This document shows positions 1 to 64,000 of a stretch of DNA of 64,000 bases, piece after piece (position 1 is the stretch's first letter; every line of letters begins with the position of its first letter). The stretch comes from Seonamhaeicola sediminis. Lineage in GTDB: Bacteria; Bacteroidota; Bacteroidia; Flavobacteriales; Flavobacteriaceae. The translations under genes and the position numbers were made by a program. The notes under the pieces were generated by a model. That model saw only the letters and a list, made by a program, of their open reading frames with translations. It did no database searches and was not told the origin of the DNA. The stretch spans positions 508,030-572,029 of the forward strand of contig NZ_SMZJ02000004.1 of NCBI RefSeq assembly GCF_004358095.2. The letters are read 5' to 3'.

Positions 1-2
1 CA

Positions 3-1499
3 GATTCAGATGGTGATGGTTATGGAGATAGTATTGATAGTCCTGAGAGTTCCTGTAAGCTCATATCAGGTAAGGTTACCAATAATTTTGATTGTAACGA
101 CGGTGATTCGGCTATCAACCCTGATACAGTTTGGTATTTAGATGCTGATGGAGACAATTATGCAGTATCTACCATGACCCAATGTACCAGTCCCGGAGCA
201 GGTTATACTACCAATGTATTACCATTAACCGACTGCAATGACAGTGATGCAGACATCAACCCGGATACAATCTGGTATTTAGATGCCGATGGAGACAACT
301 ATGCAGTATCTACCATGACCCAATGCACCAGTCCCGGAGCGGGCTATACTACCAGTGTATTACCCTTAACCGATTGTAACGATGGGGATATAGATGTAAA
401 CCCGGGAGCTACGGAGATTTTAGATAATGGTGTTGATGATGATTGTAATCCATCTACCTTGGATAGTTCAGCGGATGTAGATGATGACGGAGATGGATTT
501 ACAGAAAATGAGGGAGATTGTGATGATACCAAGGATACCATTTACCCAGGAGCAACGGAAACCCCGGATAACGGTATCGATGAAGACTGTGACGGTGCAG
601 ATTTAAGAACGTGGTATCAAGATAGTGACAGTGATAATTATGGTAATATAAATGTAAGTCAAACATCTAATAATCAACCAACAGATTATGTTTTAGATAA
701 TACCGATTGCGATGATACAGAATCAACGGTTTACCCAGGCGCTCCAGAACTATGTGATGGATTGGATAATGATTGTGATGGTCTCACCGATGACGATGAT
801 GGAGATATCACAGGACAAAGTACTTGGTATGCCGATACAGACAATGATGGGTTTGGAGATAGCAGCAGCAGTGTTCTAGCATGTGATAAGCCTAATGGCT
901 ATGTAGCAGATAACACTGATTGTGATGATACAGAATCTACGGTTTACCTTGGTGCTCCCGAGATTTGTGATGGATTGGACAATGATTGTGCTAATGGCGT
1001 TGATGATGGATTGACTTTTACAACGTATTATATAGATGGGGATGGAGATACCTATGGGGATGAAAATCATTCAGGTACAAGTTTTTGTTCTGATCCGGGA
1101 GCTGGATATAGCCTTACAAATAATGATTGTGACGATGGGAATGGAGCTGTAAACCCTGGAGCCACTGAAATACCCAATAATGGAGTGGATGAAGATTGCA
1201 ATCCTGCAAATGATGGTTCTTTAAGTGACCAAATATTTGATATTGATTCGATAGGAGTTTTTCCTAATCCGTTTCAAAATGAAATAATGATCCGTCTTCC
1301 ACAAAATGAAGGAAATGAAGTTTATGAAATAAAGCTATTTAATTTATTGGGTAAATTAATTACCATGAAGGAATTAAAAAGTTTCCATGGTATTTTAAAA
1401 ATTGAAGATTTAGACTATTTACAACAAGGTATTTACTTAATAAAACTTTCAATTAAAGAATCTAATAAGAGTATAATAAGGCGCGTTGTTAAATTTTAA
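3..1499 (+). CDS. T9SS-exported protein with MopE-type metal-binding repeats (5' end outside window)
   Basis: The reading frame is open from the first bases of the window, so the N-terminus and any signal peptide lie upstream. What remains is a chain of Asp/Cys-rich repeats with cores such as DCNDSDADINPDT, DCDDTESTVYPGAPE and GLDNDCDG, the pattern of the putative metal-binding (MopE/PF11617-like) repeat, probably binding Ca2+ or another divalent cation. The last ~80 residues (VFPNPF ... LFNLLGKLI ... GIYLIKL ... RRVVKF) are a type A T9SS sorting domain, so the protein should cross the outer membrane and be anchored or released. It is probably a large adhesin-like surface protein; its true length is unknown. 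A terminator follows directly. Confidence 0.9.
   Translation, partial: DSDGDGYGDSIDSPESSCKLISGKVTNNFDCNDGDSAINPDTVWYLDADGDNYAVSTMTQCTSPGAGYTTNVLPLTDCNDSDADINPDTIWYLDADGDNYAVSTMTQCTSPGAGYTTSVLPLTDCNDGDIDVNPGATEILDNGVDDDCNPSTLDSSADVDDDGDGFTENEGDCDDTKDTIYPGATETPDNGIDEDCDGADLRTWYQDSDSDNYGNINVSQTSNNQPTDYVLDNTDCDDTESTVYPGAPELCDGLDNDCDGLTDDDDGDITGQSTWYADTDNDGFGDSSSSVLACDKPNGYVADNTDCDDTESTVYLGAPEICDGLDNDCANGVDDGLTFTTYYIDGDGDTYGDENHSGTSFCSDPGAGYSLTNNDCDDGNGAVNPGATEIPNNGVDEDCNPANDGSLSDQIFDIDSIGVFPNPFQNEIMIRLPQNEGNEVYEIKLFNLLGKLITMKELKSFHGILKIEDLDYLQQGIYLIKLSIKESNKSIIRRVVKF
123..404 (+). repeat. Two tandem copies of a 141-bp (47-aa) coding repeat
   Basis: Unit 1 (123-263) and unit 2 (264-404) are nearly identical in DNA as well as protein. 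Both start GAT ACA and run through the AVSTMTQCTSPGAGYTT segment. Other repeats in the same protein are related only at protein level, so this pair is a recent in-frame duplication, or has been kept alike by gene conversion. Confidence 0.9.
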
Positions 1500-1502
1500 A
1501 CT

Positions 1503-1529
1503 AAAAAAGCTTACTTGGTAAGCTTTTTT
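1503..1529. terminator. Bidirectional intrinsic terminator
   Basis: An 11-bp stem (AAAAAAGCTTA / TAAGCTTTTTT) with a 5-nt loop lies between two convergent genes. It has A/T runs on both sides, so it can end transcription from either direction. Confidence 0.85.
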
Positions 1530-1555
1530 AGTTCTTTTAAATTAGCTAATTCTAT

Positions 1556-2764
1556 TTATTTCACAATAAGTTTTTTAGTGATTTCATTTTCATCAGCTAG
1601 AACATTTAAAAAGTATAAACCGCTTCTTAATGATGAAATATCAACATTAACAAGATTGTTAATAGATTTACTTGCTGAATTAAGTACTAGTTTACCTTGT
1701 AGATCATAAACTCTAATACCAACATTGCTTGAAGATAATGTCTTAAATTTCAAGTTAACTTTATTAGACGCCGGGTTCGGAAACAATGCAAATTCAAGAA
1801 TTCCTTTTTCCTCTGTACCTAGTGTTCCTGTAGCTGTAGCACAAATATTAAAAGTACCACTTTGAGCAAAATCTACCATAAATACACGAATAAATAAAAC
1901 TTCATTTCGCCTATTTGTTAAGTTTACTTTCGAAAAAAGGTTGGTTCCTCCATCATCGTCACACCCTTCTTCGACAAGAGAACCACAACTACCAGAATAA
2001 ACAGCTATTCCCGTATCTTGTACAGGAGATCCCGTGTCTTCAAAGGTCTCAATTATAACCTCGTAATCATCATTATCATCTAAAGTAATTTTATACCAAA
2101 CATCTTTACCAGCGTAATATTGACCACACGGATTCGCAGGAGCAGCATTAGGAGAATCAGTAGATTGTAAATTGGTAGTTAGTGTAGGAGTAGAACAGTC
2201 ATTAGTAATTGTTAGATGGTTGGCGGTGGAACATTCATCGTTATCTGCAATCAAAGGAGCATCAATTTCATAAATACAAATATTTAAAGATCCTGCACCT
2301 ACATCATCTAAGTCCCATATTCTTAAATAAACTATAGAGGAAGCAGGTTGAATAACTTCTATTTGAGAAAACAAATCATCAGGTGGTCCATTAGGATTTC
2401 CATCATCATCACAAGCATGAGCTGTTAAATTAGAACAATTTGGTCCTGTGAAGATTTCAACAGCTGCATCAGAAATATTGTCATTATTAGAAGAGGTAAT
2501 AATTCTAACAGCTCCTTTTGGAGGCATAGTGAATGTGTACCATAAATCGTTATCCTTATAATATTGAGCAGAACAACTAGGATCTCCTATTCCTGAATCA
2601 GTTTCGGCACCAGTAAAAGTTATAATTTCATTTGTACAGGTTTCACTTAAATTTACAGTCAATTCGGGTAAAGTTCCACAAGGTATATTATTTGCTGGTT
2701 GAGCAAAACCATTTAAGTAAAAACATAAAGAAAGAATAAGGAATGACAAAGTAATTTTTTTCAT
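1556..2764 (-). CDS. Secreted T9SS type A sorting-domain protein with two PPC-like beta-sandwich domains
   Basis: 402 aa. A clear Sec signal peptide (MKKITLSFLILSLCFYLNGFA) is followed by two related ~130-residue modules. Each contains a YY-x(3-4)-LWYTFT / DVWYKIT strand, an xxVEIFTGPNC / IAVYSGSCG strand and an ACDDDG / GCDDDG turn, like bacterial pre-peptidase C-terminal (PPC) beta-sandwich domains. The final ~75 residues (FALFPNPASNKVNLKF ... GLYFLNVLADE ... KKLIVK) form a T9SS type A sorting signal. No catalytic domain is visible, so it is probably a cell-surface or secreted binding protein. The gene is monocistronic and converges on the upstream repeat protein. Confidence 0.85.
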   Translation of the reverse strand: MKKITLSFLILSLCFYLNGFAQPANNIPCGTLPELTVNLSETCTNEIITFTGAETDSGIGDPSCSAQYYKDNDLWYTFTMPPKGAVRIITSSNNDNISDAAVEIFTGPNCSNLTAHACDDDGNPNGPPDDLFSQIEVIQPASSIVYLRIWDLDDVGAGSLNICIYEIDAPLIADNDECSTANHLTITNDCSTPTLTTNLQSTDSPNAAPANPCGQYYAGKDVWYKITLDDNDDYEVIIETFEDTGSPVQDTGIAVYSGSCGSLVEEGCDDDGGTNLFSKVNLTNRRNEVLFIRVFMVDFAQSGTFNICATATGTLGTEEKGILEFALFPNPASNKVNLKFKTLSSSNVGIRVYDLQGKLVLNSASKSINNLVNVDISSLRSGLYFLNVLADENEITKKLIVK

Positions 2765-2881
2765 AAGTATATGTGTTAAGTTAATAGCCTTTTAAATTTA
2801 TGAAAAAAAAATAATGCTTTGCCGTTTTATGGTTTAAAGGTTTAATTATTTAGTTTAAATGTAAGTAAAGGAGAAGTTGTT

Positions 2882-3028
2882 TTAATAGTGTGCTTCCAGC
2901 TGCTCCATATCTCCTTCTTTTCTTAGGGCGGTCAAAGCCATATCAAAGGTATGGATACTGTATAGATACTGTATAGATAGTGTATGGATAGTGTATGGAT
3001 AGTGTATGGATAGAGAATAGGTAAAGTA
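2882..3028 (-). pseudogene. Possible gene remnant: C-terminal tail read through the 11-bp repeat
   Basis: On the minus strand a frame is open from 3028 to a TAA at 2882. It runs through the whole 11-bp tandem repeat (period 11 aa in protein) and ends in a non-repetitive tail, MALTALRKEGDMEQLEAHY. That tail looks like normal protein (amphipathic, charged), unlike the repeat. It has no convincing start codon upstream of the repeat, because a TGA lies at 3029-3031. This is either the C-terminus of a decayed gene into which the repeat expanded, or a chance ORF. Confidence 0.3.
2949..3014. repeat. 11-bp tandem repeat, about six copies
   Basis: Consecutive 11-mers run from 2949: GTATGGATACT, GTATAGATACT, GTATAGATAGT, then GTATGGATAGT twice, then GTATGGATAGA. 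The last full copies are identical and the first ones diverge, as expected for slippage. It lies between two minus-strand genes. Confidence 0.9.
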
Positions 3029-3055
3029 TCAAAGAAACTTAAAAATACTTTTTAA

Positions 3056-3910
3056 CTAAAGCTTATAAACAAGTTTTTTGTAGTCAATTATCTCAGGAAT
3101 AATATCAAGGCTGAAAAGCTCTTTTTGAATTTTCATAGTAGTGTCTTTGTCAATCACCTCTTGTGACCATTCGGTTAAGCCTAACCATTCCTGTACATCC
3201 TCTAGTTTTTGTTCATATCTATTAGCAATGGTTTTATCAATACTTGGAATAAGTTTGAAGTCTTTGGTAGTATTGTTTATAATATTAAGAATGGTTTTTA
3301 AAGTTTCGTTTTCATTTTCTATAAAATCTTCTCTCGCGGCAATAACAAAACAAGGCCAAGGTGTTGGGCAATGACCAATATTTCTGAATATACCGTTATC
3401 TACCAAAGGTTTGGTGGTGAATTTTTCCCAAAGAAAGTAGTCTGCTTTTCCCTTTGTTAATCCTTCAACAGCACCATCTAGGTTTTTAATAACTTCAAAG
3501 TCTAGATCGTTTTCTAAATCCCAATTATTGTATTCGGCATTTATATAAGCCATTAAATGAGAGCCAGAGCCATACCTACTAATAGCAGCTTTTGTTCCTT
3601 TTAAATCATCAATAGTTTGATATTTAGATTTAGCAGCTACATGAATGCCCCAAATTAGAGGTGATTGTACATAAGTTTGCACTATTTTACTGGGGTTACC
3701 AGCAATGATATCTTTTATAATACCTTCAGTAAGAATAACGGCAATATCAATGTCTTTATCTCTAAGTGCTTTACACATAGCTCCGGTGCCACCATAGTAG
3801 TCGTGCCATCTTAAATTGATGCCTTCGTCTTTGTATTCGCCGTTTTTAAGTGTTAAGTACCAGGCTAAATTAAAATGTTCTGGTACACCTCCAATATTTA
3901 CCTCTTTCAT
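3056..3910 (-). CDS. Cytosolic periplasmic-binding-protein-fold protein (NMT1/TauA-like, Ca3427-like)
   Basis: 284 aa, type 2 periplasmic-binding-protein fold of the NMT1/SsuA/TauA kind. The N-terminal IGGVPEHFNLAWYLTLKNGEY, the HDYYGGTGAMCKALRDKDIDIAV segment, and DLKGTKAAISRYGSGSH followed by a hinge helix are typical. There is no signal peptide and no ABC permease or ATPase nearby, so it is probably a cytoplasmic ligand sensor or an enzyme built on a binding-protein fold, as in Thi5 and MqnA/MqnD. Its start overlaps the stop of the nucleoside phosphorylase gene by 4 bp, which points to translational coupling and perhaps a shared nucleoside-derived metabolite. The ligand cannot be told from the sequence. 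Confidence 0.7.
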   Translation of the reverse strand: MKEVNIGGVPEHFNLAWYLTLKNGEYKDEGINLRWHDYYGGTGAMCKALRDKDIDIAVILTEGIIKDIIAGNPSKIVQTYVQSPLIWGIHVAAKSKYQTIDDLKGTKAAISRYGSGSHLMAYINAEYNNWDLENDLDFEVIKNLDGAVEGLTKGKADYFLWEKFTTKPLVDNGIFRNIGHCPTPWPCFVIAAREDFIENENETLKTILNIINNTTKDFKLIPSIDKTIANRYEQKLEDVQEWLGLTEWSQEVIDKDTTMKIQKELFSLDIIPEIIDYKKLVYKL

Positions 3911-4785
3911 GAATCTATTTTTGCAATTTTATTAAGGGTATAAATAATAAGATTTTCTACTGCTTTTGCTGGGTTTTTACTAAAATTTCCAGTGGCTCTG
4001 TTGGCAATTATAGCGTTTAGGGATACGGCATGATGCCCTAAGAGTTTTGATAACCCATAAATGGCAGAGGTTTCCATTTCTAAATTGGTTACTCGTATAC
4101 CATTATAATTAAAACAATCCATTTTATTATTTAAATCAGGGTTTTCAATAGGTAATCTTAAAATACGTCCTTGTGGACCATAAAAACCTAAAGCAGTTGC
4201 GGTCATGCCTTTAAAAGTTGCACTACTTTCAAGTTTTTTTTCTAACCACAAACTGTTTTTAACTACAATAGGCGTTGCTTTGTCTTTACTCCAATGAGTT
4301 TGCTTTATAAAAGCCTGTTCAATATCAGGATTTTTAATAGCGTCTATTTGGTAGAAGTGTAGCAAACCATTTAAATCCAATCCGTAATCACTTAAAACAA
4401 AAGAATCTATAGGGATGTCTTTTTGGAGCGACCCAGAAGTCCCAATTCTAATAATATGAAGGCTTTTAAGAGTACTCTTTGGTTTTCTTGATTCTAAATC
4501 AATATTAACAAGTGCGTCTAACTCGTTTAAAACAATGTCTATATTATCTGGCCCAATACCGGTTGAGAGTACTGAAATTCTTTTCCCTTTATAATGACCA
4601 GTGTGTGTTTTAAACTCACGTTTTTGAGTTTCAAATTCTATAGAGTCAAAATGTTTTGAAACTTTTTCAACACGATTTTGGTCACCTACTAAAATGATAG
4701 TATTGGCTATGTGTTCTGGTTTTAAGTTTAGGTGATAAACACTACCATCAGGATTTAAAATCAGTTCAGATTCTTTAATGAGCAT
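3907..4785 (-). CDS. Nucleoside phosphorylase (PNP/UDP family)
   Basis: 292 aa. Phosphorylase superfamily 1 features are clear: the N-terminal phosphate-site region ILVGDQNRVEKVSKHFD, VLSTGIGPDNIDIVL, IRIGTSGSLQ, and the substrate-binding NLEMETSAIYGLSKLLG motif (Met-Glu pair contacting ribose). The family cleaves the N-glycosidic bond of nucleosides with phosphate, or with water in hydrolase members such as MTA/SAH or futalosine hydrolases. The substrate is not certain, though uridine-phosphorylase-like salvage is the default. It overlaps the DUF1835 gene upstream by 11 bp and the binding-protein-like gene downstream by 4 bp. Confidence 0.85.
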   Translation of the reverse strand: MLIKESELILNPDGSVYHLNLKPEHIANTIILVGDQNRVEKVSKHFDSIEFETQKREFKTHTGHYKGKRISVLSTGIGPDNIDIVLNELDALVNIDLESRKPKSTLKSLHIIRIGTSGSLQKDIPIDSFVLSDYGLDLNGLLHFYQIDAIKNPDIEQAFIKQTHWSKDKATPIVVKNSLWLEKKLESSATFKGMTATALGFYGPQGRILRLPIENPDLNNKMDCFNYNGIRVTNLEMETSAIYGLSKLLGHHAVSLNAIIANRATGNFSKNPAKAVENLIIYTLNKIAKIDS

Positions 4786-5716
4786 TTATTACTGTTTTTA
4801 CAAGCTTATTTTCATCTTTGTTGAATTGAAAGTCTAGTTTTCTAACACCTCCAAAAACGGTATTGTCATTTATTTCAGTAGAAAAATTATGCTGACCCAA
4901 TAAAGCTTCGTATCCTTTTCGGTTTAGCTTGATGCCATTCTTGTCTTTAGTATAAAACAAGGAGAGCTGTTCAATGATTCTATTTAGTTGTAAGTCTCCA
5001 AACCCATAAAACCCTTGATAGTTTAGAGCATACCCTAAAAGGTGATGTTGAGATTTTATAGTGTTTTTTTCAAGAATTTCTAGTATGTTTTTCTCAATGG
5101 TACTTAAACCACTTTTACTGTCGGGGAATCGTTTTAAATGTGCTTTTAAACAATTACTCATATAATCAAAAGATGAACTTTTAACTATAAAAGGTTTAAA
5201 CAAGTTATGGTCTTTACCATTATAAATTTGCCAAAGTGTTTGAGCCAATTCTATATCATCTTCATTAAGTTTAATTCTATCTGTGTAGTGCGCAGTGAGT
5301 TCTTCAGTACTTAATTCTGAAAGTCCTTTGAGGTTTTTGCTACTACTAACCCTTCCGCTGCAAACTAGAAATAAAGGTCGTTTGATTTTCTTCTGTTGAA
5401 TAAGGCTAATAACTGCTATGAGATTGATATGACAGAACAAATCATATTCAAACCAAAGCACAATTTCAGAATAATTGTCTACATAATCTAGCTTACTTAT
5501 TTCAGATTTAAATGCTTTAATATCAAGTTCTATATTATAGGAAGTATTAAAAAAATCGGCTCTAGTTTTTAAGAATTTATCAGATAATAAATTAACATGT
5601 GTTGGTCCTTCACAAAGCATTTCGTGCCATGTAAAGATATCTCCTTGGTACCCTGAATCATTGAGATAATTGGTTAAAGCTGAACCATTGGTAATATGTA
5701 GTTGTTTTTTAGCCAT
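4775..5716 (-). CDS. DUF1835 domain-containing protein
   Basis: 313 aa. The N-terminal half begins KQLHITNGSALTNYLNDSG and contains DIFTWHEMLCEGP and EIVLWFEYDLFCHINLI, the signature of DUF1835. The C-terminal half looks like a winged-helix-type domain (STIEKNILEILEK ... YGFGDLQLNRIIEQLS ... LNRKGYEALLG). Function is unknown; there is no signal peptide or membrane segment, so it is cytoplasmic. It lies 2 bp from the SUI1 gene and overlaps the nucleoside phosphorylase gene. Confidence 0.75.
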   Translation of the reverse strand: MAKKQLHITNGSALTNYLNDSGYQGDIFTWHEMLCEGPTHVNLLSDKFLKTRADFFNTSYNIELDIKAFKSEISKLDYVDNYSEIVLWFEYDLFCHINLIAVISLIQQKKIKRPLFLVCSGRVSSSKNLKGLSELSTEELTAHYTDRIKLNEDDIELAQTLWQIYNGKDHNLFKPFIVKSSSFDYMSNCLKAHLKRFPDSKSGLSTIEKNILEILEKNTIKSQHHLLGYALNYQGFYGFGDLQLNRIIEQLSLFYTKDKNGIKLNRKGYEALLGQHNFSTEINDNTVFGGVRKLDFQFNKDENKLVKTVINAH

Positions 5717-5718
5717 AC

Positions 5719-6048
5719 TTAACCACCTACACGTTTTACTTTAAAACCTTTAGCTTTAAGCATGCTCATTATTTTGTCTCTATAATCACCTTGAATGATG
5801 ATTTTATCGTCTTTAAAAGTACCTCCTACACTAAGCTTAGTCTTTAATTCTTTAGCAAGTTGTTTAAAGTCTTCAGTGGCTCCTGTATAACCTTCAAGGA
5901 TGGTGATGGGTTTGCCTTTTCTCTTTTCGTATTTACAAATTATAGGATCGTCTTGTATCCAGAGTCCATTTTCATTATTTGTTTCTTCAGAAATATTTTC
6001 AGAAACATGGTCTGGAAACAAGTTTTTTAGTTGATCTTGTAAATCCAT
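5719..6048 (-). CDS. SUI1/eIF1-family translation factor (YciH-like)
   Basis: 109 aa. Residues ~35-109 match the SUI1 fold: EKRKGKPITILEGYTG, LAKELKTKLSVGGTFKDDKIIIQGDYRDKIMSMLKAKGFKVKRVGG. The SVGGT(F) loop and terminal GF-KVKRVGG are the hallmark of bacterial YciH homologues, which bind the small ribosomal subunit and influence initiation fidelity. It has a short acidic N-terminal extension. It is in a minus-strand operon, 6 bp after the oxygenase gene. Confidence 0.9.
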   Translation of the reverse strand: MDLQDQLKNLFPDHVSENISEETNNENGLWIQDDPIICKYEKRKGKPITILEGYTGATEDFKQLAKELKTKLSVGGTFKDDKIIIQGDYRDKIMSMLKAKGFKVKRVGG

Positions 6049-6054
6049 ACTTTT

Positions 6055-7005
6055 TTACTTTTTGATAAGCCCTAGTTCTATTAACCGTTCATTTAAAAAT
6101 TCTCCAGCTGTAATATCTTCAAATTGTTTGGGGTTATTTTCATCAATACAACTATTAAGTACATTTAATTTCATATCGCTAATTGGATGCATAAAGAACG
6201 GAATGGAATAACGTGAAGTTCCCCAAAACTCTTTTGGTGGATTAACCACACGGTGAATAGTTGATTTTAGTTTATTGTTAGAATGCCTAGACAACATATC
6301 GCCAACATTTATCATTAACTCATCGGGTTGAGCAATGGCATCAATCCATTCACCTTTATGGTTTTGAACCTGTAACCCTTTACCTTGAGCCCCCATTAGA
6401 AGTGTAATTAAATTAATATCACCATGAGCTGCGGCTCTTACTGCTTCTTTGGGTTCTTCTGTAATTGGCGGGTAATGAATAGGTCTTAAAATAGAATTTC
6501 CATTATAAATATAGTCATCAAAATAGGTTTCTTCTAGCCCAAGGTGAAGGGCTAACGCTCGTAAAACATACTTTGCCGTTTTTTCAAGCATTCTGTAAGC
6601 TTCTTTGCCAACTTTGTTAAACTCTGGTAGCTCCTCAACAATAACATTGTCTGGGTATTCAATTTTAAGCTTATCGTTGTTTTCAACATATTGTCCAAAA
6701 TGCCAAAACTCTTTTAAATCACCTTCTTTTTTACCTTTAGCACTTTCTTTTCCAAAAGAAACATAACCGCGTTGACCTCCAATTCCGGGAATTTCATATT
6801 TCTGTTTGGTTTCAATAGGTAAACTAAAAAAGTTTTTTATTTCAGCGTATAATCTTTCAACCAAAACATCATCTAAAAAATGTCCTTTTAAAGCCACAAA
6901 ACCTATGTCTTCATAGGCTTTCCCAATGGCGTTAACAAAGCGCTTTTTTTTTGAGGGATCATCAGAAAGAAAATCTTTTAAATTAACACTAGGAATATTA
7001 TCCAT
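6055..7005 (-). CDS. Isopenicillin-N-synthase-family 2-oxoglutarate/Fe(II) oxygenase
   Basis: 316 aa. A double-stranded beta-helix dioxygenase with the complete iron triad H194-x-D196 ... H251 and the 2-oxoglutarate-binding R265-x-S267. The N-terminal DIOX_N domain is recognisable (DIGFVALKGHF ... FFSLPIETKQKYEI, and GYVSFGKESAKG). Homologues are common as stand-alone genes in Flavobacteriaceae, and the substrate is unknown. It is the first gene of the 7,005-3,056 operon; a TAnnTTTG box (TATTTTTG, minus strand, 7035-7042) lies about 30 bp before its ATG. Confidence 0.85.
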   Translation of the reverse strand: MDNIPSVNLKDFLSDDPSKKKRFVNAIGKAYEDIGFVALKGHFLDDVLVERLYAEIKNFFSLPIETKQKYEIPGIGGQRGYVSFGKESAKGKKEGDLKEFWHFGQYVENNDKLKIEYPDNVIVEELPEFNKVGKEAYRMLEKTAKYVLRALALHLGLEETYFDDYIYNGNSILRPIHYPPITEEPKEAVRAAAHGDINLITLLMGAQGKGLQVQNHKGEWIDAIAQPDELMINVGDMLSRHSNNKLKSTIHRVVNPPKEFWGTSRYSIPFFMHPISDMKLNVLNSCIDENNPKQFEDITAGEFLNERLIELGLIKK

Positions 7006-7112
7006 GAGATTGCGTGTTTTTGCATGTATTGTTACAAAAATACAAAAACAATATGAAGTTTAATTCCTGTTTTTCTGATTGTATGGTATATTTTAAAACA
7101 AAAAAAATACTG

Positions 7113-7120
7113 TACTTTTG
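7113..7120 (+). promoter_or_regulatory. -7 box TACTTTTG for the 2-oxoacid dehydrogenase gene
   Basis: A perfect TAnnTTTG box, 20 bp before the ATG at 7141. It places the transcription start near 7127, inside the upstream TTG-initiated extension, so the ATG at 7141 is favoured over the TTG at 7123. Confidence 0.7.
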
Positions 7121-7140
7121 ATTTGATTGACATTCATTTT

Positions 7141-9144
7141 ATGGACAACGATTTTTCTTTTAAACCTCTGCAATATCATTCTGGAAATCTTGAAAAGGAA
7201 ACATTAATTCAGTTATACAAGAATATACTGAAACCTAGACTGATAGAGGAAAAGATGCTGGTACTATTAAGGCAAGGGAAAATAAGCAAGTGGTTTTCTG
7301 GTATTGGACAGGAAGCTATTGCTGTTGGGGTTACTATGGCTTTAAATGATGAAGACTATATTTTACCAATGCACAGAAACTTAGGTGTTTTTACCACTCG
7401 AAAAATCCCTTTATATAGACTATTTGCACAATGGCAAGGTAAAATGTCGGGTTTTACTAAAGGGCGCGATAGGTCGTTTCATTTTGGGACCCAACAATAT
7501 AAAATTGTTGGTATGATTTCACATTTGGGACCTCAACTTGGTGTGGCTGATGGTATAGCGCTGGCAAGTAAATTAAAAAGTAAAAGTCAAGTTACTGCTG
7601 TTTTTACAGGTGAAGGCGGTACTAGCGAAGGCGATTTTCATGAGGCTTTAAATGTGGCGTCGGTGTGGCAGTTACCCGTTATGTTTTGTGTTGAAAATAA
7701 TGGTTATGGATTATCAACTCCAACAAACGAGCAATATAACTGCAATCATATAGCCGATAGGGGGATAGGTTACGGCATGGAGTCTTACATTATTGATGGT
7801 AATAATATTATAGAAGTTTTTACTAAAGTTGCTGAAATAGCAGAAAGTATTCGTAGAAACCCGCACCCTGTTTTACTGGAATTTAAAACATTTAGAGTTC
7901 GCGGACATGAAGAAGCCAGCGGGACTACATATGTACCTCAAGAATTATTAGATTTATGGACTGAAAAAGATCCAGTTGAAAGTTATCAGAAATTTTTAAT
8001 AGAAACGGGTATCATTGATAGGGCTTTAGAAGCCGATATTAAGAATGAAATTAGTCTTGAAATTAATGAACATTTAGAAGTTGCAATAAATGAAGAACAC
8101 ATACTTCCTAATGAAACAATTGAGTTAAATAATGTATTTAAAAAGTTTGAATATCAGAGTGTTAAAAGTGTTTCAAAATCTAAAGAGATAAGGTTTGTTG
8201 ATGCTGTTTCTGAGGGACTCAAACAAAGCATGGAGCGTTATGATGACCTAATCATTATGGGGCAGGATATAGCAGAATACGGCGGAGTATTTAAAATAAC
8301 CGAAGGCTTTGTTGAACAGTTTGGAAAAGATCGTATTCGTAACACACCTATTTGTGAATCGGCTATAATTGAAACTGCTATGGGATTATCAATAGCAGGT
8401 ATGAAGGCGGTTGTAGAATTACAATTTGCAGACTTTATTAGTTCTGGCTTTAATCCGGTGGTTAACTATTTGGCAAAATCTTATTACAGATGGCAGCAAA
8501 ACGCCCCTGTAGTATTACGAATGCCTTGTGGTGGTGGTGTAGGTGCAGGCCCTTTTCATTCACAAACCAATGAAGCGTGGTTTACGAAAACTCCTGGATT
8601 AAAAGTGGTTTATCCTGCATTTCCTTATGATGCTAAGGGATTATTGGCTACCGCTATTAATGACCCAAATCCTGTGTTGTTTTTTGAACATAAAGCATTA
8701 TATAGAACTATAAGTCAATACGTACCAACAGATTATTACACAGTGCCTTTTGGAAAAGCGTCCGTTTTAAAGGTGGGGGGTGACATAACTATCATTTCTT
8801 ATGGAGCTGGGGTACATTGGGCCTTAGAAGTTTTAGATAAACATCTAGATATTTCGGCTGATGTTATTGATTTGAGAACACTTCAGCCTTTAGATACAAA
8901 TGCAATTTATGCATCTGTTAAGAAAACAGGAAAAGTTATAGTACTTCAAGAAGACTCACTTTTTGGAGGTATTGCTAGTGATATTTCAGCATTAATTACT
9001 GAAAATTGTTTCGAGTTTTTAGATGCCCCCGTAAAACGTGTAGCCAGTTTAGATACACCGATACCTTTTGCTAAATTATTAGAAAATCAATATTTACCAA
9101 AAGATAGGTTTGAAACTGAATTATTAACGCTATTACATTATTAA
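7141..9144 (+). CDS. Fused E1 alpha/beta subunit of a 2-oxoacid (branched-chain type) dehydrogenase
   Basis: 667 aa. Residues ~20-330 are the E1-alpha, thiamine-diphosphate-dependent subunit: the ThDP motif GEGGTSEG (157-164) ending in N186-N187, and the RGHEEAS phosphorylation-loop region. Residues ~346-667 are E1-beta (DAVSEGLKQSM, GQDIAEYGGVF, TPICESAI, RMPCGGGVGAGPFHSQ). Single-chain E1 of this kind is typical of Bacteroidota; it decarboxylates branched-chain or related 2-oxoacids to supply acyl-CoA for iso-fatty acids. No E2/E3 gene is adjacent. The start at 7141 is chosen because of the -7 box at 7113-7120. Confidence 0.92.
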   Translation: MDNDFSFKPLQYHSGNLEKETLIQLYKNILKPRLIEEKMLVLLRQGKISKWFSGIGQEAIAVGVTMALNDEDYILPMHRNLGVFTTRKIPLYRLFAQWQGKMSGFTKGRDRSFHFGTQQYKIVGMISHLGPQLGVADGIALASKLKSKSQVTAVFTGEGGTSEGDFHEALNVASVWQLPVMFCVENNGYGLSTPTNEQYNCNHIADRGIGYGMESYIIDGNNIIEVFTKVAEIAESIRRNPHPVLLEFKTFRVRGHEEASGTTYVPQELLDLWTEKDPVESYQKFLIETGIIDRALEADIKNEISLEINEHLEVAINEEHILPNETIELNNVFKKFEYQSVKSVSKSKEIRFVDAVSEGLKQSMERYDDLIIMGQDIAEYGGVFKITEGFVEQFGKDRIRNTPICESAIIETAMGLSIAGMKAVVELQFADFISSGFNPVVNYLAKSYYRWQQNAPVVLRMPCGGGVGAGPFHSQTNEAWFTKTPGLKVVYPAFPYDAKGLLATAINDPNPVLFFEHKALYRTISQYVPTDYYTVPFGKASVLKVGGDITIISYGAGVHWALEVLDKHLDISADVIDLRTLQPLDTNAIYASVKKTGKVIVLQEDSLFGGIASDISALITENCFEFLDAPVKRVASLDTPIPFAKLLENQYLPKDRFETELLTLLHY

Positions 9145-9222
9145 TTCGTTGAAAATAAAATGTTTACAAGTTGATAGAACTCAAACATGGTATTTATATG
9201 TAATTTCATTAAGTTGTAAAAA

Positions 9223-9783
9223 CTATTTCGTCTCTGCTTCCGATAAAATAAACGGATACGCATCCCTTACTTGTTTTTGCTCTACTTTTGTTAAATCATC
9301 TGTAGACTTATGCAATATATTTTTAGCGTATGCATTTCTCAATTCACAATATGCTTTTGTTAGTTCGTTTTGAACCGCAACATATTGTTTATAGCTAGTT
9401 AATTTAGAGTTTTGTAATGAGATAACCGCTTCTTTTGGGTTGTCAGAAGAAACTGTATCCTTCTTACCATTGCAATACATGCAAGAGCCATCGCCATTAT
9501 TGTCAAGAAAATCTTTGGCAATATCTCTTAAATCTTCAAGTTTAATTATGGTATTTCCCCCTATCATGATTTGATCCTTGTCGTTAATCATTACTTGCAA
9601 AATATTGCGCTTATTAATAGGAGGTGTACAATCTATCTCTGTAGGGCACTCCTTTGGAAGCATTCTGTTAATGCCTTCATCGGTTGAAATGGTGGCGGTT
9701 ACTAAGAAAAAAATAAGCAGCAAAAAAGCAATATCTGCCATAGACCCTGCATTAATTTCTGGTCTGAATTTTGAATGTCTCAT
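9223..9783 (-). CDS. exbD: ExbD/TolR-family biopolymer transport protein
   Basis: 186 aa. The N-terminus RPEINAGSMADIAFLLLIFFLVTATI contains the single ExbD transmembrane helix with the conserved Asp that conducts protons. The rest is the periplasmic domain, here with a CMYC motif common in Bacteroidota ExbD. With ExbB it energises TonB-dependent transport. The usual exbB partner is not beside it in this window. It converges on the E1 gene with no obvious terminator in the 78-bp gap. Confidence 0.88.
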   Translation of the reverse strand: MRHSKFRPEINAGSMADIAFLLLIFFLVTATISTDEGINRMLPKECPTEIDCTPPINKRNILQVMINDKDQIMIGGNTIIKLEDLRDIAKDFLDNNGDGSCMYCNGKKDTVSSDNPKEAVISLQNSKLTSYKQYVAVQNELTKAYCELRNAYAKNILHKSTDDLTKVEQKQVRDAYPFILSEAETK

Positions 9784-9801
9784 ATAACTATAGTTTAAAT
9801 A

Positions 9802-9817
9802 TCTGCCTTAAGGCAGA
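9802..9817. repeat. 16-bp perfect palindrome TCTGCCTTAAGGCAGA
   Basis: A perfect, GC-richer-than-background palindrome located 19 bp upstream of the exbD start. It could be an operator or a dispersed repetitive palindrome; no second copy was seen in this window. Confidence 0.5.
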
Positions 9818-9872
9818 CTGGTTAATATGAAAGAATTCACAAAAATAATACCATAACTATTTAACTAATTAT

Positions 9873-10007
9873 TTAGTGAGCATAACGTTTGGAGCCTCTC
9901 CACACAATATTATTTGAAGATTTAAAGTTTATATACCGTTTAGATGGTAAGAAAGTTTCTTGGGTGATTTGATTTAAATGATTTGATATTTTAAGTACTG
10001 TTCGCAT
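9873..10007 (-). CDS. Possible 44-aa basic micro-protein
   Basis: An ATG at 10007 opens a 44-codon frame ending in TAA at 9873. The peptide starts MRTVLK, is Asn/Ser-rich in the middle and ends VWRGSKRYAH. It shares MRT at the start and a W-x(2-3)-KRY tail with the 28-codon ORF at 10048-10134, which makes both more believable than random ORFs. It is in the same direction as exbD, 89 bp upstream. No signal peptide and no known family; it could be chance. Confidence 0.4.
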   Translation of the reverse strand: MRTVLKISNHLNQITQETFLPSKRYINFKSSNNIVWRGSKRYAH

Positions 10008-10035
10008 TTTGATTGATGATTGAAAAAAATTGATA

Positions 10036-10065
10036 AAAAGACGTTACTTATCTGTAACGTCTTTT
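10036..10065. terminator. Strong hairpin overlapping the end of a micro-ORF
   Basis: A 12-bp perfect stem (AAAAGACGTTAC / GTAACGTCTTTT) with a 6-nt loop has U-tracts readable on either strand. On the minus strand the loop contains the TAA of the 28-codon ORF and the 5' arm encodes its last residues (KRRY), so the ORF ends exactly inside a terminator. Confidence 0.8.
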
Positions 10066-10134
10066 AGTGTTCCAAGTGTAAGTTTTTGTATTACTTAAAG
10101 TTCCTGAAATTTGATTGTTGTTTAAAGTTCTCAT
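10048..10134 (-). CDS. Possible 28-aa micro-protein with its own promoter and terminator
   Basis: ATG at 10134, TAA at 10048-10050. The peptide begins MRTLNNNQIS and ends YTWNTKRRYR; it is Asn/Thr-rich with a strongly basic tail. A near-consensus promoter lies 73-102 bp upstream on the same strand, and an intrinsic terminator overlaps the stop codon, so the transcript would be about 165 nt. That unit could equally be a small RNA that contains the ORF by chance. Similarity in both termini to the ORF at 9873-10007 suggests a family. Confidence 0.45.
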   Translation of the reverse strand: MRTLNNNQISGTLSNTKTYTWNTKRRYR

Positions 10135-10206
10135 AATTATTCGTTTTTTTATTGATTATACTAAATAGACGATCAATTTCTGATTTTGTTACAGTACTAT
10201 GTATTG

Positions 10207-10236
10207 CAAAGTAGTTAATTAACACTTTTTAACAAA
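10207..10236 (-). promoter_or_regulatory. Promoter (-33 TTTG, 19-bp spacer, -7 TACTTTG) for the micro-ORF
   Basis: On the minus strand TTTG (10236-10233) is separated by 19 bp from TACTTTG (10213-10207), close to the Bacteroidota housekeeping pattern though one T short in the -7 box. It would start transcription near 10200, about 65 nt before the ATG at 10134. Confidence 0.5.
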
Positions 10237-10337
10237 AAAGGGTAGGGTTAACGTTAATTTTGGATGAAAAATAACTGTTACGGAACAGTTTTTGAATTAA
10301 AAAAACACAAAAAATTATGCTTTTAGAGATTATGAAA

Positions 10338-10345
10338 TATCTTTG
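10338..10345 (+). promoter_or_regulatory. -7 box TATCTTTG
   Basis: A perfect TAnnTTTG box 18 bp before the ATG at 10364. The TTG at 10343 that would lengthen the next gene lies inside this box, so the ATG is the likely start. Confidence 0.65.
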
Positions 10346-10363
10346 AAGTATGGAATAGTTATC

Positions 10364-11053
10364 ATGTTACAACAAATTAGAACATATTTAGTTTTTTTTA
10401 TTCTACTATTATTTTCGGTGTCAGTTAATGCACAAATTGATTCTAAGAAGAAAAATGTGTCTATTCCTGCCATAGAAAATGAAAATGATACTTTGGATGC
10501 TTCACCTACAACCCCGGCAAAGTCTTTAGGTAATACAGGTAATTTTGGAGGCATTACTATACCAAAATCTACTCCTAATCTAAAAATGCCTAAAAAGGAA
10601 TTTTCTATGTTTGGTGAAGACTTTGGGGATCCTGGAGAATTATATGCTGATAGACTAAAAAAACAACAAAGTTCTATTACTAATAAATTAGAATTAGGTA
10701 CTAAAGGCAGTAAAGTGGACGTGTTTTTTGGTAACCATAGAACAACATCAAAAACTGTTCAAGTACTGTACAGGGATTATGGCTTAGAAGATGGCGATTT
10801 AATTAGGGTGTCAGTTAATGATGAAATTGTTGAATATAGGGTTGGCTTAATTAATGTTTTTAGAGGATTTACAATTAAGCTCAGGGAAGGTGTAAATAAA
10901 ATTGAATTTCTAGCTTTAAATGAAGGCTATGCACTACCAAATACTGCGCACTTTAGGGTGCTTGATGAAAACAAAAATATCATTGCTGCAGATATGTGGG
11001 CGCTTTCCATAAATGTTAAAGGAACAGTGAATATTATAAAAGACCCAAATTAA
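10364..11053 (+). CDS. Secreted protein of unknown function
   Basis: 229 aa from the ATG at 10364. A Sec signal peptide (MLQQIRTYLVFFILLLFSVSVNA, then QIDS) is followed by a Pro/Thr-rich linker and a ~120-residue C-terminal domain (VDVFFGNHRTTSKTVQVLYRDYGLEDGDLIRVSVNDEIVEY ... FKLREGVNKIEFLALNEGYALPNTAHFRV) that looks like an all-beta, Ig-like fold. I do not recognise a named family. It is probably periplasmic or surface-exposed. It overlaps the aldo/keto reductase stop by 4 bp in convergent orientation. Confidence 0.7.
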   Translation: MLQQIRTYLVFFILLLFSVSVNAQIDSKKKNVSIPAIENENDTLDASPTTPAKSLGNTGNFGGITIPKSTPNLKMPKKEFSMFGEDFGDPGELYADRLKKQQSSITNKLELGTKGSKVDVFFGNHRTTSKTVQVLYRDYGLEDGDLIRVSVNDEIVEYRVGLINVFRGFTIKLREGVNKIEFLALNEGYALPNTAHFRVLDENKNIIAADMWALSINVKGTVNIIKDPN

Positions 11054-12063
11054 GAAACTATCCTATTAATCAACTCTAATTCTTCATCAGAAAACTCTAA
11101 GTTATCTAAAGCTTTTACATTTTCTTTTAACTGATTTGCAGAGCTTGCTCCCAGTAAAACAGATGCTATGGTTGGTTGCCTTAAAATCCATGCTATAGCC
11201 ATTTGTGATAGTTTTTGTCCGCGTTCTTGTGCAATGTCATGTAACTTTTTAATTTTTTCAAGATTACCATAAACCGTATCAGTGTTTAAATAAGTTAAAC
11301 TTTTTGCAGCTCTGGAATCTTCTGGGACACCGTGTAAATATTTATTTGTTAACATTCCTTGTGCTAAAGGAGAAAAAGCAATACAGCCTACACCATTCCT
11401 TTCTAATGTATCTAGGAGCCCGTTTTCAACCCAACGATCAAACATCGAGTATCTAGCTTGGTGCAAAACAAAAGGCACTTTCAACTCTTTAAGAAAAGAT
11501 GCTGCCTGTTGGGTTTCTTCTAGTTTATAGTTTGAAATTCCCACATATAAGGCTTTTCCTTGCCGCACAATGTCTGCCAAAGCTCCCATGGTTTCTTCTA
11601 AAGGGGTTTGTGAATCTGGTCTATGGTGATAAAAAATATCAACATAATCTAGCCCCATACGTTTTAAACTTTGGTCTAAACTAGCTATTAAATATTTTCT
11701 TGAACCCCAATTACCATAAGGGCCTGGCCACATATCATAACCCGCTTTGGTTGCAATAAAAAGTTCGTCTCTATACTGTTTAAAATCTTCTTTTAGAATA
11801 GTTCCGAAATTTTTTTCTGCAGAACCATATGGTGGTCCGTAATTGTTTGCCAAATCAAAGTGTGTAATTCCTAAATCGAAGGCACTACGCATAATTTCCC
11901 TTCCATTTTGAAGATTGTCAATAAATCCGAAGTTATGCCATAACCCAAGAGAAATTGCCGGTAGTAGTACACCACTTTTACCAGTACGGTTATAAGTCAT
12001 GTTTTGATAACGTTTTTGAGACGCTTTGTATTCTGTCACTCCAGATTTATCGTTGATTTCCAT
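11050..12063 (-). CDS. Aldo/keto reductase, YghZ (L-glyceraldehyde-3-phosphate reductase) type
   Basis: 337 aa. The sequence NMTYNRTGKSGVLLPAISLGLWHNFG, GITHFDLANNYGPPYGSAE (catalytic Asp and Tyr), ATKAGYDMWPGPYG (catalytic Lys), DYVDIFYHHRPD (catalytic His) and the NADP site FSPLAQGMLTNKYL match the YghZ subgroup of AKR14-like enzymes. It should reduce small aldehydes such as methylglyoxal or L-glyceraldehyde 3-phosphate with NADPH. The longer start at 12063 is kept because YghZ proteins also carry a short N-terminal extension. Confidence 0.9.
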   Translation of the reverse strand: MEINDKSGVTEYKASQKRYQNMTYNRTGKSGVLLPAISLGLWHNFGFIDNLQNGREIMRSAFDLGITHFDLANNYGPPYGSAEKNFGTILKEDFKQYRDELFIATKAGYDMWPGPYGNWGSRKYLIASLDQSLKRMGLDYVDIFYHHRPDSQTPLEETMGALADIVRQGKALYVGISNYKLEETQQAASFLKELKVPFVLHQARYSMFDRWVENGLLDTLERNGVGCIAFSPLAQGMLTNKYLHGVPEDSRAAKSLTYLNTDTVYGNLEKIKKLHDIAQERGQKLSQMAIAWILRQPTIASVLLGASSANQLKENVKALDNLEFSDEELELINRIVS

Positions 12064-12114
12064 ACCTTAATTATAATTAAGTAAATGTATTAATTTAGTT
12101 TTAGAATGAAATAA

Positions 12115-12145
12115 AAAAGCCCTTAGATTGTATCTAAAGGCTTTT
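12115..12145 (-). terminator. Intrinsic terminator after the S9 peptidase gene
   Basis: A 14-bp stem (AAAAGCCtTTAGAT / ATCTAAgGGCTTTT on the minus strand, one G-U pair) with a 3-nt loop, flanked by A/T runs, directly downstream of the stop at 12166. Confidence 0.75.
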
Positions 12146-12165
12146 CATTATTATTAAATAGATGT

Positions 12166-14469
12166 CTAATCTTTTAAAGGTTTCTCCGTTTTTTTCTTTA
12201 AATGTTTTGCGTAAAAGCCCATCATAGCTTCATATAAAGCAATACGATTTTCTTCTTTACCAAAACCATGTCCTTCATCATATTTCACCATATAGGGAAC
12301 ATCAACACCCTTAGCTCTTAATGCTTTAACAATCTGGTCTGATTCATCAATGTTAACTCTAGGGTCATTAGCACCTTGAACAACAAATAAAGGCTTTTTA
12401 ATTTTATCCACATGAAATACAGGAGATACTTCCTCCATAATAGCTTTTTCTTCAGGAATATCAGAATCGTACCAGATTTCCTTTACTATTTTGGTGTATG
12501 GTTTCCAATATTCTGGGAACGAATCAAAGAAGGTAAAAATATTTGAAACCCCAACATAATCAACACCACATGCATATAAATCTGGAGTTTTTGTTAAACC
12601 TCTTAATACCGCATAACCTCCGTGGCTTCCTCCATATATAGCGGCATTGTCTTTATCTACCCAGCCTTGGTCTATTATATATTGAAGTCCATCTTCAACA
12701 TCATCCATAGCTTTTCTTCCAATTTGTTTGAAACCAGACTCTAGAAACCCTCTACCATAACCACCTGAAATCCTAAAATTAACCTGAAGTGTAGCATAGC
12801 CTCTACTAGCAAATAGTTGCGCCTCTGGATTAAAGCCCCAAGAATCTCTAATACCCTGAGGGCCACCATGTGGATTAACTATTACAGGAACTCTTTTGCC
12901 TTGCAATGCTTCTTTTGGTAATGTGATATAACCATGTATAGTTAATCCGTCTCTACTCTTAAATGTAATTGGACGCATTTCTGCCATATCACTTTCTATA
13001 AGATTAGGCATTAAATTATAAAGTAGTTCAAATTCATCTTTTTTGGGATCATACGAATAATAGGTACCATATAATTTGTCGCTTTGAATGAAAAACAGAT
13101 ATTTGCTTTCATCATCAGTAACATCAGCTATAGAAATGTTATAGCCGGGAAATTTATCAGTTAATTTTTTGTGCATTTTTTTGGCATAATCACTAACAGG
13201 TACAATAACCCTTTTTTCTCCTTGATAGGAAAAATAGTCTAGTTCATAACCTCTGTATCTAGATAAACCAAGGCCTGATACGTCATATTCGTTATTTGAA
13301 AAAAGTTTTTTAATGACTTTATCTTCTTTTAAATCATATAAGAAAATCTGTGTTTTGTCTGTTTCAAGATTAGAAACTACGTATGCTTCATGTGGGTTAT
13401 TTGATGCATAATTGAAGGATGAAATGCTAAAACTATCTTTCCAAGATAACTCCTTCTTCAAATCAAAATTTTCACCGTCAACACTATAATAAAAATCCAT
13501 GTGAACACCGTCTCTCATTTTAACAAATCCACGTAAGTTTCCATCTTTATCAAACACATAACTATTTATTGGATTGGCAGCGTCATCGTTTTTGTATAAT
13601 TGTTTTAGTTCACCTGTTACAATGTTAATTTTATAAGGTTCGAATATTTGTGGGTTATTCCGATTCATTGATATAATCATGTGATCCTTATCATCTTTTA
13701 ACCCATTTAAGATGTTTACCTTGACACCATCAAAAGGCGTTAGTTCCTTTTGATTTGAACCATCTAAGTTTACTGCAAATAAATGATAGTCTTCATTACC
13801 GCCTTTATCCATGATATAAACCAACCTTGAATTGTTAGCCCAACCAAAGCCTCTTACTAATTCCTCTTTTTCCTCAATGACTCTTATCACTTCTCCAGTT
13901 TTCAAATTCTTTACATAAACATGATTTTTAGCATTTTCGTCTTTTTCTCTGTAAGACATATAATCTCCATTAGGAGATAAGTTAAAAGAACTGGCTTTTG
14001 GTCTTGCAAAATAGTCCTTAACAGAGTATTTATAATTTGTAGGATTCCAATTAGCTAATTTTTCTAATTCGGTATCTGAGGTGGGCAGTGATGTGTCACC
14101 TGGCAATGTTTTTTCGGTTTTTTCAAGTGATAAAGGAAATTCCATACCTCCTTGATAAAAAGTACCGCTTAGTTTAGATTCTTTTAATGTTGCAATGTAT
14201 TTAATACCCGCCTTTGTAAATTTTATGGTCAAGGTGTCATTGGTAAACGTAGTTTCATCCATTGGAATACCCGTGGCGCCCTGCGCAGGACTATCCATGG
14301 TAGATGAGAACCCTTCGTCACTGCTTTTTATATCAAAAACTAATGGTAACTCGGTTCCTTGTACCGATAAATTTCCTTTCCACGATCCTGTAATGTCTTG
14401 TGCTTGTAGTTGTGTAGTTATAATTATGAGAAGAATAACTACTGTGCCTAATTTTGATATCGTACTCAT
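12166..14469 (-). CDS. Exported S9-family prolyl oligopeptidase/acylaminoacyl-peptidase-like enzyme
   Basis: 767 aa with a Sec signal peptide (through TQLQA). An N-terminal ~100-residue beta domain (DITGSWKGNLSVQGTELPLVF ... GTFYQGGMEF, lipocalin-like) precedes a beta-propeller region and the C-terminal alpha/beta hydrolase. The catalytic set is visible: Ser in GGSHGGYAVLRGL, Asp in VVQGANDPRVNIDES and His in YDEGHGFGKEEN; the oxyanion region is VNPHGGPQG. It should cleave short peptides in the periplasm. The extra N-terminal domain is found in a Bacteroidota subset. Confidence 0.9.
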   Translation of the reverse strand: MSTISKLGTVVILLIIITTQLQAQDITGSWKGNLSVQGTELPLVFDIKSSDEGFSSTMDSPAQGATGIPMDETTFTNDTLTIKFTKAGIKYIATLKESKLSGTFYQGGMEFPLSLEKTEKTLPGDTSLPTSDTELEKLANWNPTNYKYSVKDYFARPKASSFNLSPNGDYMSYREKDENAKNHVYVKNLKTGEVIRVIEEKEELVRGFGWANNSRLVYIMDKGGNEDYHLFAVNLDGSNQKELTPFDGVKVNILNGLKDDKDHMIISMNRNNPQIFEPYKINIVTGELKQLYKNDDAANPINSYVFDKDGNLRGFVKMRDGVHMDFYYSVDGENFDLKKELSWKDSFSISSFNYASNNPHEAYVVSNLETDKTQIFLYDLKEDKVIKKLFSNNEYDVSGLGLSRYRGYELDYFSYQGEKRVIVPVSDYAKKMHKKLTDKFPGYNISIADVTDDESKYLFFIQSDKLYGTYYSYDPKKDEFELLYNLMPNLIESDMAEMRPITFKSRDGLTIHGYITLPKEALQGKRVPVIVNPHGGPQGIRDSWGFNPEAQLFASRGYATLQVNFRISGGYGRGFLESGFKQIGRKAMDDVEDGLQYIIDQGWVDKDNAAIYGGSHGGYAVLRGLTKTPDLYACGVDYVGVSNIFTFFDSFPEYWKPYTKIVKEIWYDSDIPEEKAIMEEVSPVFHVDKIKKPLFVVQGANDPRVNIDESDQIVKALRAKGVDVPYMVKYDEGHGFGKEENRIALYEAMMGFYAKHLKKKTEKPLKD

Positions 14470-14667
14470 TTTATTGATTAAAATTGATAGATAAATATGC
14501 CTTTAGCCCTTTAAAAACATATCATAACACGATGTTATTTCAGTTAGAATACAAAATTTGGTATTTGTTACAATACAAATAAAATTTTAACAACAATTTA
14601 AGGTTTCTAGTTTGAGATATGAAATATCCATTAAGTTTGATGGTTAGTAATTAGTAGAGGGTAAGCC

Positions 14668-15306
14668 TTAGGTTTTTTTTGGAATTATTTTTGCCTGTTC
14701 TAGAGCTTTAATAATCTTTTTAGTATAAATGTTTATAGTTTTTTTTGAGTTATTTGGGTCTATCAAATCAAATGAGGCATTCCAAATTAAAGACTTATCA
14801 TTATAAGCTTTAAGGTTATATAAAGAAGTTTCAATATTAAAAACCTTATAGCTTGTGTAATGGTTTTGCTCAAAATATTTATCTTGATAGAATAAGTAAT
14901 AAAGAGCAAAACGTCTTAAGTGATAATCTGTTTTTGCAGATTCAATTCCATATGATAAATTATTATCCACCCCTTTAACTAGTGAAATCAAAATAGAATC
15001 ATAGCCGTTAGAGATTAATTTGTTTACCTCCAACTCAATATCTTTTTCGGTTTGTCTAGAGTCTTGAAATGAAGATTCAAAAACCACAGAACTCTGCAAT
15101 GCATTAATTTTCCTAATATTTAATTCAGTAATAATTTGAAATTCAAATGCTTTTCTAGCTTCGTGGTTAGGTGTTACGCCAATCACTAATATTTTTTTTG
15201 GTTCATATTTTGTAAAATCTGGATTTTTCCAACTATCAATCATTTTTACAGAAGAACAACTCATAAAAAGTACAATTAATATAATATTAATTAATAGCGT
15301 CTTCAT
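14668..15306 (-). CDS. Lipoprotein of unknown function, tandem paralogue of the next gene
   Basis: 212 aa with a lipoprotein signal (hydrophobic run then LFMSC). The mature part starts SSVKMIDSWKNPDFTKYEPKKILVIGVTPNHEARKAFEFQI, nearly the same plan as its neighbour (LVENWKNPDIETYSPNKVLIVGLTPNIEARKQFEKQL). Both resemble the small DUF4136-like outer-membrane lipoproteins. It overlaps the upstream paralogue by 20 bp, so they are co-transcribed. Function unknown; it is likely an envelope protein co-expressed with the stress island. Confidence 0.75.
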   Translation of the reverse strand: MKTLLINIILIVLFMSCSSVKMIDSWKNPDFTKYEPKKILVIGVTPNHEARKAFEFQIITELNIRKINALQSSVVFESSFQDSRQTEKDIELEVNKLISNGYDSILISLVKGVDNNLSYGIESAKTDYHLRRFALYYLFYQDKYFEQNHYTSYKVFNIETSLYNLKAYNDKSLIWNASFDLIDPNNSKKTINIYTKKIIKALEQAKIIPKKT

Positions 15307-15955
15307 TAGGTCTGTTTTCTAATATATTAGGATAGATAAGTTGTTCTTCTTCTAAAACAATAACTACCAATTTCACATAATCATTTATAGTTTCACTTAT
15401 TGAGCTTGGGTCTGTAATATCTATAAACCCTTTCCAGATGAGTTCTCTGTCTTTAGTAGGACAAATACAATACAAAGAGGTCTCTGTATGATAAACTGTA
15501 TATTCATTATAATATTCTGGGTTATAATATGCATCTTGATATCGCAAATAGTCTTCTTTAAACTTAATATACGTGCTTTCTTCATTATTAAAATTTTCTT
15601 TGTAGACAATCTTATCTTCTACACCAATAACTTTAGACAAAATAACAGTATCAAATTCATTATATACTAGGCTATCTTCAAGAGCTTTAAGTTCTTGTTC
15701 CGTTTTCTTTTTTGACGTAAAACTAGGAGCTAAATAATCTATACTCATTATAGCCTCTATACCTCTAGAGGTATATTCATCTCTTAATTGTTTTTCAAAT
15801 TGTTTCCTTGCTTCAATATTTGGAGTTAAGCCTACAATTAAAACTTTATTAGGGCTATAAGTTTCAATATCTGGGTTTTTCCAATTTTCAACTAATTCAG
15901 TTGAAAAACAACTTATTAAAAGAGAACTAAGTACTAGTAAGCATAGATGTTTCAT
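15287..15955 (-). CDS. Lipoprotein of unknown function, tandem paralogue
   Basis: 222 aa, lipobox LLISC at residues ~12-16. It has the same WKNPD ... KVLIVGLTPN ... EARKQFEKQL core as the following gene, and both end in a domain with a TSLY ... LIWKGFIDITDPSS / LIWNASFDLIDPNN strand pair. The two diverge too much at DNA level to be a recent duplication. It starts 5 bp after the stop of the 149-aa helical protein, forming a three-gene operon. Confidence 0.75.
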   Translation of the reverse strand: MKHLCLLVLSSLLISCFSTELVENWKNPDIETYSPNKVLIVGLTPNIEARKQFEKQLRDEYTSRGIEAIMSIDYLAPSFTSKKKTEQELKALEDSLVYNEFDTVILSKVIGVEDKIVYKENFNNEESTYIKFKEDYLRYQDAYYNPEYYNEYTVYHTETSLYCICPTKDRELIWKGFIDITDPSSISETINDYVKLVVIVLEEEQLIYPNILENRPNEDAIN

Positions 15956-15960
15956 TACAT

Positions 15961-16410
15961 TTAAGTTTTATTTAATAGATATTTTTGTTTATTCTCTTTT
16001 ACAATACCTTTTACGTGAGTAAATAATTGTGATTTTTGTATCCTATAATTTTTAAAAAAAGTAGCTACTTTAGAAGCATATTTTTCATGTTCTTTTTTGT
16101 AGGTGCGTTCTTCTTCTAATTGGTCTATACCATCAATCATTATTTGAAGATCTCTGGCATGCTCTTTTATAGTTTCAATTAGTTTGTCTGTAATTTTTTG
16201 CAGTTTACTAAGGTTGTTTATGATGGTTTTACTTTTACTAAAATATTTTGAATCTATAAGTTGTAAGGTGTATGTTTTTACCAAATCATTAAAAAACAAT
16301 TGTTCGTCTTTTGCAAACTCTAATTCTGATAGCCATTTTTTTGAATCATTGTGCATGACTTCTGGACTCAACCATGCAATGTATTTAGTATTGGTTTGTA
16401 ATGTTTTCAT
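15961..16410 (-). CDS. Small all-alpha protein of unknown function
   Basis: 149 aa, Lys/Glu/Leu-rich and predicted helical throughout (KSKTIINNLSKLQKITDKLIETIKEHARDL, LEEERTYKKEHEKYASKVATFFKNYR); no signal peptide or Cys. I do not recognise a family. It heads an operon with the two lipoproteins. A TAnnTTTA-like box (TAACTTTA, minus strand, 16423-16430) lies just before the ATG, but the stress palindrome is not present 33 bp upstream. Confidence 0.6.
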   Translation of the reverse strand: MKTLQTNTKYIAWLSPEVMHNDSKKWLSELEFAKDEQLFFNDLVKTYTLQLIDSKYFSKSKTIINNLSKLQKITDKLIETIKEHARDLQIMIDGIDQLEEERTYKKEHEKYASKVATFFKNYRIQKSQLFTHVKGIVKENKQKYLLNKT

Positions 16411-16429
16411 GATGTGGATTTATAAAGTT

Positions 16430-16461
16430 AAAAAAGGCAGAAAGCTTTATACTTTCTGCCT
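16430..16461 (-). terminator. Intrinsic terminator after the Hsp20 gene
   Basis: A 10-bp stem (AGGCAGAAAG / CTTTCTGCCT) with a 7-nt loop is followed on the minus strand by a T-run. It separates Hsp20 from the helical-protein operon. Confidence 0.8.
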
Positions 16462-16469
16462 ACTTAATT

Positions 16470-16964
16470 CTAAAGAACCTCTATTACTTTTTTAGGAGTT
16501 TCTTTTACACTGGTCTCTTCCTTTTTCAAAAGATTTATTTTTAAAATACCGTTTTCATAGATGGCTTTTATGTCTTGGTCTAAATCAATTGAAGGTGGGA
16601 GTAATAATGATTTTCTAAAGGACTTATAGCTAAATTCTTTACGAGAAAAATCATCTTCTTTTTCCTCTTCTTCAATTTCTTTTGTACCGCTTACATGAAG
16701 CACATCATCTTCTATGGTTATTTCAAAATCATCCTTATTAAAGCTAGGTGCCGCAAATTCAACTTCAAAATCTTTTTCATTTTCTTTAACATTCATTGCT
16801 GGCATTAAGCTATCTTCTTCAAAGAAATCACCATTAAAAATGTCGTCAAACCTTGAAATATTGCTCCAATTTTTATCAAAAAATCTATTTTCCCAAGGTG
16901 AAATTAATAGGTCTCTAAAAGGTGACAACCTATTTTGTCTTCTGCTTTTTAATAATGTTGTCAT
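16470..16964 (-). CDS. Hsp20/alpha-crystallin small heat-shock protein
   Basis: 164 aa. The alpha-crystallin domain spans ~50-150: MNVKENEKDFEVEFAAPSFNKDDFEITIEDDVLHVSGTKE, FSRKEFSYKSFRKSLLLP, and the closing AIYENGILKINLLKKE. The C-terminal tail has the Val-Ile-x-Val (KKVIEVL) anchor used in oligomerisation. It binds unfolding proteins without ATP. It stands alone with its own promoter and a palindromic operator (17031-17042), in the same configuration as the USP and MlaE promoters. Confidence 0.93.
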   Translation of the reverse strand: MTTLLKSRRQNRLSPFRDLLISPWENRFFDKNWSNISRFDDIFNGDFFEEDSLMPAMNVKENEKDFEVEFAAPSFNKDDFEITIEDDVLHVSGTKEIEEEEKEDDFSRKEFSYKSFRKSLLLPPSIDLDQDIKAIYENGILKINLLKKEETSVKETPKKVIEVL

Positions 16965-16999
16965 GGTATTAATTATTTATATTAAACTTAACTTTCACC

Positions 17000-17042
17000 C
17001 TAATGTATTTATAGAAATAGATTTATGCAATGATATAAATCA
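17000..17042 (-). promoter_or_regulatory. Stress-regulon promoter A: palindrome TGATATAAATCA plus -7 box TACATTAG (hsp20)
   Basis: The operator-like palindrome is at 17031-17042. The minus-strand box TACATTAG is at 17007-17000. The centres are 33 bp apart, which puts the palindrome near -41 as in class II Crp/Fnr activation. The Hsp20 ATG is 36 bp past the box. Confidence 0.65.
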
Positions 17043-17151
17043 GTCTGGAAATAAGAAGGTTAATGAATAACTATGCTAGGTTTAAGATAATTTTATATTA
17101 ATTTAGAAATTTAAGGTCGATACTAAATTAATGTCTCATGAACTTATAATT

Positions 17152-18525
17152 TTATATCATCACTTTATCAATCTGTAAAAGCTTTGGTATCGTAGAGTTC
17201 CAGTTATAAACATGTTTTATCTTTAGTCTAAGCGCATCTAAGGCATTAGGTTCTCCGTGAGTTAAATAAATGCCTTCTGGTATATTTTTAATTTGGCTCA
17301 TCCATTCTAATAGTTCGTTTTGATCTGCGTGAGCCGATAAACTTTCTATGTTTTTAATAGTGGCTTTTACAGGATAATATTTTCCGAAGAAACGAATTTC
17401 ATGAGCGCCTTCTTCCAATTGCCTTCCTCTGGTTGCTTCAGCTTGATAGCCTACTAACAAAACAGTTGTTTTTGGATTGTCTATTAGTTGTTGAAGATAG
17501 GTAAGAACCCGCCCGCCAGTAACCATACCACTTCCAGCAATTATAATTTTTGATCTTTTGTCATCTATGGTTTCCCAGGTTTCTCTATACGATTGAATAA
17601 TGTTTATATGATTACACATAGCATTATAATCCTGAGTTGATAATTTATGCCATTTAGGAAAACGATTAAAGACTTCTAATACATTATTACCCATTGGACT
17701 ATCAATAAAAATAGGAATATTAGGTATTTTATTTTTTTGATAAAGTTTCCATAAAATGAACATTAAAGTTTGTAAACGCTCTACTGCAAAACTTGGAATA
17801 ATTAGATTTCCCTTCTTTAAGATGATTTCTTTTACAAGTTCAGTAATGGTGTTTTCTATGTTTTCCTTAGGGTGAAGTTTATTGCCATAAGTGCTTTCTA
17901 TAAATAAAAAATCTGCCCATTCAGGTCTCTTAGGATCTTCTAACAAATAATCATTAGGTCTTCCAATATCTCCTGAAAAAACAAAACGTTTACCATTTAT
18001 ATCTAATTCTATAAAAGTAGCTCCAATAATATGGCCGTTATATTGAAAACGGTATGAAATATTTTGAGAAAGTGTAACCCATTTACCAATCATTTCAACA
18101 TTGAATAATCTTAATGTTTCTTCAACGTCTTCTTTGGTGAAAAACGGTAGTGCAGGATTATGCTTTGAGAATTTTTCTTTGTTTGCCTTTTCAGCATGTT
18201 CAGCGTGTATTTTTGCGCTGTCCTTTAGAATTATTTCTGCTATGGCCAACGTGGGTGCTGTACCAATAATTTTACCTCTATAGCCTTGTTTTATTAGTCT
18301 GGGTAAGTAACCAACATGATCTAAATGTCCATGTGTTAACAACACCACATCTATAGTTTGAATATCAAAAGGTATATTATTCCAGTTAAGTTCCCTCAAT
18401 TCTTTTAAACCTTGAAACATACCACAATCTATTAGGATATTTTTCTCTGAAGTTTCTATTAAAAACTTAGACCCAGTAACCACCCCGGCACCACCTAAAA
18501 AGTGTATGTTTACATTTTTATTCAT
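17152..18525 (-). CDS. MBL-fold beta-CASP ribonuclease-like metallohydrolase
   Basis: 457 aa. The metallo-beta-lactamase motif TH65-G-H67-L-D69-H70 is intact near the N-terminus, followed by GDIGRP, the beta-CASP insertion (STYGNKLHPKE ... PSFAVERLQTLMFIL ... GSGMVTGGRVLTYLQ) and an RMMBL tail (SLSAHADQNELLEWM ... YLTHGEPNALDALR). The family (CPSF73/RNase J relatives) cleaves RNA. Its start overlaps the end of the ATP-cone protein gene by 8 bp, suggesting coupled synthesis. It is the last gene of the operon started by promoter B at 22,478-22,520. Confidence 0.92.
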   Translation of the reverse strand: MNKNVNIHFLGGAGVVTGSKFLIETSEKNILIDCGMFQGLKELRELNWNNIPFDIQTIDVVLLTHGHLDHVGYLPRLIKQGYRGKIIGTAPTLAIAEIILKDSAKIHAEHAEKANKEKFSKHNPALPFFTKEDVEETLRLFNVEMIGKWVTLSQNISYRFQYNGHIIGATFIELDINGKRFVFSGDIGRPNDYLLEDPKRPEWADFLFIESTYGNKLHPKENIENTITELVKEIILKKGNLIIPSFAVERLQTLMFILWKLYQKNKIPNIPIFIDSPMGNNVLEVFNRFPKWHKLSTQDYNAMCNHINIIQSYRETWETIDDKRSKIIIAGSGMVTGGRVLTYLQQLIDNPKTTVLLVGYQAEATRGRQLEEGAHEIRFFGKYYPVKATIKNIESLSAHADQNELLEWMSQIKNIPEGIYLTHGEPNALDALRLKIKHVYNWNSTIPKLLQIDKVMI

Positions 18526-19372
18526 GGTTTTGATTTTTACAAAGCATTTTTATTTCATTGGTAATCTTTTCCTTCCGTATTTCTGAAATTCCTAGATGAT
18601 CTAGGTAAAAAACATCATCAATAAGTTCTCTACATAGTACTACATCTCGACTTAATAGAAATTGTTTTTCTCTTTTAGTTAGTAGTGTTGAAACCGTAAT
18701 AGGGTAGAGCCCTAAGCGATCAATACGGTCTTTTAAACCATCATCTTTCGGGTAATCCCAACTAAGTAAATACAGGTCAGTACAATTGCCGTATTGAATA
18801 GCATCTTCTGTAAAACGTGTGTTTGTAACTACCCAACCTTTGGTAAGTACAGATGTGTTTTTAGAATTTCTATTCCAATGTGCTTGTACATCTTTATAAC
18901 GAGAATTAATATATAGAGGAATTTTTACATTACAATTGAGTCCTTCTTCGTTATGAAATTTACATTCAACAATGGTTGTCTCATTATTTTTATGGGCTAC
19001 TATATCTATTTCGTGAGTTACACATTGCCCTTGAAGAATCTTGCCAACTTCTGTTCTATATCCTGAATACGTTAAAATAGAGCTTACAAAACGTTCAAAA
19101 GGAAAGCCTGTTGGTCCCAATTCATAGATTGCTTTTTTTAGTTTGTATTTAGAGGCCAGATAACTTTTCTTTCTTTTGAGTAAAGCGTAAGCTCTATTGT
19201 AAATTTCGTTTGTAGAGATACCATGATATAATTCATCCCTTACTTTATTGATTATTTCAGTTATTGTTTGAGAATCTGCTCCAGTTCTCTTAAGCGAAGC
19301 TCTTAGCTTGTTTAATGAAAACTTAACTGTTTTGCCAGAAGTTTTTATAATATCAATTGTATTAGCTTCCAT
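18518..19372 (-). CDS. ATP-cone domain fused to a Mrr/PD-(D/E)XK-type nuclease-like domain
   Basis: 284 aa from the ATG at 19372; an in-frame ATG 45 bp further up exists, but the family starts close to the ATP-cone. Residues ~5-90 are an ATP-cone (IIKTSGKTVKFSLNKLRASLKRTGA ... EIYNRAYALLKRKK), the nucleotide-sensing module of ribonucleotide reductases and NrdR. Residues ~90-230 contain GFPFERFVSSILTYSGY and H-EID123IVA ... TTIVE136-C-K138, the active-site spacing of Mrr-type restriction-endonuclease-like folds. There is no methylase or specificity subunit nearby. It looks like an adenine-nucleotide-sensing nuclease, co-expressed with an RNase and USPs. Confidence 0.8.
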   Translation of the reverse strand: MEANTIDIIKTSGKTVKFSLNKLRASLKRTGADSQTITEIINKVRDELYHGISTNEIYNRAYALLKRKKSYLASKYKLKKAIYELGPTGFPFERFVSSILTYSGYRTEVGKILQGQCVTHEIDIVAHKNNETTIVECKFHNEEGLNCNVKIPLYINSRYKDVQAHWNRNSKNTSVLTKGWVVTNTRFTEDAIQYGNCTDLYLLSWDYPKDDGLKDRIDRLGLYPITVSTLLTKREKQFLLSRDVVLCRELIDDVFYLDHLGISEIRKEKITNEIKMLCKNQNHE

Positions 19373-19425
19373 TTTAGATGTTTTTCTTAAATTACTAGAA
19401 CTACAATATTTTAACAAACATTTGT

Positions 19426-19824
19426 TTAGTTAAAATAGGTTTTTACCCAAGCTATGACTTGATTATTGGTCATGCTATCAGCTTTTATTACTTCTGTAAC
19501 TTTAGATTCTAATTCTTTATAGTTATTTGATAGTTCCTTATGAAATTTGAATCCAGTTTCAGCAGGACCAAAAAGAACTATAGCCTCAGCATCTTTAATT
19601 TCTGTTGCTAAATCTTTAAAATATGCTTTTATTTGGTGTTTTTCACGTTCTAAGTACTTACTATCTTGAACAACATCTTGAGGGCCTCCTTTAAATTTTG
19701 TTCCAGCGCCACCATGAATTTTAAAGTTCTCTACATTTGATAAAACTGTTTTAAAATCTGCTACGCCATCATGTAAACAAACTATATGGGCTTTTTCTTT
19801 ATCTAGCCAAACTCCTATTTTCAT
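19426..19824 (-). CDS. Small protein resembling bacterial eRF1-like (BaeRF) domains
   Basis: 132 aa. MKIGVWLDKEKAHIVCLHDG is a nucleotide/RNase-H-like first strand, followed by GGAGTKFKGGPQDVVQDSKYLEREKHQIKAYFKDLATEIKDAEAIVLFGPAETGFKFHKELSNN. The VLFGPAE-G-x-F-x(3)-L motif is typical of proteins similar to eRF1 domain 2/3 or so-called host-attachment families, thought to act on ribosomes. The assignment rests on motif memory only. It is 17 bp after one USP gene and 53 bp before the ATP-cone gene in one operon. Confidence 0.55.
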   Translation of the reverse strand: MKIGVWLDKEKAHIVCLHDGVADFKTVLSNVENFKIHGGAGTKFKGGPQDVVQDSKYLEREKHQIKAYFKDLATEIKDAEAIVLFGPAETGFKFHKELSNNYKELESKVTEVIKADSMTNNQVIAWVKTYFN

Positions 19825-19841
19825 GTTTTATAATTTTAAAA

Positions 19842-20696
19842 TTAATTTCTTAGGTCATGCATAACTAGTATGGGGACTTTTGAATGATAACTAAGTTCTT
19901 TTGCTAAAGGCTGCATTAACAAACTTTTAAAAAAGAAATGTTTTTTATTAATAAAGGCTATCATATCACTAGCCCTGCTTTCCACAAAACAGTTTATAGC
20001 CACTGGTATTGCTGTGAAACTAATGGTATGAAAGGAGTGATCTACATCTTCAAAACACTCTGCCAATAGTTTTTTATTATTTATTTGTTTTTTATCAAGT
20101 TGCGCTTCTTCTAACACATGTAAAATTAGTATAGATGCTTTACAATTTTTAGCTAAATGGATAAGATGGCTTAATTCATTTCTTTTTAAATGTGTATTAT
20201 AACTTGTTGGAAAAACAATTTCTTTTGGCACATTATGTTTTGCCAATTCAGGCACTATAATTACAGGGCAATTCCTAACGTTTTCCATAACATTAAAAGC
20301 AGTACTACCATAAATTACTGTTTTGGAACCAGTTTTTCCTTTAGTTCCCATAACAATGATGTCAATATCCCTTTCTTCCACTATGTTTTTTATGGCTTCA
20401 ACTGTGCTATTAAATGTTGAAATAACCTCAAAATGATGTTTAGGATTATGTTGTTTATTTAGAGTTAACATATTTAATACTTTAGCTAATTTATTTTCAG
20501 ATTCCAACTTAGCGGTTTCATACATTTCACTGCCAGGTTCCATGAGTATTAAACTGTCTATTATGTTATTAGTAAACGAAAAGACATTCAAAATATAAAA
20601 GTTACAATAATCGTTTTTGTATAACTCTAATGCATAATTTATAGCATGCCATGCATTTTTAGAGAAATCTGTGGGTAACAAGATTTTACGTTTCAT
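19842..20696 (-). CDS. Universal stress protein, tandem two-domain (USP 1)
   Basis: 284 aa, two fused USP domains. The N-terminal half begins MKRKILLPTDFSKNAWHAINYA and keeps a full ATP-binding loop, MGTKGKTGSKTVIYGST (G-x2-G-x9-GS). The C-terminal half (EIVFPTSYNTHLK ... MIAFINKKHFFFKSLLMQPLAKELSYHSKVPILVMHD) has lost that loop, as usual in Bacteroidota USP pairs. It probably binds ATP and acts in starvation or oxidative-stress survival. It is third of three USPs in the operon. Confidence 0.92.
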   Translation of the reverse strand: MKRKILLPTDFSKNAWHAINYALELYKNDYCNFYILNVFSFTNNIIDSLILMEPGSEMYETAKLESENKLAKVLNMLTLNKQHNPKHHFEVISTFNSTVEAIKNIVEERDIDIIVMGTKGKTGSKTVIYGSTAFNVMENVRNCPVIIVPELAKHNVPKEIVFPTSYNTHLKRNELSHLIHLAKNCKASILILHVLEEAQLDKKQINNKKLLAECFEDVDHSFHTISFTAIPVAINCFVESRASDMIAFINKKHFFFKSLLMQPLAKELSYHSKVPILVMHDLRN

Positions 20697-20775
20697 AATT
20701 CATTATTTACCTTGAATTAATTAGAAAATATAATAAAGTAATGACTACTATTAACCTTCATAATATTTTATAAGC

Positions 20776-21606
20776 CTAAGCAGAAATAACTAAAAACGGT
20801 ATTGTAGGTTGGAAACCTATTTTTTTTATTACAGGCTCTTTGGTAAACTTTTCAATAATACTTTTTTTATAATTTACCATGGCAAGTATATCAATATTCA
20901 ACTCCTCAATAAAATCATTAATCTCTGTTGTTTTATTTGCATAATCTGGCATCCAATGAAATGAGTGTTCGTAATTTGATAAGAATTTATCAAGCACTGA
21001 TAAATTGCGTTCTTGTTTATCATCTAAATGTTCTTTTTCTTCTATATGAAGAACTCTAATTTTAGAATTATACAGTTCAACCAATTCTTTTAATGAGTTT
21101 AATTCCTTATCTGTATAAAGCTTATTGAAATCTGTTGGGAAGGCAATTTGATGAGGTTTTACAAAATCAAATTCATCAGGAACTATTAATAAGGGACAAA
21201 GCTTATTGCTATTAATAACATGCACCGTATTACTTCCAAAGAAAAACTCTTTTGAAGCGGTACTACCTTTAGTACCCATAACAATCATATCAATATTTAA
21301 TTCTTTGATAGATTTTTTAATAGCAGTGGTTAGATCTAGGGTACTCAATATTGTTTTAAATTCATGGTTTGCATTAGCATTACATGTTTCAGCTAATTCT
21401 TTAAGTGCTTTTAACTCTTTTAAAGACTCTTTCTTCATTGTTTCTAATAGTTTGTTAGAAAGGTTTGATAGTGTAGAAACCTTTATTGTTTGTGAGTTTA
21501 AAAAGTAAAATGTACATTCTTTATTAGCATAAAGTTTTAGAGCGTAAACCGCAGCACTCCAAGCATTGTCTGAGAAATCTGTTGGTAATAAAATATTTCT
21601 TTTCAT
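20776..21606 (-). CDS. Universal stress protein, tandem two-domain (USP 2)
   Basis: 276 aa. N-terminal domain starts MKRNILLPTDFSDNAWSAAVYA; the ATP loop MGTKGSTASKEFFFGSNT is intact. C-terminal domain (IAFPTDFNKLYTDKELNSL ... MVNYKKSIIEKFTKEPVIKKIG) lacks it. It lies 11 bp after USP 3 and 79 bp before USP 1; I see no separate operator palindrome in the 79-bp gap, so it is likely the same transcript. Confidence 0.92.
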   Translation of the reverse strand: MKRNILLPTDFSDNAWSAAVYALKLYANKECTFYFLNSQTIKVSTLSNLSNKLLETMKKESLKELKALKELAETCNANANHEFKTILSTLDLTTAIKKSIKELNIDMIVMGTKGSTASKEFFFGSNTVHVINSNKLCPLLIVPDEFDFVKPHQIAFPTDFNKLYTDKELNSLKELVELYNSKIRVLHIEEKEHLDDKQERNLSVLDKFLSNYEHSFHWMPDYANKTTEINDFIEELNIDILAMVNYKKSIIEKFTKEPVIKKIGFQPTIPFLVISA

Positions 21607-21617
21607 AGCATTTGTTT

Positions 21618-22457
21618 TTATTGAGCAGGAATCACCAAGAATGGAATGTTTAAGTGAAAACCTATTTGGTTGATTGTAGATTTAAAAAATAGATTATCAA
21701 AAAATGAGTGTTTATTATTAATCATAACCAATAGATTAATGCGAGCATTTAATTGAAAATCACTGATGGCCTGAGGGACCGTTTGGTTGCTCACACTATG
21801 GAACATATGTGAAATATTTTTAAGGTATGTCTCTAGTTTACTTTTGTTTATGGTTTGTTTTTCAGAGAGATCATAGCCATAAGACACATTTAAAACATTA
21901 ACTCTAGTTTTATAAAGAGAGAGAATATCAATGATAGGTTTCATGTAAATATCATTATAGTCAATCTCATAATCTGTTGGAAATAAAACTTCATGTGGTG
22001 CTTCAAATGTATATTTCTCGGGTATTGCTAAAATGGAGCATTTAACATTTTTAAAAACATGAACGGTATTAGAACCAAATAAAACTTCTTCAATCCCAGA
22101 AGCCCCTTTTGTACCCATTATAACGTAGTCTATATTTTCCTCCTGAACCATATCCTTTATTTCTGTTACTAGAGTATTAAAAACTGCTTTAACTTCTATG
22201 GAGTGCTTGGGGTTTTTAAAAGTTGTTTCAATTTGTTCTTTTAATAGGTCAAACTTTTTAAGTGCTTTTTCCATCACAGCGTCACCTAAGCCATATTGAG
22301 ATGGATTAACTAAAACAAACTCTGTGTGATAAATCATTGGTGTGTAGGTGTGTAGCAAATAGAATTTACAAACCTTATCTTTAAAAAGTTGCAAGGCATA
22401 GCTTATGGCATTCCAGGAATTGCTTGAGAAATCGGTGGGTAAAAGTATTTTTTTCAT
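21618..22457 (-). CDS. Universal stress protein, tandem two-domain (USP 3)
   Basis: 279 aa from the ATG at 22457 (MKKILLPTDFSSNSWNAI). A longer frame up to 22508 is possible but would begin upstream of the predicted transcription start. The ATP loop MGTKGASGIEEVLFGSNT is intact in the N-domain; the C-domain is degenerate (MINNKHSFFDNLFFKSTINQIG). It is the first gene of the operon running to 17,152, driven by promoter B. Confidence 0.92.
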   Translation of the reverse strand: MKKILLPTDFSSNSWNAISYALQLFKDKVCKFYLLHTYTPMIYHTEFVLVNPSQYGLGDAVMEKALKKFDLLKEQIETTFKNPKHSIEVKAVFNTLVTEIKDMVQEENIDYVIMGTKGASGIEEVLFGSNTVHVFKNVKCSILAIPEKYTFEAPHEVLFPTDYEIDYNDIYMKPIIDILSLYKTRVNVLNVSYGYDLSEKQTINKSKLETYLKNISHMFHSVSNQTVPQAISDFQLNARINLLVMINNKHSFFDNLFFKSTINQIGFHLNIPFLVIPAQ

Positions 22458-22477
22458 GGTTACGAATGCTTTATAAC

Positions 22478-22520
22478 TAAAGTTAGGTGCCAAAAAAAAA
22501 ATACACAATGATATATATCA
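22478..22520 (-). promoter_or_regulatory. Stress-regulon promoter B: palindrome TGATATATATCA plus -7 box TAACTTTA (USP/nuclease operon)
   Basis: A perfect 12-bp palindrome lies at 22509-22520 and the minus-strand box TAACTTTA at 22485-22478. The centres are 33 bp apart, identical to promoters A, C, D and E. The USP 3 ATG is 21 bp past the box. Confidence 0.7.
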
Positions 22521-22580
22521 GATTAAGCCAGATCTATAAGGAGTATAGTCTTTTGTTTTTCAGGTTTTTATAACGAATTA

Positions 22581-22616
22581 AAAAAGGGAGTATTAATAAA
22601 AAAACACTCCCTTTTT
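22581..22616. terminator. Bidirectional intrinsic terminator
   Basis: An 11-bp stem (AAAAAGGGAGT / ACTCCCTTTTT) with a 14-nt A/T loop lies upstream of promoter B. It would insulate the USP operon from transcription coming from 23,095 and beyond. Confidence 0.75.
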
Positions 22617-22663
22617 CAATCACAATACAAGTTGTGACTTAATTAATAGCCTTTAAATAAACA

Positions 22664-22698
22664 GAAACAGGAAGATAGAACTTCCTGTTTCCTTTTTT
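22664..22698 (+). repeat. Hairpin copy 1: GAAACAGGAAG / CTTCCTGTTTC followed by a T-run
   Basis: An 11-bp perfect stem with a 6-nt loop, then CTTTTTT on the plus strand, so it would work as a plus-strand terminator. The same arms recur 171 bp away. Confidence 0.75.
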
Positions 22699-22834
22699 GA
22701 AATATTTAATTCTGTCAACTAGCCTTTTCTAATCATTAATATTCCCAATAGTTATATTAAATTTTTGGATAACTAATAGATTTAAATATTTCTGAAACAG
22801 TCTTTTTTTGCAATACAAAAAACTGTATTTTTTA

Positions 22835-22862
22835 GAAACAGGAAGCAAAGGCTTCCTGTTTC
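22835..22862. repeat. Hairpin copy 2: GAAACAGGAAGC / GCTTCCTGTTTC
   Basis: A 12-bp perfect stem with a 4-nt loop. The arms are the same as copy 1 but the loop and flanks differ, so the arms rather than the whole segment are conserved. No T-run follows, which makes a plain terminator less likely. Confidence 0.75.
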
Positions 22863-23094
22863 CTTAAGGTAATCAATATTATTGTTCAACTTTCGGTTTT
22901 CTTCAACATAACCTTTTTAACTAAAAACTATGTTGATGTTTTCATTTTAAACAATAGCTTTAAATACCTTGTTTTGTATTATTAAAAAAATAACACTTAA
23001 GATTTATCAATATGTATTAGAACTTTTTAATTATAGAGCCAATATATGCTTGAAAATATAAATAGTAAATGATATTCCTCAGTTTTCATGAAAT

Positions 23095-23481
23095 TTATGA
23101 TGGAATAATTTCGTAAGCAATGTTTAATAAAAACAAGCCAGCAAATAATAGTAAGGTGTAAATAACTTGTACTAATTTAATATTCATGATTTGTAAGACT
23201 GGTACTGTACGTTTTGGAAACATAAATAATGATAAACCAATAAAAAGAGATGACCAACCAATGAGTGTAATTAACAATTTCCAGTTTGGCTCCCAGACAT
23301 TATGGAATAATATATTTATTAACCCCACAATAATAGCCACAAATGCAGAGATAATTAAAAATTTCTCATCATGGAGATCATTGAAAATTTGTTTTATTCG
23401 TTTTGGGTTCAAACTAAGTATCAAGAAGAAAATGAGTAGATACCAACCCCAGAATTTTGCTAAAAAAAGTGATGTATCCAT
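23095..23481 (-). CDS. Small four-helix membrane protein of unknown function
   Basis: 128 aa with four hydrophobic segments (FWGWYLLIFFLILSLN; FLIISAFVAIIVGLINILF; LLITLIGWSSLFIGLSLFMF; IYTLLLFAGLFLLNIAYEII). No signal peptide cleavage site, no recognised motif. It begins 11 bp after the stop of USP 4 and so shares promoter C. It may report on, or act at, the inner membrane under the same stress. Confidence 0.7.
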   Translation of the reverse strand: MDTSLFLAKFWGWYLLIFFLILSLNPKRIKQIFNDLHDEKFLIISAFVAIIVGLINILFHNVWEPNWKLLITLIGWSSLFIGLSLFMFPKRTVPVLQIMNIKLVQVIYTLLLFAGLFLLNIAYEIIPS

Positions 23482-23492
23482 AGTTTTTTTAA

Positions 23493-24335
23493 TTATTCAT
23501 GTAATACCAAAAATGGTGTTTCTATATTATAACTTATTTGTTCTACTTTAGAATGAAATAGAATTTGTTGAAAGTAGTTAAGGTTTTTTGCTACCATACA
23601 AATCATGTCTGTATTTCTGCTTTCAACAAAGCATTGTATAGCGTCTTCAACTTTTTTATTAGTTAAATAGTGAAAACTGTGATTAAAATGTCCAAAATAG
23701 TCCTCTAATAACTCCCTATTTCTATTTTGTTCTTTATTTAAATTAATCTCTTTCTTACAGATATGAAGAATTCTTAATGCAGATGGGTGTTTTTCTAAAA
23801 TTTCATATAAAGGTTTTAAAATGCTAATATCATATGTTAAAGAAAAATCTGTTGGGAAAGCAATTTCTTTAATCTCTGAAAATTGAGCAAGCTCAGGAAC
23901 CGCTAAAGTGTTACATTTTACTTTTGTGATAACACCTCCTGTATTACTTCCCACTATAACTTTTTTTACACCAGAGACCCCTTTGGTACCCATTACTATA
24001 AAATCTATTTTTTTATCTTCTACATGGTTTCTAATAGATTCAATAAAAAAACCATAATCAGAAATAGTATAGAACTTGTGTTTTTCATTGGGTGTAAGCT
24101 GCTTTGTTATGCGTTTTATTAATTTACGTAGCTCTAGTTTACCTGTTAAGGTGTAAACATCACTAATAGTATCTTCCTCAAAAATGTATGGTGAACTATC
24201 AGTCATAAAGTTATCAAATCTATTTACATGTAATATGTAAAAATTACATGTCTCTGCTCCAAAAAATTTAATAGCATACTTTATTGCATTCCAGGAGTTT
24301 TCTGAAAAATCTGTTGGAAGTAATATATTTTTCAT
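23493..24335 (-). CDS. Universal stress protein, tandem two-domain (USP 4)
   Basis: 280 aa from the ATG at 24335 (MKNILLPTDFSENSWNAI). Longer in-frame starts (24353, 24374) fall at or upstream of the predicted transcription start. The ATP loop MGTKGVSGVKKVIVGSNT is intact in the N-domain; the C-domain (FPTDFSLTYDISILKPL ... MVAKNLNYFQQILFHSKVEQIS) is degenerate. First gene of a two-gene operon with the membrane protein. Confidence 0.92.
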   Translation of the reverse strand: MKNILLPTDFSENSWNAIKYAIKFFGAETCNFYILHVNRFDNFMTDSSPYIFEEDTISDVYTLTGKLELRKLIKRITKQLTPNEKHKFYTISDYGFFIESIRNHVEDKKIDFIVMGTKGVSGVKKVIVGSNTGGVITKVKCNTLAVPELAQFSEIKEIAFPTDFSLTYDISILKPLYEILEKHPSALRILHICKKEINLNKEQNRNRELLEDYFGHFNHSFHYLTNKKVEDAIQCFVESRNTDMICMVAKNLNYFQQILFHSKVEQISYNIETPFLVLHE

Positions 24336-24354
24336 CTTTTGGTATTTTCTCATA

Positions 24355-24397
24355 CTAATGTATGTAGTAGACACTTAAAAGGAAATGATATCGGTCA
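24355..24397 (-). promoter_or_regulatory. Stress-regulon promoter C: palindrome TGATATCGGTCA plus -7 box TACATTAG (USP 4)
   Basis: Imperfect palindrome at 24386-24397; the minus-strand box TACATTAG at 24362-24355 is the same octamer as in promoter A. Centre-to-centre distance is 33 bp. The USP 4 ATG is 20 bp past the box. Confidence 0.65.
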
Positions 24398-24417
24398 TTT
24401 TCAGCTTATTAAGCTAG

Positions 24418-25458
24418 CTAACAGATTTTTTTAAGCTTTTCTATATCAATTACTTTAATGTTTCTCCCATCTGCTTTAATGATGCCTTCTTTTTTAAAAA
24501 TTGATAATGTTCTAATAAAAGTTTCTGGAGATATACCAGCAACACTGGCTAAATCATTCCTAGATATTTTTATGAGCTTCTCTGGATTGCGGTTCATTTT
24601 TTCGGCAAATTTCAAAATGGTAGCTGCCGTTTTCTTATTAACAGAGCTATAAGCCATTTGAATTAGCTCTTTCTTTACTGAAGATAGATTGTCTGCTAGC
24701 AATTCAGCAAGCTCAATTACAACTTTATGATTTTGATCTAGTAGTTTCTTAAATTCTAAAATTGAAATACCAACCAATTTGGTGTCCTCAATTGCAGAGG
24801 CTGTTTCTCTGTGAGGTGTATTTTGAGTAAAAGAGTTGTATCCAAATAAATCATCTTCTTTGTACAAAGCCGTGACAAGTTCCTTACCTAATTCGTTTAT
24901 TTGAAAACATTTAACAGCACCTTTACTTATTAAATAAATATAGTTAGAGTGGTCTCCTTCTCGATAGATAATTTCATCTTGGTTAAATGCAAATTCGTCA
25001 CCAAAATCATCAAAAAAAATCTTTAAATCATTAAGTGTTTTTATTTTATCGTCATTTTCTGTGGGCAGTTTATCTTTTTCTTTTAGAATAGATACTTTTG
25101 CCAAACGGCTTTCAATAGCACTTATAAGATCATCTTCAGAGAATGGTTTAGTAATGTAGTCATCGGCACCTAAATTCATACCTTTCCTAACATCTTCATG
25201 CTCTGTTTTAGCAGACAAGAATATGAATGGGGTGTACTTTGTTAGTTTGTTTTTATAAAGTGCTTTTAATACGCCATAGCCATCTAGTTCTGGCATCATT
25301 ATATCACATATAATAATGTCTGGTTGATGTTTTTTTGCTAATGCTACGCCCGTTTTTCCGTTTGATGCAGTTAAGACTTTATAGTCAGACAGTTCTAAAA
25401 GTTCTGCTGTATTTTCTCTTAAAACAACATCATCCTCTATTAACAAAATTGTTTTCAT
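24418..25458 (-). CDS. Hybrid response regulator: receiver domain fused to Crp/Fnr cNMP-binding and HTH domains
   Basis: 346 aa. Residues 1-120 form a canonical receiver: acidic pair E8-D9-D10, phosphoacceptor D52 (IICD52IMMP), S82 (FIFLSAK) and K104 (DDYITK104PF). Residues ~145-260 are a cNMP-binding-type beta-roll (IYREGDHSNYIYLISKGAVK ... DLFGYNSF ... RETASAIEDTKLVGI) that lacks the full cAMP-contacting set. Residues ~265-340 are a Crp-type winged helix with recognition helix GISPETFIRTL. The Glu and Arg match the FNR positions that read TTGAT, so a TGAT-type site is expected. It starts 32 bp after the LOV kinase gene; it is the likely regulator of promoters A-E. Confidence 0.92.
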   Translation of the reverse strand: MKTILLIEDDVVLRENTAELLELSDYKVLTASNGKTGVALAKKHQPDIIICDIMMPELDGYGVLKALYKNKLTKYTPFIFLSAKTEHEDVRKGMNLGADDYITKPFSEDDLISAIESRLAKVSILKEKDKLPTENDDKIKTLNDLKIFFDDFGDEFAFNQDEIIYREGDHSNYIYLISKGAVKCFQINELGKELVTALYKEDDLFGYNSFTQNTPHRETASAIEDTKLVGISILEFKKLLDQNHKVVIELAELLADNLSSVKKELIQMAYSSVNKKTAATILKFAEKMNRNPEKLIKISRNDLASVAGISPETFIRTLSIFKKEGIIKADGRNIKVIDIEKLKKIC

Positions 25459-25490
25459 GAGTTTGCGTTTTTTGGTTTATGCCTCTAAGA

Positions 25491-27386
25491 TTATATTTCA
25501 TGTTGATTTTGTTCACTATTATTTGGAAAAGTAATGATGAAAGTAGAGCCCATATTTTCTTTACTCTGAAATTTTATAGTACCTCCCAAGTTTTCTAAGT
25601 GATTTTTTACTATATTTAATCCTATGCCAGTACCTTGCGTATTCATTACGTTATCTGCTCTAAAATACCTTTGGAATATTCTTTCTTGATCTTTTTTGGG
25701 TATACCAATGCCTTTATCTTTTATTATTAAGGTGGTAAACTCATCACCCTGTTTAATTTGTAAATCTATACAGCTCTCCTCAGGTGAATATTTAATGGCA
25801 TTGTGTAATAGATTTGAAAAGATTAACTGAATTATCTTTTCATCTTGGTAAACTGATATGTCATCAATATCTTCTGGATAATTTATTTTCTGCCCTTCTT
25901 TTAATAGCATGTTATAATTGTAAACCACCTCATTAACCACCTTACTCAATTTAAAATTGGTAAACTTATAATTTGCTTTACCTGATTCTAATTTTTCAAC
26001 AGATAAAAAGTCATTTAAAATATTATTTAAAAAATGAACCTTATCGGTAATTGTTTTTATGTGTTTATTTCTTTTTTCTTGATGTTCAGTTAACTGGTAT
26101 TTACTCAAAAGCTCTGTAGAGGTTAAAATACCACTTAAAGGGGTTTTAAACTCATGAGAAACCAGAGATAGAAATTTAGATTTTAATTCATTTAGCTCTT
26201 TCTCCTTGCTTAAGGCATTCTCTAATTGCTGCGTTCTTAATTCTACTTCGGTCTCTAATTTGGTGGTATAATTTTTTCTTTCTGTAATGTCTAAAACAAT
26301 AGCAACAAATACTTTTTTTTCTCCCAATTCTGAAATTTGCAAATGAACTTCTACGGGATAGGTTGAGCCATTTTTTCGCTGGTGTACAATTTCAAACTCA
26401 ATCTTATCCGTGTTTCCTTTTAACAGAATATCAATAGATTCTTTTAAATTAGATTGGTTGCTTATAGTAGTAATGTCTAAAGGAGTCATTTCCTTCAATT
26501 CACCTAAACTATACCCAATGTTTTTTTTTGCACCGTAATTGGCATTTAAGAAGATTAATGTTTCAACATCAAAGACATAAATTTCGTTTAGTGATTCATG
26601 AAAAATGGTTGCTAGATGATGTCGTTCTTCTTCAACTTGTTTACGTTGGGTAACGTCGTTTTGTATTCCAATAAAATTTGTTACGGTTCCTCGTGTATTG
26701 GTTATAGGAAAAACATAAAGATCATTCCAAAACATAGTACCGTCTTTTTTATAATTACGTAACGTAGCCTGACAACTCTCACCATTTTTGATAGCCTCTC
26801 TAAGCTTTTTTAGTGGTAGTTGTTCTCGATCTTTACCCTGCAAAAACCGGCAATTATGATTGAGTATTTCTGCATCAGAATATCCAGTAAGTTCTTGAAA
26901 GGCAGAATTGAAATATACCACAGGGTTATCGGGTTTTAAGGCATCAGTTATTATAATACCATTTCTGGCAGATTGCAACGCTTTTGTTCTAAGCATTAGG
27001 CTTTCTTCAATCTTTTTTCTTTCAGAAATATCTCTAATTAAAGCCATAACATAGGTTTTGTTATAGATTGAAAATAGATTCAATTCAATATCCATTGGAA
27101 AAACAGTACCATCTTTTTTCATGCCATAAACATCTCTGGTTTCACCCATCTTTCTACGCGAGCCTCTTTTTAAAAATATGTTGAAAAAAGTAGTATGCTT
27201 TTTTCGGTAATCTGCAGGAAGAAGGAAACTTAGTTTTTTATCAATCAACTCATTTTTTGTATATCCAAAAATATTTTCAGCGGACCCATTAACCTCCATA
27301 ATTTTTTGATGATTATCAAGAATGATAACACCTTCAAAAACGGCTTCTAACAGAATATTGAATATTTCTTGGTCCTGATTGAACAT
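25491..27386 (-). CDS. Multi-PAS histidine kinase with a LOV blue-light sensor domain
   Basis: 631 aa, no transmembrane segment, so cytoplasmic. PAS 1 spans ~8-125. PAS 2 (~135-250) is a LOV domain: HNC179RFLQG is the photoactive-Cys motif that forms the flavin adduct, and the flavin-contacting NYKKDGTMFWN (211-221) and IGIQNDVT (239-246) are also present. PAS 3 spans ~257-372. A coiled-coil linker leads to HisKA with the phospho-accepting His411 (SLVSH411EFKTPLSGI), then an HATPase with N529 and the DKGIGIPKKDQ and GTGIGLNIVK boxes. It should phosphorylate the downstream receiver-Crp hybrid. Input by blue light or flavin redox is inferred from the intact Cys. Confidence 0.93.
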   Translation of the reverse strand: MFNQDQEIFNILLEAVFEGVIILDNHQKIMEVNGSAENIFGYTKNELIDKKLSFLLPADYRKKHTTFFNIFLKRGSRRKMGETRDVYGMKKDGTVFPMDIELNLFSIYNKTYVMALIRDISERKKIEESLMLRTKALQSARNGIIITDALKPDNPVVYFNSAFQELTGYSDAEILNHNCRFLQGKDREQLPLKKLREAIKNGESCQATLRNYKKDGTMFWNDLYVFPITNTRGTVTNFIGIQNDVTQRKQVEEERHHLATIFHESLNEIYVFDVETLIFLNANYGAKKNIGYSLGELKEMTPLDITTISNQSNLKESIDILLKGNTDKIEFEIVHQRKNGSTYPVEVHLQISELGEKKVFVAIVLDITERKNYTTKLETEVELRTQQLENALSKEKELNELKSKFLSLVSHEFKTPLSGILTSTELLSKYQLTEHQEKRNKHIKTITDKVHFLNNILNDFLSVEKLESGKANYKFTNFKLSKVVNEVVYNYNMLLKEGQKINYPEDIDDISVYQDEKIIQLIFSNLLHNAIKYSPEESCIDLQIKQGDEFTTLIIKDKGIGIPKKDQERIFQRYFRADNVMNTQGTGIGLNIVKNHLENLGGTIKFQSKENMGSTFIITFPNNSEQNQHEI

Positions 27387-27425
27387 AATAGACGATGTTT
27401 TTAGTATGCTATGAAATTTTATATA

Positions 27426-27499
27426 TAAAAATACAAATTACTACTTTGGCTATGACTGACTTATGTCATATGAAATAACCTAACAAGTATGTAGTTTTA
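27426..27499. promoter_or_regulatory. Stress-regulon divergent promoter D: palindrome TGACTTATGTCA with a -7 box on each side
   Basis: The palindrome is at 27457-27468. To the left (minus strand) TATTTTTA lies at 27433-27426, serving the LOV kinase operon. To the right (plus strand) TAGTTTTA lies at 27492-27499, serving the TerB-like gene. Both boxes are centred exactly 33 bp from the palindrome centre, so one site can act at the same position on both promoters. Confidence 0.7.
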
Positions 27500-27520
27500 G
27501 TAAAACTAAATTTTGTAGAC

Positions 27521-27928
27521 ATGAGAACTCAAAAAAAGATGACACTTAAGTTCTATCAAAATCTTGGTAGGTTGTTCTACGCTATAGCTGCAGCAGATAA
27601 ACAGGTGAGAAAAGTAGAATTTGATAAACTTAAGGAGTTGGTTAGAGAGCAGTGGTTACCTGTTGACCCTATAGAAGATGAGTATTTTACAGATGGCGCT
27701 TATCAAATAGAAATTGTTTTTGATTGGCTCAATAATGAAGAAAACTTAAATGCTCAAGCTTGTTATGATACTTTTATAAATTATAAAAATGAACAACCTC
27801 ATTTATTTACTGAAGAGATAAAGCGTTTGATACTCAAAACAGGAAATGCCATTGCCAATGCATTTGCTGGTATAAATAAATCAGAACTAATGATGCTCGC
27901 TAATTTGAGTATAGAATTAAAAAAATAA
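27521..27928 (+). CDS. TerB-like (tellurite-resistance family) helical protein
   Basis: 135 aa. LKFYQNLGRLFYAIAAADKQVRKVEFDKLKELVREQW has the TerB-like pattern (A-A-A-D-x(2)-V-x(3)-E), where acidic residues can bind a metal. The remainder is helical (KSELMMLANLSIELKK). TerB relatives associate with membrane stress and chaperone-like complexes. It is the first gene on the right side of divergent promoter D and is followed by the CbpA/CbpM pair 67 bp later, probably on the same transcript. Confidence 0.65.
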   Translation: MRTQKKMTLKFYQNLGRLFYAIAAADKQVRKVEFDKLKELVREQWLPVDPIEDEYFTDGAYQIEIVFDWLNNEENLNAQACYDTFINYKNEQPHLFTEEIKRLILKTGNAIANAFAGINKSELMMLANLSIELKK

Positions 27929-27995
27929 GTTAAGAGAAAGGTTTGTTATATGAATTACTCTGTGTTTTAATCCTTTTTTAAAAACAATTATTTAG

Positions 27996-28880
27996 ATGGC
28001 ATTTATAGACTATTATAAAATACTTGGTATTTCAAAAACTGCCAATGAGGCAGACATTAAAAAAGCCTACCGGAAATTGGCTCGCAAATATCATCCAGAT
28101 TTAAACCCTAATGATAAGGTAGCCGAAAAAAAATTCAAAGAAATTAATGAAGCCAATGAGGTATTGAGTCATCCTGAAAACAGGAAGAAATATGATCAAT
28201 ATGGTGAGAATTGGCAACATGCTGAAGAATTTGAGAAAGCCAAACAGCAACAGCAATATAAAGGCAGTTATGCTAGTTCTGGAGGGTATGCAGAACAGGA
28301 TTTTTCAGATTTTTTTGAACACATGTTTGGCGGGGCATCATCTGGAGCCAGTGGAAGACAAGTGAAATTTAGAGGACAAGATTATAATGCAGAATTACAA
28401 TTAACCCTTCAGGATGTTTATACAACTCATAAACGCACACTAACAGTAAACAATAAAAATATACGAATTACTATACCTGCTGGTGTAGAAAACGGTCAGA
28501 TAATTAAAATCAAAGGGCATGGTGGACAAGGCGTTAATGGGGGGCCTAATGGTGATTTATACATTCAGTTTTCAATTTCAAACCCAACAAATTTTAAAAG
28601 AGATAAAAACAACCTCTATGTTGATGTAGATTTAGATTTATATACAGCTATATTAGGAGGAGAACTTACCATTGATACTTTTGACAGTAAGGTTAAGCTC
28701 AATATAAAACCAGAAACACAAAATGGAACTAAAGTTAAGTTGAAGGGAAAGGGCTTTCCAAAATACAAAAAAGAAAACCAGTTTGGCGACCTTTATGTTA
28801 CTTACCATGTAAAAATACCAACCAACTTAACTGCTAAAGAAAAGGAATTAATGAACGCATTAAAAAATTTAAGAAAGTAA
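27996..28880 (+). CDS. cbpA: CbpA-type DnaJ co-chaperone
   Basis: 294 aa. J domain at 1-70 with the HPD motif in KYHPDLNP; a Gly/Ser-rich linker (QQYKGSYASSGGYAEQDFSDFFEHMFGGASSG); then two beta-sandwich substrate-binding domains (ITIPAGVENGQIIKIKGHGGQG ... GDLYIQFSI). It lacks the Cys-rich zinc finger of DnaJ, as expected for CbpA. It stimulates DnaK on stress-damaged or aggregated proteins. The TAA overlaps the ATG of the modulator gene by one base. Confidence 0.93.
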   Translation: MAFIDYYKILGISKTANEADIKKAYRKLARKYHPDLNPNDKVAEKKFKEINEANEVLSHPENRKKYDQYGENWQHAEEFEKAKQQQQYKGSYASSGGYAEQDFSDFFEHMFGGASSGASGRQVKFRGQDYNAELQLTLQDVYTTHKRTLTVNNKNIRITIPAGVENGQIIKIKGHGGQGVNGGPNGDLYIQFSISNPTNFKRDKNNLYVDVDLDLYTAILGGELTIDTFDSKVKLNIKPETQNGTKVKLKGKGFPKYKKENQFGDLYVTYHVKIPTNLTAKEKELMNALKNLRK

Positions 28881-29170
28881 TGAAAGAACAGGATTTAATA
28901 TCAGTACAATTACTTTGTAGACGTTATAATGTTCCAAATTCGTTTATAATAAAACTACAGGAATACCAACTTATTGAGGTTATTGTTAGACAAGATGATT
29001 TCTTTATTAATGTAAAACAGATAAAAAAAATTGAAAAACTAATGCGTTTACATTATGACCTAGATATCAATTTAGAGGGAGTAGATGCTATTTATAATTT
29101 ATTGCAACAAGTAGAGGATTTACAAGAAGAAATAAAGTTTCTCAAAAATAAGTTAAACCGTTATGAGTAA
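28880..29170 (+). CDS. cbpM: CbpM-type chaperone modulator (MerR-like fold)
   Basis: 96 aa. QDLISVQLLCRRYNVPNSFIIKLQEYQLIEV resembles the MerR_2 fold of CbpM, followed by a helical tail LLQQVEDLQEEIKFLKNKLNRYE. CbpM binds the J domain of CbpA and inhibits it. Overlap of one base with cbpA supports a coupled pair. The assignment follows both sequence and position. Confidence 0.88.
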   Translation: MKEQDLISVQLLCRRYNVPNSFIIKLQEYQLIEVIVRQDDFFINVKQIKKIEKLMRLHYDLDINLEGVDAIYNLLQQVEDLQEEIKFLKNKLNRYE

Positions 29171-29176
29171 AATAAT

Positions 29177-29773
29177 ATGCTTACGTTTAAAAACTTTAAC
29201 ATAGCAGATTGGTTTTCATTTTACAGGGTAGTAGCTGCGCCATTCTTGTTGGTGCTAATCTGGTTTGACTTAAGGTTGGTTTTTACATGGTTTTTAATGG
29301 TTAGCTATCTTACCGATGCTCTTGATGGTTATTTAGCCAGAAAATTAAAAATTACAAGTCCTAGGGGTTCTCAGCTAGATTCTATTGGAGATCAAATAAC
29401 GCTTACTATAGGATTAATAGGGTTGTTTTATTTTGAAACACAATTCATTAAATTAAATCTTGTTTTAATAGTAATTGCATTTGTGCCTTACTTTGTACAA
29501 ATGCTTTTAGCTTATTTTAAATACGGTAAAGCAACCGCTTTCCATACATATTTGGCTAAGTTTTCAGCATTACTCCAGAGTCTATTTATTTTATGGTCCT
29601 TATTCTTTTCTCCTGAGTACTTATTGTTTTATGTTATGATAGTTGTTGGTTTACTGGAGACTTTTGAGGAAATAACACTCATTTTCATGTATGACAATTG
29701 GGTGTCTGATGTTAAAGGGTTTTATTGGGCTTTGCGCGATAAGCGAAGACTAAAGCATAACAATTCCAAATAA
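29177..29773 (+). CDS. CDP-alcohol phosphatidyltransferase family membrane enzyme
   Basis: 198 aa, several transmembrane helices. The family signature is complete: D-x2-DG-x2-AR-x8-G-x3-D-x3-D in TDALDGYLARKLKITSPRG followed by SQLDSIGD, with both metal-binding Asp pairs. These enzymes move a phospho-alcohol from CDP-diacylglycerol to an acceptor to make phospholipids; the acceptor (glycerol phosphate, serine, inositol or other) is not readable. Its place in a stress operon beside a metallophosphoesterase suggests membrane remodelling. Confidence 0.88.
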   Translation: MLTFKNFNIADWFSFYRVVAAPFLLVLIWFDLRLVFTWFLMVSYLTDALDGYLARKLKITSPRGSQLDSIGDQITLTIGLIGLFYFETQFIKLNLVLIVIAFVPYFVQMLLAYFKYGKATAFHTYLAKFSALLQSLFILWSLFFSPEYLLFYVMIVVGLLETFEEITLIFMYDNWVSDVKGFYWALRDKRRLKHNNSK

Positions 29774-29780
29774 TTGTGTT

Positions 29781-30989
29781 ATGCGTAGCTACTCAATATT
29801 TACTATATTACTTTTATGTTTAGTTATTTTAGGTGTAGATATTTTGGCTTTTTATTGGCTACAATCTATTACTAAATTATTACCTTCATTTTTTGAAGTA
29901 CTGATACATATTTTATTCTGGTTTTTTACCTTAGGACTAATATCAGCTATTTTAACCCTTAAAGTAACTTTAGATGATATTCCTCCAAAACGAAAGCATG
30001 TACTTATATCGTCATTATATGGACTTACTGTAGCATCTTTCATTCCCAAAATCATATTTGTAGTAGTTATATCCATATTGTTTTTTACTAATTATGTGTT
30101 TTCAGAACAGGCTTCAGTTTTAATTATTCCTTTAATAGGTTTGTTGTCTGGGGTGATACCGTTTTTTGCTGTGTTGTATGCCATTTTTAAAGCAGTGCAT
30201 CGTTTTAAAATTCATCATCATAAAATACGTTTTAATAAACTACCAATAGTGTTTAAGGGTTTAAAAATAGTTCATATATCAGATCTGCATTTAGGAAGTT
30301 TCAATTACCGTTACAAAATTTTAAATCCAGCTATAAAGCTCATTAATAATCTACATCCAGATTTAATATTTTTTACAGGAGACATAGTGAATAACTATGC
30401 TTGGGAACTTGTTGGTTGGGAACACGTTTTTAATAAACTAAAAGCAAACATTGGTAAATATGCAATTTTGGGAAACCATGATTATGGCGATTATTCCAAT
30501 TGGAAAAGTGGAGAAGAGAAGTTTATAAATTTTATTAAAATCAAACAATTTTATAAAGATATAGGATTTTCACTTCTTCTTAATGACTCTGATACTATTG
30601 AGAGGAATAATGAAAAGATAGCCATTATTGGTGTTGAAAACTGGGGTAAACCACCCTTTAATACCTATGGAGATATTGCTGTTGCGTTGAGAAATTGTAA
30701 TAACATTCCTTTTAAAATTCTACTGTCTCACGATCCTACCTTTTGGGAGGAAATGGTTGTTAAAGAAACAAATATTTCACTTACGCTTTCAGGGCATACA
30801 CATGGTATGCAACTAGGTTTCCAATTTAAAAACTTTAAATGGAGCCCCGTAAAATATAAGTACAAACATTGGGCTGGTTTGTATGAAAAAAACAATCAAT
30901 TCTTATATGTAAATAGAGGGTTAGGGTGGTTAGGTTTTCCTGGTAGGTTGGGGATGCGTCCAGAAATCACCTATTTAGAACTAAATTGA
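29781..30989 (+). CDS. Membrane-anchored metallophosphoesterase (YaeI-like)
   Basis: 402 aa. Four N-terminal transmembrane helices (~1-145), then a calcineurin-like domain with the full metal-site set: IVHISDLHLGSFN, FFTGDIVNN, AILGNHDYGDY, LLSHDPTF and LSGHTHGMQLG. Related YaeI/LpxH-type enzymes act on lipid phosphates or nucleotides; the substrate here is not known. It is 7 bp after the phosphatidyltransferase, so the two probably work on the same lipid. Confidence 0.88.
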   Translation: MRSYSIFTILLLCLVILGVDILAFYWLQSITKLLPSFFEVLIHILFWFFTLGLISAILTLKVTLDDIPPKRKHVLISSLYGLTVASFIPKIIFVVVISILFFTNYVFSEQASVLIIPLIGLLSGVIPFFAVLYAIFKAVHRFKIHHHKIRFNKLPIVFKGLKIVHISDLHLGSFNYRYKILNPAIKLINNLHPDLIFFTGDIVNNYAWELVGWEHVFNKLKANIGKYAILGNHDYGDYSNWKSGEEKFINFIKIKQFYKDIGFSLLLNDSDTIERNNEKIAIIGVENWGKPPFNTYGDIAVALRNCNNIPFKILLSHDPTFWEEMVVKETNISLTLSGHTHGMQLGFQFKNFKWSPVKYKYKHWAGLYEKNNQFLYVNRGLGWLGFPGRLGMRPEITYLELN

Positions 30990-31126
30990 TTAAATTAATT
31001 GTACAACTGATTTTTATCATTGTTCTAGTTTTAAAAATAGGGTAGTTTAATTCATTTACATAAAAAGAGTACCGTTTTGTTAAATTATAATTCTGCAATT
31101 CTGAATAAGCTAAAATACATTCACAA

Positions 31127-31576
31127 ATGAAAGATTTAAATAAATTTGAAAGTTCCTGCGTTTTAAAAAACAACTACATTGGTTATTTGTCTTATATAAG
31201 TAATGGTAGTCCTTATGTGGTTCCAATCACTTACTATTACTACGAGGAAGGAAATTGTTTAATTAGCTATTCTGGAGAAGGGCATAAAATAGATGCTATG
31301 CGTTCAAATGATCTAGTCTCTTTTTGTGTGACTGAAATAGATAATGTCAATAAATGGGATTCTGTAATGGTACAAGGTCAATTTAAGGAACTTGAGGGTA
31401 CCTATGCTAAACAACAATTACATAAGTTTGTTTTAGGAGTTAAAAAATTGATATTTAAAGAAAGTAACAAACACCCAGATTTGATAAGTGATTTTTCTAG
31501 CAAAGTAACCTCAGGTGCACCCATAATATATGCCATAAACGTATTGGGTATAACTGGAAAAAGTAGAGAATACTAA
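31127..31576 (+). CDS. Pyridoxamine 5'-phosphate-oxidase-like flavin split-barrel protein
   Basis: 149 aa. Split-barrel flavin-binding features: CVLKNNYIGYLSYISNGSPYVVPITYYYYEEGNCLISYSGEGHKIDAMRSNDLVSFCVTEID and WDSVMVQGQFKELE. Such proteins bind FMN or F420/heme-like cofactors and often reduce toxic quinones, nitro compounds or biliverdin. No operator of the stress type lies at 33 bp upstream of its TACATTCA box, so co-regulation is not supported although it sits within the island. Confidence 0.85.
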   Translation: MKDLNKFESSCVLKNNYIGYLSYISNGSPYVVPITYYYYEEGNCLISYSGEGHKIDAMRSNDLVSFCVTEIDNVNKWDSVMVQGQFKELEGTYAKQQLHKFVLGVKKLIFKESNKHPDLISDFSSKVTSGAPIIYAINVLGITGKSREY

Positions 31577-31590
31577 GAGAAAAACAATAA

Positions 31591-32598
31591 TTAGTCTTTA
31601 AATTGCTGTTGTTCCTTATTTAATTTGGCTTCTCGTTTTTGTTTTCGTTCTAGTTTTCTAAAATAGCCTCTGGTTAAAAAATTATGCTTCAAGGCTTCCA
31701 TGTTTTTGTTAAATTTATCTGCTCCATTATTAATGTTCTTTATGGCTTCATCTAGATTTTTAACAAATATTGTGTCATTAGCAAGGTAATTTATAGCACC
31801 ATCTCCATCTTTTAAACTCAATAAGGTTTTGTTTAAATTAATGACTACCTCATTAATATTTTTACTGGAGGCTTCAAGGTTGTCAATAACCTGTTTTACT
31901 TTTTTACTCTCTAAAGTGTCTTTTAGTAATACCCCAGCAACACTTTTATCTAAATTCAAATTATTAACCAGTTGATTTATTTCACCCATAGTTTTATTGG
32001 CTTCTATACTTGTAAGTTTCAAATTATTTATGGTTTGGCGTATATTTTTGGCAGTAATAGAATCATTTATAAGCATGCCTATTGTGCCATTTCCGTTAGT
32101 TATAGAGTTTGTAATATCAAGTAGTTTTGCTGTTAATAAAGCAGCATTTTCATTGGTTACATTCAAGGTATTAAGCATGTCATCTGTACCAATTTTAGAA
32201 TACGACTTGATTATGTCACCTTGAGAAATGACGGTAGTATTGCCATTACCTGGTATAATATTAACAAGCATATTGCCTACTAATCCATCGGTTCCTATAG
32301 TGGCAATAGCATCCTTTTTAATATGTTTCACCATTTTTTCATCTATAGCCATTATAACATTAATGGTAGAATCGTTAATCATGTTTATTCTTTTTACAGT
32401 TCCTACGTTTATTCCTGAATACCTTACGTTATTGCCCTGTAAAAGGCCGTTTACATTGTTAAAATTAGCGCTTATAGAAAAAGTTTTAGTGAACATATTT
32501 TTACGTTGCCCTATTAAGTAAATAGCAGTAATAAAAAGGAGTAAACCAACAATAACAAAGATGCCTAGTTTTAATTTTTCATTGCTTGTTTTTTTCAT
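31591..32598 (-). CDS. mlaD: MlaD/MCE-family lipid-transport substrate-binding protein
   Basis: 335 aa. One N-terminal transmembrane helix (LKLGIFVIVGLLLFITAIYLIG), then the MCE domain (FSISANFNNVNGLLQGNNVRYSGINVGTVKRI ... IGTDGLVGNMLVNIIPG) and a long helical tail. It should hold and pass phospholipid or another lipid between inner and outer membranes as part of an ABC-type Mla complex. Third gene of an operon, 14 bp after the ATPase. Confidence 0.9.
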   Translation of the reverse strand: MKKTSNEKLKLGIFVIVGLLLFITAIYLIGQRKNMFTKTFSISANFNNVNGLLQGNNVRYSGINVGTVKRINMINDSTINVIMAIDEKMVKHIKKDAIATIGTDGLVGNMLVNIIPGNGNTTVISQGDIIKSYSKIGTDDMLNTLNVTNENAALLTAKLLDITNSITNGNGTIGMLINDSITAKNIRQTINNLKLTSIEANKTMGEINQLVNNLNLDKSVAGVLLKDTLESKKVKQVIDNLEASSKNINEVVINLNKTLLSLKDGDGAINYLANDTIFVKNLDEAIKNINNGADKFNKNMEALKHNFLTRGYFRKLERKQKREAKLNKEQQQFKD

Positions 32599-32612
32599 AA
32601 CTAAAGTTTTTA

Positions 32613-33368
32613 TTATTTAAAAAAGGCTCTTATTTTATCATCTTCAGAAGCTTCTAATTCTTTAAAAGAGCCTTCAGCATAGTTTATACCATCTACAAGT
32701 AAAATCATGCGTTCAGATATGACCCGCGCGCAATCTACATCGTGTGTTATTATCAAGGATGAGGTTTTGTATTGTTTTTGAACATGTCTCATGAGTTCAA
32801 TAATTTCTTTAGATGTTATTGGGTCTAAACCACTAGTAGGTTCATCATACAAAATAATTTTAGGTTTTAATATCAGTGTTCTAGCCAAGGCTATTCTACG
32901 TTTCATACCCCCCGAAAGCTGTGAAGGCATTAAATCTATAGCCTTCAACAAACCAACACTATTTAAGGTTTCTTCTACAAGTGGAGTAGTGTCTTTTAAA
33001 TTACCAAACTTATTTTTGTGTCTACGTAATGGGAATTCCAGATTTTCTCTAACGGTCATAGAATCATATAAGGCACTACCTTGAAATAAAAAACCGATGT
33101 TTGTTCTTAGGGCATCTAATTCTAATTGATTGAGGTTTAGCAGGTTTTTACCCATAACATGGATGCTTCCTGAGTCAGGCTCCATGAGTCCAACCAAACA
33201 TTTTATCATAACCGACTTTCCAGAACCCGATTTACCCATAATAACGAGGTTTTCACCTTCAAAAAGCTCTAAATTAAACCCATTCAAAACATGATTATCA
33301 CCAAAGCTTTTTCGCAAATCTTTAATTTTTAATATCAACTTCTTTTGTATGTTTTCAATGATAGTCAT
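32613..33368 (-). CDS. mlaF: MlaF-type ABC transporter ATPase
   Basis: 251 aa. Walker A (IMGKSGSGKSVMIKCLVG), Q-loop (GFLFQGSALYDSMTV), signature LSGGMKRRIALART, Walker B (IILYDEPTSGLDP) and the H-loop (SLIITHDV) are all present. It powers the MlaE permease and sits 3 bp after it. Confidence 0.93.
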   Translation of the reverse strand: MTIIENIQKKLILKIKDLRKSFGDNHVLNGFNLELFEGENLVIMGKSGSGKSVMIKCLVGLMEPDSGSIHVMGKNLLNLNQLELDALRTNIGFLFQGSALYDSMTVRENLEFPLRRHKNKFGNLKDTTPLVEETLNSVGLLKAIDLMPSQLSGGMKRRIALARTLILKPKIILYDEPTSGLDPITSKEIIELMRHVQKQYKTSSLIITHDVDCARVISERMILLVDGINYAEGSFKELEASEDDKIRAFFK

Positions 33369-33371
33369 TTC

Positions 33372-34142
33372 TTAAATTTCAAAAAATAAGTCTGTTATAA
33401 ACACAGCTATAAAATCTAAAACAAAAAGTAGCATTGATGAAAACACCACTGCCGAATTAGCAGCTGCACCAACGCCAACGGTACCTTTTTCACAATAATA
33501 GCCTTTATAACACCCTACAAGGCCAATGGCAAACCCAAAGAAAAAAGTCTTAATAGTAGCAGGAATGATATCTCCAAAGGCTATGGAATTAAATACTTTG
33601 TTAAAGTATAATTGAAAAGATACATCTCCTTTAATGTTTTCTACCAAATAAGATCCATATAAGGCAATAGCATCTCCAAAAATTACTAAAATAGGTAAGG
33701 TAAGAGTTGCAGCTAAAACTCTTGTAACCACTAGAAATTTGAATGGATTTGTGCCAGAAACTTCCATGGCATCAATCTGCTCAGTGACTCGCATGGACCC
33801 TAATTCAGCACCTATGCCAGAGGCTATTCTGCCAGCAAATGTAAGCGCTATAATAACGGGGCCAATTTCTCTTATTATAGAAATACTTACCATTGAAGGC
33901 ATCCATGACTCTGCACCAAATTCTTCTAATGTAGGGCGGGTTTGTAGTGTAATTACCAAGCCAATAATAAAACCAGTTACACTAACTAATAAAAGTGATT
34001 TGTTTCCTATGCTATAGCACTGTCTTATAAGTGCTTTAAACTCAAAAGGTTTGGAAAATAATTCTCTGAAAAACCGAAGAGCAAAATATGTAAGCTCACC
34101 AATTTCTATAAAAAAGCACTTTATAAGGCTTGATTTTGCCAT
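33372..34142 (-). CDS. mlaE: MlaE-family ABC permease
   Basis: 256 aa. Multi-pass membrane protein with the MlaE hallmarks SVTGFIIGLVITLQT and IIREIGPVIIALTFAGRIASGIGAELGSMRVTEQIDAME. First gene of mlaE-F-D. The operon has promoter E with the stress palindrome, so lipid transport to or from the outer membrane is tied to the same regulon as Hsp20 and the USPs. Confidence 0.93.
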   Translation of the reverse strand: MAKSSLIKCFFIEIGELTYFALRFFRELFSKPFEFKALIRQCYSIGNKSLLLVSVTGFIIGLVITLQTRPTLEEFGAESWMPSMVSISIIREIGPVIIALTFAGRIASGIGAELGSMRVTEQIDAMEVSGTNPFKFLVVTRVLAATLTLPILVIFGDAIALYGSYLVENIKGDVSFQLYFNKVFNSIAFGDIIPATIKTFFFGFAIGLVGCYKGYYCEKGTVGVGAAANSAVVFSSMLLFVLDFIAVFITDLFFEI

Positions 34143-34163
34143 AATATATAACCTCCAATCTAA

Positions 34164-34206
34164 TAAATTTACATATTAATTGTTAGACACTGAATGACAT
34201 ATATCA
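34164..34206 (-). promoter_or_regulatory. Stress-regulon promoter E: palindrome TGACATATATCA plus -7 box TAAATTTA (mlaEFD)
   Basis: Palindrome at 34195-34206; the minus-strand box TAAATTTA at 34171-34164; centres 33 bp apart. The mlaE ATG is 22 bp past the box. Confidence 0.65.
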
Positions 34207-34428
34207 TATTAGAATACCAACATTTATTATCTTTAATTTACTTCGTGAGATTTTATTACCACTATAAATTGATTTTAAACTAATCATATTTTAGTTTAAC
34301 CAAATTAAGTATGTAAAAAAAGGAGGGCTTGAGTGATATTTCCTTTTTTTGCTCCTAATTTTGATAATAGTGTAAAACTTCGTTAATATTTTTAACGCAA
34401 TCATTCGTCATAAACCTTTTAAAGGTGT

Positions 34429-34436
34429 TATTTTTG
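34429..34436 (+). promoter_or_regulatory. -7 box TATTTTTG for the helicase gene
   Basis: A perfect TAnnTTTG box 19 bp before the ATG at 34456; TTCG at 34404-34407 is a weak -33 element 21 bp upstream. The rest of the 313-bp gap from 34143 holds promoter E and an imperfect AAAAAAGGA / TCCTTTTTT hairpin near 34315-34350; I see no gene in it. Confidence 0.6.
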
Positions 34437-34455
34437 TTGGGTCAAAATTTTTTGC

Positions 34456-36012
34456 ATGTCCGTTATATCTCAAATCGAATTAGAAGAAAGAAAAACCGGT
34501 AAAGATCTTTACAGCTATCAAAAAGGTGCCATTGATAAAATTTTCAAAAGTTTTGATGAGTCGCCTTCAGATTATCACTTACTATATCAATTACCAACAG
34601 GAGGAGGAAAAACTGTTATTTTTTCCGAAATAGTTAGGCAATACCTTAAAAATCACCAGAAAAAAGTTTTAGTGATGACACACCGCATAGAGTTATGTAA
34701 ACAAACATCTAGTATGCTTACTGAGTTTGGTGTGGTGAACAAGGTAGTTGACAGTAAGGCAAATTTAAATGATCAAGCTCAATATAGTTGTTTTGTGGCT
34801 ATGGTAGAAACCTTGAACAATAGGTTACATGATGATAAACTTGATATTTCAGATATTGGGTTGGTAATTATAGATGAAGCCCATTACAACTCCTTTACTA
34901 AACTATTTAAATTTTTCAGCCAGTCGTTTATTTTAGGGGTTACTGCAACACCTTTAAGTTCGAGCATAGAACTACCAATGACCGATAATTATGACGAGTT
35001 AATTGTAGGCGAAAGCATTGAGTCTTTAATAGAAAATGGTTTTTTGGCAAGAGCAGAAATGTTTAGTTATAATGTTGGATTAACCTCTTTGGTGGTTGGA
35101 GCTAATGGTGATTATACGGTAAAATCTTCAGAAGACTTATATACTGATGATAACATGCTCACCAAGCTTTTAAGAGCTTATGAGGAACGCTCAAAACACA
35201 AAAAAACATTAATTTTTAATAATGGTATCAACACGTCCCTGCATGTATATGATACTTTTAGAAGAGCAGGCTACCCCATAGCTCATCTGGATAATACACA
35301 CTCTAAAAAAGAACGTGCTAAAATTTTAAAGTGGTTTAAAAATACCCCAGATGCTATTTTAACTTCGGTTAGTATTTTAACAACCGGTTTTGATGAACCC
35401 ACCGTTGAAAGTATTATTCTAAACAGAGCTACAAAATCACTTACCTTATACTATCAAATGATAGGTAGGGGTTCTAGGGTGTTAGAAAATAAAAAGACAT
35501 TTCAAGTAATTGATTTAGGAAATAACTTTCATCGTTTTGGACCTTGGGGAGATAATTTAGATTGGCAACGTATTTTCAAATCACCTAATTATTATTTAGA
35601 TTCCTTATTAAGTGATGAGGAATTAGAAAGTAATTTTAGGTACGAAATGCCTGATGACCTAAGGGAAGAATTTGCAAATTCTGATGACGTTCATTTCGAC
35701 ATTCAAAAAACCTATGTAGATTCTATAAGAGCAGGCGAGTCTTCAAAAGTAGTATTAGAGCGCTCTATTGCACAACACGGTCATATATGTATTGAGAACA
35801 GTGAAGATGTTTATGATGCTTTGACTTTAGCTAGAAAATTAGGCGACGATATAGATTTTAGAATTAACAGATATACCAAATGTATTAGTAAAAGTACCTA
35901 CAATTTTGTAGAGTGGTTGAAGGGTGAATACAGAAAAAAGCTCAACTCTTATATTCGTGTAAACTTTGATGAGGTTTTTGAAACCATACACGGATACCCA
36001 CCTGAAGATTAA
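34456..36012 (+). CDS. DEAD/DEAH-box (SF2) helicase
   Basis: 518 aa. Motif I QLPTGGGKTVIF, DEAH-type motif II VIIDEAHYN, motif III GVTATPLS, a helicase-C domain (TLIFNNGINTSLHVYDTF ... VSILTTGFDEPTVES) and motif VI QMIGRGSR. This is the UvrB/type III Res-like SF2 group, acting on DNA or RNA; no partner nuclease or methylase is adjacent. The C-terminal ~120 residues are not recognised. Not obviously part of the stress island. Confidence 0.88.
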   Translation: MSVISQIELEERKTGKDLYSYQKGAIDKIFKSFDESPSDYHLLYQLPTGGGKTVIFSEIVRQYLKNHQKKVLVMTHRIELCKQTSSMLTEFGVVNKVVDSKANLNDQAQYSCFVAMVETLNNRLHDDKLDISDIGLVIIDEAHYNSFTKLFKFFSQSFILGVTATPLSSSIELPMTDNYDELIVGESIESLIENGFLARAEMFSYNVGLTSLVVGANGDYTVKSSEDLYTDDNMLTKLLRAYEERSKHKKTLIFNNGINTSLHVYDTFRRAGYPIAHLDNTHSKKERAKILKWFKNTPDAILTSVSILTTGFDEPTVESIILNRATKSLTLYYQMIGRGSRVLENKKTFQVIDLGNNFHRFGPWGDNLDWQRIFKSPNYYLDSLLSDEELESNFRYEMPDDLREEFANSDDVHFDIQKTYVDSIRAGESSKVVLERSIAQHGHICIENSEDVYDALTLARKLGDDIDFRINRYTKCISKSTYNFVEWLKGEYRKKLNSYIRVNFDEVFETIHGYPPED

Positions 36013-36041
36013 AAATTCATTCCAATTAAAAACTAAAGCTA

Positions 36042-36890
36042 TTGGACATTAGAAGGGCTTTAAAATTTATGCTTATTAGTACATTGTCTTTTGCTTGTAT
36101 GAACAGCATTGTAAAGTACTTAGTTCACTTTAGCGCTTATCAAATAGTGTTCTTTAGGTCTATTTCTACTTTGGTATTTACTATGGTATTTCTTCTACGA
36201 AATCGTGTGCCTATTATGGGGAATAACAAAAAGATTTTGGTTTTAAGGGGTTTGGTAGGGGTTACCTCTATGACACTCTTTTTTATGTCTACCAAGTATT
36301 TACCAATAGGAACGGCAGTTTCATTAAGATATTTAGCACCTGTTTTTGCAGCTATTTTTGCCATTTTATTTTTAAAGGAAACAATAAGGCCTGTGCAATG
36401 GTTATTTTTCTTAATGGCTTTTAGTGGGGTTGTTATTTTAAAAGGCTTTGACATGGAACTAAATAGCTATGGGCTAATACTTATTTTAATTTCGGCATTA
36501 TTTAGTGGTTTGGTTTATGTTGTTCTGAGTAAGATTGGAAAAACCGAGCATCCAGTTGTAGTAGTTAATTATTTTATGGCGGTGTCTGTTTTGGTTGGAG
36601 GGTTATTATCAATTGGTAATTGGGTGAACCCTATTGGTATTGAATGGATCTTATTACTTGGTTTAGGTGTTTTTGGGTATTTTGGACAAGTGTATATGAC
36701 CAAAGCATTCCAAACCGTATCATCTACAAGTCAGATTGCACCACTTAAATATCTAGAAACCATTTTTACACTGCTTCTTGGAGTCTTTATTTTTGCCGAA
36801 GTTTATACATTCTGGAGCTTGTTGGGAATTTGCTTAATCATTGTGGGGTTGATATTAAATGCACAGTTCAAGGAAAAAATAAAAAGTTAG
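36042..36890 (+). CDS. DMT/EamA-family transporter
   Basis: 282 aa with about ten hydrophobic helices in two EamA halves (FMLISTLSFACMNSIVKYL and LILISALFSGLVYVVLSKIG), ending in a typical SLLGICLIIVGLILNA helix. It probably exports a metabolite such as an amino acid or drug-like compound. It is 6 bp before the MFS gene, suggesting a transporter operon. Confidence 0.88.
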   Translation: MDIRRALKFMLISTLSFACMNSIVKYLVHFSAYQIVFFRSISTLVFTMVFLLRNRVPIMGNNKKILVLRGLVGVTSMTLFFMSTKYLPIGTAVSLRYLAPVFAAIFAILFLKETIRPVQWLFFLMAFSGVVILKGFDMELNSYGLILILISALFSGLVYVVLSKIGKTEHPVVVVNYFMAVSVLVGGLLSIGNWVNPIGIEWILLLGLGVFGYFGQVYMTKAFQTVSSTSQIAPLKYLETIFTLLLGVFIFAEVYTFWSLLGICLIIVGLILNAQFKEKIKS

Positions 36891-36896
36891 GTATTT

Positions 36897-38198
36897 ATGC
36901 GGCGAGCAAATAAGTTTTCCTTTGTAGAACCAAAAAAATCACCTGTATTCTATGGGTATTTTATTCTTCTTTTTGGAACCATAGGTATTCTGGCCAGTAT
37001 TCCAGGTCAAACGGTTGGTGTTTCAGTATTTACAGACCCTGTAAAAGATGCTTTAGAACTTACCAGAAACCAATTTAGTAATGCTTATATGATTGGTACA
37101 TTGTCAAGCTCACTATTAATAGGAAGAGCTGGAAGGTGGTTTGATAAATTTGGAGCTCGCTTTGTAGCTTTTTTTGCAGCATTATTACTTGGCATTTCCC
37201 TAGTTTTGTGTTCACTTTCGGTTAATATTAGTAAAAGTATTTCAGATGCTTTTAATACCCAGTCTTGGTTCATTCCATTTACTATTATAACTGTTTTGTT
37301 TTTTTTAATACGGTTTAGCGGACAAGGCGTTATAACAATGGCATCACGTAATATGATCATGCTTTGGTTTGATAAAAATAGAGGTAAAGTAAACTCCATA
37401 AGCAGTATAGCAGTGTCATTAGGGTTTTCAATGTCTCCAATAGTGTTTAGTAGTTTAATTGACAACTACGGATGGCAGAAAAGTTGGCTAATATTGGCAC
37501 TTTGTTTGTTTTCTTTTAGCTTTTTCATCATTCAGTTTTATAGAGATAAACCAGAAGATTTTAGATTGATGCCAGATGGCTTTAATTCTAATAAAAAAGA
37601 CACCAATAAAATTATAATTAAAAGTGATTTTACACTTGCTGAAGCCAAAAAAACAAGAGCTTTCTGGATTATTGGATTTATTTTAGCATTTAACAGTTTT
37701 TTTATAACGGGCTTTACATTTCATGTGGTTTCAATTTTTGAAAGTCAAGGGTTTATTAAATCACAGGCAATTGCTGTTTTTGTACCTATTTCTATCATAG
37801 CTATAATAGTTTCAACGTTATGTAATATTTTAAGCGATTACATTAAGCATAGAATCTATATCCTCATAATGATTATAAGTGGTTTTATAGCCTCATTGGG
37901 GTTGTTGTTTTTATCAAAAACTATAGGTGTATACCTTTTGATAGTTGGTTTAGGAATTTTAGGTGGGTTATTTGCCGTTGTAAATGCTGTAACATGGCCA
38001 AAATATTTTGGAAGAAAACATTTGGGAGCCATAACGGGGAAAATCATGAGCTTTTTGGTGGTTGCCAGTGCCATAGCCCCTACAGTATTTAGTTATTGTT
38101 TTAGTACTCTTGGAACATATGAATTCATTAGTTTAATAAACATAGTGTTTTTATTGGTTCTTTTTATTGGGTTTTTTAAGGTGAAAAACCCACAATAA
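36897..38198 (+). CDS. Major facilitator superfamily transporter
   Basis: 433 aa, about twelve transmembrane helices, with the MFS loop motif GRAGRWFDKFGARF after helix 2 and a related segment NILSDYIKHRIYI between the halves. The GYFILLFGTIGILASIPGQTVGVSVFTDP opening resembles oxalate/formate-antiporter-like members. Substrate unknown. Its TAA lies within the 5' arm of the following hairpin. Confidence 0.88.
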   Translation: MRRANKFSFVEPKKSPVFYGYFILLFGTIGILASIPGQTVGVSVFTDPVKDALELTRNQFSNAYMIGTLSSSLLIGRAGRWFDKFGARFVAFFAALLLGISLVLCSLSVNISKSISDAFNTQSWFIPFTIITVLFFLIRFSGQGVITMASRNMIMLWFDKNRGKVNSISSIAVSLGFSMSPIVFSSLIDNYGWQKSWLILALCLFSFSFFIIQFYRDKPEDFRLMPDGFNSNKKDTNKIIIKSDFTLAEAKKTRAFWIIGFILAFNSFFITGFTFHVVSIFESQGFIKSQAIAVFVPISIIAIIVSTLCNILSDYIKHRIYILIMIISGFIASLGLLFLSKTIGVYLLIVGLGILGGLFAVVNAVTWPKYFGRKHLGAITGKIMSFLVVASAIAPTVFSYCFSTLGTYEFISLINIVFLLVLFIGFFKVKNPQ

Positions 38199-38221
38199 GC
38201 AATAGGTTTATGTTGCTTATT
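38194..38221 (+). terminator. Probable terminator overlapping the MFS stop codon
   Basis: A 9-bp stem AATAAGCAA / TTGCTTATT with a 10-nt loop. Weak U-tract, but it sits between the MFS stop and the next promoter. Confidence 0.5.
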
Positions 38222-38225
38222 AATC

Positions 38226-38256
38226 TTGATTAACCCATACGATATTTGTACTTTTG
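38226..38256 (+). promoter_or_regulatory. Housekeeping promoter TTG-20-TACTTTTG
   Basis: TTG (38226-38228), a 20-bp spacer and TACTTTTG (38249-38256) match the Bacteroidota -33/-7 pattern. The GT9 ATG is 31 bp downstream. Confidence 0.7.
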
Positions 38257-38286
38257 GATGCTTTTAATTATTAGCTTAATAAATAA

Positions 38287-39330
38287 ATGACCTTTAAAAC
38301 CCGTATTAATAGTTTTAGGAGAAAATTAATGAAAGGACTTACCAAAAATGTTGGTAGTTCTTCTGTAGCTCCAAAAAAAGGTGATCTTAAAAGAGAGGAT
38401 GTTAAAAATGTTTTAATTATACGTCCAAATCACCGTTTGGGAAATCAACTATTGCTAACACCTCTTGTTCAGGAGGTCTTAAACACGTTTCCTAATTGCC
38501 AAGTAGATTTATTTGTAAAAGGAGGGGTAGCACATCCTGTTTTTCAAAATTATGATAGAGTAGACAAAATCATTAAACTTCCAAGAAAGCCTTTTAATAA
38601 CTTGTTTAAATATGCCAAAAGTTGGTTATCTATTAAAGGTAAACCTTATGATTTGGTTATCAATGGGGATAAAAACTCCTCTTCTGGTAGGTTATTGACC
38701 AAACTAGCTAGAGCTAAATTTAAAATTTTTGGTGAAGCTATTGAAGCCATTCAAAGTAAATATGATGATTATGAACATATCTCAAAATGTCCTATTTATA
38801 ATCTACGTTACTATTTAGAAAAAGCTGATTTTGATTACAGTGAGGATTTACCAGTATTGGATATCAAATTAAGTGAAATAGAAATAGCCGAAGGAAAAAA
38901 GACCCTTAAAGATTTAGTAAATAACGATAAAAAGACCATTTGTATTTATACCAATGCCACTGGAGATAAGTGCTATTCTGAAACTTGGTGGGACATATTT
39001 TATCAAAGGTTATTAAAAGAGTTTCCAGAATATAACATCATAGAAATGTTACCTATAGAAAACATTTCAAAAATTAATTTTAAGGCTACAAATTTCTACA
39101 GCAAGGATATAAGGGAAATGGGTGGTATATTGCACAATACAGCTATTTTTATTGCGGCTGATAATGGTGTGATGCATTTAGCTAGTGCTTCGTTAGTACC
39201 TACAATTGGTTTCTTTTCAGTTACTAATGAAGCTATTTACAGGCCTTATGGAAATGGTAGTATGGCACTAAACACGAATAACACCAATATAGAAGACTGG
39301 TTTAAAGCTATTAAAGTTGTTTTATGTTAG
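38287..39330 (+). CDS. Glycosyltransferase family 9 (heptosyltransferase-like)
   Basis: 347 aa. NVLIIRPNHRLGNQLLLTPLVQEVLNTFPNCQVDLFVKGG is the N-terminal GT9 signature, and the C-terminal half has KTICIYTNATGDKCYSETWW and FIAADNGVMHLASASLVPTIGFF, which bind the nucleotide-sugar. It probably adds a sugar to lipopolysaccharide core. A second ATG at 38329 is possible; the first is preferred for its distance to the promoter. Confidence 0.88.
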   Translation: MTFKTRINSFRRKLMKGLTKNVGSSSVAPKKGDLKREDVKNVLIIRPNHRLGNQLLLTPLVQEVLNTFPNCQVDLFVKGGVAHPVFQNYDRVDKIIKLPRKPFNNLFKYAKSWLSIKGKPYDLVINGDKNSSSGRLLTKLARAKFKIFGEAIEAIQSKYDDYEHISKCPIYNLRYYLEKADFDYSEDLPVLDIKLSEIEIAEGKKTLKDLVNNDKKTICIYTNATGDKCYSETWWDIFYQRLLKEFPEYNIIEMLPIENISKINFKATNFYSKDIREMGGILHNTAIFIAADNGVMHLASASLVPTIGFFSVTNEAIYRPYGNGSMALNTNNTNIEDWFKAIKVVLC

Positions 39331-39392
39331 TAACGCTTTTAATTTTTTTGGTAGTTAGTTAACAACTATTAGTCTTTTATTTGTAAATTAAT

Positions 39393-39422
39393 TGACGGAC
39401 GTCATAATAAATCTTATTTTAG
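39393..39422 (+). promoter_or_regulatory. Palindrome TGACGGACGTCA overlapping a TATTTTAG box (crp/fnr gene)
   Basis: An imperfect 12-bp Crp/Fnr-type palindrome (TGAC....GTCA) at 39393-39404 with the -7-like box at 39415-39422. The centres are only 20 bp apart, so the site covers the -33/-7 spacer, a repressor position, unlike the 33-bp activator spacing of sites A-E. Confidence 0.45.
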
Positions 39423-39440
39423 AATTCATATTTCAAATAA

Positions 39441-40016
39441 ATGAACCCAAACAAAGCTTTTTTAAATTCTTTTGTTAATGTTTCAGAAGAAACCTTTGCC
39501 GAATTAGAAGCCATAACTAATTACATAAAAGTTCCTGCAGGAACAGAATTGGTAGGATTAGGAGACGTTCCATCAAAAATATATTTATTGGTATCTGGAG
39601 TTGTAAGATGTTATTTAACTACTGAATCTGGGAAAGAATTTAACAAGAGTTTTTACTTACCAACATGTTTTTTTGCATCTCTAACAGCATTAATAAAAAA
39701 AAGCCCATCAATATTTGTTTTTGAAACCATAACAGATTGTAAAATTTATGAAATAGATTACTATAAATTCAGAGGTCTTTGTAAAAGCCATGAATCTATA
39801 AATACCCTTTATTCAAAAGTTTTGGAAGAGGTTTATATGAAGTATGAAAACCGCCTTGTGGAACTAATATCACTTGATGCCAAAGACAGATATTTTGCTT
39901 TACTGGAGCAAACCCCAAATATAGATGAGTTAATCCCGCAATATCATATTGCTTCTTATTTAGGTATTACACCAGTACAATTAAGCCGGATTAGAAAAAA
40001 AATAGAAGACAATTAA
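39441..40016 (+). CDS. Crp/Fnr-family transcriptional regulator
   Basis: 191 aa. N-terminal cNMP-binding beta-roll (VPAGTELVGLGDVPSKIYLLVSGVVRCYLTTESGKEFNKSFYLP ... TDCKIYEIDYYKF), then a helical linker and a Crp-type helix-turn-helix (YHIASYLGITPVQLSRIRKKI). The usual cAMP-contacting Arg/Glu set is not evident, so the effector is unknown. A palindrome in its own promoter suggests autoregulation. Confidence 0.9.
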   Translation: MNPNKAFLNSFVNVSEETFAELEAITNYIKVPAGTELVGLGDVPSKIYLLVSGVVRCYLTTESGKEFNKSFYLPTCFFASLTALIKKSPSIFVFETITDCKIYEIDYYKFRGLCKSHESINTLYSKVLEEVYMKYENRLVELISLDAKDRYFALLEQTPNIDELIPQYHIASYLGITPVQLSRIRKKIEDN

Positions 40017-40112
40017 CATTTGTTAACAGTTAAAAAAATGTTAAGTAATATATTTGAAGGATTTCCTTTAACAGATGTAAAGTATAAAGGATTGATAGCT
40101 AACCAACCAAAA

Positions 40113-40142
40113 AAAACAGGTAAATAAATATTTACCTGTTTT
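40113..40142. terminator. Bidirectional terminator between the regulator and fumC
   Basis: A 13-bp stem AAAACAGGTAAAT / ATTTACCTGTTTT with a 4-nt loop and T/A runs on both sides. Confidence 0.85.
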
Positions 40143-40166
40143 TTATTTTATATTGAATCCTACTTT

Positions 40167-41564
40167 TTATTTCATACTACCAACCATGTCTTCGGGTTTT
40201 ACCCAAGCATCATATTCTTCAGCGGTAACATAGCCTAAATTAATAGCTTCCTCTTTTAAAGTGGTTCCATTTTTATGGGCTGTATTAGCAATCTCTGCGG
40301 CTTTGTAATAGCCTATTTTGGTGTTCAAGGCAGTTACAAGCATTAAAGAATTATTTAATAATTCTTTAATAGTTGCATAATTAGGTTCTATGCCAACAGC
40401 GCAATTAACATCAAAACTTATACAAGCATCACCAATTAATTGGGCAGATTGCAATACGTTAGCTGCCATAACGGGCTTAAATACATTCAATTCATAGTGT
40501 CCTTGTGTACCACCAACAGAGACGGTAACATCGTTACCAATTACTTGAGCACATACCATAGTCATGGCTTCACATTGCGTTGGGTTGACTTTACCAGGCA
40601 TAATAGAACTTCCTGGTTCATTGGCAGGGATTATAATTTCACCAATACCGCTTCTTGGGCCAGAGGCCATCATTCTAATATCATTGGCAATTTTATTTAA
40701 TGAAACAGCCAATTGTTTCAAAGCGCCATGAGTTTCAACTAAAGCATCATGAGCAGCTAATGCTTCAAATTTATTGGGTGCTGTTATAAAAGGTAAATTG
40801 GTAAATTTAGCTATATACTCTGCTACGCGTTTGTCATATCCTTTTGGTGTATTTAATCCCGTACCAACAGCAGTTCCTCCTAAAGCTAATTCGCTTAAAT
40901 GCGGTAATGTGTTTTCAAGGGCTTTAATGCCGTGGTCTAATTGTGCTACATAACCCGAGATTTCTTGTCCTAAGGTTAAAGGTGTTGCATCCATTAAGTG
41001 CGTTCTACCTATTTTAACCACATCTTTGAAAGCTTCAGATTTTTTCTTTAATGTATCTCGTAGCTTTTTTACTCCAGGAATAGTAACTTCTACAACTTTT
41101 TTATAGGCAGCAATATGCATGCCGGTAGGGAAGGTGTCATTAGATGATTGTGATTTATTAACATCGTCATTAGGCTGTATGGTTTTTTCGCCCTCACCAA
41201 TAACCTTTCCAGCCAATTGATGTGCTCTATTAGCTATAACTTCGTTAACATTCATATTGCTTTGAGTACCAGAACCTGTTTGCCAAATAACCAATGGAAA
41301 TTGGTTATCATGTTTCCCTTCTAGAATCTCATCACAAACTTGAGCTATTAAATCGCGCTTTTCTATAGGTAAAACCCCCAACTCACAATTGGTAAATGCG
41401 GCTGCTTTTTTTAAGTACGCAAAACCATAAACTACTTCTAATGGCATTGATGCAGCTGGTCCAATTTTAAAGTTATTTCTAGACCTCTCAGTTTGGGCAC
41501 CCCAAAGTTTATCGGCAGGTACTTTAACCTCACCCATAGTATCTTTCTCTATTCTGAAACTCAT
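40167..41564 (-). CDS. fumC: Class II fumarate hydratase
   Basis: 465 aa, the normal length. Signature [15 protein letters not shown] with the catalytic Ser, the other conserved blocks [33 protein letters not shown] and [16 protein letters not shown]. It interconverts fumarate and malate in the TCA cycle without an iron-sulphur cluster. It stands alone, convergent with the Crp/Fnr gene. Confidence 0.97.
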
Positions 41565-41698
41565 AGTGTTTTATTATTAATAATGAAGCACAAAGTTACC
41601 CTTTTTTAAGTGGTTATTGATATGATTTTTGTTAGTTTTTAGCTATATATTCATGTAGTTTATGGTGGAAAACTATGTTGATAAAATTCAATGACATA

Positions 41699-41729
41699 TT
41701 GTATAACAAATAGCTTTGTATTATCTTTG
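41699..41729 (+). promoter_or_regulatory. Housekeeping promoter TTG-20-TATCTTTG
   Basis: TTG at 41699-41701 and TATCTTTG at 41722-41729 are 20 bp apart, an exact match to the Bacteroidota consensus, 32 bp before the ATG at 41762. Confidence 0.75.
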
Positions 41730-41761
41730 CACAAGATTTATAAAAAGACAACCAAAGAATT

Positions 41762-41938
41762 ATGTTTGAATTTGACCAATATTTAGGATTTTTAGCCTTT
41801 TTAACTATTTTAACCATTGGGTTTTGGCTAATGATTTTTTTGTTAACCTTTGTAATACCTTACTGGATTGGTGGAGCATTTATTGAAAGAATGAAAGAAA
41901 TAAAAGAAGCAAAAAAAGCTAAACGCCAAGAAGCATAA
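41762..41938 (+). CDS. 58-aa single-pass membrane protein
   Basis: ATG at 41762, TAA at 41936-41938. The peptide has a long hydrophobic helix (LAFLTILTIGFWLMIFLLTFVIPYW) followed by a strongly basic helix (KEIKEAKKAKRQEA), a plan seen in small inner-membrane regulators. It has a consensus promoter and a strong terminator of its own, so it is very probably real. Function unknown. Confidence 0.75.
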   Translation: MFEFDQYLGFLAFLTILTIGFWLMIFLLTFVIPYWIGGAFIERMKEIKEAKKAKRQEA

Positions 41939-41966
41939 ATTCTTTGAATAAAAATTAATACAATAT

Positions 41967-41994
41967 AAGGAAGCTCATTGAGCTTCCTTTTTTA
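41967..41994 (+). terminator. Intrinsic terminator after the 58-aa protein
   Basis: AAGGAAGCT / AGCTTCCTT, extended at the base of a small loop, then TTTTTT. Also usable by the convergent TonB-receptor gene. Confidence 0.85.
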
Positions 41995-41998
41995 TTTG

Positions 41999-44563
41999 TT
42001 AGAAATCCATGTCATCATCATCACCGCCACCACCATTGTTGTTTCTATTACGGTTGTTACGTTGTTTTTGTTGATTAAATCTATACATGAATGATAAATT
42101 CACTTGGCGCTGTCTCCATTGTGTTTCATTCTCTCTTTGGAAGAATTCTGTAGTAGTTAAGGAATTTCTCCTTCGGGAGTTTAGAAGGTCTCTAATATTA
42201 AAAGCGATAGTAGCATTATCATTAAAAACTTCTTTACTCAAGGCTAAATCTATTGATAATATGCCATCTGTTCTGGTTTGAGCATCTTCTCTTGCTCCTC
42301 GGTAAAACAGATTTGTTTGCCAATCTACTTTAGCTGGCAAGGTTACTTTACTACTAAACCTAGCAAACCAACTGGTATTTTTTACACCGTAATCAACGTT
42401 ATTAAATTCACCTACCGATGTAAATTGAAAAATATTAAAACTTGAATTTAAGCGTAGCCATTTTTTGGGATTATATAATATGGCTAGTTCACCACCTGTC
42501 CTGGAATTAGATGATAAGTTAATAGGAATAACGCGTATTATGTCAATACCATCAGTAGTTTGTTGTCCTGTATTTTCTTCAACGCGTTCAAAAGAATTGG
42601 TTTCATACTGGTAATAAACAGAGGTTGTAAACGTAAGCTTATCCCAACGTTTTAAATAGCCAATATCAAAAGCACTAGCAAAAGCAGGTTTTAAATTGGG
42701 GTTTCCTTGAAACACATTAATTCTACTTGATCTTGAAGGGAACGGATTGATAAAATATCCTCTGGGTCTATTTATTCTTCTGTTATAACCTAAGGTAATA
42801 CTTTCTTCAGAATCTGAATCATTACCACCAAAGTTATAAATAAGATTAAGAGTAGGGAAGAGCCCTAAATAATGATTATCAAAATCTGTATCAATGGGAA
42901 AACCGAAAGCTTCTTGTAATTGAGTTGCTGATAAACGAGAGTCAATAACCCCTTTTAATTGTGTGTTTTCTAAACGCAAACCTAATAAGAATGAAAATTT
43001 ACCAAATTTAGAACCGTATTGTGTATACAAAGCATTTACATTTTCAGAATAATCAAAAATATTCGAAATAGTATCGTTTATAAAAAAACTGTTATCTGTG
43101 ATATCTTCTTGTTGAAGCACATAATCAGTTACTTCATTATCAAATTTACCACGGTATCCAGCTTCAAACCTACTATTTTCTCCAATAGGCAAAACATAGT
43201 CAATTTGAAATAGATATTCTTTTTCATCTTCAGTTTCATCTTCTATTTCGTCCTGAAAAGATTCTGGGTTAATATCATTTGTAATGATATAATCTTCATT
43301 TATTGAGGTGTACTGGTTGTCAGACCCAGTTTCAAATTGAAAATCAGCAGTTAGCTCATGTCCTTCTTCATTAAACTTGGTTATATAATTAATGGCTATT
43401 TGGTAATTATTGCCATCTTCGTTTTGTTGTTCCTTTCTTAGTGTTTGTTCTACTAAGGTGTTGTTATTAAATCTATCACTGTAAACTCTTGATAGGTCTG
43501 CATCTTCACCATGTCTGTAAAATAAACTTCCTGTTATAGATGTTTTTTTAGATAAGAAATATTCCATACCAATATTGGCATTATAATTTCTATTTAAGCG
43601 TGTAACATTTTGGTCTTCTATTATTTGTCTATATTCTGGTGTTACAGTATTACCATTTTGAATTCTATCAAAAAAAGTTGTGTTATTGAAACTATTTCGA
43701 GGAGCATCATAATATCTAAAGCCTAAGTTTGAAAATAGATTGAATTTTTGAGTACGATAATTAATATTAGCAGCAAAACCTGCATATTCAGGATTACCTC
43801 CCGTAACTGTAATTGAACCATTAAAACCAAGTGTTTCTTTTTGTCTTAAAATAATATTTAGTATGCCTGCAGTACCCTCGGCGTCATAGCGGGCTGAGGG
43901 AGAGGTGATTACCTCTACACGTTCAATAGCTTCAGCTGGTAGCTGACTTAAAACGTTGGTATCACCAAAGCCAGCCATTGCAGAAGGTTTTCCATTAATT
44001 AAAATTCTAACATTTTCATTACCTCTTAAACTAATGCTACCCTCAATATCAACAGTTACAGAGGGCACATTATTAAGTGCATCACTCACAGTTCCTCCAG
44101 CAGTAGTGAGGTCTTTTCCTATGTTATATATTTTTTTGTCTAATTTTATTTCAACGGTGGTTCTTTCGGCAATAATTTCTACTTCACCCAAAGATTGAAT
44201 ATCTACCTCTAGTTCAAAAACACCCAAATATTCGTTTTTTGTAATTTGTTTATTGGGAATTTTCATGGTTTTAAATGAGATATATTCAATTGATATATCA
44301 TAGACGCCCTTAGGTACCGGGATGTTAAAATTGCCTTTAGCATCTGTAATACTACCTGCTACAATGGTGTTTTTTTCTTTACTAAAAAAAGAAACGGTAG
44401 CATACTCTAAAGGGTCTTTGGTTTCTTTATCTACTACTTTCCCTGTAATAATAGCGTCTTTTATTCCATAAAAAGCCGATGAGGAATTATTTTGAACCTT
44501 TGGTTGAGCTTTGATTAAAGATATACAAAGTATAACCAAAATACAGGAAAGAAATGGTTTCAT
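41999..44563 (-). CDS. TonB-dependent outer-membrane receptor (OMP_b-brl_3 type)
   Basis: 854 aa. Signal peptide, then a CarboxypepD-regulatory-like domain (AIITGKVVDKETKDPLEYATVSFFS), a plug (LTTAGGTVSDALNNVPSVTVDIEGSISLRGNENVRILINGKPSA) and a beta-barrel with repeated aromatic strands. The C-terminus ends in a Gln/Asn/Gly and Asp-rich tail (GGGGDDDDMDF), an unusual feature. The family imports, or responds to, peptides and other ligands rather than being a SusC sugar importer. No SusD partner is adjacent. Confidence 0.9.
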   Translation of the reverse strand: MKPFLSCILVILCISLIKAQPKVQNNSSSAFYGIKDAIITGKVVDKETKDPLEYATVSFFSKEKNTIVAGSITDAKGNFNIPVPKGVYDISIEYISFKTMKIPNKQITKNEYLGVFELEVDIQSLGEVEIIAERTTVEIKLDKKIYNIGKDLTTAGGTVSDALNNVPSVTVDIEGSISLRGNENVRILINGKPSAMAGFGDTNVLSQLPAEAIERVEVITSPSARYDAEGTAGILNIILRQKETLGFNGSITVTGGNPEYAGFAANINYRTQKFNLFSNLGFRYYDAPRNSFNNTTFFDRIQNGNTVTPEYRQIIEDQNVTRLNRNYNANIGMEYFLSKKTSITGSLFYRHGEDADLSRVYSDRFNNNTLVEQTLRKEQQNEDGNNYQIAINYITKFNEEGHELTADFQFETGSDNQYTSINEDYIITNDINPESFQDEIEDETEDEKEYLFQIDYVLPIGENSRFEAGYRGKFDNEVTDYVLQQEDITDNSFFINDTISNIFDYSENVNALYTQYGSKFGKFSFLLGLRLENTQLKGVIDSRLSATQLQEAFGFPIDTDFDNHYLGLFPTLNLIYNFGGNDSDSEESITLGYNRRINRPRGYFINPFPSRSSRINVFQGNPNLKPAFASAFDIGYLKRWDKLTFTTSVYYQYETNSFERVEENTGQQTTDGIDIIRVIPINLSSNSRTGGELAILYNPKKWLRLNSSFNIFQFTSVGEFNNVDYGVKNTSWFARFSSKVTLPAKVDWQTNLFYRGAREDAQTRTDGILSIDLALSKEVFNDNATIAFNIRDLLNSRRRNSLTTTEFFQRENETQWRQRQVNLSFMYRFNQQKQRNNRNRNNNGGGGDDDDMDF

Positions 44564-44649
44564 TAAAACGTTTAAACATTTAGACCACTAAATTACCCTA
44601 TGGTTTAGTGATACTTGGTTAAAGTTTTGTTAATAGAATTTTTTGAAAA

Positions 44650-44991
44650 TTAAATGATATCAAGAATGTTTTCTGTGGGCCTACCAATGACTGCTTTGTT
44701 TCCATTTACAACTATTGGTCTTTCAATTAACTTAGGGTTTTCTATCATAGCAGTAATAATATCAGAATCCGTTAAATCCTTACCTTTATAGTGTTGTTTC
44801 CAAACAGCTTCGTTTTTTCTAACAAGGTCTATAGGCTTTATACCTAAAAGGTTAATGATTTTTTTTAATTCGTCTTTAGTTGGTACATTTTCTAAATATT
44901 TTATAATTTCAAAATCTTTACCAGATTTTTCTAAGGCAGCAAGCCCTAAACGTGATTTGCTACAGCGATTGTTGTGATAAATTTTGATCAT
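44650..44991 (-). CDS. arsC: ArsC/Spx-family arsenate-reductase-like protein
   Basis: 113 aa. HNNRCSKSR carries the single catalytic Cys, and the distal RPIVVNGNKAVIGRP contains the Arg that binds arsenate in glutaredoxin-linked ArsC. Length and motifs fit the YfgD-like subgroup, whose role in arsenic detoxification is often presumed rather than shown. It overlaps the HAD gene by one base. Confidence 0.85.
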   Translation of the reverse strand: MIKIYHNNRCSKSRLGLAALEKSGKDFEIIKYLENVPTKDELKKIINLLGIKPIDLVRKNEAVWKQHYKGKDLTDSDIITAMIENPKLIERPIVVNGNKAVIGRPTENILDII

Positions 44992-45608
44992 TATAATTTG
45001 ATATTATATTGTTTTAAATCTTCAATTAATTGTTCAGGACTTTTAAACCTAATACCATTAATACCCAAATTATTTGCCGCTTGAATATTTCTAGCATTAT
45101 CATCAATAAAAATTGAATTTTCTGGTTTTATATGAAAACGATTTAAGGTTAAATGGTAAATATCATCAAAAGGTTTTCTGGTTTTTTCTTCTCCCGAAAC
45201 TATAATACCTTCAAACCACTGCAAAAATTCAAATCTGTTTAATGCTATTGGAAACGTTTCTGCACTCCAATTAGTTAAAGCTACTACTTTATAATTCTGG
45301 GACTCTATAAGTTTTTGTAAAATTTCAACGGTACCTGATATAGAATCTCCCAGCATATCTATCCATCTGCCATAAAACATCCTTATAAGTTCTTCATACT
45401 CTGGAAACATAGCTACACGTTCCTCAGTAGCTTTTGCCATGGGATAACCAGCATCTTGATTTTCATTCCAATCGTTGGTGCAAATGTTATCAAAAAACCA
45501 TTGCATTTTTTCTCTATCACCATTAAATGCTTCAAGGTAAACATATTCTGGATTCCAATCTATTAGAACACCACCAAGGTCGAAAATAAAGGTATCTATT
45601 TTATGCAT
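44991..45608 (-). CDS. HAD-superfamily phosphatase
   Basis: 205 aa. Motif I FIFDLGGVLIDWN (D-x-G variant of DxD, as in YihX/HAD-IA), motif II ALTNWS, motif III Lys and motif IV FIDDNARN are all present. It probably dephosphorylates a sugar or alpha-glucose-1-phosphate-like substrate. Two bases separate it from prfB. Confidence 0.9.
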   Translation of the reverse strand: MHKIDTFIFDLGGVLIDWNPEYVYLEAFNGDREKMQWFFDNICTNDWNENQDAGYPMAKATEERVAMFPEYEELIRMFYGRWIDMLGDSISGTVEILQKLIESQNYKVVALTNWSAETFPIALNRFEFLQWFEGIIVSGEEKTRKPFDDIYHLTLNRFHIKPENSIFIDDNARNIQAANNLGINGIRFKSPEQLIEDLKQYNIKL

Positions 45609-45609
45609 T

Positions 45610-46720
45610 CTATAATTGATCTGTTTCTTCTTGTTTTTGTCCCATACTCATTAAATAAGACTTTAAGAATGAATCTATATCACCATTCATTACGGCATCT
45701 ACATTACCAGTTTCATGACCTGTTCTCACATCTTTTACTAATTTATAGGGATGCATCACATAATTTCTAATTTGGCTACCCCATTCAATTTTCATTTTAC
45801 TGGCTTCAATATCGTCTCTTTGAGCACGTTGTTTTTCTAGTTCTATTTCATATAATTGAGACCGTAACATTTGCATAGCACGTTCTCTGTTATCATGCTG
45901 TGAACGCGTTTCTGAACATGAAATTTGAATTCCTGTAGGCTTATGAACTAGCTGTACTTTGGTTTCAACTTTATTAACGTTTTGTCCGCCAGCACCACTA
46001 GAACGTGCCGTAGTTATCTCAATATCCGCAGGATTAATTTCAATTTCTATGGTATCATCAACTAGTGGATATACATACACCGAAGCAAAACTTGTATGAC
46101 GTTTAGCATTGCTATCAAATGGAGAAATCCTAACCAATCTGTGTACACCGTTTTCTCCTTTTAGCCAGCCAAAAGCAAAATCACCATCAATTTCAAGGGT
46201 AACCGTTTTTATGCCTGCAACATCACCTTCCTGGTAGTTTAGTTCTTTGACTTTAAAACCACTTTTTTCGGCATACATTAAATACATTCGCATGAGCATA
46301 CTAGCCCAGTCACAACTTTCGGTACCACCGGCACCAGCTGTAATTTGAAGTACGGCACTTAGGCTATCCCCTTCATCAGAAAGCATGTTTTTAAACTCGA
46401 TGTCTTCAAGAAATACAGAAGATTTATTGTAATGTGATTCAATTTCTTCGGCAGGTGTTTCTCCTTCTTTATAGAACTCATAAAGCACTTCTAAATCCTC
46501 AATCTGTGCCTTAATTGTGTCATAATCTTCTACCCATTTCTTTTTTACGCGAAGGGATTTCATTATAACTTCGGCAGATTTAGGATCATCCCAAAAATTG
46601 GGATCAAAGGTTTGTTCTTCCTCGTTTTGAATTTCAATAAGCTTTCTATCTATGTCAAAGATAGTGCCTTAGTTTGTCAAGGCGGGTATTAAGATCTTTA
46701 ATTTGATCTGATGTAATCAT
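45610..46720 (-). CDS. prfB: Peptide chain release factor 2, expressed by programmed +1 frameshift
   Basis: Two frames make the product: 21 codons from the ATG at 46720 to the CTT at 46660-46658, then an in-frame TGA (46657-46655), and after a +1 slip the main frame from GAC to the stop at 45610. The full protein is 369 aa, the family's usual size. RF2 features are clear: [14 protein letters not shown] with the SPF tripeptide that reads UGA, and [11 protein letters not shown] with the GGQ peptidyl-release motif. Frameshifting autoregulates RF2: when RF2 is scarce the TGA is read slowly and slippage rises. The main frame alone would start at 46563 and lack the N-terminus. Confidence 0.95.
46654..46669 (-). 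promoter_or_regulatory. RF2 programmed +1 frameshift site
   Basis: On the minus strand the sequence reads AGG CAC TAT CTT TGA C. The slip codon CTT, the TGA and the C context are the same as in E. coli (AGG GGG TAT CTT TGA C). AGG is in the same place but the GGG that strengthens the internal Shine-Dalgarno is replaced by CAC. Confidence 0.92.
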
Positions 46721-46839
46721 AATAATATTTGTTTGAAGCAAAAATATAATTAATAGTGATTAGCAGAAATAACTTCGTATATTTTTTTAGATTTAATGCT
46801 TCAAATTAAGTTTTATAAGCGTTCTACAAATTGTTCAAT

Positions 46840-47871
46840 ATGAAAATAGATTTAAGAAGCGATACGGTTACAAAACCAACAAAGGCTATGTTGGAATTTA
46901 TGATGCAAGCCCAAGTTGGGGATGATGTTTTTGGAGAAGACCCAACCGTAAAAAAGTTGGAACAGCAAATGGCTAAAATGTTTGGAAAAGAAAAGGCGTT
47001 GTTTTTTCCTAGTGGTACCATGGCAAACCAAACAGCTATTAAGTTGCACACAAAACCTGGTGATCAAATTATTTGTGACCAATATGCCCATGTTTACAAT
47101 TATGAATCAGGAGGCGTAGCTTTTAATAGCGGCGCTACCTGTAAATTATTAAATGGAAATAGAGGCATGTTTACTGCAAAACAAGTTGAAGAGGCTATTA
47201 ACCCCAAAGACTATTGGTATGCGCCTTCAAGTTTGGTAACTATTGAAAACACAACCAACAAAGGCGGAGGTGCCTGTTGGGATTATAATGAATTACTAAA
47301 AATTAAAACTGTTTGTACCAATAACAATTTAGGTTTTCATTTAGATGGTGCCAGATTATGGAATGCATTAGTTGCAAATAATGAAACCACACGGCAATAT
47401 GGAGAGATTTTTGATACTATTTCGGTTTGTTTAAGCAAAGGGTTAGGCTGTCCTGTGGGGTCTGTTTTGGTTGGAAATGAGGCTATCATGCAAAATGCTT
47501 TAAGACTTCGAAAAGTTTTTGGAGGTAATATGAGGCAAGTAGGTTATTTAGCAGCTGCAGGTCTTTATGCTATAGAAAATAATATAGAGAGATTGGTTGA
47601 GGATCATAAAAAAGCTAAAGACATAGGAGAAGTGCTTTCAAAACTATCTGGTATAAAAAAAGTAGAAGCTATAGAAACCAATATTGTGATTTTTGAACTA
47701 AATGATGATGTAAATGAACACGAATTCGTTAAAAAGTTAGCCCATAAAAACATAAACATCATTAGTATGGGAAGCAATAAACTAAGAATGGTCACCCATC
47801 TAGATTATACAGATGTTATGCATAACAAACTGTTAATAGAATTAAAAAAGATTAATTTTTATAAGAACTAA
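46840..47871 (+). CDS. ltaE: Low-specificity threonine aldolase
   Basis: 343 aa, starting at the ATG at 46840 rather than the upstream TTG. The PLP enzyme fold is clear: KIDLRSDTVTKPTKAM at the N-terminus, ALFFPSGTMANQTAIK, the PLP-Asp region HLDGARLWNAL and the PLP lysine in VCLSKGLGCPVGSVL. It cleaves threonine or allo-threonine to glycine and acetaldehyde. Convergent with ybaB, one base apart. Confidence 0.92.
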   Translation: MKIDLRSDTVTKPTKAMLEFMMQAQVGDDVFGEDPTVKKLEQQMAKMFGKEKALFFPSGTMANQTAIKLHTKPGDQIICDQYAHVYNYESGGVAFNSGATCKLLNGNRGMFTAKQVEEAINPKDYWYAPSSLVTIENTTNKGGGACWDYNELLKIKTVCTNNNLGFHLDGARLWNALVANNETTRQYGEIFDTISVCLSKGLGCPVGSVLVGNEAIMQNALRLRKVFGGNMRQVGYLAAAGLYAIENNIERLVEDHKKAKDIGEVLSKLSGIKKVEAIETNIVIFELNDDVNEHEFVKKLAHKNINIISMGSNKLRMVTHLDYTDVMHNKLLIELKKINFYKN

Positions 47872-47872
47872 A

Positions 47873-48196
47873 CTATTTAAACATATCCATTCCAGGAATA
47901 TTGGGCATCCCTTCTTTAGCTACCGCAGCCAACTCACTTTCGTTAACTTTAGTTGCTTTTTCAATAGCTTTGTTTAGTGTTAAAATTAAGTAATCTTCAA
48001 GTTGTTCTTTATCCTGCAATAGGTCGTCATTAATTTCAATAGACTTTATTTCTCTATTAGCAGTAAGCGTAACACTTAATTTGTTATCAGAGCTTTTCTC
48101 ATCAACTAAAACGGTGTCCAAACGCTTTTTGGTGGCTTCAACTTTTCTCTGGGTTTCCTTTAGTTTACCCATCATATTCATCATATCTCCAAACAT
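47873..48196 (-). CDS. ybaB: YbaB/EbfC nucleoid-associated protein
   Basis: 107 aa from the ATG at 48196 ([18 protein letters not shown]). An upstream in-frame start at 48223 would lie in the promoter box TAAATTTG at 48230-48223 (minus strand), which favours 48196. Features: Met-rich N-terminal helix, then [20 protein letters not shown] and a C-terminal helix. It binds DNA as a dimer and is usually linked to recombination/repair genes, though not here. Confidence 0.92.
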
Positions 48197-48222
48197 AAAC
48201 CTTCTTTTAAGGGTTAGAAGCA

Positions 48223-48230
48223 CAAATTTA
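48223..48230 (-). promoter_or_regulatory. -7 box TAAATTTG for ybaB
   Basis: A perfect TAnnTTTG on the minus strand, 26 bp before the ATG at 48196. Confidence 0.6.
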
Positions 48231-48261
48231 ATAGGTAAATTTATTACATAGAAATTTTAAA

Positions 48262-50400
48262 ATGAAAAGTTGGAGTTTTATTTTGTTCTTAAGTGTTATT
48301 TTTGCGCTTTCGTGTAAAAAAGAAACTAAAATGACAGAAACTAATATTCTGGATGGTGCACCTGTTGCTATAAAAAAACCAAAAAAACTAACCATTCATA
48401 ACGATGTTAGAATTGATAATTACTATTGGTTAAACCAGCGGGAAAATCAAGAGGTTATTGATTATTTGAATGCTGAAAATGAATACACTAAAAAAGTAAT
48501 GCAACATACAGAGTCTTTTCAAAAAGAATTATTTGAAGAGATGAAATCTAGAATAAAAGAAGAAGATACTACGGTTCCTTATAAACTTAACGGGTATTGG
48601 TACATGACACGTTATGAAAAAGGCAAAGATTATCCTATTTATGTAAGAAAGAAGGAGTCTCTTCAAGCCCAAGAAGAATTGCTGTTTAATTGTAATGAAA
48701 TGGCAAAAGAGCACCCTTATTTTAAGTTGGGTGGTATTGCCATAAGTCCAGATAACAAATTAGCGGCATTTTCAACAGATGTGGTAAGTAGGCGGCAATA
48801 CACCATTCAAATTAAGAACTTAGAAACAGGTGAGATTTTAGATGATATTATTAAAAACACCACAGGAAGTATAACTTGGGCTAATGACAACAAGACCTTG
48901 TTTTACACCATGAAAGACGACGTGACATTACGCTCACACAAAATTTTTAAGCATAAATTAGGTTCTAAGGTAGAGGAAGATATTGAGGTATATCATGAAG
49001 CGGATGATACTTTTAACACCTTTGTATATAAATCAAAATCAAGACAATATATTATCATTGGTTCCTCAAGTACCTTGTCAACAGAGTATAGATTTTTAAA
49101 TGCTGATGACCCTGATGGTACATTTAAAGTGTTTCAAGAGCGTCAAAAAAATTTAGAATATAGTATAGCGCATTTTAATGGCTCTTTTTACATTATGGCT
49201 AACGCCAATGGTGCTACTAATTTTAAGTTGTTAAAAACTGATGACAATAACACATCTATAGATAATTGGCAAGAAGTTATTCCACACCGAAATGATGTTT
49301 TGCTTGAGGATATCGAGATTTTCAAAAACTACTTAGTGGTTAACGAGCGTGAAAAAGGATTGAATAAATTACGGATAATTAGTTGGGATGGAACTGAGGA
49401 TTATTATCTGCCATTTACGTCTGAAACCTACACCGTTTATATTGGTAATAATCCAGATTTTGATAGTGAGTTTCTTCGTTATTCCTATAACTCCTTAACA
49501 ACTCCAAGTTCAGTTATAGATTATAATTTTAAAACCAAACAAAGTGAGATTAAAAAAGAACAAGAGGTTTTAGGAGGAAAATTTAATAAAAACAACTATG
49601 AGTCTAAAAGAATTTGGGCAACAGCAAGAGATGGTGTGAAAGTTCCTATTTCATTGGTTTATAAGAAAGGAATAAAACTAGATGGTAACAACCCATTGTT
49701 ACAATATGCCTATGGGTCATATGGCTCTACAATAGATCCATCGTTTTCTAGTATTAGATTGAGTTTACTAGATCGCGGATTTATATATGCCATTGCGCAT
49801 GTTCGGGGTGGGGAATATCTTGGAAGAAGTTGGTATGAGCATGGAAAATTACTAACTAAAAAGAATACATTTTTTGATTTTATTGATTGTTCTAAATATT
49901 TAATTCAAAAAAAATACACATCTCAAAATCATTTATATGCCTATGGAGGATCTGCAGGGGGGCTTTTAATGGGGGCTGTTATAAATTTGAATCCAGAATT
50001 ATATAGAGGCGTTTTAGCAGCCGTTCCTTTTTTAGACGTTGTTACTACCATGTTAGATGATAGTATTCCATTAACAACAGGAGAGTATGATGAATGGGGA
50101 AACCCCAATAATAAAGCGTATTACCATTACATGAAGTCTTATTCTCCATATGATAATGTAGAGGCTAAAGATTACCCCAATATACTGGTAACAACAGGTT
50201 TGCACGATTCCCAAGTGCAATATTGGGAGCCTGCTAAGTGGGTTGCTAAATTACGCGAGCTGAAAACAGATTCAAACATACTTTTGTTACATACTGACAT
50301 GGATTCTGGTCATGGCGGGGCATCCGGGAGATTTGAAAGTCTAAAAGAAGTCGCCTTAGAATATGCATTTTTATTAGATTTAGAGGGTGTTAATGATTAA
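48262..50400 (+). CDS. Lipoprotein-anchored oligopeptidase B-like S9A peptidase
   Basis: 712 aa. A lipoprotein signal (IFALSC) gives an anchored periplasmic enzyme. N-terminal propeller blades run to ~residue 430; the catalytic alpha/beta hydrolase contains GGSAGGLLMGAVIN (Ser), VTTGLHDSQVQYWEPAKW (Asp region) and the His in MDSGHGGASGRFE. The RGGEYLGRSWYEHGK loop is typical of oligopeptidase B (PtrB), which cleaves after Arg/Lys in short peptides. A cytoplasmic location is usual for PtrB, so the lipoprotein form is a Bacteroidota feature. Confidence 0.9.
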   Translation: MKSWSFILFLSVIFALSCKKETKMTETNILDGAPVAIKKPKKLTIHNDVRIDNYYWLNQRENQEVIDYLNAENEYTKKVMQHTESFQKELFEEMKSRIKEEDTTVPYKLNGYWYMTRYEKGKDYPIYVRKKESLQAQEELLFNCNEMAKEHPYFKLGGIAISPDNKLAAFSTDVVSRRQYTIQIKNLETGEILDDIIKNTTGSITWANDNKTLFYTMKDDVTLRSHKIFKHKLGSKVEEDIEVYHEADDTFNTFVYKSKSRQYIIIGSSSTLSTEYRFLNADDPDGTFKVFQERQKNLEYSIAHFNGSFYIMANANGATNFKLLKTDDNNTSIDNWQEVIPHRNDVLLEDIEIFKNYLVVNEREKGLNKLRIISWDGTEDYYLPFTSETYTVYIGNNPDFDSEFLRYSYNSLTTPSSVIDYNFKTKQSEIKKEQEVLGGKFNKNNYESKRIWATARDGVKVPISLVYKKGIKLDGNNPLLQYAYGSYGSTIDPSFSSIRLSLLDRGFIYAIAHVRGGEYLGRSWYEHGKLLTKKNTFFDFIDCSKYLIQKKYTSQNHLYAYGGSAGGLLMGAVINLNPELYRGVLAAVPFLDVVTTMLDDSIPLTTGEYDEWGNPNNKAYYHYMKSYSPYDNVEAKDYPNILVTTGLHDSQVQYWEPAKWVAKLRELKTDSNILLLHTDMDSGHGGASGRFESLKEVALEYAFLLDLEGVND

Positions 50401-50415
50401 TTTAAAAAAAAACCT

Positions 50416-50423
50416 TACTTTTG
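50416..50423 (+). promoter_or_regulatory. -7 box TACTTTTG for the cysteine-synthase-like gene
   Basis: A perfect TAnnTTTG box with a leader of about 47 nt before the ATG at 50478. It is nested within a weak AAAACCT / AGGTTTT stem that may end the upstream peptidase transcript. Confidence 0.65.
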
Positions 50424-50477
50424 TCAGGTTTTAAGACGTGTATTAATTAGTATATTGCGGCTTATAAAATTCATTTA

Positions 50478-51518
50478 ATGAAACAAGAACATAAGGTTTA
50501 TAACAGTGTATTAGACTTAATAGGTAATACGCCACTTGTTAAGCTTAATAGAATAACCTCTAAATTTAAAGGAGATTTTTACGCTAAAATTGAATCCTTT
50601 AATCCCGGACACTCGTCAAAAGACAGAATAGCACTTTACATTATTGAACAAGCCGAAAAACAAGGCATTTTAAAACCAGGTGATACAATCATAGAAACTA
50701 CCTCTGGTAATACAGGGTTTAGTTTGGCTATGGTTAGCATTATTAAAGGTTATGAATGTGTTTTGGCAGTAAGTTCTAAATCATCACCAGACAAGATAGA
50801 TATGCTCAAAACTATGGGAGCAAAGGTTTATGTTTGTCCAGCACATGTTAGTGCTGATGATCCTAGATCTTATTATGAAGTTGCTAAAAGATTACACGAG
50901 GAAAGAAAAGGTTCTGTGTATATCAATCAATATTTTAATCAATTAAATATTGATGCGCATTACCATTCTACGGGAGCTGAGATTTGGAATCAAACAGAAG
51001 GAAAAATTACACATTTAGTAGCCTGTAGCGGAACAGGAGGTACTATTAGTGGTACAGCAAAATATTTAAAAGAGCAAAATTCAAATATTAAAATCATTGG
51101 CGTTGATGCGTTTGGCTCTGTGATTAAAAAGTATCATGAAACCAGAGAATTTGATGACAAGGAAATATATCCGTATAGAATTGAAGGTTTAGGAAAAAAC
51201 TTAATTCCAGCGGCAACAGATTTTGACATCATAGATGAGTTTATAAAAGTAACCGATGAAGATAGTGCTCACACAGCAAGACAAATAGCCAGAACAGAAG
51301 GTATGTTTGTAGGGTATACGTCTGGAGCTGCTGTACAGGCTTTAAAACAGCTTGGAGAGGCTGGTGCGTTTAAAAAAGGAGATAAAGTTGTAGTGATATT
51401 TCCAGACCACGGTTCAAGATATATGAGTAAGGTTTACAGTGATAAATGGATGAACGACCAAGGATTTTTTGATAGTATTCATGAAGAATCTTTAGAAAAA
51501 GTTCAATATATAAAATAA
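50478..51518 (+). CDS. PLP-dependent cysteine-synthase-family enzyme, probable L-cysteate synthase (CapA)
   Basis: 346 aa. Fold-type II PLP enzyme: [14 protein letters not shown] carries the PLP lysine, [12 protein letters not shown] the substrate loop, [10 protein letters not shown] the phosphate-binding glycines. This subgroup resembles cystathionine-synthase/cysteine-synthase-like proteins. In gliding Bacteroidota a member of it, CapA, makes L-cysteate from O-phosphoserine and sulfite for sulfonolipid (capnine) synthesis. The immediately following gene is an alpha-oxoamine synthase, the next enzyme of that pathway, so CapA is a strong reading. Ordinary cysteine or cystathionine synthase remains possible. 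Confidence 0.75.
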
Positions 51519-51532
51519 AAAGTTTTTCTTTT

Positions 51533-51586
51533 AAAAAAAAAGAGATTGAGTTTTGTTAAAACACAGAATTTAATCTCTTTTTTTGT
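51533..51586 (+). terminator. Intrinsic terminator between the CapA-like and CapB-like genes
   Basis: AAAAAAAGAGATT pairs with AATCTCTTTTTTT across a 24-nt loop. The two genes are therefore separate transcripts despite the pathway link. Confidence 0.75.
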
Positions 51587-51635
51587 TTTATGAATAATTG
51601 GGCTGTAAAAATTATGGTTAAATCATATAAATAGT

Positions 51636-51768
51636 TAATTTTGCACGTACTAACTAAGGACTAATTTTTTAAGAATTTCGTCTTAATAAGACATAATTAA
51701 TAGGTTACAATGCACTTCCTTTTTTAGTTATATCATAGTTTTATAGCATTTAGATTTATATTATATAA
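51636..51768 (+). promoter_or_regulatory. Promoter (TAATTTTG) and long 5' leader of the oxoamine synthase gene
   Basis: TAATTTTG at 51636-51643 implies a leader of about 118 nt before the ATG at 51769, longer than others in this window. It contains a small GTCTTA / TAAGAC stem. It may hold a regulatory element; no known riboswitch is recognised. Confidence 0.45.
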
Positions 51769-53028
51769 ATGAAAGATTTATTTGAAAAGATTTATAGAGA
51801 TAAAGGGCCATTAGGAAAATGGGCGTCTCAAGCAGAAGGGTATTTTGTATTCCCCAAGTTAGAAGGAGAGATTTCAAATAGAATGAAGTTTCAAGGAAAA
51901 GAGGTAATTACTTGGAGTATTAACGATTATTTGGGATTAGCAAATCATCCTGAAGTTAGAAAAGTAGATGCCGAAGCTGCCGCTCAATATGGTTCTGCAT
52001 ATCCAATGGGTGCTAGAATGATGTCTGGTCATACAGACTTACATGAGAAGCTTCAAAATGAATTAGCAGCATTTGTTAAAAAAGAGGCTGCTTACCTTTT
52101 AAATTTTGGGTATCAAGGTATGGTATCAACTATTGATGCGCTTGTTTCTAAAGATGATATCATTGTTTATGATGTTGATGCTCATGCTTGTATTATTGAT
52201 GGCGTGCGTTTACATATGGGAAAACGCTTTACCTACAAGCACAATGATGTTGAAAGTTTAGAGAAAAACTTAGAACGCGCCAGTAAAATGGCAGAACAAA
52301 CGGGAGGCGGCATTTTAGTTATCTCTGAAGGTGTATTTGGAATGCGTGGAGAACAAGGTCGTTTAAAAGAAATTGTGGCTTTAAAGAAAAAGTTTAATTT
52401 CAGACTGTTTGTTGATGATGCACATGGTTTTGGAACTCTGGGTGCTACAGGTGCAGGAGCAGGAGAAGGGCAGGGAGTTCAAGATGATATAGATGTATAT
52501 TTTGCAACATTTGCTAAGTCATTAGCAAGTACAGGGGCGTTTATAGCTGGAGATAAAGAAATTATAGATTATTTAAAGTATAATTTAAGATCTCAAATGT
52601 TTGCTAAATCGCTACAAATGCAACTTGTAGTTGGTGCACTTAAGCGTTTGGATATGCTTAAAACCATGCCAGAACTAAAGGCCAAGTTATGGGAAAATGT
52701 TAATGCGTTACAATCTGGATTAAAAGCGCGTGGATTTGATATTGGTACTACACAAAGTTGTGTTACTCCTGTTTATTTAAAAGGAAGTATCCCAGAGGCA
52801 ATGGCGTTAGTAAAAGATTTGCGTGAAAATTATGGAATCTTCTGTTCTATAGTGGTTTACCCTGTAATACCTAAAGGAATGATTCTACTTCGTTTAATCC
52901 CAACAGCTACTCATACTTTAGAAGATGTTAACGAAACTTTAGCTGCCTTTGAAGGTATAAGAGACAGACTTGAAAATGGAACCTACAAGCGTTTATCAGC
53001 AGCAGTTATGGCTGCCATGGGTGAGTGA
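51769..53028 (+). CDS. Alpha-oxoamine synthase, probable cysteate acyltransferase (CapB) or serine palmitoyltransferase
   Basis: 419 aa, PLP fold-type I. DYLGLANHP, YPMGARMMSGHTDLHEKLQNELA, DVDAHACIIDGVRL, VDDAHGFGTLGATGAGAGEGQG and the PLP lysine in FATFAKSLASTGAF define the family (KBL/SPT/BioF). In flavobacteria the SPT-like member condenses L-cysteate with an acyl-CoA or acyl-ACP to 3-dehydrocapnine, the first committed step to sulfonolipids. The neighbour at 50478-51518 is the enzyme that would supply cysteate. Sphingolipid synthesis from serine is the alternative. Confidence 0.85.
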   Translation: MKDLFEKIYRDKGPLGKWASQAEGYFVFPKLEGEISNRMKFQGKEVITWSINDYLGLANHPEVRKVDAEAAAQYGSAYPMGARMMSGHTDLHEKLQNELAAFVKKEAAYLLNFGYQGMVSTIDALVSKDDIIVYDVDAHACIIDGVRLHMGKRFTYKHNDVESLEKNLERASKMAEQTGGGILVISEGVFGMRGEQGRLKEIVALKKKFNFRLFVDDAHGFGTLGATGAGAGEGQGVQDDIDVYFATFAKSLASTGAFIAGDKEIIDYLKYNLRSQMFAKSLQMQLVVGALKRLDMLKTMPELKAKLWENVNALQSGLKARGFDIGTTQSCVTPVYLKGSIPEAMALVKDLRENYGIFCSIVVYPVIPKGMILLRLIPTATHTLEDVNETLAAFEGIRDRLENGTYKRLSAAVMAAMGE

Positions 53029-53057
53029 TGATATATTAGGTTTTTAACAATAATAAG

Positions 53058-53086
53058 AAAAGTCCGATTTTAAAATCGGACTTTTT
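53058..53086. terminator. Bidirectional terminator
   Basis: A 13-14-bp perfect stem (AAAGTCCGATTTT / AAAATCGGACTTT) with no extra loop beyond the apex, flanked by A and T runs, between convergent genes. Confidence 0.85.
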
Positions 53087-54207
53087 TATGTCAAGTTTTT
53101 TCTAAATGTTTTTCGTCGCCTATATACCTTCGGATCAAAATGTTTCCAAATTTTCTGTATCGCTAAATTATCTTCCAATTCGGGAGTTCTATAGCAATAT
53201 TTAATGCCTTTTTCTGTGAAAGTATTGTAATATTCATTAAATATGATGGCATGAACCCCTTTGTTTTGATATTCTGGATGAATGCCAATAAGGTAAAAAT
53301 TAACATCTTTACTGTGCTTTTTTGCTTTTAAAATATGTATAAAACCAAACGGAAAAAGTTTGCCTTTAGCTTTTTGTAATGCTTTTGAAAATGATGGCAT
53401 AACTATAGCAAACCCAATTAAGTTGTCATCTTTATCTGTTACAAACTTTATGTATTCAGGATTAACAAAACTTATAAACTTCTTTTTAAAATATTCTTTT
53501 TGAATATCAGTGATAGCAACAAATGATGATAATGATGCGTAACTTTCATTAAACAAATCAAACATGCTATCAACATAAGGCATTACCTGTGCTGTTTTGG
53601 TAAATTTTAAAGCTGTTAATTGGTAACGTTTTTTAATAAGCGTTTGTGCTTTCTCAAAGGCTTCAGGTTTAACGTTACTAAAAGGAAACTCGCTTTCTAC
53701 ATAAGCTTTTTCAACCTCATAACCAGCTGCTTCATAATGTTTTACATAATAAGGGTGGTTGTACCATGTTACCATAGGAGAACTATGTTCAAAACCTTCA
53801 GTAACAACCCCAACTTTATCGAGGTTAGAAAACCCTACAGGGCCTTCGGTATATTCTAGGTTATGTGCTTTACCAATAGTTTCAACTTCCTGTAATAATG
53901 CTTTTGACACCTCTAAATCATCAATAAAATCAAACCACCCAAAGCGCATTTTTTTTTGATTTTGATGCGTCACTTCTAACCAATTAATAATGGCTGCAAC
54001 TCTACCAACTATTTCATTGTTTTTGTAAGCCAAAAATAGTCTAGCTTCAGCATCGTTAAATACGGGGTTTTCGTTTTTATCAAAGGTTTTTAATTCTTGA
54101 CTAATAATTGGTGGGGTCCAATATTTAGAGCCCCTATAAAGTTTGAAAGGAAATTTTACAAATGCCTTTAGGTCTTTTTTAGAGCCAACCTCTTTAATTG
54201 TAATCAT
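53086..54207 (-). CDS. GNAT-like acyltransferase, candidate for N-acylation of the capnine-type amine
   Basis: 373 aa, soluble. The C-terminal half contains the GNAT pattern IKFVTDKDDNLIGFAIVMPSFS ... NFYLIGIHPEYQNKGVHAIIFNEYYN, where QNKGV is the acetyl/acyl-CoA-binding Q/R-x2-G-x(G/A) loop, and the N-terminal half is a second degenerate copy (RLFLAYKNNEIVGRVAAIIN). It lies next to, and convergent with, the oxoamine synthase. A free amine made by CapB must be N-acylated to give sulfonolipids, so this gene is a good candidate. Role inferred from context only. Confidence 0.65.
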   Translation of the reverse strand: MITIKEVGSKKDLKAFVKFPFKLYRGSKYWTPPIISQELKTFDKNENPVFNDAEARLFLAYKNNEIVGRVAAIINWLEVTHQNQKKMRFGWFDFIDDLEVSKALLQEVETIGKAHNLEYTEGPVGFSNLDKVGVVTEGFEHSSPMVTWYNHPYYVKHYEAAGYEVEKAYVESEFPFSNVKPEAFEKAQTLIKKRYQLTALKFTKTAQVMPYVDSMFDLFNESYASLSSFVAITDIQKEYFKKKFISFVNPEYIKFVTDKDDNLIGFAIVMPSFSKALQKAKGKLFPFGFIHILKAKKHSKDVNFYLIGIHPEYQNKGVHAIIFNEYYNTFTEKGIKYCYRTPELEDNLAIQKIWKHFDPKVYRRRKTFRKNLT

Positions 54208-54244
54208 ATTTAGTTAACGTCTTTGTTTGCTTGAATTGGTTTGT

Positions 54245-55258
54245 TTAATCAAAATCTATTACCCTCTTTTTACGTTTGTTTGTTTCATTTTCATTGGTAG
54301 CACCTCTATTTGTTTTTCTTTTTGTAGAGTTTCTTCTTGATTTCCGATTACTTCCTTCTATCGCATCTGTGCCATTATCAGTAATTGGGTCTTTATGAAA
54401 ATCTAACCTATAAGACGCTCCAATACTTGCGTTAAAAACTGAAGGGGTGTCTTTGGTGTTAAAAGTTATAGCGGCATCTAACTGGAAATCTTTTCCTAGT
54501 AGGTGGGCACCTCCAACTCTAAAAAGGTTGTCTGCATAAAAATCACTTTGAATACCTTGTGTTTCACCAAAAATAACCCACTTTGGATTAAAAGAGTGTG
54601 TGAGTGTTAATATATATTGAAAATCAGATTGTTCTGTTCCAATTCTATCTTTTATTAAATTCATTATAAACACCCAGCCACCAGAAAAATTATTTTGAGT
54701 GGCTACCATTATTTTAGGGCTAAACCCATCAATACCGGGAGCTGTGTAAGGATTGTTTTTAGTGTCATAATTCACACCAGCATAAATGGATACAGCAGGG
54801 ATTAAATGACTCCATTGAAAGCTATGATTCGCTTTCCAACTATATAGATTTGGTTTGTTTGCTTCTTCATTCTTATAGGGGTCAAAAATTAAGTATTTAG
54901 CTCCTATAGCAAGCTGTTTAAAGTTGGCGCGTTTATCTTCTGCATTAGCATTATAGGTGTATTTCTTAATGTCATTTTGATAATTACCTTCAATATTAAT
55001 TTCTAATTCTTCAAACAAAAGACCATATCTAGCTGCAAAATCTGCACCTAACCCAGAGACTTCATAAGTGGTAGCAGGCGTTCGTTTTTCTTTTACAAAA
55101 TAAGGACCTATTTCAAACTGGACTACGTTTTTACCAACTGAAAATGCGCTTCTTGATGCCCCCGGCCGGTTAGAATTAATAACCTCTGTATATTGACTAA
55201 AGCCGTGCGTTGTACACATAAAGAATAAAATGAATAGGGCAGATTTGAAAGGACTCAT
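54245..55258 (-). CDS. Outer-membrane beta-barrel protein of unknown substrate (Phenol_MetA_deg-like)
   Basis: 337 aa from the ATG at 55258 (MSPFKSALFILFFMCTTHGFSQ signal peptide); a longer start at 55321 would add an odd hydrophilic lead. The mature part shows the ~12-strand pattern and NRPGASRSAFSVGKNVVQFEIGPYF opening common in Bacteroidota 'transporter' proteins of the MetA-pathway type. The last ~50 residues are basic and low-complexity (RKSRRNSTKRKTNRG), outside the barrel. Substrate unknown. Confidence 0.72.
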   Translation of the reverse strand: MSPFKSALFILFFMCTTHGFSQYTEVINSNRPGASRSAFSVGKNVVQFEIGPYFVKEKRTPATTYEVSGLGADFAARYGLLFEELEINIEGNYQNDIKKYTYNANAEDKRANFKQLAIGAKYLIFDPYKNEEANKPNLYSWKANHSFQWSHLIPAVSIYAGVNYDTKNNPYTAPGIDGFSPKIMVATQNNFSGGWVFIMNLIKDRIGTEQSDFQYILTLTHSFNPKWVIFGETQGIQSDFYADNLFRVGGAHLLGKDFQLDAAITFNTKDTPSVFNASIGASYRLDFHKDPITDNGTDAIEGSNRKSRRNSTKRKTNRGATNENETNKRKKRVIDFD

Positions 55259-55527
55259 AATTAAATATTTATGTTTTTTTTTAAATGTATAGAACACTAC
55301 AAATATTAAATACATTATCAATATACTATCAAAAGTACATGAATTTTTTCACTTTTAAATTACAAATAGTCATTGAAAAAAATAGATATTTAAATGACCT
55401 ACTTATTAAAGTAGAGCTAAATTTTACAATTTACTCGCATCTATTAAAACCTAGTTTTTATGTAAGATATACAAATGTTTTAAGCTTTTTTTATCATTTT
55501 TAAGAGGGTATTAAGCAAGTAGAATTG

Positions 55528-55535
55528 TATTTTTG
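55528..55535 (+). promoter_or_regulatory. -7 box TATTTTTG for the DUF4834-YfhO operon
   Basis: A perfect TAnnTTTG box 15 bp before the ATG at 55551; it covers the TTG at 55533, ruling that start out. Confidence 0.65.
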
Positions 55536-55550
55536 CTAAAAAGAAATTTT

Positions 55551-55838
55551 ATGCTTCAGTATGCATCGGCAGTAGGTTTGGTTAGAACAATTCTCATCAT
55601 TTTATTAATATATTTTGGAGTTAAAATTATAGCACGCTTATTATCACCTTTTTTAATGCGTTTTGTTGCAAAGAAAGCCGAAGAACGCTTTGGTCAGCAA
55701 TTTGGCGGACAATTCCAAAGAAAACAAGCGCAAGAAAAACCTAAAAAGGAGGGTGAGGTGTCTATAGATAAAATGCCCAATAAAAAGTCTTCTAATAAAG
55801 ATGTAGGTGATTATGTTGATTTCGAAGAAATTGATTAA
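55551..55838 (+). CDS. DUF4834 small membrane protein
   Basis: 95 aa from the ATG at 55551. One transmembrane helix (LVRTILIILLIYFGVKIIARLL) then an extended, basic Q/K-rich tail ending DVGDYVDFEEID. The DUF4834 family is found just upstream of yfhO in flavobacteria, as here (31-bp gap). Role unknown; it probably supports the membrane-bound YfhO. Confidence 0.85.
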   Translation: MLQYASAVGLVRTILIILLIYFGVKIIARLLSPFLMRFVAKKAEERFGQQFGGQFQRKQAQEKPKKEGEVSIDKMPNKKSSNKDVGDYVDFEEID

Positions 55839-55869
55839 TTTCACCATCAGTTGATTTTAAAGCACTTTC

Positions 55870-58305
55870 ATGCCATTTTCATTTAAAAAATTCTTACCTC
55901 ATATACTAATTTTATTGGGGTTTGTAGTTATTTCGCTAGCCTATTTTAGTCCAGTTTTACAAGGAAAAGTTATTTTTCAGAATGACATCAAGCAATACAT
56001 TGGGATGTCTAAACAGCAAAAGGATTTTAGAGCTGAAACTGGTGAAGAAACTTATTGGACTAACAGTGCTTTTGGTGGTATGCCTACCTACCAACTAGGA
56101 GCCATATACCCAAATAACTATATTAAAAAACTAGATTTGGCTTTAAGGTTTCTGCCAAGGCCATCAGATTATTTGTTTCTCTACTTATTAAGTTTTTACA
56201 TTTTACTTTTAGTTTTAAAAGTGGATTTTAGGTTAGCTGCTATTGGCGCTTTAGCCTTTGGGTTTTCAACGTACTTAATCATTATACTTGGTGTAGGGCA
56301 TAATAGTAAAGCGCATGCTATTGCTTACATGCCTTTGGTGTTAAGTGGTATTTTGCTAACATTTCAGAGAAAATACATTACTGGTTTTTTATTGACTACG
56401 GTAGCTATGGGCTTAGAGATTGTTTCCAACCATTTTCAAATGACTTATTATTTGTTACTGCTTGTCATTGTTTTGGGTATCGTATATTTAGTTGATGCTT
56501 TTAAAAAGAACGTGTTACCACACTATTTTAAATCGGTAGGAATATTGGTTTTAGCTGTTATGCTATCTATAGGACTCAATGCTACAGGAGTCATGGCCAC
56601 ACAAGAATATGTTAAGGAAAGTACCAGAGGAAAAAGTGAGTTAACAATACATCCCGATGGTTCACCTAAAGAAGTAACTTCTGGCTTAGACAGAGATTAT
56701 ATTACCCAGTTTAGTTATGGATTGGTAGAGACTTTTAACCTATTTATTCCACGATTTATGGGTGGGGGTAATTCCGAAAATCTGGGAAAAGATTCACATA
56801 CCTATGAGGCTTACAGAAAGTTAGGGGCATCTCATGCTCAAGCGTTAGAAGCCTCGGAATACGCCCCTATGTATTGGGGAAAACAGCCTATTGTAGAAGC
56901 GCCAGCTTATGTAGGCGCCGTGGTATTGTTTTTGTTTATTTTAGGGTTGTTTTTGGTGAAAGGACGCTTAAAATGGTGGTTGGTTGGAGGAACCATGCTA
57001 TCGTTACTGCTTTCCTATGGTAAAAATTTAAGTTTTTTAACTGACTTCTTTATTGATTATGTACCGCTATACAATAAGTTTAGAGCAGTAAGTTCCATTC
57101 AAGTCATCTTAGAGCTATGTGTTCCAGTATTAGCAATATTTGGATTAGTGAAGTTGTTAAACAATTTTGAAAAGAACGAAGAAAAGTTAAAAGCTTTAAA
57201 ATACACCACAGTTATAACAGGAGGTTTAGCACTATTGTTTCTATTATTAAAGGATACGTTGTTTAATTTCTCTGGAGCTTCAGATGGTATTTATATTCAG
57301 AATTACGGGCAAGACTTTATACGAGCTATAAAAGAAGATAGGAAGGCCATTTTTACAACCGATACCATAAGAACTCTTGTTTTAGTGGTTCTTTCCGCTG
57401 CCACTATTTTCTATTATTTAAAAGGCAAGCTCAAAGAACAATGGTTGATTGTAATTTTTGGAGCACTCATTCTTTTTGATTTAATTGGTGTTAACAGACG
57501 CTATGTTACTAATGATGATTTTGTACCCGCCATTAGCATGAATAAGCCTTTTACTGCTAACACTGCCGATAAGGAAATACTCAATGATAAATCGCATTTT
57601 AGAGTGTTTGATATTTCTAATGAAGGGCTTCAAAACAGAACTAAGGCATCTTATTTTCATAACTCCCTTAACGGATATAATGCGGCTGAATTGAAGCGCT
57701 ACAGAGAGGTTTTTGATTTTTATGTAGCCAAGAATAATATTAACGTGTTAAATATGCTGAACACCAAATATATTATTGCTGATGGTGAAGAAGGCATAAT
57801 ATCTTATGTAAATGATAAAGCCAATGGTAATGCGTGGTTTGTTAAGAAATTAAACGTAGTTGAAACAGCCAATGAGGAAATTTTAGCGTTGGATAGTTTG
57901 GATAATAAAAATGTTGCTATTTTTTCTAGAACTAAAAATCTTCTTAAAAAGCAAAGAGGAAGAGTGTATGAATTAGATTCAACAGCATCAATTATTTTAA
58001 AAGAAGTAAAGCCTAATTATTTAAAATATGAGTCAAACAATTCAAATGATGGGTTTGCGGTGTTTTCTGAGGTTTATTACGGTAATGGTTGGAAAACCTT
58101 TATTAATGGAGAACCAACTACTCATATACGTGTAAACTATACCTTAAGAGGTATGAGCATACCAAAAGGTAAACATACTATCGAATTTAAATTTGATCCA
58201 GATGTTGTTAAAACAGGCAGTAATATTGCTTTAGGAAGTTCTATATTATTTGGATTATTGGTGCTAGGAGGTTTGTTTTTTGAGTTTAAGCAAAACAAAA
58301 AGTAA
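55870..58305 (+). CDS. YfhO-family multi-pass membrane protein (putative glycosyltransferase)
   Basis: 811 aa. About twelve N-terminal transmembrane helices followed by a soluble C-terminal domain (GYNAAELKRYREVFDFYVAKNNINVLNMLNTKYIIADGEEG ... SEVYYGNGWKTFINGEP) and a final helix, the YfhO/GT-C-like plan. Members are thought to glycosylate cell-envelope polymers or lipids using a lipid-linked sugar. It is followed one base later by a glycosyltransferase. Confidence 0.85.
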   Translation: MPFSFKKFLPHILILLGFVVISLAYFSPVLQGKVIFQNDIKQYIGMSKQQKDFRAETGEETYWTNSAFGGMPTYQLGAIYPNNYIKKLDLALRFLPRPSDYLFLYLLSFYILLLVLKVDFRLAAIGALAFGFSTYLIIILGVGHNSKAHAIAYMPLVLSGILLTFQRKYITGFLLTTVAMGLEIVSNHFQMTYYLLLLVIVLGIVYLVDAFKKNVLPHYFKSVGILVLAVMLSIGLNATGVMATQEYVKESTRGKSELTIHPDGSPKEVTSGLDRDYITQFSYGLVETFNLFIPRFMGGGNSENLGKDSHTYEAYRKLGASHAQALEASEYAPMYWGKQPIVEAPAYVGAVVLFLFILGLFLVKGRLKWWLVGGTMLSLLLSYGKNLSFLTDFFIDYVPLYNKFRAVSSIQVILELCVPVLAIFGLVKLLNNFEKNEEKLKALKYTTVITGGLALLFLLLKDTLFNFSGASDGIYIQNYGQDFIRAIKEDRKAIFTTDTIRTLVLVVLSAATIFYYLKGKLKEQWLIVIFGALILFDLIGVNRRYVTNDDFVPAISMNKPFTANTADKEILNDKSHFRVFDISNEGLQNRTKASYFHNSLNGYNAAELKRYREVFDFYVAKNNINVLNMLNTKYIIADGEEGIISYVNDKANGNAWFVKKLNVVETANEEILALDSLDNKNVAIFSRTKNLLKKQRGRVYELDSTASIILKEVKPNYLKYESNNSNDGFAVFSEVYYGNGWKTFINGEPTTHIRVNYTLRGMSIPKGKHTIEFKFDPDVVKTGSNIALGSSILFGLLVLGGLFFEFKQNKK

Positions 58306-58306
58306 A

Positions 58307-59584
58307 GTGCATAAAAAAGCACTCATAATAACCTATTATTGGCCACCCGCAGGTGGCCCAGGAGTGCAACGCTGGTTGAAGTTTGTTAAGTATCTGCCAG
58401 ATTTTAATATAGAACCTATTGTATTTATTCCAGAAAACCCCAATTATGCTTTAACCGATGAGACTCTGGCTGATGAAGTGCCTAAACATGTCACTATTTT
58501 AAAACGTCCTATAAAAGAGCCTTATAAATTGGCCCGATTCTTTTCTAAAAAGAAATCAAATACTATTAGTAAAGGTATTATTTCAGATAACCATAATCAG
58601 GGTTTGGCTGAAAAACTGATGCTTTATGTTAGGGGTAATTTCTTTATTCCCGATGCAAGAAAAAATTGGGTAGCACCATCGGTTAAGTTTCTTTCTAAAT
58701 ATATTATTAAAGAAAACATTGAAACTATCATTACCACAGGACCACCTCATAGCTTACACTTAATTGGTATGCGGCTCAAAGAAAATTTGAACGTTAAGTG
58801 GATTGCAGATTTCAGGGATCCATGGACAACCATAGGATACCATAAAAAGCTGAAGCTAACCAAGCGCTCTAGAAAAAAACATTTGTTTTTAGAAAAAGGT
58901 GTATTACATAGTGCAGATCAAGTGGTTGTAACTAGTTGTGTTACCAAAGATGAATTTTCAAAAATCACCTCGAAACCCATTAACGTTATTACCAATGGTT
59001 ATGATTATGAATCTGTTGAGCCAGTGGGTTTAGATTCTAAATTTAGTTTAGCTCATATAGGGTCTTTATTATCAAAACGAAATCCAGAAATCCTTTGGAA
59101 AGCTTTGAGTGACTTGATAACAGAAGAACCAGACTTTTCAAACCATTTACAACTTAATTTTGTTGGCGCGGTAAGCAATGAAGTGCTTGAATCTATTAAA
59201 AAGTTTAATTTAACTAACTATCTAAGTAGTTTAGGTTATGTTTCACATAAAGAAGCACTTAAGTTTCAAAAAAAATCACAAGTATTATTGTTAATTGAAA
59301 TCAATTCCGAAGAAACTAAAAGTATTATTCCAGGAAAACTTTTTGAATATATGATTTCTAATAGACCTATTATTGCTCTAGGCCCTAAAGGGTCTGATGT
59401 GGAAAAAATAATACAGGAGACCAATACTGGAAACTACTATAGTTATGATGATTACCACGCATTAAAAACAAGCATATTGAGTCATTACAAAGCCTTTAAA
59501 ACGGGAAGTTTGCAAACATTCCCAATTGGTTTGCAACAGTATAGTAGAAAAAAATTAACAGAATCACTATCTAAATTAATCTAA
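58307..59584 (+). CDS. Glycosyltransferase group 4 (GT4-like)
   Basis: 425 aa. The GTG at 58307 is preferred: it starts right after the YfhO TAA, and HKKALIITYYWPPAGGPGVQRWLKFVKYL is the normal GT4 N-terminus; the TTG at 58280 would overlap YfhO. The C-terminal half contains SLAHIGSLLSKRNPEILW and IIPGKLFEYMISNRPIIALGPKGSDVEK, the Gly-rich nucleotide-sugar motif with the conserved E-x(2). It should transfer a sugar in envelope polysaccharide synthesis. Confidence 0.85.
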   Translation: MHKKALIITYYWPPAGGPGVQRWLKFVKYLPDFNIEPIVFIPENPNYALTDETLADEVPKHVTILKRPIKEPYKLARFFSKKKSNTISKGIISDNHNQGLAEKLMLYVRGNFFIPDARKNWVAPSVKFLSKYIIKENIETIITTGPPHSLHLIGMRLKENLNVKWIADFRDPWTTIGYHKKLKLTKRSRKKHLFLEKGVLHSADQVVVTSCVTKDEFSKITSKPINVITNGYDYESVEPVGLDSKFSLAHIGSLLSKRNPEILWKALSDLITEEPDFSNHLQLNFVGAVSNEVLESIKKFNLTNYLSSLGYVSHKEALKFQKKSQVLLLIEINSEETKSIIPGKLFEYMISNRPIIALGPKGSDVEKIIQETNTGNYYSYDDYHALKTSILSHYKAFKTGSLQTFPIGLQQYSRKKLTESLSKLI

Positions 59585-61044
59585 TGGGTATTGTTGCTTC
59601 ACAATCATTTAAAAATGTTATCTCAACCTATTTGGGGTTTTCAATTGGAGCCATTAATACCCTGTTTTTATATACAAAATTCCTTAGTGACGCATACTAC
59701 GGTATGGTTGGTTTTATGTTATCTGCTGCTTATGTTATGATGCCTTTAATGGCCTTTGGGGTTCATAATACGTTGGTAAAATTCTATTCATTGTTTAAAA
59801 CACGCTCGTCACTGAATAGCTTTTTAACGCTCATGATATTGATGCCTTTAGCTATCATACTTCCAGTAAGTTTTATTGGTTATATCTGTTATGAATCTAT
59901 TGGGAGATTTCTATCAACAGAAAACGCTATGATAAAAAACTACCTATGGCATACCTTACTCATAGCCATAGCATTGGCTTATTTTGAAGTGTTTTTTGCT
60001 TGGGCAAAAGTACAGATGAAAACAGTTTTTGGAAACTTCATGAAAGAGGTCTTTCATAGAGTAGGCACCATGATTTTGTTATTTTCACTATTCTTTGAAA
60101 TTATTACTGTAGAGCAGTTTATGATAGGGCTTGTTATTGTTTACTTAATAAGGACTTTAATAATGACATTATTTGCTTTTAGTATTAAATTACCAGTAAT
60201 CACTTTTAATAAAATTAATAATTTAAAGCGTATTTTAAAATATTCGTTTCTAATAATTATTGCAGGATCTGTAGCCACCGTTTTATTAGATATAGACAAG
60301 GTTATGCTTGGGAAATACATACCCATAGAGCAGATAGCCTATTACAACGTAGCCATATTTATAGCAGCAGTCATAGCTGTTCCCCAAAGATCTATGCATC
60401 AAATTTTATTACCTCTAGCCGCAACCTTTTTAAATGAAAAAAACTATGATGCCTTAGAGAGTTTGTACAAAAAAAGCTCTTTAAACTTGTTAATAATAAG
60501 CGGTCTAGTTTTTTTATTAATCATATTGAATATTAATCAGTTATATCTTTTGATTGATGAGGCGTTTAGCGTGGGTTTAAACGTTGTTTTATTGATAAGT
60601 GTCGCTAAACTTTACGACGCTCTTTTAGGTAGTAACAATGCCATTTTGTTTAATAGCGATTATTATCGTATCGTATTGGTTTTAGGGGTTGTTTTAGTGT
60701 TATTAATGATAGTGCTCAACATTATTTTTATTCCACTATATGGTATTCATGGTGCAGCCTTAGCTACTTTTTTGGCTATTTTTTTCTATAATACTGGTAA
60801 GTTACTTTTTGTATACAAATACTTTAAAATATTACCTTTTACAACAAATAGTTTTAGAATAGGAGGACTCATTTTGTCAATGGCTTTGCTCTTTTACTTT
60901 TGGGATTTTTCTTTTACTCCTGTCATAAACATAGGGTTAAAATCCATAATTATTTGTGTAATTTATGTTGTATTGATCTATAAGTTTAACGTATCCGATG
61001 ATATTTCAAGCATCATTAATAAAATGATAAGAAGAAATCATTAA
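59584..61044 (+). CDS. Polysaccharide flippase (MOP/MATE-superfamily, Wzx-like)
   Basis: 486 aa, about fourteen transmembrane helices, with the Wzx-like opening FKNVISTYLGFSIGAINTLFLYTKFLSDAYYGMVGFMLSA. It moves lipid-linked oligosaccharide across the inner membrane. Its ATG overlaps the glycosyltransferase stop by one base, so YfhO, glycosyltransferase and flippase form one operon. Confidence 0.88.
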   Translation: MGIVASQSFKNVISTYLGFSIGAINTLFLYTKFLSDAYYGMVGFMLSAAYVMMPLMAFGVHNTLVKFYSLFKTRSSLNSFLTLMILMPLAIILPVSFIGYICYESIGRFLSTENAMIKNYLWHTLLIAIALAYFEVFFAWAKVQMKTVFGNFMKEVFHRVGTMILLFSLFFEIITVEQFMIGLVIVYLIRTLIMTLFAFSIKLPVITFNKINNLKRILKYSFLIIIAGSVATVLLDIDKVMLGKYIPIEQIAYYNVAIFIAAVIAVPQRSMHQILLPLAATFLNEKNYDALESLYKKSSLNLLIISGLVFLLIILNINQLYLLIDEAFSVGLNVVLLISVAKLYDALLGSNNAILFNSDYYRIVLVLGVVLVLLMIVLNIIFIPLYGIHGAALATFLAIFFYNTGKLLFVYKYFKILPFTTNSFRIGGLILSMALLFYFWDFSFTPVINIGLKSIIICVIYVVLIYKFNVSDDISSIINKMIRRNH

Positions 61045-61051
61045 AAAAGAA

Positions 61052-61091
61052 AATCCCACGACTTTGCTTTGAGGCAAACATATCGCAGGAC
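61052..61091 (-). terminator. Terminator for the S/R-rich protein gene
   Basis: On the minus strand a TCCTGCGAT / GTCGTGGGA stem (with G-U pairs) encloses a smaller TTTGC / GCAAA stem and is followed by TTTTC and T-rich sequence. Confidence 0.65.
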
Positions 61092-61115
61092 TTTCCAACT
61101 AACCAACCAAAACGG

Positions 61116-62339
61116 TTATGATCTTCTTCTTGATGGAGTAGATCTTGTATTTCTACTAGAGGAACTTCTACTTTGAGTTGCTCTAGAATTGTTGCTTTTT
61201 GACGCTCTAGATACCGACGACTTTTGCGGTGAACTAGAGTTTCTTTGTATACTTGGTCTAGAAGTTACGCTTTGCGTTGATCTGGAAGATCGACTAGCAA
61301 CTTGTGACACTTTTCTAGAACTCATGTTATTATAAGTACGAGCGTTTGAGCTTTTTGGTTTTTCAATTATTGAATTATTTCTAACTCCCGCTACAGAACG
61401 TGACGACCTATCTATACTTGTTGATGGTCTTGTTGTTCTACTAACGTTTTCCCGCATTCTTTTAGTATCCGAAATTTGAGAATTTCTTCCACTATTATTT
61501 CCTCTTACTATTTTTGAATCATTACTTCTTGAACTTCTGTTAGTCACAGTATGTCTTCCAGAAGTTGTTGATTTCCTTGAAGGGCTCACTTTTGCTAAAT
61601 CTCTTCGTTGATTTACGTTTCTATTAATTCTTGTAACGTTTCTAGAACTTCTGTTTACTGTTGCGTATTTTCTATTTCTAACAATAGTATTTCCTCTTCT
61701 ACTAGCAACCGATGTAATAGGTCTGTAATTATTATAAAAAGGTCTAGAATATACATAGCGCACTGGATTATAGAACCTTCTGTATGGCCTATTGTACACT
61801 ACACAATAGTTTACTGAAGGCATTGTGTAAAACCTGTGCCATGGTCTAAATACATAGTGTCTATTATATACGTTAATAAACCCTGTATAGTGAGAGAACA
61901 CATTGTATCTATTGTAATGTAAAAATAACCCTCCAATTCTATTAATATACCCAAAGTTGTTATAGTGAATATTGATATTTCCAGCCTGAATAATACGACC
62001 GTAGTAATCATAAAAAACAGGTGTATTTTCAATTTGAATTACAGCACCATATTCATCGTACTGAACAAAAGCGTTGTAGTTGTACCCAGAATTGAAACTG
62101 ATACTAACGTGAGGTGAATTAAATGAAGCGTTGAAACGAGAATTACCTCTTAAAATATTGAAATCAAATTGTCCGTCTGGAAAAACTGAAAATTCAATAC
62201 CATTTTCTACAAATATGAAAGAATTACCATAACCTCCAATATATGTAGTTGCCATTAAATTATTTGAACTGGTGGTTGAAGCGCTAACAGTAAATCCTGT
62301 GAGGATGAATCCTGCTATTAAGAATAGTAAATTTTTCAT
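61116..62339 (-). CDS. Exported Tyr-rich protein with a Ser/Arg/Asn-rich C-terminal half
   Basis: 407 aa. Signal peptide (MKNLLFLIAGFILTGFTVSA). Residues ~30-200 are a Tyr/Asn/Phe-rich beta region (VENGIEFSVFPDGQFDF ... VFYDYYGRIIQAGNINIHYNNFGYINRIGG). The last ~190 residues are low-complexity Ser/Arg/Asn (SRRGNTIVRNRKYA ... SSSSRNTRSTPSRRRS), strongly basic and probably disordered, so they may bind acidic surface polymers or nucleic acids. I do not recognise a family with known function. Confidence 0.7.
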   Translation of the reverse strand: MKNLLFLIAGFILTGFTVSASTTSSNNLMATTYIGGYGNSFIFVENGIEFSVFPDGQFDFNILRGNSRFNASFNSPHVSISFNSGYNYNAFVQYDEYGAVIQIENTPVFYDYYGRIIQAGNINIHYNNFGYINRIGGLFLHYNRYNVFSHYTGFINVYNRHYVFRPWHRFYTMPSVNYCVVYNRPYRRFYNPVRYVYSRPFYNNYRPITSVASRRGNTIVRNRKYATVNRSSRNVTRINRNVNQRRDLAKVSPSRKSTTSGRHTVTNRSSRSNDSKIVRGNNSGRNSQISDTKRMRENVSRTTRPSTSIDRSSRSVAGVRNNSIIEKPKSSNARTYNNMSSRKVSQVASRSSRSTQSVTSRPSIQRNSSSPQKSSVSRASKSNNSRATQSRSSSSRNTRSTPSRRRS

Positions 62340-62619
62340 AATCGTAAAATTTTAATGTGAATACACTTAAAGATTACCAAACAGCGTGCCAAAAAAAATA
62401 AAGGTCTTTAAAGCCACATTATTAAAGGGATTAATTATTAGTTTTTTATTTGCAAGCATTTTATTGAAGATTTGTTTTGTAGTGTCTAACACTTATTGCG
62501 TCTTTTTTTAAGGTTATATCTAATTAAAAGATTGATAATGCATAATAAACATAAACTTCTTACAGTTGGTTTTAGTCTTATTCTAAAAACTTTTATATTT
62601 TTATGAAAACTGTTTTAAT

Positions 62620-63699
62620 TTGACCAGACATTCTACAGACATCTGCAAAAATTGTGAACAAACCTTTGAAAAGAGCTTCAAATTTTGTCCGCATTGTGGG
62701 CAACAAGCCAAAGATGACCTTACGGTAGGTGTGCTGTTTTATAATACCATTAGCAATTATTTTTCTTTTGATGCACGTTTTTTCAAAAGTTTCCTGCCTT
62801 TAATGTTGAAACCAGGCTATTTAGCAAAAAAATTTGTTGGAGGAAAGCGTTTGCTTTATTTACACCCTGCTCAATTGTATCTGTTCATATCGGTTATTTT
62901 TTTCTTTTTAATGTCTACTATTGTAGTAAGGGAAAATGTTCAAAATATTGACAAAGCCTTAAAAAACGCAAAAATTAATCCCCAAATCACTGATAGTTTA
63001 AAATTAAAAACAACAAAAAACCTTGATTCGGTAAAAATTGATAGCATAATAAAACCCCTAACTTATAAAGGAATTGCAGGCTTAGATGTAGAACAAAAAC
63101 GAGTTATTGATTCATTAATTAATGTTGAATTAGATGAAGATAAAAATACCCCTTTAAAATTTGGTTATAGCACAAAAAAGGTTGACTCATTGATAAAAAT
63201 TGATGCTCCGGATAAGGAAATATACAAGGCAATGGGGATGAATAAAGATGCAGGCTACTTAAAACGAAAACTCTATGCACAAACCTTAAAGTTTCAAAAG
63301 CAACGTAATGGTGGCCAAATACTTCAAGCAGCTTATGATGCTATTCCAGTTGCATTGTTTATTCTACTCCCAATTTTTGCATTGATTCTAAAACTATTCT
63401 TTTATAAAAAAGGTACCTATGCACATCATTTAGTATTTAGCTTTTATTATTTCTCTTTTTTGTTTACCGTTTTTAGCATCATACTTATAATAAATACTAT
63501 TATAGATATCCCTGGGTGGATAGATTTTCTTATTATAATGTCAACCTTCTTTTATTTGCTTGTGGCTGTTAAAAAATTTTATGAAAATGGCTGGTTGTCT
63601 AGCATTATTAAGACCGGACTTATTTCATTTTTTTATCTAAGTTTTGTGCTTCCAATAGCCTTTTTTGTTTTAATATTTGTTGGCTTTTTGTTTTACTAG
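62620..63699 (+). CDS. DUF3667 zinc-ribbon membrane protein, TTG start
   Basis: 359 aa. An N-terminal zinc ribbon (CKNCEQTFEKSFKFCPHCGQQA, two CxxC knuckles) precedes DUF3667 (FYNTISNYFSFDARFFKSFLPLMLKPGYLAKKFVGGKRLLYLHPAQLYLFISVIFFFLMS) and then four C-terminal helices. There is no ATG between the upstream in-frame stop (62584-62586) and the zinc ribbon, so TTG at 62620 is the likely start; a TATTTTTA box lies at 62596-62603. Function unknown; it probably sits in the inner membrane. Confidence 0.85.
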   Translation: MTRHSTDICKNCEQTFEKSFKFCPHCGQQAKDDLTVGVLFYNTISNYFSFDARFFKSFLPLMLKPGYLAKKFVGGKRLLYLHPAQLYLFISVIFFFLMSTIVVRENVQNIDKALKNAKINPQITDSLKLKTTKNLDSVKIDSIIKPLTYKGIAGLDVEQKRVIDSLINVELDEDKNTPLKFGYSTKKVDSLIKIDAPDKEIYKAMGMNKDAGYLKRKLYAQTLKFQKQRNGGQILQAAYDAIPVALFILLPIFALILKLFFYKKGTYAHHLVFSFYYFSFLFTVFSIILIINTIIDIPGWIDFLIIMSTFFYLLVAVKKFYENGWLSSIIKTGLISFFYLSFVLPIAFFVLIFVGFLFY

Positions 63700-63710
63700 A
63701 AAAAACCTCA

Positions 63711-64000
63711 CTAAAGCTTATTTTTTAGGTATTTTCCGGTGACCGACTTTTTATTTTTAATGAGGTCTTCGGGAGTTCCAAAGGCTACTAAATTTCCGCC
63801 ATTTTCTCCACCTTCAGGACCTAAATCTATAATGTGGTCTGCACATTTTATGAGTTCTATATTATGCTCTACAACTATAATGGAGTGCCCATTTTTTATC
63901 AACGCATTAAAAGATGTTAACAATTTCTGAATATCATGAAAATGTAACCCTGTAGTGGGTTCATCAAAAATAAAGAGCGCCTTATCTTTATTATTTCCCT
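63711..64000 (-). CDS. uvrA: UvrA excinuclease ATPase subunit, C-terminus (start outside window)
   Basis: The frame runs from the window edge to the stop at 63711. FIFDEPTTGLHFHDIQKLL is the Walker B region and signature of the second ABC ATPase, followed by SIIVVEHNIELIKCADHIIDLGPEGGENGGNLVAFGTPEDL, the invariant UvrA C-terminus. It recognises damaged DNA in nucleotide excision repair. About 70% or more of the gene lies beyond position 64000. Confidence 0.96.
   Translation of the reverse strand, partial: GNNKDKALFIFDEPTTGLHFHDIQKLLTSFNALIKNGHSIIVVEHNIELIKCADHIIDLGPEGGENGGNLVAFGTPEDLIKNKKSVTGKYLKNKL

Follow-up and report, generated by a model that had tools for sequence, protein, structure and literature searches.

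Predicted class II Crp/Fnr-type promoters in a flavobacterial stress-gene island and their probable link to a receiver-Crp hybrid regulator

Genes of a stress island in the 64-kb window (the whole stretch of DNA that was analysed) are preceded by predicted promoters of one uniform geometry, in which a TGAYN4RTCA palindrome is separated by 23 bases from a -7-like box of the form TAnnTT[AT][AG]. Comparison of this arrangement within and between genomes makes it probable that the palindromes are class II activator sites of the Crp/Fnr type, each receiving a dimer centred at -41.5, and that within the island they mainly serve a regulator in which a receiver is fused to a Crp-type part. Such a system would constitute an FNR-like two-component stress regulon.

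Results

The original prediction had listed five palindromes and six boxes with their centres 33 bp apart (the 23-base gap), and direct inspection of the window sequence confirmed all of these positions and distances. On the minus strand, the predicted operator TGATTTATATCA (17031-17042) and the box TACATTAG (17000-17007) lie upstream of hsp20 (16470-16964); the predicted operator TGATATATATCA (22509-22520) and the box TAACTTTA (22478-22485) precede the gene run USP3-USP2-USP1-eRF1like-ATPcone-MBL RNase; TGACCGATATCA (24386-24397), a predicted operator located between the hybrid and USP4 genes, is followed by the box TACATTAG (24355-24362) on the USP4 side; and the candidate operator TGATATATGTCA (34195-34206) with its box TAAATTTA (34164-34171) is found upstream of mlaE-mlaF-mlaD. 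On the plus strand, the predicted operator TGACTTATGTCA (27457-27468) lies in a divergent region and is read via the box TAGTTTTA (27492-27499) towards the TerB-like/CbpA/CbpM operon, with a doubtful box TATTTTTA on the kinase side (27426-27433, minus strand). The name TerB stems from the original prediction; the protein has no match in Pfam and NCBIfam. A seventh pair had been overlooked and consists of the predicted operator TGATTTTTATCA (31008-31019) and the box TAGTTTAA (31043-31050), both on the plus strand and upstream of a Pyridox_ox_2 gene (31127-31576).

The window DNA is 68% AT and holds ten TGAYN4RTCA palindromes, where shuffled sequence has 3.8 on average and never more than 7. A box is present at gap 23 in 7 of the 20 palindrome-strand readings, whereas the runner-up among gaps of 5-59 has one in only 2/20. 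At the background rate of 0.010 boxes per position, measured in 14 hand-picked intergenic stretches, this corresponds to p ~7e-10, uncorrected for the 55 gaps. Below, the strict form denotes a palindrome with the full box at gap 23, and the relaxed form requires TAnnTT only. The relaxed match at 13682 is located within a coding gene and was therefore taken as chance; the palindrome at 39393, upstream of a Crp-like gene at 39441, was set aside, having no box at gap 23. Rfam (gathering scores) and a tRNA scan gave nothing in the window.

An operator centred at -41.5 beside a weak box is the customary geometry of class II activation. The excerpted text of PMC9723704 assigns the -7 box to positions -12 to -5, and computed from this position the palindrome centre would fall at -41.5, which supports the earlier proposal of class II promoters of the Crp/Fnr type.

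The proposed activator is encoded at 24418-25458 and its proposed partner, an adjoining PAS/LOV histidine kinase, at 25491-27386 (both on the minus strand and annotated by Pfam). In the hybrid, a receiver (Response_reg, 103.9 bits) is combined with cNMP_binding and HTH_Crp_2 domains that both score above the curated Pfam cut-off, placing it in the Crp/Fnr family. The receiver residues E8, D9, D52 and K104, as expected of a response regulator, and E312 and R316 of the recognition helix are invariant in the 14 aligned rows. FNR-family operators have the form TTGAT-N4-ATCAA, and the two-fold TGA...TCA half sites that precede the island genes would suit a Crp/Fnr-type protein. FNR of E. coli and its relatives resembles the present system in its Crp-type domains (Pfam), the TGA-N6-TCA core and the class II position, which is predicted here. 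It differs in that the hybrid has a receiver domain and an adjoining kinase, whereas the N-terminal cysteine cluster for [4Fe-4S] by which FNR senses oxygen is absent from the hybrid translation; an FNR-type paralogue (C34:304646) carries CxxCxxxxC. Among the 60 solved structures listed, PDB 2gau is the best Crp-family match to hybrid residues 156-344 (E = 5e-16), its 232-residue chain being aligned to the Crp part only.

A kinase gene adjoins the hybrid gene in 53 of 54 rows. The NCRFL motif, which we take to be the mark of a LOV domain in these kinases, is found in only 15 of the 53, and light was therefore rejected as a general signal. The promoter that had been proposed for the LOV kinase is not supported: such a site is present in 1/41 relatives and ranks 35th of the genome's 45 sites by likeness to the island sites. 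Given this kinase count and 0/42 for the hybrid gene, autoregulation of the kinase-hybrid operon was discarded as a conserved feature.

The sites cluster strongly round the hybrid. In 20 other genera, 65 strict sites were observed versus an expectation of 2.3 from the background rates of the individual genomes (with rounded sizes), and 90 matches were found at gap 23, whereas no other gap of 8-49 gave more than 6; a single one of the 20 islands (G042) lacks a strict site. The position of the sites is conserved before USP4 (34/38 relatives), hsp20 (10/12 hybrid islands) and mlaE (4/4 relatives counted). The TerB-like gene has an upstream site in 22/26 relatives, USP1 in 10/22, USP3 in 8/24 and Pyridox_ox_2 in 2/7, and the ATP-cone and MBL RNase genes, which are internal to their operon, in 0/22 each. 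The 42 islands behind these counts belong to 38 genomes or named records; each gene was represented by its best copy (>=35% identity), and 320 bases upstream were required. Scored with a model built from the island sites of other genomes, against a background of the source genome's remaining sites, 5 of the window's 7 island sites were among the top 8 of the 45, and the Pyridox_ox_2 site at 31008 had the second-highest score. A further comparison concerned 80 loci, most of which are not hybrids because the search patterns were receiver-based; it comprised 14 hybrid and 65 control loci, with L171 in neither. The 65 receiver-only loci (1.09 Mb, many phyla with other promoters) had no match at gaps 22-25.

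The association extends to the presence of the hybrid itself. A genome was counted as hybrid-bearing at E <= 1e-60, up to 14 candidates being scored in each, and in six genomes the absence was checked again using the Crp part. Among the best 30 hsp20 loci per set, drawn from 58 of the 66 hybrid-bearing and 58 of the 83 hybrid-lacking genomes, a site was found in 25/30 and 0/30, respectively. The latter count partly reflects the absence of an island-type gene, since the 30 genes of the hybrid-lacking set are 35-51% identical to the window hsp20 and mostly more distant paralogues. The ATP-cone island protein occurs in 55/66 genomes with the hybrid versus 7/83 others, a count that takes in a more distant type (about 50%).

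The operators also differ with the type of hybrid. In eight genomes carrying both hybrid groups, G or C is found in the inner four bases of 10/47 group A sites versus 28/39 group B sites (p = 3e-6), a feature picked after the sites had been inspected; calculated per genome (8 pairs, of which 7 differ as expected) the difference has p = 0.055, and one of the five features tested (R = G) showed none. G022, whose group B stretch has no site, was excluded from this comparison. As to the assignments, the group B row of G047 falls outside the well-supported B clade, L158-L160 were placed in group A by identity and not by tree, and the hybrid tree has unsettled bootstrap and flagged long branches. 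In group B the recognition helix reads GTATETAIR, similar to the GTATESAIR of the FNR paralogue near ccoN, the probable sites of which have AT-rich cores, and hence the helix alone fails to explain the change of operator. Taken with the 20-genus clustering and the hsp20 counts, the differing cores point to control by the receiver-Crp hybrid, as had been proposed, by inference from sequence.

The geometry is, however, not restricted to the island. The source genome has 45 relaxed matches versus 7 in the control; 8 of the 45 are within the window and 7 in the island, and some relaxed matches fall within genes. The strict form is present in 137/149 family genomes, including 71 of the 83 genomes for which the hybrid search was negative, the matches over all 149 genomes numbering 2149 versus 80 for the backward control, and the median number of strict sites is 22 in hybrid-bearing genomes versus 6 in the others. 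The closed, island-wide regulon of the original prediction was therefore abandoned.

A general FNR-like regulon would account for this spread, with the paralogues C47:138984 and C34:304646 binding the island sites and the hybrid acting elsewhere or modulating, and we consider this unlikely. Palindrome and gap are the same genome-wide and in 137/149 family genomes, the E..IR pattern of the recognition helix is common to paralogues and hybrid, and near some hybrids ccoN or hemN homologues are preceded by sites (some of these names are our own reading). Moreover, G008, G066 and G107 have an island-type ATP-cone gene (71-77% identical) and no hybrid, and the corresponding stretches contain three, one and one gap-23 sites; in G008 and G107 such sites precede USP3-like genes. 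The hybrid is thus not strictly needed, and the FNR paralogues may share island sites. Yet the hsp20 sites are confined to the hybrid-bearing set, and the group A and B operators differ within genomes that have one common FNR set. In addition, the island flanks are unlike the sites of hybrid-lacking genomes: the second base after TCA, the strongest of the flank features tried, is T in 40/69 island flanks versus 9/63 in five hybrid-lacking genomes (p = 2e-7; 63 of 64 sites among the matches listed, one near-duplicate within G044 having been dropped).

Discussion

Crp/Fnr proteins are capable of repression too, and the hybrid might be mainly a repressor at the island sites with another factor as the activator. 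We regard this as very improbable, considering that a centre at -41.5 beside a weak box is the usual arrangement for class II activation and that no second promoter element is visible in the 97 island sites, where, once the four bases next to the palindrome are passed, no spacer column exceeds 60% of one base. Chance pairing in AT-rich intergenic DNA, to which the loose box, the base composition and the relaxed matches within genes could point, is scarcely credible in view of the single-gap spike in the window and 20 other genera, the excess over the backward control and the empty receiver-only loci, though the latter represent other phyla and promoters.

In the preferred reading, activation mainly by the receiver-Crp hybrid, the PAS/LOV kinase would phosphorylate D52 in the receiver of its neighbour. 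The sequence comparisons themselves establish the geometry of the sites, their conservation and clustering, and their association with the presence and group of the hybrid. The phosphorylated hybrid, as a dimer centred at -41.5, would act against a weak sigma-A -7 box and activate Hsp20, the universal stress proteins, TerB-like/CbpA/CbpM, mlaEFD (lipid transport) and the Pyridox_ox_2 gene. Near-identical sites elsewhere would allow the FNR-type paralogues to drive micro-oxic genes, and these paralogues probably use some island sites too.

In Mycobacterium, universal stress proteins and small heat-shock proteins are governed by the two-component regulator DosR, which has a NarL-type output domain and a different operator. 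The output domain of the hybrid is HTH_Crp_2, not of the NarL/FixJ type, and the parallel with DosR drawn in the original prediction can therefore hold only as logic (USPs, small HSP). A bolder picture, which we put forward tentatively, is that members of this family have two parallel, insulated, FNR-related kinase-Crp systems with diverged operators (TGATnTATATCA versus TGACCTAGGTCA) and their own stress islands, which may reside together in one genome beside classical FNR paralogues. If true, a LOV domain would add blue-light input in some lineages, so that light and low oxygen might jointly set a DosR-like survival state.

The FixLJ-FixK (for FixLJ, see the excerpt of PMC4999443) and RegBA-type redox cascades likewise lead from a sensor kinase to Crp/Fnr-type promoters, but use a separate response regulator, whereas receiver and Crp domain are fused in the hybrid. 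The excerpted part of PMC8510549 describes as MalR-like the CRP/FNR homologue from a single Flavobacteriales genome bin, and a literature search of titles and abstract openings found no paper on the regulon of the receiver-Crp hybrid. The analysis provides a concrete rule, in terms of operator and spacing, for recognising Crp/Fnr-type promoters in a large family whose annotation is poor, which makes micro-oxic and stress regulons predictable from sequence. It also suggests that the input of an FNR-like activator has shifted from oxygen to phosphorylation, with operators differing along with the regulator group. Kinase, hybrid, stress genes and the precisely spaced site occur in this arrangement in numerous genera of a single bacterial family.

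Operators and promoter geometry

The 64-kb window contains 10 matches to TGAYNNNNRTCA (shuffled sequence: mean 3.8, maximum 7), and the five palindromes and six -7-like boxes of the original prediction were all found in the sequence. Of the 20 palindrome-strand readings, 7 are followed by a box TAnnTT[AT][AG] after exactly 23 bases; each of the other gaps from 5 to 59 accounts for at most 2. The p value at gap 23 is ~7e-10, uncorrected for 55 gaps and based on the box rate of 14 intergenic stretches chosen by hand. The seventh pair, at 31008-31050 (+) upstream of the Pyridox_ox_2 gene, had been overlooked.

The class II position for Crp/Fnr activators is -41.5. In a flavobacterial transcription-start map the sigma-A -7 box TAnnTTTG lies at -12 to -5 (PMC9723704), which places its centre at -8.5; 33 bp further upstream, the centre of the palindrome is predicted at -41.5, in line with the class II spacing originally proposed. 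A palindrome, TGACGGACGTCA, also lies directly upstream of a gene for a short Crp-like protein (39393-40016; sole Pfam match cNMP_binding), without a box at gap 23.

Conservation of the island sites

The regulatory system is conserved and, as a sequence pattern, strong. In the 19.9-kb stretches round the hybrid regulator (24418-25458, minus strand; Response_reg, cNMP_binding and HTH_Crp_2 domains) of 20 other genera, 65 strict sites were observed versus 2.3 expected from each genome's own background; 19 of the 20 stretches contain at least one, and that of genome G042 none. Pooled over these genera, 90 pairs have gap 23, and none of the other gaps from 8 to 49 has more than 6. We infer that the corresponding mechanism would comprise binding, activation and phosphorylation by this system. 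A literature search, mostly outside subscription journals, found no description of this hybrid regulon.

Among 42 islands of the larger hybrid clade (group A), the site was found upstream of USP4 (34/38), the TerB-like gene (22/26), hsp20 (10/12), mlaE (4/4), USP1 (10/22), USP3 (8/24) and the Pyridox_ox_2 gene (2/7); the hybrid gene lacks it (0/42), as do the ATP-cone and MBL RNase genes inside the operon (0/22 each). The islands also agree in how far the site lies from the start codon, which for USP4 is 17-23 bases in 28 of 34 cases. The promoter claimed on the kinase side (box at 27426-27433) hardly recurs: only 1 of 41 group A islands has a site before the kinase gene, so the window's box is probably a lineage-specific feature or due to chance.

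Beside hsp20, two neighbouring similar genes (14668-15955) probably encode lipoprotein-like products; neither has a match in Pfam or NCBIfam, and relatives of the second occur in several islands.

A genome-wide pattern

The regulon had been proposed to be closed. Scanning the genome and its relatives, as had been suggested, argues otherwise: the window's own genome has 45 matches to the relaxed pattern (box TAnnTT), a few of them within genes, versus 7 when the pattern is read backwards, and the strict pattern is present in 137 of 149 genomes of the family (taken to be Flavobacteriaceae), with 2149 sites versus 80 in the control. The hybrid is encoded (E <= 1e-60) by 66 of these genomes, which have a median of 22 strict sites (minimum 6); of the 83 in which it was not found, 71 have the pattern (median 6, maximum 36).

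Many matches in the window's genome lie within ~50 bp of genes for hemN, pyruvate formate-lyase, ppdk, citrate synthase, a ribosome-hibernation factor, haem proteins and another universal stress protein, and others lie further from ccoN (~210 bp) and pta (~85 bp), the names being our own reading of the translations rather than a family scan. Loci L001-L056 form a genome-wide promoter set of Crp/Fnr class II type with the same 23-base gap. Judging by the genes that follow (ccoN, hemN, pfl, pta, ppdk, citrate synthase, hibernation factor), this set is apparently a low-oxygen regulon. Sites upstream of ccoN and hemN homologues fit the reported rise of cbb3 oxidase and haem synthesis genes upon oxygen limitation (PMC9723704).

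At six loci (L088, L089, L092, L103, L107 and L115) gap-23 sites precede genes for similar, probably exported proteins with N-termini of the type DG.AAIKK..WGF, likely a further regulon member; the window has no site before such a gene.

Signal

In 53 of 54 cases a histidine kinase gene (25491-27386, minus strand, in the window) lies next to the hybrid, and in 17 the two overlap by 4 bases. As only 15 of the 53 kinases (close relatives of the window's and part of the second clade, group B) have the LOV-type NCRFL motif, light can at most be an additional input. Within the family, several hybrids lie within ~10 kb of ccoN or hemN homologues, as also found in Mucilaginibacter, Arcticibacter and Sphingobacterium, and we infer a low-oxygen or redox-linked core signal. 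Full-length hybrids of these three genera (L164, L168, L172) have hemN homologues and no gap-23 sites in their stretches, and therefore the operator or box may differ there.

The hybrid and its paralogues

The hybrid is a Crp/Fnr-family response regulator that differs from strict FNR in lacking the cysteine cluster and from DosR in lacking a NarL-type domain; among solved Crp-family structures, 2gau matches it best. Of the six HTH_Crp_2 proteins encoded by the genome, two others share the E..IR recognition-helix pattern of the hybrid: C34:304646, with an FNR-like CxxCxxxxC N-terminus, and C47:138984, close to ccoN. A tree built from the Crp parts gives support of 98/97 to group A (40 rows, the window included) and of 97/93 to group B (10 rows); group B and the FNR paralogues are joined at 84/65 only, with long branches flagged.

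Control of the island sites by the hybrid would fit, besides the excess of sites around it, the best hsp20 loci, of which 25 of 30 from hybrid-bearing genomes have a site versus 0 of 30 from hybrid-lacking ones, the latter loci being mostly more distant paralogues. Of the 66 hybrid-bearing genomes 55 encode the ATP-cone protein, as do 7 of the 83 others; four of these seven have only the ~50% type, with no gap-23 site in the stretch. Sole control by the hybrid is opposed by G008, G066 and G107, three genomes that have the island-type ATP-cone gene and lack the hybrid (absence rechecked), yet keep gap-23 sites there, preceding a USP3-like gene in two of the three. Hence FNR paralogues can probably act at such sites, or the loss of the hybrid is recent.

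The recognition helix of group B is nearly identical to that of the FNR paralogue near ccoN, so an operator difference is not readable from the helix alone. In eight genomes with both groups, A-side sites are AT-rich at the centre and B-side sites tend to TGACCTAGGTCA: 10 of 47 sites near A have G or C within the inner four bases, versus 28 of 39 near B (p = 3e-6), for features selected after the sites had been seen. One of the five features compared, R = G, did not differ; per genome, 7 of 8 differ in that direction (Wilcoxon p = 0.055). With both islands in a single genome and a single FNR set, this suggests that each hybrid reads its own island. Group B hybrids L123, L124, L127, L132, L134 and L136 have adjoining kinases of ~970-1110 aa and operators equal or near to the TGACCTAGGTCA type, and the stretches of the first five contain hsp20 genes.

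Island flanks also differ: T stands second after TCA in 40 of 69 island sites, versus 9 of 63 sites of five hybrid-lacking genomes. When the 45 sites of the window's genome were ranked by a model contrasting island sites of other genomes with this genome's other sites, 5 of the 7 window sites came in the top 8, the site before mlaE 13th and that on the kinase side 35th. By the same ranking, further candidate targets of the hybrid lie elsewhere in the genome: the gene for a universal stress protein at C49:48002 (L049), L005 and the haem-protein gene L037.
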